From contig OZ017746.1 of the NCBI GenBank assembly GCA_963969365.1, forward strand, positions 2,542,001 through 2,606,000: DNA of 64,000 nucleotides, in the 5' to 3' direction. Positions 1 through 64,000 of this stretch are shown piece after piece. The stretch is from Asterochloris sp. CNOR1 (taxonomy: Eukaryota > Chlorophyta > Trebouxiophyceae > Trebouxiales > Trebouxiaceae). Each line of letters starts with the position of its first letter. Position 1 is the stretch's first letter. Made by a program: the position numbers and the translations under genes. The notes under the pieces were generated by a model. The model made no database searches, was not told where the DNA came from, and was given only the letters and a program-made list of their open reading frames with translations.

Positions 1-1734
1 CTTGACACACCCACACAAGGACAACACAGTCCAGCTCAGCAGCAGCGCAGATGCCCCCAGCACCTCTCATGCATCGCCTGAACAAAGGGTACTCTCACAA
101 TTGGGAGTGTGACACTTGGCGCATGGATCCCCAGCATGACTGGGCAAGGGCAGGGCAGCCCACCTATTGCAGAACAGCAGGTCGGCGCCAGCCTCCAGAG
201 CTGCCCAGAGGTCCTCCCGGTGCCTCTGCACCAGGCCGGCATCCCCAGCCGTCAGTGCAACAGCGGCGCCTCCTTGGCGGGCGGCGGCAATTGCATCCAT
301 CAGGACGGTCCGCGCACAGGGCATCTCCCAGAGGTACCCCTCAATGATGAGCATGCGGCTGTGCTCGATAGCAGACAGGACAGCCTCTGTGAGGTGCAAC
401 TCCTGCTGGGCCTCCCCCAAGTAGGACAGGAAAGTCCGATTGGCGTCTGGGGTGGTCAAGACCATGACGGTGCCTGCCACAAGGTGGTGGGCCATCAAGG
501 CTGGTGGGTCAACAGAAGGCAAGCTGACCAGACAAGGGATGCAGGGCATGCAAGGCGTCGGAGGACTGTCATGCAGAGTAGCGCTGGGCAGCAAGCCTGC
601 CACAACCATCCTGACAGTCTGGCCTCTGATCTGCTCAACAGGAGGCAACACACAGGGATGTGTGCCAGCTGGGCAGCTTGGTGCCTGGGGCTGTGGCTGC
701 AGCACAGCTGCCAGCAGCACGCAGCGGATGACCTGAGCCTTGTCTGCACGTGGCCAGGACAGCAGAGCTCATCGCACCACATAGCACAGCTCACGGCTGA
801 CCTGTGTTGCTGTCAGGGACAGGCTCAGCAAGGCTGTGCACCCCAGCTTTCTGCTCCTGCGCCGTAAAGAAGCGACCCAGTGGATCAGTGCCCACAGGGC
901 CGGCCATCGCCACAGCAAGGCCGCCGCTGCCCCGGCAAGCATGGTCTGCCTGCCCTAGCCGCGACAGCCCCACCAGGGTGTTGGACAAGGAGCCGCCAGC
1001 AGATATCTGCAGCACGACTGACAGCATGAGGCAGGGCTCCTGACGCATTTGAGACTGTTGCGCAACGCCGCAGACAGGCTGGGGTGGCTGGACAGCAGGC
1101 ACTCATGTAGCGCCCAGTGAAGCGATGCCACGGGCAAGGCAACAAGCTCTTGTGCAGCACACAGGCCAGGGCTGTTTGCAAGCGCTTCAGTGGGTGGTCA
1201 TGAAACTGTGATGCAGCACTGAGTCAGCCTAGCTGCAGGCTGCAGCAGAGCCTTGCCTGATAGGCGCTGCCGTCTAGTGCCTGCAAAATTGCTGCCCTCT
1301 CTTGGGCGTTGATGATTCTGAAGGGGAGAGAAAGCTGTCAGGACGCCTGCTTGCATTCGCAGCAGGTGCGTGGCTACCTGCACACAGACTTCTCACCTCC
1401 TGCTGCCCTTCTTCATGCCTAAGCCGTCAAGGAAGGAGTCGTCTACAGCGGCTGCAAAGTCCACCATGGCCTGCCCCAGCCCCACAATGTCCCAAACTGG
1501 AGGCTCATGCGGTGCACTGGTGCTGGGGCCATCAAGGCTAGGCTGAGCCACACATCTGTGCAGCCTAGTCAACCTTGCCCTGGCCTTGTGTGCCCTGCCT
1601 GGCTGCTCGCTCAGCCTATGCAGCACGAGTTTGGAGTGGAGAAGTTTGGAGTGGCTGCCAGACGATTGTGGCGCAACAGGCCCCTGGCATGCCAGTCCCA
1701 GGCAGGGCCGTGCAGCCCTGGGTGCAGCAGCCAT
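1..1734 (-). CDS. PfkB-family carbohydrate/nucleoside kinase, 3' end beyond window
   Basis: ATP-dependent kinase of the ribokinase/adenosine-kinase (PfkB) superfamily, phosphorylating a sugar or nucleoside; the substrate cannot be told from this part. Reading leftward from ATG at 1734: exon 1 (about 1397-1734) has an Ala/Arg/Ser-rich leader that could be an organelle transit peptide, then DIVGLGQAMVDF, the usual family start. A second exon (about 1235-1322) encodes NAQERAAILQALDG. Exon 3 (about 850-1004) carries the substrate-binding motif GGSLSNTLVGLSRLG and VAMAGPVGTDPLGRFF. Exon 4 (about 170-495) has GTVMVLTTPDANRTFLSYLG and the following Rossmann-like segment. The C-terminal DTxGAGD-type catalytic motif lies outside the window. 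The donor after exon 2 looks like CAG/GCAAGG, a possible GC-AG intron. The family call is firm. The start is chosen because the leader is open and in frame; the alternative is a shorter start near the DIVGLG motif. Confidence 0.82.
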
Positions 1735-2370
1735 GCCACCAGGTGCAACGAAAAATTGGGAGATTTCTGTATCCGTCAGGCCAAAGACAGTGCAATGGCA
1801 TCAGTGCACTGGCGTGACTTGCGTCAGCTCCATATGCATGCCGCGAATGACTTGCTGAACATATTGTAGCTCATTGCATTGCAAACCTTAGGCCATTTTA
1901 TCTGCTGAGCAGCCATCAGGAGAATCGTCGCAATCAGCCGCAGCCGGGGCATTCCGCAGTTGCCCAAATCGACAGGTCCGTTCAAGTAGCATGAACGACC
2001 ACAATTCGCTCCATGCGCCCTGAATAGCTGCTTGGCCGGGCGACTTATGCTCTGCCAGGTGCAATGGCATTCTGCATGGCAACATCTGGGTGGTGGGCTC
2101 ATAATTGACATTCTCAGTAATGCGGCCTTGGATGCTGCACCAGCACAGCACGGCCTCGGAGGCCAGCCACCTCTCTGGCAACAGCATGCCTGCGCACAGC
2201 GACGGCTGTCACTGAAGTTGCGCAGCTTGCACGTTGCTGTGCAGCACGTCAGCACAATCAAACCAATTCAGGCATGCGGCAGCCCTACACAGCTTCAGCA
2301 TGTTTCAAGACTGCCCCTGCCAGCCTTCTGAGCAGAGGCACGCCTTCATGCTGCAGGGCATGCCACACAG
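1735..2370. promoter_or_regulatory. Shared upstream region of divergent PfkB kinase and adenylyl cyclase genes
   Basis: This 636 bp stretch separates the ATG of the minus-strand PfkB kinase from the ATG of the plus-strand cyclase gene. It must hold both 5' UTRs and promoters. I see no convincing TATA box and no coding segment resembling a known family. Part of 1880-2120 is less GC-rich than the surrounding genes. Inference from gene layout only. Confidence 0.4.
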
Positions 2371-5300
2371 ATGAGCAGCCGGACAGACAGCCTCAAGCCA
2401 GTGACAGCGCCAAAGTCACGGGCCTCGTTCGGAGCCTATGCTGTTCCAGTCGTGCCCCGGCACAGTAGCTCATCTGAACCGGCAGCTCAGACTGACCAGG
2501 GCAAAGGCACCAGCGGTGACAGCGTTGGCAGCCCACACGCCAGCTCTACAGCCCTGAGGTCCAGCGGACGCAGCTCCTCTCGCGCCGCGCTTGGGCTCAG
2601 ACACAGCGCAAATGCACACCTACCACCGCTCAAGGCTCGCGCTGGGCCTGAGGAGGCTGCCGCCCGGGGGGCAGGCAGCGCAGTCAGGCAGGCCTCCCAG
2701 GCTGGGCCCCACAGCAGCACCCCAGAGGCTGCGCAGGCTGCTCCCCTGCCCACTGCTGTGGAGACAGCAGCAGCCCTTGAGCACGGCAGCCTTCAGCGGG
2801 CATCCTTGATGGATTCAGACCTGAGAAGGGCACAGCCAGAGCCTTTGGTAGCAGTTGCAGGTGTGGAGACGCCCCTCCCAGGGGCAGTCGAGCAGGAGCA
2901 GGAGCCGGAGCCTGTGCTGGCAGCTGCAGATGCAGCATTGCCCGCCTTAGCGGCCAGGGACCCCCAGCACCCCGAAGCTGGGTTGCATACTGCTGCCACA
3001 GTGGACCTCCAGGAGCCAGGGCCTCAGCCTGACCAGGCAGGGGCAGGTGGGGAGGCAGCTGGCTCTGAGGGCAGCACGCCCCCAGCGTTGGAGCCTGAGG
3101 AGTCTGAGCCTGACGAATCAGAGCCTGAGGACTCAGACGAGGATGCCGAGGCAGGCGACTCCAGCAAAGAGGGGGGAGCAGCTCCCCCACCCGGCGGTTT
3201 GATGGGGCTGATCGCCCTGCTGGAAGCCCGCCAGGCAGCGCCCCCCGCGCCTGCAGCGCTGGCAGACGGGCAGCAGCCAGAGGGCGCAGGCCCTCAACTA
3301 GCTCGTTCACAGGACGAGCTGGGGTCCTGTATGGCTGATGATGACTATGAGGACTATGACGACGAGGATGATGAGGAGGAGCACATCAACTCCCTGGCTG
3401 ATGCGCTGCTGGACATGTGGAACCAGACGCACGCCGACGAGTCGGAGGAGGCCACCAGGTGTGGGGGGCAGCTACCCAGACCCAAAGCATTGGCCAGGCT
3501 GCCTGACTGGCCCTTACACAAGATGCCAGGCACGTCAAATGAGAGACATGCCAGGGAGGCAAAGGTAGCCAGCAGGTGGATGAGATGCCTGCCCAGACCC
3601 AACACCACATGCGGGAAGCTGCCTGCTGCCTGGCTGGCCTCTGCATGGCTGTGAGAGCAGATGGGGCGGGGGAGCCGCTGGCGAATTGACAGCTTTGTAG
3701 CTGAGGCTCCCAGGGCTGCCCATTCAGACCCATCAGAGGACACGAACAGGCTGCACTTCATGCTTCACCAAAAGCTTCTTGGTCAGCATGAGGCTTGCAG
3801 GTGCATGACGGGCTGTGATGCAGAGTGACTGACTCCAGCAGAAAGCAGCCCGTTTGTGTATGCCAGCTGCAGGATGAATGGCATGGCGGCAGCAGGCATG
3901 CTTGCACTGGCCCCACTGCTGACCGCGCCCTGCAGGCAGCCTGATGCATGAAGGCCTCCTGTATGCGCTGTGTGCGCCGTCCCCACTCCTGAAACGTCCT
4001 TTGAAGGCAAGATTCTGCAGCCAAGCCTGGGCTGGATGCTGCTTGCAGGCAACAGGATCAGGACTCAGAGCGCCTGCCACCAGGCCCCCTGCAGGCTGCC
4101 CTGGGCCCGAAGCCTCCATCAGCGCCGGCCTCTCTTCAAGAGCCTGCGACAACTCGCCCGGCATCAGGTGCGGGCTGCACAACCCCCTCCTGTTTGACGG
4201 CTGGAGGCTTCAGGAGCAGGAGGATCTGCGAGCCGCTGCTGCCTGCCAGCTTTGGCCTTTCGCAGGTCTGCAGTGGCCGTAGGTGCGAGCCACATAAGCT
4301 GTGCCTCCACTCGTCCATGTGCTTTGCAGAAGCCGCCAAAGTGAGTGTAGCGAGCTCAGCCAAGTCTTCACCGAACTTCGTGGGCGCAGGGGTTGATGCG
4401 TCTTTGCCTGACTTGGAGCCTAGGACGCTGCTGCCAGGTGGGCTGACCCGTCAAGCCTGACATGAGCTGCACTCCCAGCTTGGTCAGGCCATGTGCTGAT
4501 GTTGTGGGAGCCTTGCCTGCCCCTTGTGAGGCTCAGGTGCAGCTGGCTGACGTTGACAACCACCAGGAGCAAGCTTAGGTTCTGCAGCACCTGTTGCAAC
4601 ACTGTGCATAAGTCAGCGTGATGCCAGGGGATGGCGCTGCACGCCATGTGCAGCTCAGCCTGCTGCCAGGGGCAGGACTGCCGCAGTGCATTAGCTTGAT
4701 GACAGGAGTAGCCCGCTGCACCTGTGGCGTGGCTCAGCCTGCCAGTGGTGGCTGCAGGGCAGGGTCTGGAGGAGACAAAGGCTGCTGCAATGGAGAATGC
4801 GCTGCCAGTCAAGACTGTGGGCAGAGCTTCACAGTGAGAGCAGTTGCCAACAGCAGTGCAGCAAAGCAAATGGATTTAAAGAGATCTCCAGCAGATATAT
4901 CTGGCACTTGTGGATGTGGGTGCCGCAAGGGTGCCCGAACTGCTGCACAGCCTGTGAGTGAAGTTGGCGCGCTAGACCTGGCTTGAAGACTGTATCGGGA
5001 GAGAAAGCAATAGCAGCCACGTGCCTTTGCTGCCAAGCAGCTGTTGCATGGTGTCAGTGCCTTCATGCTGCCGTGTAGCTTGTGCTGTGGTTGTATCTGC
5101 AGGGAAGGTAGCAAGCCGGCTGGCTTAAGGAAACCTGTGCCTGCCCCGCTTGTCCTGTCCCGGAGCAGCACAGGCGGCAGTGGGGATGTTGTTGCCTCTG
5201 TGGATCATATGACTGGTGGCTCTGGAGCTGGGGTGAGCAGCAGCTGGCTTTCTATTATGTTGATGAGGGCCTGCTTCCCTATTTGATGTGAACCTGCTCT

Positions 5301-8300
5301 GCTCTCTGGCAGCAGGAGGACTGATGCATGTGCAGTTGTTGCAGCGATGCATGTTGCTGCTATACTTTGCAAGCTGAGCCTGATCAGAAGAGCTCCCATA
5401 TTCCCTCAGTGTGCCGGCCGCATGCTGCTTGACCTGCAAGGGCACTTGCGGCAGTGCTTGAGCCTCAGAGTGCTGCTGCAGGCTGGCCCTGCCACGTCTA
5501 AAGGGAGCATGCTGGAACGCATTTTTGGCTTTCGCAAGGCAGCTGCTGCAGGCGTAGGACGTGTTCTGGGCCGAGAAGACTCTGGCACCAGTGAGTGTGT
5601 TGAAGAGGCAGCATGCTTTGAGGATGACTGCTGAGGGGGCATGCTGCTGCAGTCCCTCTCCACAGGCACAGGCACCTGTTTAGAGCCATGGCTTGCATGG
5701 CGCCCTTCTTCGGACCACCCATGCATCAGGTGACAGCTGCAGGGAGGGACTCTGCTGTGTGGCGTTTAGCAGTCTGCATGACAAGCTGGAGTAGCGCCCA
5801 ACATCAAGTGGCGACTGTGTGTGCAGGGAAGCGTCTGAGCATCGATCGGCAGCAGCAGACAGGGTCCATGGAAAGTGGTTCCGGGGCGTCCCTGTCCAAA
5901 GCTTCGCCAGTGTCCTCTCTGTCCCGCCCGCTGCAATCGGTGAGGCACTGCTTGACCGGCTGCAATCTGCTGGCAGCCTTGAGCCGGGGGCCTGCTGCTG
6001 CCAGTGAGCCTGTCAGTGGGTGCTGGCTCTGTTGGCGCTGTTCACCAGCCTTCTGATGGAACAGGGCCTGCAGCACCAAGCAAGCCTTGAGGAGAGCAGT
6101 GCCCATGCTAGCGTTTGCAAGCTGTGTACCCTCCAGCAGGATGCCTGGCAGAGGAATATGGCTCTGGCAGTGCTCTGCAACGGTGCACTGGCTGCTGCGT
6201 CTCCTCGCAGCTCCTGACTTGGGCTGGGCTGGCCCGCAGGGATGGCAGCTGCAGGTGCCTGCAACCCCCAGCGGTCCACCAGACACCCCCATGACGCCTT
6301 GGCAGGCGGTCAAGAACCGCGTCAACTTGGTCAAGGCGTTTGGGGGGTTTACACATGAGCCTGAGGCCGAGGCCAAGGTGCGCCGGCAGATGTCTTGGTT
6401 GTGCTGGCCATTTGCATGGCGGTGGATGCGCAACGCTCACCTGCATGTGCTGTGTCACCCTGCTGCCCTTCCTGTGGACACCACTGATTTGGCCAACATC
6501 CTGATGGCCTACTCACCTCCAAGATCCGGGTTGGTCTGGGACCTGACTAGGGGCGTCTCCAAGAATGTGCCCACCTGCAGACGGAGGCTGCTGCCCTGGA
6601 GCCAGAGGTCGCTGAGCGGCAGCCCAGCCCAGGGTACATGAGCCCCAAGGCCCCAAACAGGAGCGCCGTGCGGAAGAAGATGCGGCGGGCCAGCAATCTG
6701 AGCCAGCTGGCCGCAGAGGCTTCTTTTGAGCGGGAGATGAAAGGTGCATCCCTCCTGTGCTGCTGCATGGAGCACGCATCTCTGTGATAATGGCCTGGAG
6801 AACACCTGAGGGCGCAGCCTCTCCTGCTGGAAGGTTGCAGCCTCTCCAAGCTGCTGCATTAGGCCTGTACTCGATAGGAGGTGCTCAGGGCAGCTCAATA
6901 TTGCTGAAACTTTTATGCTGAGGTTTGTGAGGATGATCTGCCTGATCAAGTAAACCCACGAAAGTAGCTCTTGACCCTGCTGGTAGCCTGCTGACATGCA
7001 GCTCCTCTGTGCTGCAGCTGCAGGGCTGCCGCTCCCACCTCCGCCAAAGCCGGCAGAGCCTGAGGAACCCTCAGTTGGTGTGTACCCCCACATCGACCCC
7101 CTCTCTGGCATTGCCCGCATATCCAGCGCCAACATGATCCTCAAGCGCTGGCACAATAAATCGGTGTCCAAGGCGCTTCCCGCCCTCGCGCCTTTTGTGC
7201 CGCGCATGTTGAAGGAGGACATAGCTCAGGGGGCTCCACGGTATGGCCCGCGGCGCAAAGTGAGGAATGCTGATGAGCTGACGCCGGAGCCTGACACCTC
7301 TGCAAAGAGTGAGTGCCTGCCTGCCTGTGCACACATAGAGCAAGCAGATGTTGATCAGGGTCTGACATCTCTTTGCATCCCATTAAGCACGGCAAAGCCA
7401 GAGAACCTGACATGTCAGCCAAACGGTGAATCGTTGCTGCCCTGCACAAAGCCTCGGCGCGTGCAGCTTAGCATGCTGCCCTGCCAGTGCTGCGTGATTG
7501 CAACGATGCAGCCCTCTTGAGATATGCGGACAAGCAGAGCGTGTGCGGTGCTAAGGGGCTAGTTGCCCCCAACTGCTGCGCCCCCCTTGTTCACCCTGAG
7601 ATGATGCTGTGCTGCCAGACTCCCTGGCTGCCAGTCTGGCACTTGCTGCACCCTTCCTGACTGCTGCGCATTGCATCCAGCACACTGCCGATTGAGCATA
7701 CCCTGCCTGCAGGCATTCAGCTGGCACGGGACATGAAGCCCTGCATGGACACCTTTCAGGGAGCCGTCATGATTGCCGACATCACTGGGTTCACAAAGCT
7801 GACTGAGGAGCTGTCCAAGCAGGGGGCCGGCGGCGTGGAGCTGCTGACCAAGTGCATGAACAACTACTTCACCAAGGTCAGTTAAAGCACTCAATCTGCA
7901 TCTCCTACAGGTCACAGGAGACACACGCTTTGCAGCTGCTCACATGTGGGCTTAGAAGTGGAGATGGTCTGCTGTACGGCCCAAGTGCACGTGCCAGCAT
8001 GGGGCACAGTCTGTACCTTGGCTAGCAGGCAGTCACTAGCTGCAACAGCAGCATGCTTACTGCTTGCTCATCCCGAATCCACCACACAGCGGCACATCAC
8101 GCTGTGTGTTGCCCACCACAGTGCGCACTGCTGCCAGGTTTGCTAGCTGATACTCAATTGCTGGTGTGACTCTGCAGGTCATTGACCTGGTGCTGGCCTA
8201 TGAAGGGGACGTCATGAAGTTTGCTGGAGACTCCATGATCGTCGCCTTCTACCCCAAGCAGGAGGAGATGACTGCTGATGACCTGGGCCTGAGGTCTTCC

Positions 8301-11300
8301 ACTCTTAGGGCGGCCCACTGCTCCAGCGACCTGGTGCAGAAGTATGGTGAGAAGGAGGGCTCTGGCCGTATGCTGCAGCCTGCTTGAATGCCTCTGCAGG
8401 CAGGGTTCCCTGCTCGCCGCAGCAGCAGCATGGTCTGGCCTGCTTAGCCATCTCCGTGAGAGGCGGAGCCGTGCCATGGACGGCTGACCAGGCAGCAATG
8501 AGGGCAAATTTGTTGAAGGGTGAACACAACAATTTTCTGAAGGTCTTAAATAGCGGCACTGCGCAGCCCCTGTGCTCAGCCTCTGTGTGTTGTTGACCTA
8601 CCAGGTTGTCATGGGTGAAGATGAAGGAGATCTGTGCTGACTTGCGCCCTGCGCTGCAGGCTCCATGCAGATGCTGCCCAATGGTGACGTCATCCCCATT
8701 CCCTTGGCTGAGCGCATCCGCGCAGCAGCCAGGGAGAAGGCCAAGGCGGCCATCGCAGCAGCAGCTGCGGCTGCCGCCTCGTCCAGCCCCACAGCCGCCA
8801 GCGATGAGGGCACAGGGCTCAGCTGGAAGCTGGGTGCTGGCATCTATGAGGCTGCGGGAGCCTTTGCAGAGGCTGGCAGCAGGGGCAAGGAGGGGGAGGA
8901 GGTGTCTGGCAGCGCCATGGGCAGTGCCAGTGCGGCAGGGCGCAAGTGGCAGAAGGCATTTTCGATCACTTCCAACCATGCAGGGTGAGCTTCGAAAGCA
9001 GGCGATCACCTGTGGCAGCACTGGGGTGCTGCAGCATCGTTCACCAGCTGGTGTAGGTCCAGGTGAAGTCCACTGCACAGCTTGCTCTCCCTGGCTGTCT
9101 GCAAAATCATTGCAAGTGGCAGCAGGCTGTGTCCATCACTTGCAGCCCTGCAGGGTGAGCACTGGTGCAGTCGGCTGCAGCAGGCCAGACAGCCTGACTG
9201 CAATGCTTGTGCCAGAGTGAGCTGCTGCTGGGACGAGAGCACCTGCAGGTTGACTGCAGCCAACCCCTCAGCTGGCAGTGGCCACAGCTTCGGGTTTGGC
9301 TCACCTGCCCAGAGCTGGCTGCCCTGCTGGCGCCTTGTGCATCAAGGCAGGCAGGCATTGTATATTCATGCGCACTGCCTGCTATGGCTGCAGGACGCCC
9401 AAGTCTCCCTGGCAGCGCCAGTCTGTTGTTGAAGCAACCCAGCTCCCCAAGACGAAGGAGGTGGAGGCGGGTGGCACCTCTGGCAGCGACGGAGACTCAG
9501 GTCAGAGCTCAGGAGCTGCCCTTCAGAAACTGCAAGCAGGTAGTGGGTCCTAAAGTGTCATCCCAGTGTTTGGTCTCAGTCCTGGTCTGTTGTCCCAGTC
9601 AATGGTCTCAGTCCTTGATGTTGTCCGTCCCTGCCTGTCTGAAGGCCCCGAGGACACCCTCCCCCTGTCGCCTGACGAGCACGCCCGACCGCTATCAAGG
9701 GCAAAGAGCTCAGCTGCAGGCAAGCAGTTGCCCCCTCATGTTTGCAACCCTGCACTGTGCTAGATGCCCCACGTCACTCCTGATCAGCATGCTTGCACGG
9801 GCAGAAGGGCTCAGCTGCGGTAGGCCAGCTGTGGTCCGCTGCTGACCTCATGTCTTCCACAGTGTTGATGTTGCTCTGAATTGCCATTCCAGCGCATTTG
9901 GAGCTTGCCATGCTGCACTGCCACCTGCATGCTGGTCAACATGTGTGACAGCCTGGGGGCCAGCATGAGATCTACTCTTGCCCCACCTGATGCCGAGCTG
10001 CTGTGTGCAGGGAGCATGTCCTTCGGGGGCGCATCTACCTGTGCTGAGGCCTGCAACATGCCCACGCTGCAGGGGGAGCCATGATTGGCCTCCTGGCCCA
10101 GGTCAACAGGAAGCTGCGGGGGTCTATCCTCGGAGGCAAGCCCCCCGACGGCTCCAAATGGGGGCACCACAGCGACGCCACCTCTTTGCAGGACTCAGTC
10201 CCTGCTAGCCCAATGCTGGCAGCCGTGTCCAGCAGCAGCAACTCCCCCGGGTTGCATGCTACCTCTCAGCTGAGTGACGACCCTGTGCTGGCGGCGTCCG
10301 TGACTGGGCGGCCACCCCAGCTGCCCAAGTCGGCCAGCTTCATGCAGCGGGCGACTGAGGTGCCAGGCAGCTCCAGGTGCGCAGGAGGTGCCTTGTGTTG
10401 AATGTCGTCATAGAGCACCTCTTTTTTGAGCAATTGTGCAGAGCAATGCTGCCATCGTCAGCAGGACTCCTTCACAGATGGCAGCTTGTGGGGTCCAGGC
10501 CAGGGAAACCACACTACCCCGGGGCTTGCAGGACAACATGGCAGGGCAACACCTCTCTGCCTGTAGCTCCTGACCACTCGCCTGGCACCCCACCTGCAGT
10601 GGCCACTGAGGTGCTCACTGTGCAGATCTTACACTCATCCTGTGCTTGTCTGTCTGCAGCATCAGAACCCAGCTGGCCCTTCACCCTGCAGCTGCTCCCT
10701 GGCTGCAGCCCACGCAGCCTGACAGAGCATGTGCCTGCCTGCAGCTCTGCGCCTGAGCTGATTGCTGCCCTTGCCACACGCATGGAGCTCAAGCAGAGCC
10801 ACCCCTCTCTCGACAGGACGCAAGCCATGCAGATGCCCGCCAGCCTGCTGGGCAATGGGCTGCCCTCCGAGGCGGGCAGCACAGAGCACAGCCCGCTCAG
10901 CGGCAGCGTGACCGACAGCGGGGACCAGGGGGACTCCCCCATGGCACGTCGGCTGCAGCTGCCAGCCATCCGCACGCAGGGGCAGCACCTGCAGACGTTT
11001 GCACAGCCGGGCCCTGTGGCAGAGAGTGCAGAGTCTGAGGATGGGTCTGTGGCCGGCTCAGAGGCTCAGGGAGCAGGTGCGCTGCCTGTCTGGCTGGGTT
11101 GCTAATGGGCCGCATGACTTGCATGCTGAAGCCAGTTGTTGTGGCTTGGAGTCCAGATACAAGGCCTTGTGCTGATGCCTGTTGGGCTTGCCATCATATG
11201 CCTTGCATTGGAGACATGTTCAGCTTGCTGGCCCGGCGTTCATCTGCCTTGTCTGGGTGGCTCTCAGGCATGCTGGGGCAGCCTCCACATGCCTGTGAAA

Positions 11301-14300
11301 AGCCAGATGTCCGCCAGCAGCACCTGCCAAAGCTGCCAGAGCTTGCACCACAGAACGCTGCAGCATGTTCATACCCCAGTGTTGTAGCCCGCACATGCGC
11401 CAGCTGCTCAGGTGCCCAACGCAAATGCACTTCACGCTAGCTGCGCCCCTGCAGAGTCAGGGGGCCACATCATGCCACGCAAGTGGGGCGTGCTGAAGGC
11501 GGCCCGAAAGGTGCTGTGGACAAAAGCCCCTGAGCCCGAGAAGAGCAAGCCTTCGGTGCATTGGGATACTGTGGAGACGCCGTCAACCTCTGCCACAGCC
11601 CAGGGCACAGATTCGGCCATGGTGCGTTCAATCGGCCTGCTGCCCTGCAGCATGTTGCGTGCACGTGGGCTGTCTTTGGCTGCCGGCCCTGAGCTTGCAG
11701 CGTGTGGCCTGCACCTGGGATGTGCAGCAGCTCAGGGATTTGCCTGCGGCTTACTGCGTCTGCAACAGGCGCCCGGCTTCTCTGGCAACCTGCTTAGCGT
11801 GTCAAGCAAGTCTGTGCTTCATTCCACCAGTATGGACTGACTTGAAGGGCTGAGCACCGTGCTGACTTGACTCCGTAGTGCCGCCAGTGCCTCAGGTCAA
11901 ACAGCATGTTGCATGGCCTCACTGCTGCATGCCTTCACATGACAACAGGTGGGCAGACCAGGTGGTTGTATGTCTGTGAGTTGCATTGCAGGGGGTGATG
12001 CGGTCAGGTCCCAGCCTGACCGCTTTGTCCAACCACATTGGCAGCGGGATGAGCTCGGCAGGGGCCTCCCCGCTGGCGCGGCAGGGCAGCAACTTGAAGC
12101 GCGCAATCAGCTTGAAGCGCTCGGAGATGAGGAACGCCACCTCGGGGTCCAACAAGCACACCCTGTCGCTGAAGGTGGGCCAGGGGGCTGCTTGCGTGCT
12201 GACCTCCTTGCACCAAGGGGCCCAGACCGCCTTGCCCGCTCAGCACAGACTCCATGGCAGCACTCTCCTGGGCATACACTGTAGTCCAGCTGCTCTGAGT
12301 TGCCCAGCTGTTCTGCGCTTTCCCTGCTGCAGGCAAGCTTGAGCAGTATTGTGCAGCTGCAGACCTGCACAATGAAATGTTGTGCAGGTCTGCAGCTTTA
12401 GCAGGGCAATGGTTGACTCATTGGCAACATGCACCGCTCTCACCAGTGGGGTCAGCTGGCGGTGCGGCAATGGCTCAGGGAACCCAGACATGCTGAATCC
12501 TGCAGGTGACGGTGGGGTGCGGGGAGGTGTGCGTCTTCCATGCAGGCGGCTACAACGAGTCCTCTAACCAGGAAAACTCCGGAGTGCCCCGCTGGGAGTT
12601 TTTCATTGGCGACCGCCCCCACGCTCCTCCTGTGGACAAGAGCGGGATGCGGCCGCCCATTGAACAGGTCAGTATCTGAGTCCCATGCCTCAGCTGCAGC
12701 AGCGTGTGCTCAGCTTGCCCGTGCCAACTGTGGATGGCCAGCAGCCCAGCTGTGAGAGGTATGACCAGCCAGCAGCTTGTCATGAGCATTCTGCGGGCAC
12801 AGCTTGATCTGACTGGTCTCTCACATGCGGGCTCTCATTTCACAGCAAGTGATGAGCAGACAGCAAGCACAGCTATGCGCTTGATTGGCCCAGCTGCAAC
12901 GCTGCTTCTCTGGTTTGGCAGCTTGCTTCCCCTGACCATCGGCTCAGGCCAGCACTGAGGTGTTTAAAGGTAAGCATGGCACGGCAGACAGAACATCGCC
13001 TGCATTCAGCTGGCGGGCAAACTTGAGTGGCCTGACGCATGCAGATTGCGACAGCGGAGGAGTTTGCCAATGCGGGTGACGTGATCATGAGCCCTGAGGT
13101 TGCACGCACCCTTCTCAACCACTGTGAGGTGGAGCTGCTGGAGCGAGACAACGCCCGCCTCATATCTATGCACACCACCGCAGAGGTGCTCTCCTGTCTG
13201 TTTGCCCTCATGCATGCTCTGCTGCTGTGCAGATGGCTGGCTGCGCCCATGTACACCACTGCAGAGGTGTCTATTTGTGGCCCCTGGATGCTGTGCTGCT
13301 GCGTAGCGGGCTGGCTGTGTCCATGTGCCCCATGCAGACATGGACCACTGTCTGGAGGGCCATGTGTGGGGGCTGCTGTGCAGAGGTGGCCCCCCTAAAC
13401 GGACAAAGCATGCTTGCTGCTCAATAACAGGCAAAATGCTGCCTGTTATGACACCACTGCTGGAAGGAATGGCAGGCACCACACCTTTTCAAGCCACCTG
13501 CTGTTTGCCAGGTCTGACCGTGGGCCCGCTGCCCTGCTGCTGCAGACCCTGTCGGAGGCCGATAGTGCTCTGCGGAGTGCCAAATATGCCACAGACTTTG
13601 CGCAGCTGGCACGGCCGCTCCAGACTCGAGCTGTGCAGATCCTACGCATGCATGTCATGGACAATGTTCGGCAGCGGATTGAGGCAGGGCACCTCGACTT
13701 TGTCAACGAGATCAGGGTGTGCACAGTCCTCTTCCTGGGCTTCCCCAGCTTGAAGGTGGGCACCAGCTGCACCACCAGCTGCTGCATGGCTTGCTGTGGT
13801 GCAGTGCAAGCTCTCATCTGGGGCTTAGACATCCTTGGACTGGTGACCGCGAATTGCCTGCGGTGTGGCTGCCTGTGTGGGCTGCGCCGTCTGCTGCTTC
13901 CTGAATGTCTCCAGCTGTGTAGCCTGGTGCTGTCTGACTGCAAGGCCAGCAGGCCTCCCAGAGTGGCAAAGCCCACAGCCTGTTCATCATTCGTCTACTT
14001 GCGCTGTAGAAGCAGAAGGGGCCGCCTGAGGGGCAGGAGCCTGTTGGGCAGGATGGGGAGCGGGAGGCTGCAGCTGTGCAGGCAGCTGTGGAGCTGGTGC
14101 AGAAACGCATGCGCCAGTTTGATGGCAGCTTCCTGCAATTCAGATGCGATGAGAAGGGGTTCCTGTCCATATGTGCCTTTGGCCTGCCGGGGAAGACGCA
14201 CGAGGATGGGCCTGCCCGTGCCATTCAGGTGACGCCCACACCCTGAAACTTGCTTTCAGGAGGGCTGGGGGTGATGAGCTGCCGCCCTTACAAGGCGGAG

Positions 14301-17300
14301 CTCCGGAGACTGCCCCGTGATCAGAAATGCAGCAAGCGGAGCTGCAGCATCACTCTTGCAGCAGCGTCCCCAGGGGCTGCATTTCCTCAATTTGCCTCCT
14401 GTTCAACACTGCAATTTCTGAGCACGCTGGCTGGGCATTTGTGCGGCCTTTAGTATCCTGACTGTGCCTTGTGCGGCCAAACAGTCAGGTGCAGCACTCT
14501 TGAGCCCCGACTCAATTGGCTGTGTGTGCAGGCCTCTGTGTCCATCATGGAGGGCTTTCGGGAGCTGGGCGAGCAGGGCTGCTGCGGAGTCACCACGGGG
14601 CAGCTGCTGTGTGCCTGCGTGGGCTCCCGAATCCGCGCAGAGTACAGCGTGTTCGGGGACTCCATCAACCTCAGCGCACGGCTGATGTGCAAGGCCAAGG
14701 CGGGGCTAGGAGAGATTCTCTGTGACCAGCCCACCCAGCAGCTAGCTGTGGGTGCGGCCAACTATGCGCGGCTGGAGCCCCTCACTGTGAGCAATTGTGT
14801 GCCAAGCAACACTTGCTTGTGATGCGTAGCACAAGCTGGCCTGACCAGGGTGCTCCCCCTGCAGGTTGCCCTCGAAGCAGACCTGCTGCATGTTGACAGG
14901 GCTTTGCTGTTCTGTCGGCATACGAAAGTGGAGATGAAGGCACTCTGCTTGGCCCCTACCAAGTCTGTAGATGCAGCGCTCATGAGGCTGTGTTGCCTCC
15001 GTCCCAGAAGACTTGTGTTGCCAGGCTGCCCCCGCCCCTGCTACAGGTCAAGGGTAAGGCGGCACCACTGGAGGTGTTCAGCGTCACTGCGATGCGGGGT
15101 ACAGACGTGGCCGCCAGCCTGGCTGGTCTGGGGGTGGAGAAGGGCGCGGGACGGCGGCGCAAGCGGCGCCAGGGGCGCACCAACCTGCAGGGCGAGGACA
15201 CGGCCACGCGCACGCCCCTGAACTTGGTAAAGGCCAAGGACATGATTGGGCGGGAGGAGCCCATGGAGCAGGTGGGCATACAGAAGAGTTTGTGCATGCA
15301 GAGACTAAGCAGCACCAAGCCGCTGAAGCCCTAGGGGCACATGGCTGGGTGGGGACAGTCCATGGACCTGGCAAGCTTGAAGGGCACAGCAGCAGCAGTC
15401 GTCAGTCGGACATGCTTGCTACGCACAAATAGCCTGATTGGTGCCCATCCCAGTGACCAAGTTGCCCCTGACTGGCATGCAGATGGCGCAGCGGATCATG
15501 GCCTTGGTCCAGCAGCAGGAGGGCGGCATCATCATGATTGAGGGAGAGGCAGGCATGGGCAAGACGCGCTTGCTGGAGGAGCTGCAGCACTCCGACCTGG
15601 GCGGCGTGCGGCGCCAGATCAACATCTACGCCTCAGGCGGGGAGGCATCCCGCAAGTCGCAGGTGGCGCACCCTGCACCACAAGAAGCCCTTTGCAAGGC
15701 TTTTCCAGAGCTCAGCAGCTGAGCGCCGCACTGCCAATAATGACATATACTTCCTGAAGCGTGTTGGGACCGGCAAGCTGTTGGTGATAATGCCAGCCAC
15801 ACAGCATGCCTGCTGATTGCAGGAGCTTGCCAATGCCAGGCTGCACTAGTCCTGTTACTGCTGTTGCTTGCTCTCAGGGTCTCACCTAGGCTCAGCTGCT
15901 GCCCCTTATGAATCACGTCCACATGTTTCCTGCCCTTCTGCCTGCAGGTCCTGTTCCCCTGGCGCCGCATTTTCATGCAGATGTTCAACCATGACCGCAC
16001 CTGGGGGCAGCTGTATGCGCTGTGGCAGAAGGACACTGGTGGGCACCACCCCATCATCACAGAGCTGGGCAAGCGCTGCAAGGAGAACATCCCTGACTAT
16101 GCTGCTAACCAGGACGTGCTGCAGCAGACCCTGGAGCTGCAGGTGGGGGCCCTGGAGCTGCAATTTTAAGTCAAAGAGTCAAACTGCAGCCCAAGCTGCC
16201 GCGATGGCGCTCAGAGTTCCTGCACAGTTCAAGCATTTTGCGAGTCCCTTGGCGCCTCTCATGGCAGGCTGCAGCATGTGCTGCCAAAAGCTCTCATGCG
16301 CCAAGCACCAGGACAAGGCACACACCACGGGAACGCACCGATGTACCTGCTGACCCCTCTGTCAAGGTCTAGCCGCACATGACCCTTTGCCGATTCTGTT
16401 GTTGTGACTGAAGCTGGACGCAGGCAGGCTGCCATGGATGGTCCGCACAGCTGCACGCGCAGGGCTCCTGCCAGCTGGTCTTCTGCATAGATCCAGCTGA
16501 ACACTGCACATGGCCCTGCAGCCGGACGACCTGCCCACGCTGCCCCCGGACATCAAGGTTGCAGTCAGCAGCAAGCAGTCCGCTCTGGACATGCTGCACA
16601 GCTCCAGCGGACTGGAGGAGGTGGCAGGGCGCCTGATGGAGCGTCGCGACTCCATGCGCGGCCCAGACATGCAGGATAGGCTGATCCGCTTCCTGTCCAA
16701 CTCGGGACGCCCTGCCCAGCCGCAGCAGCAGTCGGGGGGCCTGACCATCCAGCGGTCCGCGTCTGTCACGATCCTGTCCCAAACTGCTGCCAGGTGGGTG
16801 GGCCAGCCTTTGTGATCAAGTGCATTCGTGAGGAGGGTTGGGCAGGGTGCGTGCCTCTGTGATCAGAATGTGAGCAAGTGGGCGGTGGCCACGGGTGCTG
16901 GCCTGCACAGGCCAGGTGTGTGCGCCACCCCTGCTGTGCCAGGCTGCTGCTGTGAGGTGCTGCTGCCATGGCGCATTCCAACACCGGGGAGGGCTGGCTG
17001 CATGGCTGCTGTGGGGGCTCTGCAGCAACTCAGACATGCCACGGCAGTGCCCTGCTCACCTGTGGAATGGGCAAGTGATGCTACAGCCTGGGCATTGAGG
17101 CAGGTCACATCATCGCCATGCTAGCCTCCCGCTGTGGAGCCTTACACTGTGCCTGCAAGATTGTAGTAGAAGAGGCGGGTTTCAACTCCCTCCAGTCAAA
17201 GCGAAGAGTGCGGTCCCCAGCTGTGTGCTTTTGCTTGTGAAGTCTCACAGTGAGTTTTCTGCCCTGCAGCGCCGTCGTGGAGGGGCCGGGTCCCAACTCC

Positions 17301-20300
17301 TCTGCCACAGTGGACGCTGCAGCAGCTGACAGCGAGCGTGTCATGACGAGGCACAGCAGCATCTCAGGACGCCCGTCTGCCAGCGCCACAGTCATCCCCT
17401 CTGCCTCTGCGCTGGGCCCCCAGCCCGTGCTGCGCAGCACGCTGAAGCACAAGGTCCCCAACCGCAGCGTGACTCACGAGGCGCTGGGTGGCAAGCAGAC
17501 CAGGGACAACAAGGCCACCCTCCTTCAGGACTTGCTCCTGCAGGTGAGGGTGTGTGCAGTGAAGTGCTGCCTGCCAGGGCTAGTTGCTGAACCTTGGGCA
17601 ACCACCATGGCTGGCCTAATCAGGAGCTGCACTTATCTCATTTCAACAGTTCTGCAGCACGAGCATCTGGCAGTCCTGGAGGTCTCATGACATCTGACCA
17701 GCCTGGCCTATGACTCAGTGGCCTGCCCCCGCCTCCCTGCGCGCAGGTCCTGCGTGAATTTGCGGCTGCATATGGCCCCCTGGTCATCCTGCTGGAGGAC
17801 CTGCATCACATTGACACGGTGTCCTGGGTCTTCCTGGTGCGCGTGACTCAGGAGCTGGACGACTGCACTGCCGTTGTGTGCACCATGCGCCCCAATGATG
17901 GGCTGCTGTCCCTGGCCACGCGCCACCAGCCGGGGAAGGAGGCGCTGTTTGAAAAGGCCACGGAGTGCATCAATGCCCTCAAGGTGGGGCCTCCACCTGG
18001 TCCTGTTTTGAGAGGCACAGTGGTGGACCGGGTCCATTTGGCCCCTGGGCCACTCCAGGTTGTAGCCCAAACGCATCTCCTCGGGCAGGTGACGATGCTC
18101 CAGCACTACAGAGATCTCTGCATATCAAAGCAAACTGAGGGCGTCAGAAGTGTGAGGCAGTCAGCTGCGCGCCACAGGCACCTGCACAAGCTTGTTTCTG
18201 GGCCAGCCAGCTTGATGCTGCGGTTCCTGAGCATGTGACAGCCAGCTAAGAACTCATACCAACCTTGCGCTCCAGCCTAGCCCCCTCCTGCTCCTCCAGG
18301 CGATGCCCAGCCACCTGGGGCCTGTGCCATGATGCTGGGAAGCATGCAGAAGCTGCTCCACCCTGCATGCAGCGCTCAGCCACACGGGCACAGGAGCGCC
18401 CTCCACACAGTCCACAGCTCAGGCCTGCAACCTGTTTATGCGCCCAAAGCCGCCTCCTGCATTTAGCAGCTGCCAAGCTGCTGACCAACCCTGCATTAGC
18501 GCCTGCCCCCCTGCAGGCAACACGCAGCTACATGGGCCTCACGCTGGCGCCCTTCACAGAGGAGGAGACACGGCGCTTTTTGCGGGAGGCGCTGGGCGCG
18601 CATGCAACCCCTGGGGAGCAGCAGGATGCCCTCGTCCAGTTGGTGCATGGCAAGACCAACGGTTTGCCGCTGTACGTGGAGCAGGTGGGTGCTGCCTGGT
18701 GCTGCAGGATTCATCGTGTTCCTCCGGCCTCTCTCTACAAGCAGCTGTGTGCACCCTGCAGCAAGCGATCCCCAAATTTGACAAGGTTTCAGAGGCGCTG
18801 CCAGCTGCAGCAATGCTGGCCAGGCTGACTGGCCAATCTTGCGTCTGCGCAGCAGTCAGGAAGCTTGCACCTTTCCAGCAGAAGGCATCCTCTGGATAGT
18901 CTGTTCACGGCTTGATGCCTGCTGAGCAGCCCGCTGGGCAATGCGGAGTGCTCAACTTTGTTCCTTTGTAGGTGGTTGTGTCCACGCTCCAGCAAGCCCT
19001 GGACACTCCCACCGAGTGCAATGGGCAGCCCTTGCCGGTGGAGGCCACCATGCACAAGCTGATTGAGACGGGGGACAGCTTTGCCAAGAGCGCCGTGACC
19101 ATTCACTCCGTCATAACTGATCGCATAGACAGACTACGGCCCAACCAGCAGCTCACCCTCAAGGTAGACAGCCGCCCCAGTGTGCCAGCAGTACACAGGA
19201 GTTGCACAGCATGCACAGGTCGCTCACTGTTGCATGGTGCCTGCAGCAGAGCCTTGAACAGCCCTGCCTGTGCATGTCTGGTCACAGGAGTGCTGCAGGC
19301 CGGCTGCAGGGCTGCCCTGTCGGGGACTAACGCTGGCACACTAGCTTTTCCCCCTGGGTCCTCTGCCTGGCACGGCAGCCATTGCCAGCGCAGGCCCCTG
19401 CCCCCCCCACCCAGGGCGTGCACTCATGCTGCATGGCTGTGCTCCCTGCCCGCCAGCCGCGGCAATAGGTGGCCAGCATGATGGGTGCTCACCCACCGCT
19501 CCTTGCCTGGGCTTCAATTGCCTTGTGTCGCAGCAGGTGGCCTGCCCGATGAGTGCTGGTCAAGTGGCTCCTTGGTTGACACCTCTGCGCATGCTGCCTG
19601 CCCCCCTGTCCCTGCAGGTGGCCAGCGTGATGGGCACCATCACACTGGAGCTGCTGCACGCCATTCACCCCATCTCCTGCACGCGTGACGTGCTGGAGAA
19701 GGACACCCAGGAGCTGGAGGCAGCCGGCTTCCTTAAACAGGTCAAGGATGCTCCGGGCCAGTGGACCTTTGCCCAGGTGGGAAGGCTGCCATGTCTTGCT
19801 CGCACAGAGCGCCATGCCTTTCCTGGTCTGCACGACTCATCGTGGGCTGCTCGGCAGCATTCAACACAGGCAGAGGGACGTCTTCAACAGCATGCTGCAT
19901 CTGCTGACAAGGCACGGCACCCTCAGCGCCCATCACATCACCCTGCCACTGCCGCAATGCCAGCACCCAGGCACACTCTAGCTGCCCGGCCTCTGCTCCA
20001 CTGCACATATCGCTGCTGGCTGACACCCTCAGATCTTTGGCGTCTGTCCACGCAAGAAGACGCTGCTACACATAGGCAGTGGACCTGCAAGGCTGTGTCA
20101 CATGTGCCCAAAAGTACACTTGCGTGGCCCTGCCCTTATCTGCAGGTGTTGGCCCAGGACGTGGCCAACAGCCTGATCCCCTTCAGCCAGCGCCGCAACC
20201 TGCACTTCAAGCTGGCCGAGGCGCTGGAGGCCTCCCACACCATCCCCCCTGTGCCTGCGGCCATCATCGGGTTCCACTTTGCTGAGTCCTGCAAGCACGT

Positions 20301-22918
20301 GGAGGGGGATGAGTGGCGGCGGGCCATGAAGGCTGTTGAGTACTGGGAGAAGGCTGCGCTGGAAGCCATGGAGGGGATTGACCACCTCCCGGTGAGCAAC
20401 TCTGGGGCCCATGCTGATGGCTTCGAGTCGCTGCGTGGCTTGCTTCAAAGCGCGTGGCACTGGGTGCAGCCAGCTGCCCTTGCAATAACAGGCCGCGCTG
20501 GAACCCATGTACACAGCAAACGGAGGTGCAGGCAGGTGAGGAGGTGCAGGCAGCAGTGTCACAGATGATGAGCAGCTCACTCATGTAGCATGAATCCGAT
20601 GAGCTATCGAGGAGCAGGCTAAGCTGCTGAGTAGGGCTGCTGTCCAACCCCTTTGCATGACTGGCGGTGTCAGTGCCCGGCTGTGGTCGTGCAACTTCCT
20701 GCAGGTAGGTTGCAGCTCTGTCAGGGCAGTCGTTTTTGTGGGGAGGCAGCTCTGTTTGCTGACTGGCAGCCCCACTGCCATGCTGCAGGCCATGCGCTTC
20801 TTCCAGAAGGCTGACGACTTGGCAGACCTGCTGGCAGCCAACCACAAGAAGAACAGCAAGATGTCTGCTCTCATGAAGGCAGCTGATAGTGCCAGCCAGC
20901 AGCCTGGCCTGCGCCGCAGCACGACACAAGGTGCGACCTTGGCCCACTGCATGGCAGCCGCTGCCTCCCCAGGCAGCACCTTAGTTGGCTCACGGCCGCC
21001 TGAAGAGCCTGCCTGGAGGCCTCTAGGCCCGTGCTGCCCGTACGTCTGCATCTAACACCACAGGCTGCTCACCGAGGCAGAATGTGAGTTCGCAAGGGGG
21101 CATCTGCTGCAGGCTGCCGCTGCGGAGGAAGCAGCTCCCTGCATTGCCTGAGCTTCTGTACGGCATGGTGCCACACGCTGTGCTGCCGCATGCTGCATGT
21201 GGAGCTGCCATGGAAGGTGCTGACGCAAGCCAGGGGTTGGTGCCCGAACAGCGCTGCTGCTTCAGCAGGCTGCTGCATACTGGCCTCAGCTTCGCAGGGA
21301 AGGCAGGCACAGTGAGGGGCTGACGCCACAGACTGCCACCAAGCACCGGCCGCCTGGTGCTGCACACCGTCAATGCTGGCTGCAAAGTCCCTGCAGGCAC
21401 GCAATCTGCCGTACACAGGAGGAATGCAATCGGGGGCAGCATTGCATCCAGTCTGATGCTGTTGAGCTCACACCTCAGCACTGGCTGGAGCAATTCCAGA
21501 GTGAGGTGATCATCTGTGGACTGGGAGGGTACCCGGTGAGCCGGCGCCTGTGCCCCTGCAGGCAATCAGGCCATGACAGTGGACGCAGTCCGCCGCGCGC
21601 GGTGGGAGCGCTGCAAGTGCACCATGTGCATGCAGCATGGGGAGCTGGACGCAGGGCGCCGCCACGCACTGGCCTCCCTGCACCACCTGGGGGCGCCCCT
21701 GCCGGCCGAGGACGACCTGACTGAGGGCTGCCTGACCTGCTCCCTGGGGTGCCCCAGCCTGAGCCTGACCTCGCTGCGCACCAGCGGGTGCCTGTGCTGC
21801 GGGGGAGTGGCAGTGGCCCCCCAGAGGCGCCCCCGACCCTCTGGGCAGGCCCACGGCGGGCCGGGGGAGCGGCAGAGCAGCGTGGGCGTGCCCAGCACGC
21901 CTGCCTGGGCAGACAAGACAGGACACTGGTCGCAGGCCAGCCTGGCCAGTCTGGAGAGTACAGGGCGTGACGAGCTGCAGGTGGGGCTGTCGCCTGTTGC
22001 GTTTGGCACTTTGGGCAGCATGGCCATTCTGGATTGGCTGCCAGCTGCCTGCAGTGCTGGACAGAGCAAGCAGCAGATCTTTAGCCGGCGGTGCAGCAGC
22101 GCTGCCCCACTGCATCTCAGCAGCTGCTTGTACTTCGGCTGAGTCTGCTGCAAATTGTGGTGGAGACTGCAGGAGCGCTGCTCTGGGGCCAATCTGCAGC
22201 CAGCTCAACTGTGAGAGGTGTTGGTTTCACTGAACGCTGCACCACACACCCCTCCTTTGCAATCCCCCCTTCGCCCCTTCTCCGAAGGTTGGCTGAGAGG
22301 CGCCATGCTGTTTGCAGGATCATGGTGCTGAGGAGCGCAGCGAGGCGGCGCTTGTCCTCAGCATGCTCATCACCGCCTCCGTGCAGCTCATACCTCCGGA
22401 CCTGATGGCACTGCGCTACGTCAGGAAAACATGCCTATTTTTTGAGGTGAGGCCCTTGAACAACTCAGGTGCTGCGCGGCATTGGGGTTGAGTACAACTT
22501 TCTGCCTGCTTCAAGCTGCACCTGGCTCAAAGGTCCTCATCTTGTGTCGCAGTTTGCTCGTGACTTCGAGACCCCACCTCAAGTTTGGGCTGGGCCTGTG
22601 GTAGGCATCCTCCATGGTGTGCAGCCCTGCTCCATATTCCATGCCATGCTGCACCTGCAGGGGGCGCAAAGGGACTCGCAGATACATGACACCAGCCCCT
22701 TGCATCCAGTAGTAGAACAGTGCAGGGCAGCCCTCAGAGCTCACCAACAGAGCCGCCTCCCCTGGCTTGCTCGGCTGAATCCACAGTCGCGGGCAACCTC
22801 AGCCACCTCAGCTGGTGGGCAGTCCCGCGCATCCTCAGCAGCTTCACAGGGTATGCCCCGCCTAGCGGGTCACACTGTCAACCGAGTCTTCCCTGCGCCG
22901 GCACATGCACGCAGCTGA
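2371..22918 (+). CDS. Soluble-type (ADCY10-like) adenylyl cyclase with C1, C2 and P-loop ATPase domains
   Basis: Class III cyclase making cAMP from ATP, built like animal soluble adenylyl cyclase: two cyclase domains followed by an NTPase module and a long helical C-terminus. Supported exons include 2371-3458 (Ser/Ala-rich then very acidic, e.g. DDDYEDYDDEDDEEEH), 4330-4437, 5827-5939, 6255-6377, 6581-6743, 7024-7308, 7713-7876, 8178-8346, 8660-8984, 9394-9499, about 10077-10376, about 10660-11076, 11452-11622, 11992-12173, 12505-12667, 13045-13185, 13545-13755, about 14010-14228, 14532-14786, 15047-15271, 15483-15662, about 15949-16142, 16500-16794, 17270-17542, 17748-17982, 18518-18682, 18972-19162, 19618-19776, 20145-20391, 20789-20930, 21562-21980, 22318-22446 and 22553-22918. 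Phases agree from 5827 to 8660 and from 20789 to the end. The join from exon 1 (phase 2) to 4330 is out of phase, so at least one exon between 3459 and 4329 is missing from this model. The last exon is placed by phase and an open frame to TGA at 22916 and is the weakest part. Confidence 0.85.
7713..8346 (+). other. Cyclase C1 domain, first half (metal-binding aspartates)
   Basis: Two exons (7713-7876 and 8178-8346). The first reads GAVMIADITGFTKLTEEL, holding the first metal-ion aspartate of class III cyclases; it continues to NNYFTK at the exon end. The second reads VIDLVLAYEGDVMKFAGDS, with the second metal aspartate in FAGD, then DLVQKYG. Both aspartates needed for two-metal catalysis are present, so the C1 half-site should be competent. 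Confidence 0.88.
8660..12173 (+). other. Low-complexity insertion inside cyclase C1 domain
   Basis: Between DLVQKYG (ends 8346) and VTVGCGEVCVFHAGG (starts 12505), which are near neighbours in ordinary soluble cyclases, lie at least six coding exons adding about 500 residues. They are Ala/Ser/Pro/Gln-rich: 8660-8984 contains an Ala run, 9394-9499 is polar, about 10077-10376 is Ser-rich, about 10660-11076 is Ser/Gln/Glu-rich, 11452-11622 contains MPRKWGVLKAARKVLW, and 11992-12173 has basic segments such as LKRAISLKRSEMR. No domain is recognisable; it is probably a disordered loop. The segments remain open at exon length and splice in frame where I could test phase. Confidence 0.65.
8941..9160 (+). 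repeat. Exon-end plus donor duplicated in downstream intron (170 bp spacing)
   Basis: The last about 44 coding bases of the exon ending at 8984 plus its donor (8941-8990) recur at 9111-9160 with substitutions but no length change. Both copies end CCTGCAGGGTGAGC or CATGCAGGGTGAGC, so the second copy keeps a good GT donor. Spacing is exactly 170 bp. Confidence 0.75.
12505..13185 (+). other. Cyclase C1 domain, second half
   Basis: Exon 12505-12667 reads VTVGCGEVCVFHAGG and, further on, RWEFFIGD, matching the glycine-rich strand and the R-x-E-(F/Y) segment after it in ADCY10-like C1 domains. Exon 13045-13185 reads IATAEEFANAGDVIMSPEV, the usual last helix and strand of the domain. Confidence 0.8.
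13168..13337 (+). repeat. 81 bp tandem duplication across a cyclase exon/intron boundary
   Basis: Starting at 13168 the exon tail ATGCACACCACCGCAGAG and donor recur at 13249 as ATGTACACCACTGCAGAG followed by GTGTCT. The downstream TGCTGCTGTGC and GGCTGGCTG segments are repeated too. A third, eroded copy begins near 13323. The 81 bp spacing is a multiple of three and the frame stays open through the second copy. Confidence 0.78.
13545..14786 (+). other. Cyclase C2 domain with transition-state Asn/Arg motif
   Basis: Exon 13545-13755 ends in the first core strand (RVCTVLFLGFPSLK), which lacks the metal aspartate, as expected for a C2 partner domain. Exon about 14010-14228 contains GSFLQFRCDEKGFLSICAFG. 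Exon 14532-14786 contains VTTGQLLCACVGS and EYSVFGDSINLSARLMC, where the N-x-S-A-R spacing supplies the asparagine and arginine that stabilise the transition state. C1 and C2 together therefore form one complete pseudo-heterodimeric active site. Confidence 0.85.
15483..17982 (+). other. P-loop ATPase (AAA_16-like) module of the cyclase
   Basis: Exon 15483-15662 has a Walker A motif, GEAGMGKTRLL, after the strand GGIIMI. Exon 17748-17982 has a Walker B-like strand, LVILLEDLHHID, followed by TAVVCTMRP. The exons between (15949-16142, 16500-16794, 17270-17542) supply helices and Ser-rich linkers. The same module follows the cyclase domains in animal soluble adenylyl cyclase. Linker length between Walker A and B is larger than I would expect because of Ser/Pro-rich stretches. 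Confidence 0.78.
19469..19650 (+). repeat. Three copies of an exon start in the intron before it (cyclase gene)
   Basis: The authentic exon begins at 19618 with GTGGCCAGCGTGATGGGCAC. Related copies, each preceded by AG, start at 19469 (GTGGCCAGCATGATGGGTGC) and 19537 (GTGGCCTGCCCGATGAGTGC). Spacings are 68 and 81 bp. The 19537 copy is in frame with the exon and open up to it. Confidence 0.78.
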
Positions 22919-23235
22919 GGCGCACTGCAGGTGGCAGGGTCTTTCCCCCCCTCTCCCCCCGCACATGATGCCTGGAGGGCTGATGTTGCCCCCTCGCCCT
23001 GCCTATTCTGGCCTCAGCTCAGTACAAGTGCATGTCCAGTTGGGCTGTGCTTCCGTCTGCAATGCCACAAACAGCTGTCTGACCAAATGCATAGTCCTCA
23101 GTGTGAGCTGTCGACATTCTAGCGGCAAACTGGTCTCTCATTGTCTAGTCTAGTGTGTAGCTCAGGAACAATAGCATTGCCTTTTCAGTGTTGCTGGCAC
23201 CATTCCAATGTCAGGAATGGCATATCACAGACACA
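22919..23235. other. Convergent spacer between cyclase and DNAJC3 genes
   Basis: About 320 bp between the proposed cyclase stop and the co-chaperone stop. It should hold both 3' UTRs. No gene, RNA or repeat is visible to me. The segment around 23100-23235 is less GC-rich than the flanking exons. Confidence 0.4.
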
Positions 23236-26200
23236 TCACCCAAAATTGAATTGAAAGTGTTGCTGATGGGCCCCAGATTGAAAATTGGGATGCCGAAAGG
23301 GGCCAGGGTGCCCGGGGTGTTGCTGTTCCCAAGGGTCATCCCCTCGGTCATAAGTGGCTCGTTTCTGCTCATCTGACAAGCACTCATAGGCCTCAGCAAT
23401 GTCACGAAATTTGGACTCTGCTTCCTCATTGGGCAGTCCTTCTGCCATTGCCTTGTCTGGATGGAAGCGCCTGGCAAGATCACGATCTGCACATTGACCA
23501 CATTGGTGTCGATCAGCAGCTCATGCACAGCATGCACCCTGCAGGCAGCAAGCATGCCATAGCATGTACAAAGCAGCCTACGCATTTGAGAGATTTGAGC
23601 TTACATGCTCGCTTGATTTCTGCAAGCCCAGCAATCGGCTTGACCTGCAGGATTTGATAGTAGTCCTTGCGTAACGCAACCTTTTCTGCCTTGGTTACCT
23701 CCTCCACCAACTGCGAACAGGCGTGCAATCTTAGGGCATGTCTTCGAAGTTGAGCCCGCTTCAGAGTGCAAATGGGTCCCCACCTGCTGCATCTCTTGGG
23801 TCCTGTGCCGCTGAAAGGACTGCTGTGCTGCCTGCAAAGCCTCGCCAAAGTGCCTATTTTTCACTAGAGCACGCACCTGCAGCAAAGTATGAGCTACAAG
23901 AGCTGCAGGCCCTCTCAGGCTGGCACAGATGCAGTCCATGGCATGCCTCAGCAGGTGCACACAGTGGGTACAGGTGGGGCTGTGGCAGCAGCACAGTCTG
24001 ACATTTTTCCTCCAGAAGGCATGCTCTGACGCTCAAGCTGCCCTCAGCTGCGGGACAGAGCTGCCCATGCGTGACCCTGACAGCCAGGACTGGCACGTCC
24101 TCTCCACACAGCATGCAGGAGTCGCACTGGCCCATTGCCTCACCCTTGAAGCTGCCACCGAGCACAGGCAAGTGCGTGCTCTGGCAGCAGGCTGCGGGGT
24201 GGCAGCCAGGTGTGCATGCGGGAGTGGTGGGCCACATCCTGTAGCCTGGCCCCCACCTTGTAGATAAGGCCCTGTGTGTCCTCTGGATTCAGGACTGCCA
24301 CATTGTCGCAGGCCTGCACAGTTGCGCTGGTCTGCTCCCCATTGTACAGGTAGAACCTTGCGCGGCACAGCCCCAGCCACAGCGCTGCGTTCAGAATCTG
24401 GGCTGTCTGGTCAATCAGCAGGCCCTGGGAGAAGGCCCGCTCAGCCTCTTGCCAGTCCTGATGCTGCTCAGCTGACTCCCCCTGCGGTCCAGCAACAGAG
24501 TATGCACAGGTGCAGCGTGGGGTGCACTGCTGCTGCAAGCGAGGGTGCCATACCCTGCGTCATTGCCACCGCAGGCTGTGTACTGGTCGCGCCATCATGG
24601 CAATACCTCACCTGGCTCTTCAGCTTGTAGATGCTTTTTACTTTATTGAAGGCCTGCTTGGCTGCTCTGTGGTCAGGGTCAAACTTGAGGACCTGCAGCA
24701 CCTGGGCCCAGCGGTCAGCGTGGTCTGATGTCAGCACACCTCAAGATCAGGCTGCACGCTGCGAGGAAGCCTCTCGGGCCATCTGATCAGTTGCAGGATC
24801 TGGGGCGTGGGGCAGCCCACCTCGCTGAAGTGGTATTGAGCGTAGAGTCACAGCAGCAAACCTACTGGCTGACGGGCAGCCCGGCTTGCCAAAGTGGTGC
24901 CTGGCCATCTGCAAAAGCATACTGCGCTGTGCGCACACAGTCAGGCGAGGGGCCAGCCCACCTCGCTAAAGTGGCGCTTGGCCATGTCGCGGTCGTCCAG
25001 GTAGAAGTACGCCAATCCTCGCAGGAACAGGGCCTCCAGGTTGTCCGGCTCAGACTTGAGGACGGTGCCAGTCAGCTGCACAATGCCTGCACAGGCACTC
25101 AGCAGTTGTGTTCCTGCGCATCACTGTGTGAAGGGGTGACCCCTGAGCTCTGGTGCACACCCTGCCTGGACTGAGTCACAGCTGCACAGCAGTTGCCAGG
25201 CATTCCCCCAGGCAGGTTGGAGGGCGAGTGGTGCCCATGCCTGGGCTGCCCAAGGTGGTGGCGGCCTGCCCAGCCTCCAGCTGCTGTTTGCAGAGTGCAC
25301 TCCACCCCAGCCAGCATGCCCACCTCCCCAGTCCTCCTCCTGCTGCAGCAGCTGCGCCTCCACCAGCTTGGCCTGGACACAGTCAGGGGCGCCCTCAAAG
25401 GCCTCAGCCAGCTTCTGACGCGCCTTCATCTTGCTGCCTGCCTCCCTGCAGGGTGGTCAACCTGTGCACGCCACGGCAAGCCACCACAGGTCTCGAGGCA
25501 AGAAGTGGGCCACAATCCAGCAGCCAACGGTATGCACTGCTGACGGTGCCTCAATGAGGTAGCAGCCCAGATGATGCTGTGCACTGACCATGGTGCTGTG
25601 CGCAGCTTGTAAGCTGGGAGCTCTCGCTGTGTTCAGTCATGGGTGCTTGCGCCATCCTGCCCTTGAGAAGCAGGTGATTTGGCTCAGCACAAGCCACTGC
25701 CCTGCCCTGGGCAGCACTGTGGAGCCTCGCTTGTGGCTGCCAGCACTGTGCTGCCCTTAGGTTGTACAAGCAACCTCGCACAGACCGCTGCCTGGCCATT
25801 GCAGGTGCTCACTTGTGGCTGACAGCGCTGTCCAGGGCGGCTGATGTCCGGCGCAGCTTGTCCAGCTCCTTGACTGCCCCCTTGTGCCCCGGCTTGAGCT
25901 CCAGCAGCCTGTCGAAGTCGCGCAGGGCTGCATCGAAGGCACACGTGCTTCGCAGGAGCCGCCCCCTGTGTACACAGGCGGTGTCTGCACGTCAGTCTGC
26001 AGCTGGTGCATACTGTGTGCAAGTTGCGCAGGCTGGTCCCAACCTGTGCAGATAGCCAGAGAGCTGCTTGGGATCCAGATCGATGGCAGCTGTCAGGTCT
26101 GTGAGGGCCAGCTTGTGATGGCCAAGGGCGCTGTGTGCTGCAGCCCGCTTCTGGAACAGGATGCTGGCTGGCTTGTCCACACTGATGGCCTGTGAGTACA

Positions 26201-26515
26201 GCTTGACGGCCTGCAGGAAGACATGGAGGGAATTGGTGTGAACAACAGTGCAAGGCAGCAAAACCTCAACTTGCGTGCCTGCGTGAATAGGCCCTGTGCA
26301 ACTGCTGCATCGCCTTGTTTGAGGATGCTGGCGGTGGTGGGGCCAGCCTGGACTGCAGGGACAGGCAGGGATCAGTGAGCAGATTGTGATTGTCACCAAG
26401 GCACTGTGCAAGAACAGGCCATACCTTGGCATGCAATGATCAGCAGCAGCACTGCTAGGATCCAGATGTGTCTGACCAGGTGATCACGGCACGTGCTTGA
26501 GAGCTTTCTCAGCAT
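23236..26515 (-). CDS. ER DnaJ/TPR co-chaperone, DNAJC3/P58IPK-like
   Basis: Hsp40 co-chaperone that in this family stimulates the ER Hsp70 BiP and binds unfolded clients through TPRs. ATG at 26515 opens a hydrophobic leader ([17 protein letters not shown]), a signal peptide or anchor; an in-frame start further upstream at about 26635 is the alternative. TPR exons follow leftward: about 26275-26345 ([14 protein letters not shown]), 26048-26215 ([20 protein letters not shown]), 25810-25945 ([20 protein letters not shown]), 25321-25440, 24960-25090 ([20 protein letters not shown]), 24615-24710, 24260-24470 and 23790-23880. The J domain is split between 23600-23715 ([10 protein letters not shown]) and the last exon, which has the HPD motif in [24 protein letters not shown] and a C-terminal QFNFG before the stop at 23236. 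TPRs before a C-terminal J domain with an N-terminal signal distinguish DNAJC3 from cytosolic DNAJC7. Confidence 0.86.
24812..25000 (-). repeat. Exon-end copies downstream of a DNAJC3 TPR exon
   Basis: On the minus strand the TPR exon ends ATGGCCAAGCGCCACTTTAG then CGAG and donor GTGGGC (about 24958-24990). Related copies lie downstream at about 24880-24915 (ATGGCCAGGCACCACTTTGG) and 24812-24841 (ending CACTTCAGCGAGGTGGGC). The farthest copy keeps the donor; the middle one has lost it. Confidence 0.72.
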
Positions 26516-26688
26516 CTCTAAAAGGTCATGCCTGAAAGCTTCCCAGCTAAGGAAGGATTTTTGTGAGGATGTCGCATTTTGCGCACATAGGTCATCCGGG
26601 ATCGGCTTGGTGTCATAAGCTCTTGCTTGCATCACACAGGCAGCACGATACGGGAGAAGTGTTTCCTGTCTGCCACCCGTCTTCCGGC
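26516..26688. promoter_or_regulatory. Short bidirectional upstream region, DNAJC3 / coiled-coil gene
   Basis: Only about 170 bp separate the ATG codons of the two divergent genes (less if DNAJC3 uses the upstream start near 26635). An imperfect repeat of CCCGTATCGGGAG-like sequence occurs at about 26648-26657 (ATACGGGAG) and 26698-26711, the latter just inside the plus-strand gene. No firm operator call. Confidence 0.35.
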
Positions 26689-28409
26689 ATGAGCAGTCCC
26701 GTATCGGGAGGAGGGGTTCAGTCCTCTGACCAGTGGCAGCACCTGAGGCAGATGCAGCAGCCTGCAGAAGAGCAGCTCAGTGCTACCCATCAGCAGCAGA
26801 AATTGCAGCAGCATGCACAGGCTCTGCGAGCCAACTGGCAGAGAGGTGGGACACTGTCTGCAAGAAGCTGCTTGCCAGAGACAGCTCCAGCTCTAGCTCT
26901 GGCGGTTGCTGTGAGCTGCTGCAGGCGTTGACAAGACTGAGGCTGACCTTGCAACAGTGCTCGCTGAGCTGGAGAGGGTCCGCGGTCAGGAGCAGGGGCT
27001 GCTGCAGCAACGTACTGAGGGCCTGCAGCTCAGCTTCTGCCAGTATATGAGGGAGCTGGAGCAGCAGTTCCTTCGAGAGGTGCATGCAGCAGGGAATAGC
27101 AACCCAGCAGCACCTTGCATGACTGCAGGCTGCCACACAAGCCCGCTTGCTTGACAGCATCAGAATGCACCAGAGCCTGATTGTTGTGCTGTGGCAAGCT
27201 GCTGTGGCAAGTGGCTGTCCCTTCTGTGGCTGCAGCCAGGCATGTGCTGCTTATATCAACACGATGGCCCTGCAGGCGGAGGAAGAGCGGCAGCGCATGC
27301 TCCTGGAGGTCGAGGCGCAGCAGCAGGAGTGCATGCTGGCCATAGACAGCAAGGCACAGTCCCTGCTCCAAGCGCTGGAGCTAGCTAATAACAAGCATCT
27401 GCCCTGCAGCCAGCCGGTGCAGCACGTTGAGCAGCACAGCCTTGCGCAGCCTGTGCAGCAGTGCATGCTGCAGGCGCGCAGCAGGCAGGGGCAGCGTGGG
27501 CAGGCAAGAGAGGCGCTGCAGATGGACCCTGTCTGGCAGCATGAGCCCAGGCGCAGGCATCAGACACTCAGGAGCAGTCTTGCATCACCACAGATGTCCG
27601 CCAGCCAAGGTGACCAGTTGCCTGTTTGCATTTCAAGGGGGCTGCATGTTGCCGCTAATGGATGCAACCGATCAAAGGAGCTGCTGCTCTGCCCTGATGC
27701 AGACGCAGGCAGCCGCCTGCTGGCAAGGGCCACCAGCAGACGACTTATAGGAGAGGACAGTGAAGAATCAGACACAGAATATGCCGGTGCAGAAGCAGAC
27801 CCCTTGCGGTGTGTCCCAGCCAAGCCCAGGCATGTAGGCCAGTCACACTGCTGGCAGGCCACGGATGAGCCTCAACAAGTGCAAAGGTGGATCTAGACAC
27901 TATTGTTGGCATAAGAAGCTCTATTACATGCTGAATGCATGCCCTCCTCATGCCACGGATGAGCCTCAACAAGTGGAAAGGTGGATCTAGACACTATTGT
28001 TGGCATTAGAAGCTCTATTACATGCTGAACGCATGCCCTCCTCATGCAGGTCAAGAGCACAGCGCAGCTGCCCTGGGATGCGCCAGTATACGCCCTGCAA
28101 GTGCTTGGCTGCCCACGGCATTACCAAGCACAGAACCGCAGCACCTATTATGTAGTGGACTTTCTGCCCAAGCCGGAAAGCCAAAGTCTTGCCATTGCTC
28201 TCCAGAAACAGTCAGCTGGACAGGCGGCCTCTGATCAAAGCTTTGGCATGCGCTGTGCTGTAGCTGCTTGCATGAACATGGCAAGTGAAGCCTACCTGTG
28301 CGTTGCCCACCTGTTGCAAGTTGATGAGCATTGCCTGCGGACAGGGATGAGGATGGAGGGGGCAGTGCCCCTCTGCCCAGGCCCCGCTGGAGGATTGGCA
28401 ATGACCTGA
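26689..28409 (+). CDS. Unrecognised coiled-coil protein, four exons, about 436 residues
   Basis: I do not recognise a family. The gene model rests on phase: exon 1 26689-26845 (leaves 1 base), exon 2 26925-27079 (takes 2, ends in phase), exon 3 27240-27878 (213 codons, in phase), exon 4 28050-28409 (in phase, to TGA). All introns are GT-AG. Exon 1 is Gln-rich (QQKLQQHAQALRANW). Exon 2 is a clear heptad-type helix (VLAELERVRGQEQGLLQQ, then QYMRELEQQFLRE). Exon 3 opens with another long coiled coil (ALQAEEERQRMLLEVEAQQQ) and turns polar and disordered. Exon 4 encodes WDAPVYALQVLG and STYYVVDFLPKPESQSL. It could be a cytoskeletal or centrosomal adaptor, but that is a guess. It is divergent from the DNAJC3 gene. 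Confidence 0.6.
27858..28045 (+). repeat. 94 bp perfect-length tandem duplication over an exon 3 donor
   Basis: 27858-27951 and 27952-28045 are a head-to-tail pair with only about four differences (for example GTGCAAAG against GTGGAAAG). The unit contains the last 21 coding bases of exon 3, its donor and about 73 bp of intron. Removing one copy would leave an intron of 77 bp instead of 171. Using the second donor would add 94 bases and reach the TAG at 27894-27896, so the first donor is probably used. Confidence 0.93.
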
Positions 28410-29273
28410 TCAACTTGTGGTCCAGTACAGCAAAGCCCCAATTGAGAAGCAGCAACCGGGCTGCCAGCAGCTGAGGCTGCCCTGGGCAGAAAGCAGCAGC
28501 ATGCTTCAAGCAGGCTGCGCTAGGAGCCATGGCAGGTGGCAAGCTGAGGCTGCCCTGCTGAAGGAGGAGCAGCTTGCAGGTGACCCTCCAGCCCAGTGGC
28601 TGCTTGTCAAACCACTGATCCAAGCAGCTGCCACAGTCTCTCCAGAGAAGCAGTCTGACCAGCGGCGGGCCCAGCGCAGGAATGCCCTGTGCTCAGCTCT
28701 GGGCAAGTCAGCATGCTGACAAGCACAAAGGCCAGTTGAGTTGGTCCTGACCAGGAGAGGCAGCATCAGCCAGACTGGACATGCCGTGGCCCCACAGTCC
28801 CAGGTGACGGTCTTCAGAACCAGCCAACTGTCACACCACACCCCCCCCCGCGTCTGTGCCCAGCAGCAGCCCAGGCGCTGGCAGTTGAGCGTTCAGCACC
28901 TGAGGCCAATGGAATGCAGGCCGCTGGGGGGCATGGTGCCATTTGGGGCAGCCTGAACACACCCCAGACGACCTGGCACATCAAGGTTAGGTGGACAAGT
29001 GCTGCAGCACTTGACAGGAGGCTTGATTGCCTTGAGGCTCAGGGGGTCGATCTTCTGAGATGTTGAGAGGCCTCATGGCTAGATTGCTTGGAACCGTGAC
29101 CACTTGCTTTCTTGGGGCCAGAGGCTCTCTCTCTGCCTCACGACTCAGAATTAGACTTCATCAAGTTTGAATAATGAATCGCAAACCGATAGCCTTGTCG
29201 AATAAGCTTTTGTCATGCATGGTTGCTTCAAGGGAGAGAGGATGTAGGGGAGCTCTGATGTAGCAGCTGGGCC
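28410..29273. other. Intergenic region between coiled-coil gene and VPS34
   Basis: About 860 bp. It holds the 3' UTR of the coiled-coil gene and the 5' region of VPS34. There is a C-run at about 28842-28851. Two open frames here (about 28417-28719) lack splice support and family resemblance. The stretch 29090-29260 is relatively AT-rich and is the best place for the VPS34 promoter and 5' UTR. Confidence 0.4.
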
Positions 29274-35996
<6,723 letters not shown>

Positions 35997-36259
35997 GCCC
36001 ACCTGGGATGTTGCATTAATCAGGCTGCGCCAGTTTCATTATTTTATCTAGACTGAGGCACACTTTTCATCATCAGGCAGTGCCGCCAGATCTCAAGTGC
36101 ATGGCTGTCAGCTGTGCAAGTAAGATCTGTACTCTTGAACAAGGGGGCCTTTCTTGCCAATCAGGTTCTCACTGCTTGTCGGGCCAGGTTGAGTCTGCTG
36201 GGCCTGCAGAGGTATGTGAGAGGGGTCACAGCCAAGCAGCTTCAACAGGACTGCAACTG
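35997..36259. other. Convergent spacer between VPS34 and WD40 gene
   Basis: About 260 bp separate the two stop codons, so both 3' UTRs must fit or overlap here. A TTATTTTATCTAGACTGAGG-like AT-rich patch lies at about 36037-36056. No gene is visible. Confidence 0.4.
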
Positions 36260-39200
36260 CTACAAGTGAAAGCATGAGACATACACAGGCTTGTCCTGGG
36301 GCCTCCTTGCTGCCAGATCCTCCAGCAGCTTTTTGTCCATCTCAGCCAGCACGTTTTTCAGGCCTGTGGGGTCTGCCTGCTCATCCTCAGACCTGTCCTC
36401 AACCTGCAGCAAGGTCAATGCAGCAAAGATTCTGCTAAGGACAGACAGCAGCGGCAGCATGCATCAATGCGTGCAGTTGGGTCGAGGTGCTCACACTGAT
36501 GTTGCCAATAGTTGCAAGGAAAGCGCTGATGGCGTCAGCCTGGGAGTTTCCCTGCAGGCTGTTAGGCAGCCTCAGGGGCCCCAGCACCGGGTGGGTCAGC
36601 TCTTCAAAGCCGCTCTCCTGCAAGCAAGGCACATGTTTAGCACCCGGTATGTGCTATGACATGGCCAGCTACCCAAGCCGTCATCAGGTGGTAGCGACTG
36701 TGCAGGTGGCTGCAGGGCCAGCTGAGCGGGGAAGTCCTGGTGCCAGGCCTTTCCAAAGGTTGCTCCCAGGGCAGCAGCAGTGGCCACGCGTACGTCCAAG
36801 CTGAGAAGGAAACTGCCCACCAACATCTACAGGGCAGGAGCAACAGCCACCCATCCACACAGCATGCACCCAACATGCTGACTGACCACTATTGCCTTGC
36901 CAGGCTTGAGAAGATACAGTCCTGCTCCCACAGCATGCCGCTCCCGCCGCTGACGGACGTGCTCCCTGGCTCGGCGCTGCTGCTGCTCTCCTGGCTGCTT
37001 CCACAGGCGCAGCGTGCTGTCCCAGGACCCGCTGACATACAGCCCCTTGTCAGGCAGGTAGCCTATGCTGCTGACTGCGTCTGTGTGGCCCTCATACTTC
37101 ATCAGGGGCTGGGGACTGCCCAGGTCATACACACGAATGACTCGATCCAGCATGGCTGCCAGCAGCAGCTGGTTTGCGCAGTCCACAAAGACAGTCTGCA
37201 CAGCACCCCCTGTTGGCAGCCAATAGAGGGTTTGAGTTCGACGACTGCGGGCAGGCTGTGCTGTCGCAAAGCAGTGCTGTAGAGGGAACTCTGCGGGGGA
37301 AGTATGGCAGGTGGCAGTTCACAGACATGGTCACACTGCGCCGCCTGCATCAGAAGCGTGGACCATGCAGGAACCACAGCAGACCATGCAGAACAGCGGC
37401 TGACTGTGTCTGTGTACCCTGCCTGCAGCATACAGCAGTGCACAATGAAGGTACAGGGCAGCATGCACAAGGCACAGAGTCGAGGTGGACAGCTAAGCAG
37501 ACAACTTCAGATCCCACGGAAGGAGCAATGAGGCATGAAAACCCCCGCAGGATCGCAGCAAGACAAGCCTGCTGCAGCGATATGAAGGCTGCAGGAGCAG
37601 AGCACCTTTATAGGGTATGGACATGGTTGCGCAACCCTCCACGTCCCACAAGCGGATGGTGTCATCGTCTGAGCACGTCAGCCAGGACTCCCGCCACGGG
37701 ACCCATTTCACCTGCACCAAAGGAGATCTCCCTTCTGTGCGCTGCATCAACATGCAGCACAGCATCTCTAGCACTGTTGTCCACCTGCGTTTGCACAGAG
37801 TGAGTGCAGCAGCCTAAAGCCCCAGTCTGCATTGGGCAGGCCTTTGACAACCTGCACTCAGCTCCCTCTCAAGACTCCAGCTCCAGGGCGGACATCTGTC
37901 CCTCTGCACAGACCACAATGACAGGAGGGCACAGCCACACGGCAGCCTGCCTGCCAGTCATCATAGACATGACGGGCTCTCAGAGCAAGTCGACCACAAC
38001 ATCAGTCAGCTTTAGCAGCTGCGCAGTGATTCCAGATCTGGCAGCAGAATGGCATCGGCCACACCTGTGTGACCTCCCCAGTGTGCCCAGTGAGTGCGCA
38101 CTTGGTCCGCACCTCGCGCGCATCCCAGACGTAGGCAAAGCTGTCCATGGCGCAGGTGATGAGTTCCATCCGCTCGGGACTGCAGTCAATTCCCTACAGG
38201 AGGGCCAGGTAGGTCGATGATGGCTGCAATAGGCATTGGCCGCCCACAGGAGGGCCAGAAAGTGTTCCCAGGCTGCAGGAGGCCTGTGCAGCCAGCAAGG
38301 GGGCATGCTTTGGTGGTGTGCAAGTGATGCACCATGCAGTAGGCTGTGTGGCCTGCAAGCGGATGTGATGACAATGACCAGGCTGCTGCCAGCAGACTGC
38401 AAGCCACGCGCCTCTGAGGCCGCTGCTGTTGCAGCTAGAGGCAGACCTCACCTGCAGCGGCGTCTCGTGGGCATCCTTCACTGTCTTAATGAGGCGGAAG
38501 GTTTGCAGGTCCCACAAGCGCAGGCAGCGGTCATGCGACACGCTGGCCAGCACATTCCCCGGTGGCAGCAGGCACAGCCCAGTCACCCGATGCCCGTGGC
38601 CTGCACATGACAAGAGTGTCACCCACATGGCACAGCAGCACATACAGGCTTGGCCCTGCACAGTGCACCTCCACGCGCAGCAGTCTGTGCAGTCTCAGCG
38701 CTCCACGTTGCAGCCGGTGCATGCTGCTGGCACGCCGCACGCCTGCGCAGGTGCGCAGGCTGGACAACATACTTTGTTCACTCTGGTGGCGGCATGGTGC
38801 CTTGAGTATGGTGTTTGCTTCAGTTCATCAGTTTCGGCCAAGAAACTCACCCAGCACCACATCGCTGGCTGGCACATCATCTCGCATGTAGTTGCTGTGG
38901 CTGGTGGCCAGCATCGTGTCTGCAAGGGTGACGGTGCGGGACAGCTGGCGGTGCGGCAACTCAGCTGCACAGCTGGTCTGGCGCTGCAGGGTGCACTGCA
39001 GGCTGCTGTGCCCATCCCTGTGCTGCTGCTGATGGGCGTGCTGCTGCTGCTGCCGCCTGCCTTCAGCTGCAGCAAGCCCCCCACCCTGGCCTGCATGCTG
39101 AGCTCCAAGGGCCATGGGATGAGCCGGGCCCCCCGTGGCCATGCTGGGGACGTGCTGCAAGTTGCTCCAGGAGGGGCCCACATCGAGGACGTCGCTGGGC

Positions 39201-42200
39201 TGCACCCCCAGCGCTGCTGCTCCGCCCGACTCCCCTGCCTCACCCGCTGCGGCGCTGTGGGCAAAGCCAGGCCCCAGGGCCAGCGGGTGCTGGGGCTGAG
39301 CACTGCCAGGCGCTGAGCTGGGGGCATGGCGCAGGCGCACGCCCTGCTGCATCTGCGGAGCATCGGCCGCAAAGGAGATGTTGCGCGCCTGTGCGCGCCT
39401 GCAGGGCGCCAGGACAGGGATTATGCAGCAGCCAGGCTGCAAAGCATGTATTTCATCTGTCTGCCACTGCAGCGGAGCAGTCAAGGGCTCTGCATGGACT
39501 TCATGATGACGCAGACGTATGGCCCCTCAGGTGGCCCCTGCGCATGCCAGGGCAGGCAGATTGAGATGCTGGACCCCGCACCTCCAACACATTGCTGCAC
39601 ATGTGACAGACACATTCAAGCTGCGCAAGCGGGATGCTGGACAGGCACTCTGCCTTGCCAGAAGTATGCCCTGTGACTCGACCCAACTGTGGTTGTCTGA
39701 CATCCTCTGCAAAGCTGTGCTGCTGCAAACTGCAGCATTGTCAGCCCTTTGAAGCCATGGTGTTTGCCTGCAGGCTGCAGTGAAACAGGAGCCCCACCCC
39801 AGCCCAGTGTCACGCTGCAGCCAGCCACAAGACCAGCGCCACACCTGGCGCCGGTCCCAGCCTGTGCTGCTGCAGGGTGGGAGGACAGGCCCCCAGCCTG
39901 TGCAAAGCATCATGCCCCACAGGCTCAGGACCCTTGGGCCCTGCATTGGTGTGCAGCTGCAGGCTGCTGCGGCAAGCGCCCCACCTGCGGCCGGCCCCGT
40001 GCGCTGTGGGCTTGGGGCTGTCCCCCTTTGCGCTGCCCAGCTGCTGGGCCTCCTCAGCCTGGTGCACCAGCTCCCCGCCCAGCATCAGAGGGTGCAGCTG
40101 CAGCGTCTTCGTGCCTGAGCTCTCCAGGGTGGTCAGCGTGCGCTGCAGCTGGACCTTGTCCACCTTCTGCCTGCAGGTCATGTCACAAACTGTGCAGCAG
40201 GTGCAGCCGCAGCGTCCTGCCTCTCTGAGCTCTCCAAGTCAGTCCGCCTTCTGCCTGCAGGACACTAAGCAGCGTGCCGCGGTGCGGCCGCGGGATCTTG
40301 CTGCCTGTTGCTGAGGAGGTGTCCTGCTGCAGCTGTGCCTCTGGCCTGCAGGACAGACAACAGACGGCAGCATAGCACAGCTGTTCGTGTATGCTGGGCC
40401 TGCCTGTCTTTCAGAAGTGCCTGTGCTGGTCAACAGGCTTATGCCCGGCCCAATGCACTCCCTCAGCAGTGAAGAACAACCCTGTGAAGCTGGCCCATGC
40501 AAGAGGCAGTTGCAGTGCCAAAGAGGATGCTGGGTTCAGCAGCTGCCAGTGCTGTGGGCAGGCAAGTGCGTGGCCTCGGCCCCACCGCATGTTGAGCCAG
40601 TGGATGCGGATTGATCCCTCCTCTGCAGAGGTGATCAGCGCGTCCAGAGCAGGGCAGTACAGCGCAGCCAGCACATTCCTCTCATGCAGGGCCTCCTCCT
40701 CCTCCACCCTGCAGCCAGGAATGAGCTGCTGTCATAGGCCTGAGGGTAGCTCGTGGTGGCAGCAGGCTGCTCATGCATATCATGCTTGCATAAAAGTTGT
40801 GCAGAGGCCTCACACAACATGCTGCAGCTAGATATGTGGCCAGCCATCGGACAGTCATGCCCTGTCAGACGCTGCTGCAGCTGCCCTGCTGGTGCAGCCC
40901 TGCTGGTGCAGCCCTGCTGGTGCAGCCCTGCTGGTGCAGCCCTGCTGGTGCAGCCCTGCTGGTGCAGCCCTGCTGGTGCAGCCCTGCTGGTGCAGCCCTG
41001 CTGGTGCAGCCCTGCTGGTGCAGCCCTGCTGGTGCAGCTCTGCAGAGCAGGGCGGCAGCTCTGGGCAGGGCAGGCCGCAGGGCCGCTCCAGCCGCAATGG
41101 GCAGGAGCACATATTCAGAAAGCTGCAGTTGTCATTGCTCACTTATACACCTCCACATTCTGCTCACTGTCCAGGTCCCAGCGCTGCACGTAGCCGTCTG
41201 CGCAGCCCACAAAGATGCAGCACGCATTGGTGGCAGCGCTGTGCACCACTGAAACTGTCTCCAACCTGCATGTTGTACAGAGACTGCAACAGCGCGCCTC
41301 CACAATCTGGTGTCAATTAGGCGCCCACTTGAGCTGCAACGATCATTGACATGCCACTGAAACTGTATCCAATTTGCATGTTGGACAGAGACTGGGACAG
41401 CACGGCTTCACACGCTGATGTCAAGCAGGCGCCCATGTGAGCTGCAACAGTCGTTGACGTGCCAACAGCTGCTGATATATGAAAGCGCAAGGCTCTCAAG
41501 CTGGGAGGATGGAGGTCTTCCATTTCCAGTCAGTGCAAGAAATATATGACGCACATGCTGCAGGCTGAATCACCCAGCTTTTCAACCCCGCGGCCAGATG
41601 GCATGAACCCCTCAAGCACCCAGCAAGCAGGTGCAGGAACCCTCAGGCCACCTAGTAAGCAGTTGGGGGGAGCCCTCAAGCCGCCTAGCAAGCAGCACTC
41701 TCTCTCACCAGGCCGCCCTGGCCTTGAACACGCGGTATGCGGAGGCAGTGCTGTGGCGCCAGACGACCAGGCTGCGGTCGCGAGTGATGGCCACCACAAT
41801 GTCAGAGTCATGCGGGTGCAGCAGTTTGGTCACACGTGTCTCTGCCTGCAGCGTGGACCTGTGCGGCCAGCGGTTGAGGTTCAGAGGACACGGGGAAATT
41901 GGGTTGCTGTACAGACACATGTGAGAATGCTATGCCTGAAGACAGGATGCTCAGGGGATGCATTGAGTGAGGCAGCCATGCTGCCAGCTGGGTGAAGGGA
42001 GGTCTGGGCGATTGCCAGCCACGCACGAGCGCTGCCAGGGCCTGTGCATTGGGCATCCCAGGCTGACTGCCATGAGGACCTGGTGGTGTGCGCCAGCTTC
42101 AACATGCAGACACATTTGGAGAATCAAGAAAAGAAAGTGGACAGACCTGCTGCCTGGCACAAAAGCCGTCACATCTGCAGGCGCTCTGGGGTCATAGACC

Positions 42201-44540
42201 AGCAGGGCGCCATGCTTGCCTGTGCACCAATACTCGCCTGTCAACGGCACCACGCAGCAGGAGGCTGCCTGCATGCATGAAAGGCTTCTGTAAGCCTCAG
42301 AGCAAAGCTCACAGCAGCCCGGGCTGGCCACACTTGCAAGGTGCGCGGAGCGGCCTCTCCAAGTGGATGTTGCTGGCAGTATCCTCAGAGCGGATGTTGC
42401 TGGCAGTATGAGACTGCGGCTAGCTGCAGGGTCCTGCGCTGGATGGCCCGCTCTAGCACCGCCAGGCCTCTTGAGGTTGTGCCAGGCCGATATGGTCTGC
42501 CAGGTCTGCAGGACAAGCACAGACCTGCAAAGTGCCTTGTCATGGCAGGCACCCCGGCACATCAGGTCTGAGATGCTACCCAAGCAGGCCAGGCTGCCAG
42601 GCTCTGTGCAAACAAGTGTGAACCCGTCAGCAAGGTGCCCAGGCCCTTTGCTGACCACCGGTGAGATGCAAGTCAAGGCGTCACTGGAGCTGGCATGCAT
42701 CAGGAGTGAGAGGCCACCAAAGGTGCCCAGGTGCACTGGACCAGCCCCCACCATGTCTAACAACAGTCAGCTCTGTGCTGGTGAGCAGGAGGGACCGCAG
42801 CCGCCTGCGGGACCTGTGTCAGCGAGCCCTGTGCGCACCATGTCCGAGACGCCAGCAAAGGTGTCCAGGCAGCGCCCCTCCTGGCTCCACACACGGAAGC
42901 TGCCGTCCTGCTCCCCTGTGACCAGCCACCCGTTGAGGGTGTCAAACACGGCGCAGGTCAGCCCAGACTTGACGCACTTCTCCAGGCGGCGAACGGACTG
43001 CATGCGGTCTGCCTGCAAGGAGACAGGTCCTCAGGGTCTCTGCGCATCATCTGGCACCCAGCCCGGGGCTGGCCGGCAGGATGCAGTAGCTGTCTGGAAG
43101 TGTGGAGGTCGCCATTCATGGAGGCTCCTGAAAGAAGCGGACCTGATGCAGCGCTGACCTCGTAGATCATGATGCAGCGGTCGTAGCTGACAGTGAAGAT
43201 GAAGCCCTGCTCCGTGCAGACAATGCTGCGAATGATGTCGGTGTTGGCGTGCAGCGGGGCCTGCACAGAGGCACTGAACCTCCTCAGCACAAGCCCTGTG
43301 TTCCAGCATGAGGACCACTCTGCAGCAGATGCAGGGCCCTGGTGCAGGCAAGGCCCCACAGCACTGGCAGGGGCCCCAGTGCAGCATGCTGGTCTGCAAG
43401 GCGTCATGCGCACAAGACTCAAGCCCAGAGAGCACAATGTCACACAACATGAACCGCGATGTGGTCCGGCTGCACTCACCCTGAGGGGCTTCATGGCTAG
43501 CTGCAGCACAGACTGCCCCGGCTCGTTTAACGCCACAGTGGTCACGGTGGCCCTGTCGGCCATGCTGGCCTGAGAGCGGAGCTGCATGCAGGCTCTGGCT
43601 GCGTTGGCGAGGTCCACCTGCACTCACCACAGGGGCGGTGTTGGCAGGCTGCTTCACGGCTTCCTCAGCGCGAACAGAGCCACAACCAGCGACTGCCAGA
43701 CAGACATGCTGTCAGTCCCAGTCCCAGGCCCAGGCCAGCCTTGCGTATGACGACAGATGTCTGCACAGCATGGCCGCCGTTGAGTTGAGGTGGCCCAACT
43801 CTGCATGCTCTTCCTGGGCTGAGTACTGTGGGAAACTGCCCGTTGTGCAGCACATGCACAGGACAGCTGGGCTGCAGTGTGGCAGTTGCCTGCACAGGCA
43901 GATTGGGATGCTGACCTCATACACACGCAGCTCTCCATTGCCACCCGCAATGAGCCACTTCTTGGGGGTACACCAGCCCAGGCAGTGCACCGTGTCATCA
44001 GTGATGATGGTCTGCAAGAGCAGCATAGCTTATTGAGGGAGTCTGGGGATTGAGGACATGCTGTCATGCGGGCCAGATGCCATAAGAAGGCCATGCCTGA
44101 CACAGGCCACAATGGAACACAGCCAAAGAGCTCAGCCTGCACACACATGCTCTGAACTGGCAGGCATGCCCTCTTACCTGCACTTCCTGGCCCAGATCGG
44201 TCCAGGCTTTGATTGTGTGGTCTAGGCTGCACGAGAACAGCAGCCGCGCAGCTGGCACGTACAGGAGGTCTGTGACCCAGCCCTTGTGCCCTGTCAGGCG
44301 CCGCAGCAGCTGCCCTGTCACGGCATCCCAGACCTTGATGACGGACTCCTGGGCGCCGCTGTACAGCTCACCATGAAAGGGGTTGTAGGCCACACACAGC
44401 ACTTGAAACTGCATGTGAGGGTGATGTGAGAGCTGCTTCAGCGGTACGATGCCATGAAACGGGTAAGAGGCCACACACATTATTTGGAACTGCATGTGCA
44501 TGTGGTGCGAGAGCTGCTTCAGCGGCACAATCTCTCCCAT
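36260..44540 (-). CDS. Large WD40-repeat protein
   Basis: Scaffold protein with many WD40 blades, enough for about two beta-propellers; partner and pathway are not recognisable. Blades read leftward: about 44180-44400 (ELYSGAQESVIKVWD; LFSCSLDHTIKAW), 43900-44010 (WLIAGGNGELRVYEV), 43155-43265 (FIFTVSYDRCIMIYEV), 42840-43015 (GWLVTGEQDGSFRVWSQEGR), 41715-41850 (SDIVVAITRDRSLVVWRH), about 41145-41271 (CIFVGCADGYVQRWDLD), 40610-40710 (ALITSAEEGSIRIHWL), 38450-38605 (VLASVSHDRCLRLWDL), 37620-37740 (WLTCSDDDTIRLWDVEG) and 36910-37130 (LYVSGSWDSTLRLW). Between 38.83 and 40.18 kb the frame encodes Gln/His/Ala-rich linker. The last exons read VLAEMDKKLLEDLAARR and end at 36260. ATG at 44540 follows an acceptor-like CAG; an upstream ATG at 44618 is the alternative. 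I treat it as one gene because strand, repeat type and spacing are continuous, but two adjacent genes cannot be excluded. Confidence 0.68.
40091..40264 (-). repeat. WD40-gene exon start duplicated upstream
   Basis: The segment 40091-40182 (GGTGCAGCTGCAGCGTCTTC through CCTTCTGCCTGCAGG) recurs at 40200-40264 with about 25 bp deleted. On the minus strand the lower copy is an exon start (acceptor CTGCAG then a frame encoding TLESSGTKTLQLHPL); the higher-coordinate copy is an eroded exon start lying in the upstream intron with its acceptor intact. Confidence 0.68.
40884..41037. repeat. 14 bp x 11 minisatellite
   Basis: Eleven uninterrupted, identical copies of CCCTGCTGGTGCAG (154 bp). It lies in the WD40-gene intron between the exons ending near 41145 and starting near 40711 on the minus strand. 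All six frames are open across it because the unit has no stop, which creates spurious Cys/Ala-rich open frames. Perfect identity suggests recent expansion, so copy number is likely to vary and may be collapsed or expanded in assembly. Confidence 0.97.
41246..41461 (-). repeat. 108 bp diverged tandem duplication over a WD40 exon start
   Basis: 41246-41353 and 41354-41461 align end to end (CCACTGAAACTGTCTCCAAC against CCACTGAAACTGTATCCAAT, then CAGAGACTG, AGGCGCCCA and GAGCTGCAAC in both). The lower copy contains the start of the exon encoding CIFVGCADGYVQRWDL and its acceptor (minus strand CATGCAG). In the upper copy the acceptor has mutated to CATGCAAAT. Confidence 0.8.
41614..41697. repeat. 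Three imperfect copies of a CCCTCA...AGCAAGCAG motif
   Basis: CCCTCAAGCACCCAGCAAGC, CCCTCAGGCCACCTAGTAAG and CCCTCAAGCCGCCTAGCAAG recur at intervals of about 30 bp within an intron of the WD40 gene. Short and of no evident function. Confidence 0.6.
44372..44533 (-). repeat. 81 bp in-frame tandem duplication in WD40 gene
   Basis: Two copies 81 bp apart on the minus strand encode MQFQIMCVASYPFHG then IVPLKQLSHHPH, and MQFQVLCVAYNPFHG, each preceded by VPLKQLSHH. The 27-residue unit is the start of the first WD40 blade (the strand VLCVAYNPFHGELYSG). The frame stays open, so either the protein has an extra partial blade or one copy is spliced out. Confidence 0.82.
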
Positions 44541-45099
44541 GCTGAGCAACACACGGAACAGGCCAAGCCCACTCACATCATGTGCCCCAGGCAGGATTGT
44601 GCTGATTCTCATTGCCATGCCTGCTGCTGGGGCTGCTCAACGGGCAGCAATCCAAGGCCGAGCTGCCCTGTACAGCTGTCAAGTGCTTTCAAGGACAGGA
44701 GAGGAATGTGGTCTGTCTGAGCTGCAGGTCAGCTGTCTTGGCATGCTGAGGAGGCTGCTACCAGAGAGAGGTGGGCGTGCAGGAGCTTGATGTTTCTTTT
44801 GGTTTGTCTATGCCAAGTCCAGGGGAAGAAGTTCAACTGGAAACCCTCAGCTAGCCCTGAGACTCGCATGCTGCTCTCTATTATAGCCAGGCTGCGCCAC
44901 AAGGCAGACCTGATGCCATCAGGCTGTGGTGGCACCGTTTAAGCAGACGGTCAAGCCGTCGTGCTAGAGAAGCGTTGTTGAGCTGGACACCAGTGTCACC
45001 ACCAGAGCTGGCACAAGCTGACATCGGGCTCTCTGGTTAGTCTTTATACGAGGAGGCAGAGGCAGGAGACACAATCTTTTGGCCAGACCCTCATCTGGC
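44541..45099. promoter_or_regulatory. Shared upstream region of WD40 and CCCH genes
   Basis: About 560 bp between two divergent start codons. A TATTATAGC-like AT-rich patch is at about 44879-44887. No coding segment with splice support is visible. The assignment follows from gene orientation. Confidence 0.4.
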
Positions 45100-48093
45100 A
45101 TGGACTTTCCCCAGGCCAGTATGATGTTTGCACCTGGGATGCCCCCCGGCATGCATGGCTTCATGGACCCAGCCATGCTTGGAGCAGGCTTCGGCGCGGT
45201 GAGCCGCCAGCTCTACTGTCTTCGAAGAGTGCCTGGCCCGTCCTTGCTGGTACTGCAGTGCATCCACAGCATTACTGAATGGGTTCACAGATCAGGACAC
45301 ATCCAATGTCCCTGCTGCCAGCGCTGCAGTGCGTGTTAGGCAGCCACAGCAAGCTCAGTGCTTGCAGCCTGCCCCACCAGCTTACAAGCCATCTTGTGAC
45401 TAATAACATGTGTTCTTCTCTCTGGGCCGCTCTGTGACATGACAAGTCTGCTGCATGCAGATGCAGCAGTTGCAGCCAAGGCCACCAGCATTCCCTCCGC
45501 AGCCACGGCCACAGATCTTTGAGGGCATTGACGAGAACAGCCGGCGGCCTGGATCCCTGAATGGGTCCTTCTTTCACAAGACCAGGATGTGCCAAAAGTG
45601 AGCCTGATCTGGGGATCAAGGCCAAGTCACCCTCAGTCACTGCAACATGCCAATCTCACTGTGCGCTGTGGTGCGCTGCCAGGCGCGCACAGCTCTTTGC
45701 TGAGCATGATTTGAAGCGATTGCTGCTGTTGACGATGTAGTGGGATCACAGCTATGCTACAGGCTGTAGTCTGTCTTGCTGCAGTGGGCCTGCATGTCTG
45801 CTGTGCCTTCTGCCTCGCTGTGTCCCCAAAGCAAGGCGTGCCTCCCTGCAGGTGGCAGGAGGGGTCGTGCACCTTTGGGGACAGGTGTCACTTTGCGCAT
45901 GGGCAGCAGGAGATCAGAAAGCTGCCGCCAGACCTGGTGCGCCAGTTTGAGGCGCAAAAGGCCGCCGTGCAGCAGGCAAGGGCAGCCGCCCAGGTGGCAG
46001 CAACGGCAGCAACAGGTGCGCAGTCCTGGCGCTGTCATCTCACATGGCCGATGTGCTCACAGCAGCAGGCCAGACCACCGGCAACAAGCTGCAAACCCAC
46101 AAGCCTTGGCTACAACATCGTTCCTACTCATGCATCGTGGGGCTGGAACTGGAAAGACCGGTCACCTTGAGCTCTGTCCCTCTTGCTGCACTTCATTGGG
46201 GCCCTGTGAAGGCAGGACACCTGCACAATCGGTAGCTCTTTTGCTGGCAGCTCTGCTGGTGGCATGATGGGCTGTGAGGCAAGGCCTGCTCGCAGGTCTG
46301 CACTGACCACAGCCCAGTGTGCACTCACCTCGCGTGCGTATGTGTATGTGCACAGGCTGGACGGCCAGCTGTAGTGTCTCATCTGCTTCACCTGCCTGTG
46401 GGATGTGCAGCAGCAGGGTTGCCCGGCAGTGGACAAAGGTATCTAGCTGCTCTGCTGCGCCTGCAGGGGCCAGGCCGTCAGCAGGTGCAGCCTACTGTGC
46501 ATCTATGGGTGCGCATTGTTGTTTGTGGGCAGGCAGCTGATATGTCCATGTACCTGAACAAAGGGTCATGCATGGGGACTGCCACCACAGCAGGGCCTGG
46601 GCTGCACCTTGCGCTGCCCCCTGACCGGCATGGAGGTCTGCCCCATCACAACTCTGCTGGTTTGATCCTCAACTCTTTGGAGATGCATCTGGTGGGCCGC
46701 AAGCTGCTGTGCAACATCTGTCTGGGCTGTGGCCAGCATCATCACTTATCTGCTTGTGGTGGGCCTGCTAGCTGCTCTGTCCACCATGAACTGCTGTGGC
46801 TTTGCCTGCAATACATGCCTGCGGGTTGCAACCCTGATGTCCGCAATGTTGACTGTGCAGGAGGCGGGGCAACACCGGCGGCGCCGGGGCCTGCCCCAGT
46901 GTCTGCGGCGCCCCCGACCAGCACGCCAGGGCCACAGGCAGCGGAGCCGGGCGCCACGCAGCCGCCAGGGAGGGAGTACTTTTACAAGACACGGCTGTGT
47001 GACAAGTTCATGTCCGGTGCGGGGTGCCCCTACGGGGCGCGGTGTCACTATGCGCATGGGGAGCACGAGCTGCGGAATAAGGGCGAGACTAAGGTGGGTC
47101 CTCAGCAATCTGAGGAGGCCAACACCCTGCCTGCAGTGCGGTGGCAAAAGGAGCGCAAGCGGTGGGGTCAGGTCAAGGCTGATGGGCCTTGCAGCTGTGG
47201 CCGTTCGCCCCCTTGCCAGGCAAGGCCTGCAAAGGGCCACGCCATGCACCTTGACAGGGCCTAGATTCTTGTTGTACATAGCGTTCGCTGGGACGCGTCG
47301 CCAATGCGATCATGAGAGAGGCTGTCACCAATGACCACACAGGGAGGCCACCTCAGAATCCTGGCACTGCCCACAGAGCTGTGCAGAGCTCCTAAGACTG
47401 TGTGGGTTCGTCTGGGGTCAAGCTTCTGCTCAGAGAGTGCCCACCATCCCCACTTGCTCTGCACTGCAGATAGAGAATGGGGTGGCCATCCGCATCACGC
47501 CGCCGGCGCAGCCCCTGGCCCCCATGGGCGCCCCGCCAATGCTGGGCATGCCGGGCATGCCTGCCATGATGCTGCCACCGGGAGTGCGGCCACCACCCCC
47601 ACGGCCGCCGCCGGGGCCGCCCCCAGCAGACGCCAGCAAGGCCTCCATGTCTGGCCTTGCGTCAGCGGGTGGGCAGACATGTGAGCTGCAAGGCTGTGGC
47701 ATTTGACAGTGGCAGTGATGCCGGATGTGGATGTCTGCAGTGTTGCAAGTCAAGGGTGTCTTGGTACTGTGTTCTGGTGCCTGGTCATGCAGGTTGAAGC
47801 TGCCTGGCGCTACTTTCTCAGGCTTTGCCATCTGGCTCCATTCCCCTGCAGGTCGTTGAGCGCTTCTCACTCACAGGCCTTCCTGCCTGCCTGCAGTATC
47901 CACAGCCAAGCCGACGCCGCTGTCAGAGGTCACCTATGTCGACAAGATCAGAGCCATGTCAGCTCTGTTCTCAGTGGGAGATCTGAAGCTGCAGGAGGTC
48001 AACCCTGGAGCGCTTCATGCAGTGGCTGTGTCCCTGAAGGATGGCAGCCTGTTTGCTGGCAATCACTATGCTGACAGCCTCACGGAGATTTGA
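45100..48093 (+). CDS. Tandem CCCH zinc-finger RNA-binding protein
   Basis: Two TTP-type CCCH fingers, a fold that in this family binds single-stranded RNA such as mRNA 3' UTR elements. Exon 1 (45100-about 45198) is Met/Pro/Gly-rich. Finger 1 is split by an intron: exon 45461-45597 ends in the lead FFHKTRMCQ, and exon 45852-about 46014 supplies WQEGSCTFGDRCHFAHG, giving C-x7-C-x5-C-x3-H. Finger 2 lies in exon 46861-47093: YFYKTRLCDKFMSGAGC then CHYAHGEHELR, giving C-x8-C-x5-C-x3-H. Both have the KTR(M/L)C lead expected of TTP-like fingers. Exon 47470-47680 is Met/Pro-rich (PPPPRPPPGPPP). The last exon, 47897-48093, encodes YVDKIRAMSALFSVGDLKLQ and ends TGA. The spacing between the fingers is far larger than the 18 residues of true TTP. 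Confidence 0.85.
46015..46860 (+). other. Long intron between the two CCCH fingers
   Basis: About 850 bp. Several open frames cross it, but none has family resemblance. An extra small linker exon (for example near 46340-46440) is possible and I cannot exclude it. Confidence 0.4.
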
Positions 48094-48485
48094 TGTCCAC
48101 CAGCAGCAAGCAGGTTCCGTGCACCACAAGCGTGCCCCCAGTCTGGTCTGCACAGTTTCCAGTATGGTGTGCTGGTATGTAGGCATGTGCCTGCCCATGA
48201 GTGCCTGCTCTTGAACAGTCCCCTCAGCAGTTGCAAGTGGGCAGGCAAGTCCTGAAAGCAGGGTACTTAGTTGCACCAGACAGCCCAGCAATGTGTTCAC
48301 TGCTTCCTTGAAACCCGTTTCGCATGTTTTGAGTGTGTGCTGTGCCAAGAACTTGCCTCTCAGCCCAAGCCAGGGGAACTCTGACTGCTTGTGAAGTGAA
48401 GTTGTATGTGTAAAACGTATGCCAAGCAAAAGAGCAAAGCCTGGTCATAAAATGATGAAATTGTGGCGCCAAAACAGGTTGTGAA
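48094..48485. other. Convergent spacer between CCCH and TsaD genes
   Basis: About 390 bp between two stop codons, presumably the two 3' UTRs. No gene, hairpin array or repeat is evident. Confidence 0.4.
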
Positions 48486-50924
48486 TCAGCGCGTCGAAGA
48501 GGAATCAGCTTGGCACGTGGCCGCCTGCTGCCCTTCCAACGCTTGTCGTGTGATCTCACTGAGGCTGGGGAATATGCGTTTCTTGCGCATGCTGCGCACT
48601 TCCGGCATGCTGCGAGAGTCCCTCTCGTCGGTCAGAGGCCACCTGGGTCGAACATCAACATGGTCGCCTGTGGCCTCAAGCACCTCCTGGGTGGGCGCTG
48701 GTTCCCAGAGCCCAAGCTGCAGCCTGCAGCACTACAGTCACTGCAGTGAGAACCAACAAGTGCCTGCAAGGAGGGCAGCGCTGTACATTGATGCTCAGCA
48801 GCTGCACAGCAAAGGCTACCCTTTCACCTCTCAACGCCTGCCCAAGCCACCATGACTCCATTGTCTGTGCAGAGACGTGGAGGGGGGCAGACCAGCTGCA
48901 GCCCCAGGGCAGCTGCCTCATTCTGCAGCACCTGCCGCACAGTTTTGTTGGCTGCCACGCCGCCTGCCACCACAAAGGTCTTCGCTTCTGGGTGTGACTC
49001 CAGTGCCCACCTGAAGCGCCAGATCAAGGTTGACCCACCACAAGAGCAGAGCTTGACATCACTTGTTGGATGGCTGTAACTCGCCTGCAGCCCCTGCGGC
49101 AGCGCTCTGCCAGGTGCATAACTGCCACTCGCTGGAAGGAGGCCGCAATGTCGGCGCATACCTGAAGGGCAGAGGGCATGCACTTGTTTGCTGGGAAACG
49201 CCACATAGGGCCCAGATTGTATGCTGCACAGTGACCCACTTGTCTATTTGTTGGGGTGGGCCCCTCTGGCATCTCAGCCTCGCAGGCAAGCCTGACGGCA
49301 GTCTTGAGGCCGGCATACGAGAAGTTGCAGTTGTTTCGTCGCTGGAGTGGGACTGAGAATTTGAAGCGCTGGGCGTCACCCTCCAGGGCCAGTGCCTCCA
49401 CAGCTGCACCACCACTGGGGCGCATCTCCAGCCCCAGCATGCGCGCCACCTTGTCAAAGGCCTCCCCTGTGCAGCACTGACATCTGGCTTGATCTCAGGC
49501 AGCAGCAGCAGCAGCAGCAGCAAGGCATGGGTGTGTATGCCTCCCTGTGCACCTGACAACTGCCACACAAGTAGCGCAGCACAGGCTACCACCCCAGCAT
49601 CTCCATTTCAAGATTGTCTGCTGCAAGGCCTATGTACGCTTGAGCGGCGGCTGGTGGCAGGAGGGATGGCACTGCCATAGGATGGACAAGTCTCAGGCAG
49701 ACAATGCAAGCCTGACTGCTCTTGGCCTGCTGGCTGCAAAGGGAACATCTGGCAAACAGCAATCTGACTCCTAGACACACACAGCATCATCCAGCATGGC
49801 GCTCATGGCGGGAACCAGCTATGGGCAGCGGTGCTTGCAGAAATGCTGGCCGAGGTGCTGACACTACACTGAATTCTGTCACAAGCGTGGACACTGCCAG
49901 TGCCTCCATGCTGCAGTCTGGTCAACAACTTGCCCACGGCGTCGTCCAGCGTGGAGCCCATGAGCGTGTACTGCCCCACCCCGTGAGCCAGCAGCAGCAT
50001 GTTGTGCCCCCCGGACACCAGCAGGCACAGGAAGGGGAAGTGCACGCGCCCCTGCAGCCTGGCCACCAGCGCGTGGGCCTCCATATGGTGCACTGGCACC
50101 AGGCGAAGCTGGTGCTGGGCTGCCAGTCCACGGGCCTTTATCACGCCCACCTGCAGTGGGGACAAGCACGTCGGAACAGGTGCCGGTCCAGGATCAGCAG
50201 GAGGGAGTCTGCCATGTTTGTGGCATGCAGCTGCCACCAGATTCCATGTATCTGCGAAGACTGCATGGCCGATGCCTGCCTGTCGCCACCACCTTGTGTA
50301 CTGCCAGCAGTTGAAGGTGCCAGCATCCCAGCCAGCAAAGCACAGAGTCACGCAGAGCACTGCAAGGTTTGCCGCATCGGAGGGGCACAGCTCAAGGCAG
50401 GAATACAGATGGCAGGCACCCACCCGCAGGCACATGCTCAGCCCCGGGCCAATGGAAACTGCCACTGCGTCCAGGTCAGCAGGCTGGACGCCTGCCTTGC
50501 GCAGGGCCTCAGCCACTGTCCCGTCCATGGCTGCTGCGTGTGCCTCCATGGCCAGCGTGGGGACCACGCCACCCCAAGGCGCATGAATGTCATCCTGCAG
50601 GCATGAGTGCCACATTGAGCCAGGACGTAAGGGTAGTCAGCACCTGGCTGCAGTTTGCAGAACCAGCTGAGCCTGTTGCAGAGCATGATGAGCAGCAGGC
50701 CTCCTACCTGAGTGGCCAGCGCCTCGCCCAGCACCTGCCCACTGCTGTTGACGACAGCTACGCCGGTGTCATCGCAGCTGCTCTCAATGCCCAGGACAAG
50801 CTGGTCTCTGGCTGCTGCAGGGAGTCAGCACTGCTGGAAAACTCCTACAGAACGCCACTACTGCAGGTTGCAGGATACCTGCTCACCTGCACAGCAGCAC
50901 CTTGAGGCCCTTCTGCTCTGACAT
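48486..50924 (-). CDS. tRNA N6-adenosine threonylcarbamoyltransferase, bacterial TsaD/Qri7 type (organellar)
   Basis: Transfers the threonylcarbamoyl group to A37 of ANN-decoding tRNAs (t6A). Read leftward: a short first exon from ATG at 50924 ([12 protein letters not shown]), then [17 protein letters not shown] and VLGEALATQ (about 50700-50815), [20 protein letters not shown] and [18 protein letters not shown] (about 50420-50600), the metal-binding HxxxH in [12 protein letters not shown] plus [13 protein letters not shown] and [11 protein letters not shown] (about 49915-50155), [20 protein letters not shown] (about 49265-49450), [11 protein letters not shown] (49090-49160), [16 protein letters not shown] and [12 protein letters not shown] (48857-49030), and the tail [14 protein letters not shown] ending at 48486. 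The WPL-containing tail separates Qri7/TsaD from archaeal-type Kae1/OSGEP. Such proteins act in mitochondria or plastids, yet the N-terminus seen has no obvious transit peptide, so an upstream exon may be missing or the 50924 start may be wrong. Confidence 0.88.
49499..49522. repeat. CAG/CTG trinucleotide microsatellite
   Basis: Seven to eight uninterrupted CAG units within an intron of the TsaD gene. Not in a coding exon in my model. Confidence 0.85.
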
Positions 50925-51205
50925 GGCAGAGCTGCATGCAGCCAGAGTGCCCTGGGTATGTGCCTTCGAAACATCGTCTGTGTGCAGCTGCATCGGCAGC
51001 TCATGACTCGCATGTGGGGATCTGTGACCTAACTTTTAGATTGTTGACTTCATCTGAATGAGACTGACAGCTCTGTGACAGACAAGCTCCTCCACTGTCA
51101 GTTTACATGGCGAGGGTGTCTGACACCAGATCAGGTTGGAGAAGCTAGGCGCAGCAGATGGTGTCAGGGAGCCATTTGACAGTCTGATTGATAGGAAGTG
51201 GGAGG
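50925..51205. promoter_or_regulatory. Short bidirectional upstream region, TsaD / COG5
   Basis: About 280 bp between divergent ATG codons. It includes a lower-GC stretch (about 51020-51070, with ACTTTTAGATTGTTGACTTC). No defined element recognised. Confidence 0.42.
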
Positions 51206-54200
51206 ATGGGGAAAGGTGGGGACAGCTCAACAGCCAATGCAGAGCCCCTGCCAGCCCCTGGCTCTCCCGGCAGGGCCAGCCTCACCGGCGAGGCGGCCTT
51301 TGCCCCTTTCCTGGATGCCAGCTTCAACGCCACAGAGTTTGCCAGCGCGGCGCTAGCTCGGACGCACTTGTCAGCCGCGGCACAGACGCATCAGATGCAG
51401 GTGTGGCGCTGGGTCTGCATCTTGCGCAGCCGGTATACGCATCTCTTGCTTCACACATGCATGTCTTGCAGCTGCACAGACTCCAGCTCGAGTATCAGGG
51501 CCAGCAGCATCCACACATCAAGACACCTCTGGCCCCTGTCCACGCAGGAAAGCATCCGCCGCCTGAACAGCATCCTGCGCGGTGAGGTGTCCTCCAAGCA
51601 GCATGAGCTGCTGGCCCAGGTGGGGCACCTGCGAGAGGCAGAGCCTGCGCTGCGCCGCATCACTTCTGCGGCCGACGGGCTGCAGGCTGAGCTGCGCAGG
51701 GCCTGCAGTGAGGTCCAAGAACCCTACCTGCGCCTCCGGCGGGACGCGGTCAAGCTACATAACCTGCAGGGCACTGTGGAGCTGCTGCGCCATGCGATGC
51801 AGAGGTGGGCCAGGCAGATGGGCCCCGCTGGACTGCTGCTTCACCTTGGCAGGCAGTCGTTGCTGACTGCCAGGTTGCGGCCTGCAGCTGTGGTGGCCAG
51901 GTTCCCCTGGTCTGGCATCTCAATGAAGTGCTTGCACCTCACATCACCTGTTGGCCGCTTGGTGCTGAGCCATTGACTTGCTGCCAAGCTGAGATCTTCG
52001 CATGAAGGTGCGCCAGCAGCACTTGGGGTCATGCAATCCGCATGGGCACAGTCTGGACTGGGCGGTTTTCTCTTGTTGTGGGTGCTACAGGCTCCATGTC
52101 GCCTGTGCATGCTGCAGGCTGAAGCTGACCCAGAAGCTGAAGCAGCAGATGGGCAAGGCAGAGGGCAGCACCAGCCTGGACCTGGCCAAGGCGGCCAAGC
52201 TACTGACAGACGTGGCCGTCGTTGGAAGCGAGGCTGATCTGAGCGGAATTGATGTGCTGGAGGCAGACGAGGGCTTCCTCAGAGATGCCGGGCAGCAAGT
52301 GCGCACGCAGGCCCAGGTGTGAGCCACAGCAGGCTGCCATGGGCTGCAGGCAGTTGCCTCTGCACAGCCTGCCATCTGGGTGGCCAGTATCCATAGCAGT
52401 AGGCAGGGCTGCTTGGAGCTGCAGGGAGGTGTCAATGTGACTGCAGTCCACTGCAGGGCTGCGGTGTGATGCGGCTTCCATGGACAGCCAGCTCGCTTCA
52501 GGGCGCCTCGTGGCATGATGGCAGCATGACAGAATTGCTGCTTGATGCACAACATGGTGGGTGCCTGCAGGCGGCCCTGCTTCAGGGCCTTGGGACCCTG
52601 AGCCAGGCAGACGTGGGGAGCGCACTGCAGGTCTACTTCAACCTGGACGAGCTGAATGAGGTGGGGGAGGGAGCTTGCCAGTGTGCTACTTGGCAAGTCG
52701 CTTTTATTACTGAGGGCAGCCTGCAGGAGCCAATGTAGCTGGCCCAGCATCGTCGGCAGTGACCAGCTTGTGCAGGGGACTGGGGGACGTCTGCAGGCTG
52801 AAGTGTGTGTTGGCCTGCAGGCTGTGGTGGGCACCGTCGAGCGGGCATCTTCCCAGTTTGCTAGGGCTGTCAAGGACGCCCTGGACTCCAAAAAGTTGTC
52901 GGCAGGGGCAGCCAGCGCAGGCGGCGGGCTGCTGGGGGGCCCTGGGGCAGCCACCAGGGCAGATGCACCTGCGCCCGGAACCAGCGCCAAGTGGCAGGTG
53001 AGCGTGCACACCTGTCTCAAAGCGCAGCAAGCTACCTTCCAGAGCTCAGCGCTGTCAGTGAGGCAGACAGCATCCAAGCCAAGGTGATCTGGTGGGGTGG
53101 CTGCAGGGCTGACATCTCTGCTTGGAGCCTGGACTGTCACTGGGCATGCTGGAGCACATCAGGCTGCTCCTGCTGTGCTGTCACACTGCTGGCCCATTGC
53201 CTGCAGGAGGTGCTGTGGCAGCGGCTGGGCAAGATCTTTGAGCAGCTTCACCTGTCAGCTGTGACCGTGTGGCACCTGCAGCGGGTGCTGGTCAAGAAGC
53301 GGGACCCCCTGACCCATGTGTGCTTCATGGATGCCTACTTGGCCACTGAGGAAACCCCCTTGCCCAGCGACGCGGCCTGGTGCGTTCGTGTTGGGCTTGC
53401 TGTCAGGGATGCGCGCTCAGAGGTGTCTGTTGCGCATTCCCTGGGCATTCCATCAGCCCATGTGGCCGCCAGGGGCGCCAGCTGCGGGTCCAGTGCCTTC
53501 CTGCAGGCCTCTCTGAAGGCTCTGGGATGGTTTGCATGCCTGCCCATGTGCTCAGGAGCTGCTGTGCATCGTGCGTGCTCCCTATTGCACTCTCTGCTGT
53601 CAGACCTGTCAGGCGTGGCTCTGTCGCCTCAAGCCATTGAAGACTGTAAGAGTCCCTTTTGGCTCAGTCTACCCATGGGGGCCGCCATTGTGGTTGACGT
53701 GGACTTGCAAACTGCAGGTGGCCAAGGCCTGGTTTGGACAAAGGCATTTCCACGACGCTTAGGCAGTGGCTGACCCGCCTGCTGCCTTAAGCTGACATTG
53801 CCTGCTGCCTTGATGCATGCAATGTGACAGTCAAGTTGGCAGAGAGCTGTTCTTGCAGATGCACAAGGGCAATGCCTGATGCACAGAACAGGAGGTCGCT
53901 GACGGGGCCCTTGCCCCATGAAGAAGGTCAAGGTGTCCACCAACCTGACCTGCTTGCAGCCGTGGGGTGTTGGCCTTTGGATCCTTGCAACACGTAGTGG
54001 TTTCCAGTGCCACCCTGTCCCCTTGCAGGGACGTGATGGTCAAGGTGCTGGAGAGCGCCATGGCAGCCGCAGCTGCCCCCGCGCGGGGGGGCTTTGTCAG
54101 GGAGTCACTGACTGCCCAGTACCCTCGGCTGGCCCTGTTGCTGGAGAGCACCTTCCAGCGTCTGGTGCAGGACACTGACGTGAGGGCTGGCACTCTTGCT

Positions 54201-57055
54201 CGAGCTGCACCAGCCGGCATCTACGTCGCCCGCACCAGGCCAGCATCCTGCCAGACTGCTTGAGTAGCATCTGCTGAATGACCCTCATCAGCCCGCCCTT
54301 GACCACCGACAGCAATCCACATCCTCTGCCAAGATGAGAGCAGATTGCTGGGCCCAAACCCTCATGGTGGGCCCCTCTGCAGGTGAAGGGCGTGCCCCCT
54401 GCAGTTGTGTCCGAGCAGCTGAATGAGCTCCTGGCAACGGCCGCTCCCTTCCAGCATGCCCACCAGGGGGCAGCCCTGGCCCGCATCTCCGACGCGGTGC
54501 AGGCAGCCTTCCAGGGGGGCACCCGCCCGCTGCCCACAGCTGCAGAGCTGCAGAAGTGCATCGCGTGAGTATCTGCCTGGCGCAGCCCTGGGTTGTGTGC
54601 GTGGGCGCTGCTGCCAACGGACAAAGCAACGCTGTACTGGGTGGTGTGCAGGGGTTTTGGCTATGGCATCTGGACGCATTCAGCTGCAAGTGATCACTGC
54701 ATCTCCAGGCCCACTGAAGCACACCGACCATCCTGTGTTGCGCATGACTGCCCTGCAGCTTGACAGCTGCTCAGTCACGCGGACATGGTGCCTGCAGGCG
54801 CCTGCATGATGAGCTGAAGGCTGCAGGGGACAGCCCCCGCCTGGCCGCCCTGACTGCCAGGAGCGTGGGCAAGGCGCTGCAGCTGATGGCTGAGAAGGCC
54901 GAGTACATGGCTGCCACAGGTGGGGGAATGCATGCACTATCTGGCTGCTTCTGAAAACAGTCAATGTCAGCCGCTGAGAAGGCAGACCGCATGGCTGCCA
55001 CAGCTGGGGTGTGTGCAGCAGGTCCTTGAGGCAGCGCCTGATTCTCAGGCTGCCGAAACAGCAAAGGGGTCCATACGAGTTGCTGCTGCTTGCTCATGTG
55101 CCCCTCACGGACCAAAGGAATCGGTTGCCTGAGGCTGCCTCCTGCGTGGGTGCTGATGTGTGTGGCAGCAGCTGAGGGGTGCTGCTCTGCATTGTTGTGC
55201 GTGGTCCAGGTGCAAAGCTCCTGTCGTCTGGCTGCAGGGCCTGAGGTGCGCAGCATAACAGGGCCCTGCACCAGCGCCCAGCTGCGCAACATTGCCCTGA
55301 GCTCTGCCCTCCAGGAGGTGCATCGCTCCCTGGCCACGCTGCTGCCTCGGATGCCGCCCGCAGCCGCCGCAGTGCTTACGTGAGTCGCCCTGCTGCACTG
55401 TGCCTGGACTCTTGCCTATGCAAGAGTGTGCACGGTGGGCAGTGCAGATTGTAGCTTCTCCCCAGCAATGCCGAGCTGTGAACAGCGGCCCTTGGGCATG
55501 TGGGGCTGCTCCATGTCTGTGCAGCTCAGCTGTGCTGCATGCTGTTGAAGAGCTTGCAGCTGCGTCAAACAGACGATGTCGACCCTGACCATGCCGCCCC
55601 CACCGAGCGCTGCTGGCTTCTGTTTGCTCAGTGTCTGTTGATGCGGTGCAGGAGGAGTGGCGTAAATGTCATCCGCCTGCTGTCGTGGCCCACACTCTCA
55701 GGGAGCCTGCAGCTCAGGTGTGACAGGAATCTGAGCCTCCAGTGCAACACCCCTGCAGGGCGCCACTGGATGCCATCCGCACTGTGGCCATTGAGGCGGT
55801 GCTGCCCCTGTTCAAGGCCATGGTGGAGGCGGCTGAGCAGCACCTGCTGCGAATGCATGGGGAGGGCCTGGGGCAGGAGGGGCCGGGGGAGCTGCACACC
55901 TCTGGCTACATGCGAGACCTCACCCACCACCTGAGCCACTGCAGGTAGGCAGGCTGGTGGTGCTGGATCAGGCCTGTGCATGCAGAGCATGGAGGGCTGG
56001 CACACAGCAAGGCCTCCACGGCTGCGCAAGCGCAGTCATATGGCATATCAGGCAGAGTCTTGTCGGGTGGCCTGGGGTTTGCCATCTTTCGTTGGCCACC
56101 ACGTGCTGATGCACTTCAGATGTGGACCGCTTCTGCTATGACTGCTGAACTTGCAGAGAGCAGCAGCTTGAATGACAGCCGCTGTACTAACAGCCCGTGC
56201 TGCTGTTGCAGGCTGGAGTACCTGTCAAAGTTCATGCCAGCCCCCTCGCCGCACGTCCACTCCTTTGCAGCTGCCCTCGTGCAGCGCATGGCCTCCCGCG
56301 TCCTCATCTTCTTTGTGCGGCACGCCTCCCTGCTGAGGCCGCTGTCAGATACCGGCAGACTCCAGCTCGCCAAGGTGGGCTGCCTGCACAGCTATCTCTG
56401 CCTGTTTTACTGCAGATAGCAAGCACACAGACTTGACACATCTCCTGTGAAGTCAAGCTTGTTCGTTGTGCACCCCCCTTCTGCCCTGATAGACACAGCT
56501 GACATGTTCAGGATATGGCCGATCTGGAGGCGGCAGTTGGCCAGAGTCTGGTTCCCCTTGAGCACATCGGCACCCCATTCAGGATGCTGCGGGCCTTCCG
56601 GCCTCTGCTGTTTCTGGACACAGCAGCAATTCTAGACAGCCCGCTTGTTCAGGTCAGGCGTGTATGCTCACTTTACGAGCCTGTAGTTTGCTGTACTTTG
56701 ATCAAGCTGCTGTTCCTCCTGGAGCATGAGGGCCCACAGGCTGCTACGCTCCACCACTTGACTGCAAGTTGCTGCTGTCTCCGGCACATGCGTCTCTCCA
56801 CTGCTGCAGGCCTTGCCACCAAGCATTGTTCTGCACCATCTGTACAGCCGGGCTCCCCAGTCTTTGCAGTCACCACACACCAGGAGCGGATTCACTGCAG
56901 CTCAGTACTCCCTGTGGCTGGATCAGCACACTAGTGAAGATGTGCTGAGGTTCATCCGCAGCGCCCTGACTGCCTGCCAAACGAAGGCAGAGCATGAACC
57001 TGGGTTCGATGAAGTCTTTCCTGTGATGATGAAGCTGTGCAAGGCAGCCTCTTGA
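51206..57055 (+). CDS. COG5: Conserved oligomeric Golgi complex subunit 5
   Basis: Lobe B subunit of the COG tether for retrograde vesicles at the Golgi. ATG at 51206; the first exon encodes FLDASFNATEFASAAL, matching the COG5 start. Exon 51549-about 51807 encodes SIRRLNSILRGEVSSKQHEL, LVGHL-type heptads and EPYLRLRRDAVKLHNLQ, the conserved N-terminal coiled coil. Later exons: 52118-52316, 52572-52660, 52823-52996 (VVGTVERASSQFARAVKDAL), 53208-53382 (WQRLGKIFEQLHLSAVTVW), 54031-54179, 54384-54565, 54800-54919, 55238-55379, 55759-55945, 56215-56372 (YLSKFMPAPSPHVHSFAAAL), 56513-56652 (DLEAAVGQSLVPLEHIG) and 56810-57055 (LYSRAPQSLQSPHTRSGFTA, a diagnostic C-terminal block). The frame stops at TGA 57053-57055. 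The series matches COG5 from end to end, so it looks complete. Confidence 0.93.
53383..54030 (+). other. Long COG5 intron
   Basis: About 650 bp between the exon that ends near 53382 and the exon that begins DVMVKVLESAM at about 54031. Open frames cross it (for example about 53500-53770), but none fits COG5. A short exon could be hidden here because the COG5 middle region is poorly conserved. Confidence 0.45.
54889..55016 (+). repeat. 84 bp tandem copy of a COG5 exon end
   Basis: The exon tail GCTGAGAAGGCCGAGTACAT and GGCTGCCACAG followed by GTGGGG (from 54889) recurs 84 bp downstream at 54973 as GCTGAGAAGGCAGACCGCAT and GGCTGCCACAG followed by CTGGGG. In the copy the donor GT has become CT, so it cannot act as a donor. 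Confidence 0.82.
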
Positions 57056-57682
57056 GGAAGCTTTCACGATAGCCCCAAAGCAGGGATATTTGAGAAAGCA
57101 AATTCTGCACATGCCAGTCTCCTTCACTTCTTACAGTGCACTTGAAAACGATGACTGACTTCACTGCCTGCTGTTCTGATTGCAGCAGTGGGATGGATAT
57201 GGTTTCTAGCCTCCAGAGGCAGCTCAAATATTCAATACACTATGCCGTACATCAGGTTGGTACATGCGGATTTGATCTGCAGACAGGTGACAAGGTTGAA
57301 CAACTGCCAGCTTAAGAGACAGGCTTGTGCTGAGCACCCAACTGCCGGCCACCAGACCCACCTGACCAGTAAAATCGGAAAAGTGCTGCAGCCAAACAGT
57401 CTCTGCAGATGATCCAAGAGGACAGCTGTCAGGTGGCGCATGGTTCACATTGAAAAGTCCCGTTGTCACAGGACTGGGGGCGGAGTGTGCCTGGAAACGA
57501 AGCTCACCTTGAAAGGCTGGCGGCCATGGCGTGCACCATCTGGGCCGTTGATTGGCAACTCTGCCTGCGCCTGCAGAGCAGCATTCACGCCTCAGCAGGC
57601 TTGCACGTCCTTTCCAAACCCCAAATCGCAAAAGCAGAGCGCTGCAGCAATGGATCTGATTTGCAGGCGGCAGAGGAGATTC
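57056..57682. other. Convergent spacer downstream of COG5
   Basis: About 630 bp between the COG5 stop and the proposed stop of the minus-strand membrane protein gene. It probably holds two 3' UTRs. The minus-strand end of the neighbour is uncertain, so part of this may be its coding sequence. Confidence 0.35.
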
Positions 57683-60600
57683 TCATCCATGCAGCCACAG
57701 CCCTCGGCAGTCTGCCAGACAAGAGAATGTGCCTGACCTGAGGCGCCTTCTGCCCCGGTTGCTGCCTGCGCCCATCTTAAGCACCAGCTTCTTGCTGTGC
57801 TTCTTGGCTGCAGCATATGCGCGGCGCATGCGCCCGCCCTCCTTGGCCTTGCCGCCGTCTGCACCTGCTGGGGTTGGGACTGCAGCGCCATCTGCACCTG
57901 CCATGGCTGGGGCTGCACAGGTGCTTTCCCCGCCCTCAGCGGCCGGGGATGTGCAGCCACACAGGGCTGCTGGGAATGGTGTTGCGGCTGCCACTGGGGC
58001 CAGTGCTGCTGCCTCATAGCCAGCAGCTGCAGGGGGTGCTGCAGGCGCTGTTGCTGCACTGCAGACAGCTGCTGCTGTTGGCACTGCTGCATCGCAGACA
58101 GCTGGTGGTGGTGCTGCTGCAGGCACTGCTGCTGCTGCTGGGGCAGGTGAAGGGGCTGCTGGGTCCTGTAGGGGAGTGCAACCACTTGTGAGGCCAGCGC
58201 AGTTTTGCAATCAATGGCTGGCTGGCTCTGGCAGTAAGCAGCCTTCTCAGAAGGAGGCACACAGTCCGTGTCTGGCACAGGCAGAGTGGCCAAGGAAGCC
58301 ATGATGCTTCTCCTCAGAAAAGCCTGTGCGGCTCAGTGCAGGCCACAGACAGTAGTTCCCAAAAAGCTCTGTTGCCACTGTGGCAACGAAAGCACCCGAC
58401 AAGGTGTGCAGATGCTGACCTGTGCAGGGTCGGCGGGAATGATAGCAGAGGCGGCAATTCTTGTTGGCACGGGATCTCCGGCAACAGCAGCCCCGCTTCT
58501 GAGCTCTGCAGTCCCATGTGCATGAAGCATTTAGCTAGGCATACAGGACGGGTGCCCCAAGTGGGCAGCCAGCTGGTACATGCAAGCATGCACCAGATGC
58601 TGACCATGCACAAGGTTGTGAGGCAGCCAGCAGCCTGCCAGGGTGTAATGGCATGGACGACAGGCGCTGGAGCATGCCGCAGCCTGTCAGGCAGTCAACA
58701 TGTGGCCTGCAAGGGTGTTCAGGCAGGCGGCTGCTAGGGACCAGCCTGGGCCTGCTAGAGAGGCAGGTGAGCCAGGGCGGCAATTTCTTGCTGGTGCAGC
58801 AGGTGCTCGCAGCTGAGCATGCAAAAAGTGCAAGGTAACACCAGTCGGGTCTCACCTGCGACCTTGAGCCTGTCCTCCAGGTACATCACTCTGTCCTCCA
58901 GGATGGTCACTGTGCCCTCCAGGGTCTGGACCATGCCCACCAGCTGGGCCTCTCGGCCCTCCACAGCGCTCACTCTGTTCTGAAGCGTGGCCACCCTGAC
59001 CCCCAGCTGGCGCACAATGTTAAAGCTGTACAGGATGGAGGCGGCCCAGCACAGCATGGGGGCCCACCCCCAGGCCCAAGCAGGCCAAGCAGCCAGGCTG
59101 CCCAGATGCAGGGCTCCTGCCCAGGGGTCGCGGGCCAAGGTGGGGGTGCTCAAGGTAAGGAGCTGCCACGTGGCGTGCATGAAGCCTGTGTAGGCGGCCA
59201 GCAGCATGGCTGTCCAGGTGGTAAGGGCGCCCACTGGGCCCAGGTACACCACCAGATTGAAGGGGACAATGCCTGCAGCAGGCAAGGGCAGAATTGCTCA
59301 AGAACACGCCAGGGGTGGTGGCTGCTGAATCGAGTTTATCAGCAACATCATGGGGGATGATGTCTGCAGCACAGCAGGACAGAGGCAGGGGCCAGTAACA
59401 TTGCAGTCACAGACCGCTCCAAGAGCGACAGGATGGTGGAGCAGGCAGCCACAATGTCATTAGCCGCCAGTGTGCTCACCAAGGGTGCCATGACTGATGT
59501 CCTGAAGGGAGAGGCGGCGCCGTGCCAAGCGGATGAGGCATGCAATCTGGCGCCGGTCTGCAGGGCAGCCAGGCGCGGTGACATGAGGGATGTAAGACCT
59601 CAGCACTGGGGGTGGAGACAGGACAGGGAGACATCTGCTGAGGTAACAGGTGGCTCAATGTGGCAGCACCTGACAGCAGCACTGCTTGCAGCACTGCACA
59701 CACTGCAACTGCTGCTGCCTGCTGGCCGCACTTGGTGACTGCCCGTCACACAGGACACACATGCTCCAGGGGCAGCGGTGCGGGTGATGAGCACAGGCAG
59801 GAGGACTCACGCGGGGTGGCCGCAATGAAGGCGCCCGCAGCCCAGCTGCCAGGGGCTGCCGCCATGTTCAGCATGCAGTGGAGCAGACAGCATGGGAGCC
59901 AGGCCAGGACTGTTTGCACAGAGGGGATGGTGGGCGTCAGTGGGGCCACCAGCAAGGCACTGACGGCGGCAGGGGTGGTGGGAGGGGTGCCGCACACGTC
60001 GTGGAGAGTGACAGCTGCAGGCAAGGAAGGCGGCCAAGTGAGCAATGGCACGAACAGGGTCAGCAACTGCCAGGCTCAGTGCCATCAGGAGCACAAACGA
60101 GATGGCAAGCGGAGCCAGTAGGACCATGCCATGGGTGGGAAGAAGGCCAGACGACAAAACTGCCAGGCTGGCCAGTGCACAGCAGTGCCACCAAATCACA
60201 GCGGGGAAGCCGCCAAGCTGCGTGCCCCCACAAAAAGGCAGCTCATCGCAATGTTGCAGCCGTAAGGCTGTATCAACAGAAGCCTAAGCACCAGGAAGGC
60301 AGCCGCTGCATGCGTCAAGGGGCACTTGCTCACCTGGGCTGGTCCCGGGGGGCTGAAGAGGCAGGTTGGCCACCAAGGTTGAGGTGACCAGCAAGAAGGG
60401 AAGTACTTAGGACAGCGCTGCGAGGAGCAGTGCGTCATACAGGCAGCCAGCCCACTTCATCACAGGTTGTAGACGTTCATATTCTGGGTCCTGGAAGTCG
60501 ATGGTCATGGAATTGGCACGTGCCTTGACTGGGGGCAGGCGGGGCAGGACAATAAGGACTAGACCTGCAGCCAGGCACAGGAAGCGGTGGTCGGGGTTGC

Positions 60601-61519
60601 TGGAGTGCAAAGGAGGCGCTTACGAGCATACGGCCACCGAGGCTGGAGGGAGAAGCCCATTGCTGAAGGCAGTGATGGGGGCTTCAAAACCTGATGAAGA
60701 GGGGCTGAAGGCGCAAAGCCAACCCAAGCCTAGAGTGCGGGGCTCATAAGCTGGAGCGCAATCAAAGCGGATTGAGGCCACTGCGCCGATGGACAACCAG
60801 GGCAACAGGCAGCTCTGCAGACATGCACTGCATGGGGCTGCCGCATGCTGAACATTGAGATGCTTGTTAATGCTGAGACCGGTTGCTGATGCAATTGAGC
60901 GAACATCATCTTCCGAGCCAGCACGCCACTCTCACCTGCTGCCTGCCATCCCAGCACTGCTGCCCCAGGGTGTAGGGTGCCGGCCTGTAGGTGGGTGTGC
61001 CTGGCAGTGCTGATGACGCCCCAGGCAATGGCTGCTCTGACGTCGCGGGGAGAGGCATCCCACCCGGCCAGCAGGGTCATCAGGACGGCACTGTAGCCTG
61101 GAGCAGCAGCATTGCCAGTCAGCACACTGGGCAGCCTATCAAACGTGGTGAGGACAGGTGATTGCACCTATTTCGGTGGCAGAGACCGACTGGGCTGACA
61201 CCCATTGGGGAACCGTCAGGAAGGACAGCTCCCTGAGGAGTAGGGCTAGGTGCGCCAGCGTTCGGGTCATGCTGCGAATGATCTTGATAGAGCGTGTGCT
61301 GCCTGCACGGCAGGAGGCTTGTCAGATTGCTGAGCACATGGCATGGCGCCAGGAGCTTGGCCTGCAGGTGGCAGGGAGACCTAGCAGCGCAGACATGCCG
61401 CATCTCACGACAGTGAGCTCACCGATGTTGCAGGCGCCCCAGATGACGAGGGCAGCCAGGGTGTGCAGCAAGAAGGGCTGGATACCTACGAACATGATGA
61501 GAAACGGGAGCATACTCAT
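57683..61519 (-). CDS. Polytopic membrane protein of unknown function with coiled coil and Ala-rich tail
   Basis: Not recognised. From ATG at 61519 the first exon encodes a membrane segment (MSMLPFLIMFVGIQPFLLHT then LAALVIWGACNI) and ends at a GTGAGC donor at about 61422. Further minus-strand exons: about 60955-61098 (YSAVLMTLLAGWDASPRDV), about 60410-60600 (FLCLAAGLVLIVLPRLPPVK; FQDPEYERLQPVMKWAG), about 60010-60160 (VLLAPLAISFVLLMALSLAV), about 59815-60005, 59350-59500, and 58855-59275, which has two more hydrophobic stretches (NLVVYLGPVGALTTWTAMLL) then a heptad helix (VSAVEGREAQLVGMVQTLEG). The tail (57683-58200) is Ala/Pro-rich then basic (GRMRRAYAAAKKHSKKLV). At least six hydrophobic spans are visible. 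Exon joins and the stop are tentative. Confidence 0.5.
57790..58150. repeat. GCT/GCA-rich low-complexity tract
   Basis: Dense runs of CTG/GCT triplets, encoding the Ala-rich tail on the minus strand (APAAAAVPAAAPPPA). It is also open on the plus strand, which explains long shadow frames there. Confidence 0.7.
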
Positions 61520-61826
61520 TTTGAGCCATCGAGCCGCAGTCCAAGCCACGCCGGCAGATTCAAGTCTGAGTCTGCAGATGTTTGGTATGTCTGGTATTGA
61601 GATCGTGACAAGAAAACGGAAATTTCCATGTACGCTAAGCCAGAAGTGGCCTGACGAATCTCAGCGATATTATTTATGGCACGGCTGGTGTTTGACAAGG
61701 GCCTTGCTTCATCTAGCTTGATTATCACGCTTTCGCATGCAAGTATGGGCTACATGGCTGCTTAGGCATGCGTTAGGCTGCACGGCTGCAACCCCAGCAA
61801 GAGCTGCACATGCCCCGGCTGCGCAT
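61520..61826. other. Spacer between DRC9-like and membrane protein genes
   Basis: About 300 bp between two genes on the minus strand: 3' UTR of the DRC9-like gene and upstream region of the membrane protein gene. It is AT-richer around 61550-61730. No gene visible. Confidence 0.4.
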
Positions 61827-64000
61827 TTACTTCTTCTTTTTGGCAGCCCCCTTGCCCTTGGTGGCCCCTTTGCCCTTCTTCTCCTTGCTCAAGCTCTGCC
61901 GTGCAGCATGGCCGCGCCACATGGCCTGGATGCGCAGCACTGCCATGGCCTGCCTCTCCAGGAGAACCTGTAGTGCGAGTAATGCTAGCTCAGCATTGAC
62001 ACCGTGTCCCAAGGTCGCCAAGCTGATATGGTCGTGTGGCATGCCAAGCAGCTGGACCGTCACAGGCTGCTCTTTCAGCACCGCTCTCACAACATTGCAA
62101 GCTGCCACCCCTTGCAGGCTGCAGCACCCCAGTCTCTGCTGCTCCAAGCACTACATTGCAAGCTGCCACCCCTTGCAAGCTGCAGCACCCCAGTCACTGC
62201 TGCTCCAAGTACTGGATCAGTTCAGCAGCCAAGCACAGTCCCGCTAGCCCAGGCTCACCATCTCGCAAGCATTCAGCTGGTACGATGTTGATTGCACAGA
62301 GCCCGGCAAGTGGCTGAACCCACCTGTGCTTCAGCACCACTTGTACAGGAATGCCATCTGCCAATCCCTGCAAACAGAGCAGTGCCAGACAAGGATCTGC
62401 CAGAGCGCTCTCACCAGCTCTGCGGCCGCGCGGTCTTTGACCTCCTTCTCACAAGTGTCGCGCTCCTCCTTTGCCGTAACCTCGTCCTCATAAGCCTCCT
62501 TCACATCCTGCACCAGCTCAGGGAATGAGTGTTGTCTCAGAGGCCTGAGCTATGCTTGCAGCACGCCAAGGGCTGATTGTGCGCTGAGAAAGCCTTGAGG
62601 CAGGCCTGCAGCCACAAGCTTTGAGTTTGCCAGATGTGCGCCCCGGACAGCAGGCTGCTGCTAGCAGAGCACCCTGCCGCTGAGGGGTGAGTGAGCCCTC
62701 ATGTAAAAGCAGAATTGGGTTCCTGCACTGATGCCCACCCTGGCCTGGCAGTGCCTGGCGCAGTCTGGGCGTGAGGTTGCATTGCAGCCAGAAGGGTTGC
62801 GTGCTCCTTGCCATCCTGCCAGACAGGTGTGCACGCTGCGCAGCAGGACAATCAAGTGCTCTACAGGAAGCTCGCTCACCTTGAGGCGGCTGGTGTCCCT
62901 CTGGTGCTCCTGCTTGAGGGCCTCTGTATCCCGCTCCTTGGCAGTCACATCCTTCTCCAGACGGTCTGCCCAATTCAAGGCATCCTCCCGCAACTGCTTG
63001 GCCTGCTTGCCAAGGAAGTCGGCTGACGTCTGTAGGGCAACAGGCCAGGTTCAGCACTCTTGCACACAATCAGATACTGATGGGACACTCTCAGCGCCAT
63101 GCTCATGTGCCAAATGCAGAAAGTCCTGGTCTTGTGCAGCCAGCCCTGCTGTAGCTACCGTGCTCCTGTGCTGCATCACACCTTGCCTTGTGACAGCATG
63201 CAGGTGCTGGGATGCCTGTCCAGCAGCCAAAAAGTGACAGCAACAAGATGTTCATGCCACACCACACGCTGAGGCGCTCAAGACCACTTTGAGGCCATGT
63301 ACCCTGAGCTTTTACCACACCTGCATTCAGCCACAGCCTCGCGTTACCCTCTGACACAGGCCTTACCTGGTGCACCCTCTCCTCCAGCGCAATCTGCTGC
63401 CTGAGCAGCTCGGCCTCGTCCCGCAGGTCTGCCACAGCCATGCTCTCCACCCGGCGCCCGCATTCGTTACTGGCCTTGACCTGCACCGCCACAATCAGCC
63501 TCAGCGATCATGTGACGCTGCAGACCGCATGTGCATGCTTGCGCCCAGCTACAGCAGCAATGTATCCAGGTAGGCAGCCACAAGATTGCTTGTGGATGGC
63601 AATCACGCCTTGTCAACGGAGCGCCGCCACCCCACAAGGATTCCAGCCGGCAAGCCTGTGCCCGACCCCAGCAGGAGTGCAGCCAGGCGGGCAGCTGCAT
63701 GTGGCGCCGCAAGCTGTCCACATCACTGGCCGCAGCCAGATCTGTTGCAGCAGGTGAAGCCAGGGTGAAGCAGTCAGCAGCCGGTGTCCCAGATTGCGGG
63801 GCTGCAGCCTGAGCGGACCGCTCTGCCTGCCGGACCACTCTGCACGCCTGGTGCCCCACCTCAAGCTCCCGGTACTGCTGCGTTGAGTGGCTGTCCAGGG
63901 TGATCTGCTTGAGCTGGGTGTTGAGGGCCTTGAGTGAGCGCTTGTTGGCGCGCAGCTGCAGTGCAGGCAATGGAGTGGGCCTTCAAGTGGTGGCAGCAGG
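61827..64000 (-). CDS. DRC9/IQCG-like coiled-coil IQ-motif protein, 5' end beyond window
   Basis: Resembles the nexin-dynein regulatory complex subunit DRC9 (IQCG) of cilia, a coiled-coil protein with one IQ motif near the C-terminus that binds calmodulin. Exons leftward: about 63870-63975 (SLKALNTQLKQITLDSHSTQ, YRELEVG), 63368-63484 (VADLRDEAELLRQQIALEER), 62880-63028 (LGKQAKQLREDALNWADRLE, KERDTEALKQEHQRDTSRLK), 62416-62520 (VQDVKEAYEDEVTAKEERDT) and 61827-about 61970, with the IQ motif in AVLRIQAMWRGHAARQ and a Lys-rich tail ending AAKKKK and TAA. The heptad-rich body, the single IQ motif and the KKGKG-type tail all fit DRC9; DRC10/IQCD is the main alternative. The N-terminal part lies past the right edge. 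Confidence 0.7.
62094..62215. repeat. 61 bp tandem duplication in a DRC9-like intron
   Basis: 62094-62154 and 62155-62215 (ATTGCAAGCTGCCACCCCTT, then GCAGCACCCCAGTCTCTGCT) differ at only a few positions. It lies between the IQ exon and the next exon and does not obviously include a splice site. Confidence 0.9.

Follow-up and report, generated by a model that had tools for sequence, protein, structure and literature searches.

Recurrent copies of exon edges in the adjoining introns of Asterochloris genes

The window, that is the whole stretch of 64,000 nucleotides that was analysed (C1:2542001-2606000), is nuclear DNA from an Asterochloris genome of 56.38 Mb in 21 contigs. It carries a cyclase gene, a DNAJC3-like gene, a coiled-coil gene and genes for VPS34, a WD40 protein and COG5. 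Gene models were made with a self-trained two-strand hidden Markov gene finder on 314 kb, consisting of the window and 250 kb taken elsewhere in the genome; this sample served for training and for analysis. The gene finder placed 751 exons (mean 133 bp) and 687 introns (mean 275 bp) in the 314 kb, and the splice consensus learned by the model was CAG/GTGAGC for donors and CTGCAG/G for acceptors. Exons were predicted on both sides of 678 introns, and 338 of these lay within the length limits of the edge-recurrence test described below. Pfam recovers PI3K, WD40 and COG5 domains in the predicted window genes. The WD40 protein was 99% identical, over the aligned part, to the JGI model P0040 labelled Astpho2, which we take to be Asterochloris glomerata; P0040 is a gene prediction itself, independent of the present model. 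For COG5 the next best named relatives were Trebouxia and Coccomyxa. The COG5 protein P0001 has 807 residues and lies on a 2768-base contig, so it presumably derives from spliced RNA. The published A. glomerata genome fits this identification: it comprises 56 Mb with a GC content of 56-62% over 98% of the sequence, and has 9 introns per gene, a mean gene length of 4240 and a mean mRNA length of 1400 bases (PMC6652019).

An earlier note on this DNA had reported ten tandem duplications that straddle splice junctions. These cases came without coordinates and were matched by inference to the repeats found here (Table 1). On this matching, an exon edge is involved in nine of the ten, the exception being the coiled-coil case, which is wholly intronic.

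Table 1. Repeats and related features, with positions in the window unless another stretch is named
Gene or stretch	Feature and position	Copy	Strand	Identity	Remarks
Cyclase	exon end 8942-8984 and donor; copied part 8942-8990	9112-9160, downstream intron	+	41/49	offset 170; model exon 8660-8984
Cyclase	exon end and donor, 13168-13265	13249-13338	+	72/90	offset 74-81; probable true donor after 13188
Cyclase	acceptor and exon start, 19592-19634	19440-19485, upstream	+	36/43	
DNAJC3-like	donor edge 24944-24974	24804-24833, intronic	-	28/30	gene name from the earlier note
DNAJC3-like	second donor edge 25808-25831	25726-25749, intronic	-	21/24	weak
Coiled-coil gene	tandem duplication, 2 x 94 bp, 27855-28047		+	95/99	entirely within intron 27787-28513 in the model
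VPS34	acceptor and exon start 32326 (32318-32376)	32214-32272	+	46/59	Pfam PI3K domains
WD40 gene	acceptor edge 40158-40180	40242-40264	-	21/23	
WD40 gene	108-bp head-to-tail unit over acceptor, 41246-41356	41354-41464	-	91/111	first exon base 41265
WD40 gene	exon end 42846-42869	42708-42731	-	21/24	weak
WD40 gene	81-bp head-to-tail unit over acceptor, 44371-44450	44452-44531	-	65/80	first exon base 44408
COG5	exon end 54889-54919 and donor (54889-54925)	54973-55009	+	32/37	GT changed to CT in the copy
	61-bp tandem duplication, 62088-62213		-	61/65	94%; edge status doubtful, depends on a 28-bp predicted exon
WD40 gene, intron	minisatellite, 40872-41043				14-base unit, about 12 copies, 97% alike
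Cyclase, intron	perfect 18-base inverted repeat, 12355-12397				7-base loop
L016 and L017 joined (C6:500001-520000)	inverted duplication, 4706-8264	8793-12347			3.56-kb arms, 99.8% identical
L002-L005 joined (C1:2500001-2540000)	array of a 151-bp unit, ~19283-20308				copies ~93% alike; unit modelled as 48-bp exon and 103-bp intron
L002-L005 joined	more arrays, between 20960 and 27923				mostly modelled as coding

Five of the window cases could be checked against proteins, namely COG5, two WD40 acceptors and two cyclase edges, and the outer splice site fits in all of them. In COG5, protein P0001 reads through the junction 54919/55238. The peptide encoded there by the exon is AEKAEYMAAT, and the copy reads AEKADRMAAT; in an alignment of four proteins, our own model among them, the exon residues at the two differing places (E and Y, with D and R in the copy) do not vary. 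P0040 has the same exon start as our model in the 41246 case of the WD40 gene (41265), where the similarity spans the entire unit. In the 44371 case the model misplaces the gene start; the upstream exon is supplied by P0040, which agrees on the acceptor 44408. Where our model inserts 26 residues (13189-13266), the alignments with the Trebouxia cyclases P0129 and P0128 show gaps of 28 and 29 residues, which points to the outer donor, after 13188. At the third cyclase edge the residues LTLKVASVMG across the junction are identical in Trebouxia P0129. Sliding of splice sites, one of the processes suggested in the earlier note, is not shown by these cases.

The recurrence of exon edges was tested against chance. 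The 40 bp of exon sequence at each edge were searched for in the adjoining intron, with introns of similar length from other stretches as control. The arrays of the joined stretch L002_5 and one arm of the inverted duplication in L016_17 were left out of this test on 338 introns. The exon end was found again in the downstream intron in 21/338 cases against 0.50 expected, and the exon start in the upstream intron in 16/338 against 0.56. Thus about 5% of exon edges (37/676, with about 1 expected) carry a recognisable copy in the adjoining intron. The window contributes six recurrences of exon ends and three of exon starts among its 93 introns in this set. The predicted introns of the inverted duplication lie in mirror order, and it may be a young palindrome or an assembly artefact.

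As controls, the far edges of the same exons were compared with these introns and gave 0/238 against 0.45 expected and 4/239 against 0.29. The latter value, for far exon ends at score 26, is a small unexplained excess and falls to 0 at score 30. Windows from the intron interior recurred in their own intron in 7, 9 and 5 of 298 cases, against 0.77, 0.71 and 1.11 expected. Local duplication is therefore general, and exon edges are affected two to three times as often as intron interiors, so that the enrichment at junctions for which the earlier note had asked is present. The pattern is real and sample-wide, and the window is not special: it holds 9 edge events, or 0.14/kb, and the remaining sample 45 events, or 0.187/kb. 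In five dinucleotide-shuffled versions of the window no repeat reached the threshold at which the window itself yields 22 rows, 9 of them from a single minisatellite. The far-edge and far-intron controls speak against local composition as a cause.

It could be argued that the pattern is produced by faulty gene prediction or by the splice consensus that all edges share. The self-trained models are indeed wrong in places: they contain micro-exons, the start of the WD40 gene is misplaced, and one cyclase exon overruns its probable true donor (to 13266). On the other hand, the non-cognate introns control for the consensus, the probes consisted of exon sequence alone, and the checked junctions are supported by P0001, P0040 and P0128/P0129. 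We regard an artefact of this kind as extremely improbable.

The position of the copies was evaluated next to their source edges. At a score of at least 26, copies of exon ends lay in the first 100 bp of the intron in 11/20 cases and in the opposite 100 bp in none; copies of exon starts lay in the last 100 bp in 9/16 cases and in the opposite 100 bp in one. Forty-five edge copies were traced by banded alignment, after free local alignment had been dropped because it matched each intron to itself. Both arms of the L016_17 inverted duplication were kept in this tracing, in the position counts at score 26 and in the classification of events given below. Several of the best preserved are complete head-to-tail units, with an aligned length close to the offset, for instance at 41246 (111 bp aligned, offset 108) and 44371 (80 and 81) and at position 6918 of stretch L018_19 (121 and 119). 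We inspected eight well-preserved cases, hand-picked, six of them at an edge or possibly so and two intronic. Similarity covered the entire head-to-tail unit, of 61-119 bp, in five of them and was partial or gapped in the other three. Offsets reach up to 300 and so go beyond the units of these eight cases; two more strong matches have offsets of 193 and 226. Many copies are not adjacent, as the offset far exceeds the aligned length. An aligned length close to the offset, the mark of local tandem duplication, is found in the best preserved cases and is not demonstrable for the decayed majority. The ungapped similarity beyond the aligned part does not separate tandem from spaced copying, and the simulation described below gave similar values.

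The earlier note had connected these repeats with the gain of new introns. If an AGGT-bearing part of an exon is duplicated in tandem to give an intron, the far end of that intron should repeat the upstream exon end, and its beginning should repeat the start of the next exon. In introns of at least 150 bp, a copy of the upstream exon end in the last 60 bp was found in 0/298 cases, and a copy of the downstream exon start at the 5' end in 0/298. Among the 416 introns of at least 65 bp, the comparison of exon end with intron end gave one match at a score of at least 26 (0 expected), and that of intron start with next exon start gave 0/416 at a score of at least 24. One short intron in L018_19 (102 bp, offset 97) comes near the expected geometry. 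At the lenient score of 20, intron start matched next exon start in 8/416 cases against 2.4 expected, and with tandem arrays kept, donor and acceptor regions (80 bp each) matched in 11/416 cases against 0.7 at score 26. Two possible components of this donor-acceptor excess gave nothing once the arrays were taken out, with 0/338 for exon ends compared with the start of the next exon and 0/298 for intron starts compared with intron ends. A duplicated unit confined to the exon, as an AGGT unit would be, is ruled out by offsets that exceed the exon length in 18/44 cases, as in random pairing. Moreover, 16/22 copies that cross the edge still carry the GT or AG, which argues that the intron was already present when the duplication occurred. 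Intron gain by this model, named after Rogers, is hence very improbable as the source of the copies. What does hold is the lengthening of introns, in that the duplicated unit adds its own length to an existing intron.

Similar introns dispersed over the sample, as introner-like elements would leave them, were searched among the 678 introns, and 32 similar pairs of 229503 were found. Among 20 inspected pairs, 8 lay in the one inverted duplication and 12 in the L002_5 arrays.

The state of the copies was analysed in the traced alignments. The offsets fall into the three classes modulo 3 with 16, 12 and 16 cases, giving no frame preference, and mismatches amount to 18, 16 and 21% at the three codon positions, slightly higher at the third. 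This evenness and the absence of a frame bias show that the copy is little constrained as coding sequence. In 22/26 aligned pairs the real splice site scores above its copy, with two ties and two reversals. The comparison is biased, because the gene model favours strong sites and the register may be shifted by gaps. The alignment extends at least 6 bases into the intron for 7/27 donors and 11/18 acceptors, as expected if the splice signal alone is conserved there. Taken with the residue changes in COG5, the weaker inner sites and the little coding constraint suggest that the inner copies most likely drift as intron. Alternatively, the copies might be functional alternative splice sites or exons under selection. 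The inner site equals or beats the used one at the 11032 acceptor of L018_19 and at the 17487 donor of L008_9, and is nearly as strong at L018_19 4822 and L008_9 7157. Against this stand the little bias between codon positions, the lack of frame bias and, with the reservation just made, the weaker inner sites, and we consider selection for function very improbable. The description of the copies as active intermediate states is likewise doubtful, since most copies look old.

We asked how far the preference for edges follows from random duplication. From 101 clusters of matches, 74 were retained after dropping offsets below 50 bp, clusters with more than three overlapping matches and the L002_5 arrays (19000-28200). 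They comprise 54 edge, 8 intron-only, 8 exon-only and 4 other events, where the true edge case 44371 is counted as other and the doubtful case 62088 as edge. Unit lengths in the simulation were drawn from the observed edge offsets, so that it is partly circular; an exon constraint of 0.25 and an indel rate of 0.12 were assumed, and variants with a constraint of 0.1 and an indel rate of 0.5 were tried. When duplications were placed at random and those changing the mRNA rejected, an edge was straddled in about half (1603/3000, youngest bin). As both exons and introns are short, a large share of harmless duplications covers an exon edge. However, a constant rate with conserved exons and drifting introns gave a ratio of edge to intron-only events of 1.25:1, in contrast to the observed 54:8. 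The excess was largest at scores of 36-60 (42:5 against 0.97:1) and was seen at scores of at least 60 (12:3 against 1.34:1) and at least 100 (5:1 against 1.43:1). Likewise, the two- to threefold preference of 40-bp windows at edges over interiors compares with 1.04-1.15 in the simulation.

In contrast, among simulated old events (bins from 0.3 up) those at edges outnumbered the intron-only ones by at least 20 to 1. At such ages intron-only pairs would have faded, leaving weak and short matches anchored in the exon. At ages of 0.3-0.4 neutral substitutions per site the simulated score percentiles were about 29, 42-48 and 72-83 and 27, 35 and 50-62, compared with 29, 39.5 and 65 observed, and the percentiles of the intron part resembled the observed 0, 2.5 and 10.5. 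The aligned exon part had a median of 31 against 35-48 simulated at these ages. Exon windows placed 0, 20, 40, 60 and 80 bp from the edge gave 44, 20, 9, 8 and 3 matches, again with one arm of the L016_17 inverted duplication left out. With the observed offsets the simulated decay was about 1, 0.8, 0.6, 0.4 and 0.25, so that the observed one is steeper at each age tried; a fixed 80-bp unit decayed faster in the simulation (1, 0.69, 0.31, 0.01). Units that were originally shorter than the present offsets, with later growth or added copies between, would explain part of this steep decay. It would equally follow if long exonic copies were selected against or if duplication were biased towards edges. 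Additional copies of an edge within one intron were found in 4/43 cases against 0.23 expected at a score of at least 26, and in 10/43 against 3.1 at a score of at least 20. An age great enough to explain the edge excess leaves too few young events for a constant rate and requires that duplication was once more frequent. The alternatives are mostly old events or a preference for exon edges.

The second of these options would make edges true hot spots, where the ends of duplications fall by preference close to exon-intron boundaries, through breaks or template switching linked to transcription or to microhomology of the splice motifs, or where duplications are preferentially kept. The ratio of 54:8, the short copied exon part anchored at the edge and the further copies of the same edge speak for this. 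The strong matches, small in number, deviate less (12:3 and 5:1), old age with exon conservation alone produces the high ratios in the simulation, and the 19 clusters with offsets below 50 bp contain 11 intron-only and 4 exon-only events, 3 that touch the exon by at most 6 bases and one at an edge. We therefore hold hot spots to be possible but rather unlikely. If they were real, introns would grow one-way by repeated uptake of their own flanking edges, a process separate from transposons and from intron gain.

We favour the reading that ordinary short head-to-tail duplications occurred in genes dense in introns and that exon conservation has filtered what can still be seen of them; we give it a probability of roughly 60%. 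Such duplications, perhaps made by slippage or template switching, would hit genes with short exons and introns. The outer splice site would stay in use in most cases, as fits the protein-checked ones, while the inner copy, splice site included, would turn into intron and drift, probably neutrally. The intron would lengthen by about one unit. Selection would hold the exonic copy, and since edge pairs would remain recognisable longer on this account, they would outlast the faded intron-only duplications and edges would look favoured. Exon-edge repeats alone are thus not evidence of intron gain, because exon conservation can preserve them selectively. The edge copies could serve as a record of how introns lengthened, one that could perhaps be dated, and as a natural experiment in the choice of the spliceosome between duplicated sites.

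The pattern shares features with several known systems. As in intron gain of the Rogers type, exon sequence is duplicated locally in tandem together with AG and GT signals; here, however, an existing intron is lengthened, the copy derives from the adjoining edge and does not lie at the other end of the intron, and the 314-kb sample showed no clear case of a new intron. In the RdRp gene of potato, a tandem duplication copied an upstream intron-exon structure, and a cryptic donor gave rise to a new intron and an exonic insert (PMC4974935). The unit includes an existing intron-exon edge in both systems, but the copy in the alga is apparently just spliced out. Novel intron positions in Drosophila have been attributed to sliding or tandem duplication, and duplicated splice sites compete after regional tandem duplication there as they may here; the position of the intron changes in the flies as described, and no such change is shown in the alga (PMC2891723). 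Introner elements also affect many introns genome-wide, whereas no dispersed intron family was found in the present sample and the repeats are private to each intron (PMC9860276). Among titles and abstract openings of a mainly open-access literature we found no description of dense exon-edge duplication in an alga, and the word 'tandem' occurs 0 times in the main text of the Asterochloris genome paper (PMC6652019).

Repeats with offsets below 50 bp formed a group of their own in the 314 kb. They were mostly intron-only (11/19 clusters), and several were 90-100% alike. Given this similarity they look younger than the edge copies, and they may result from a different mechanism.
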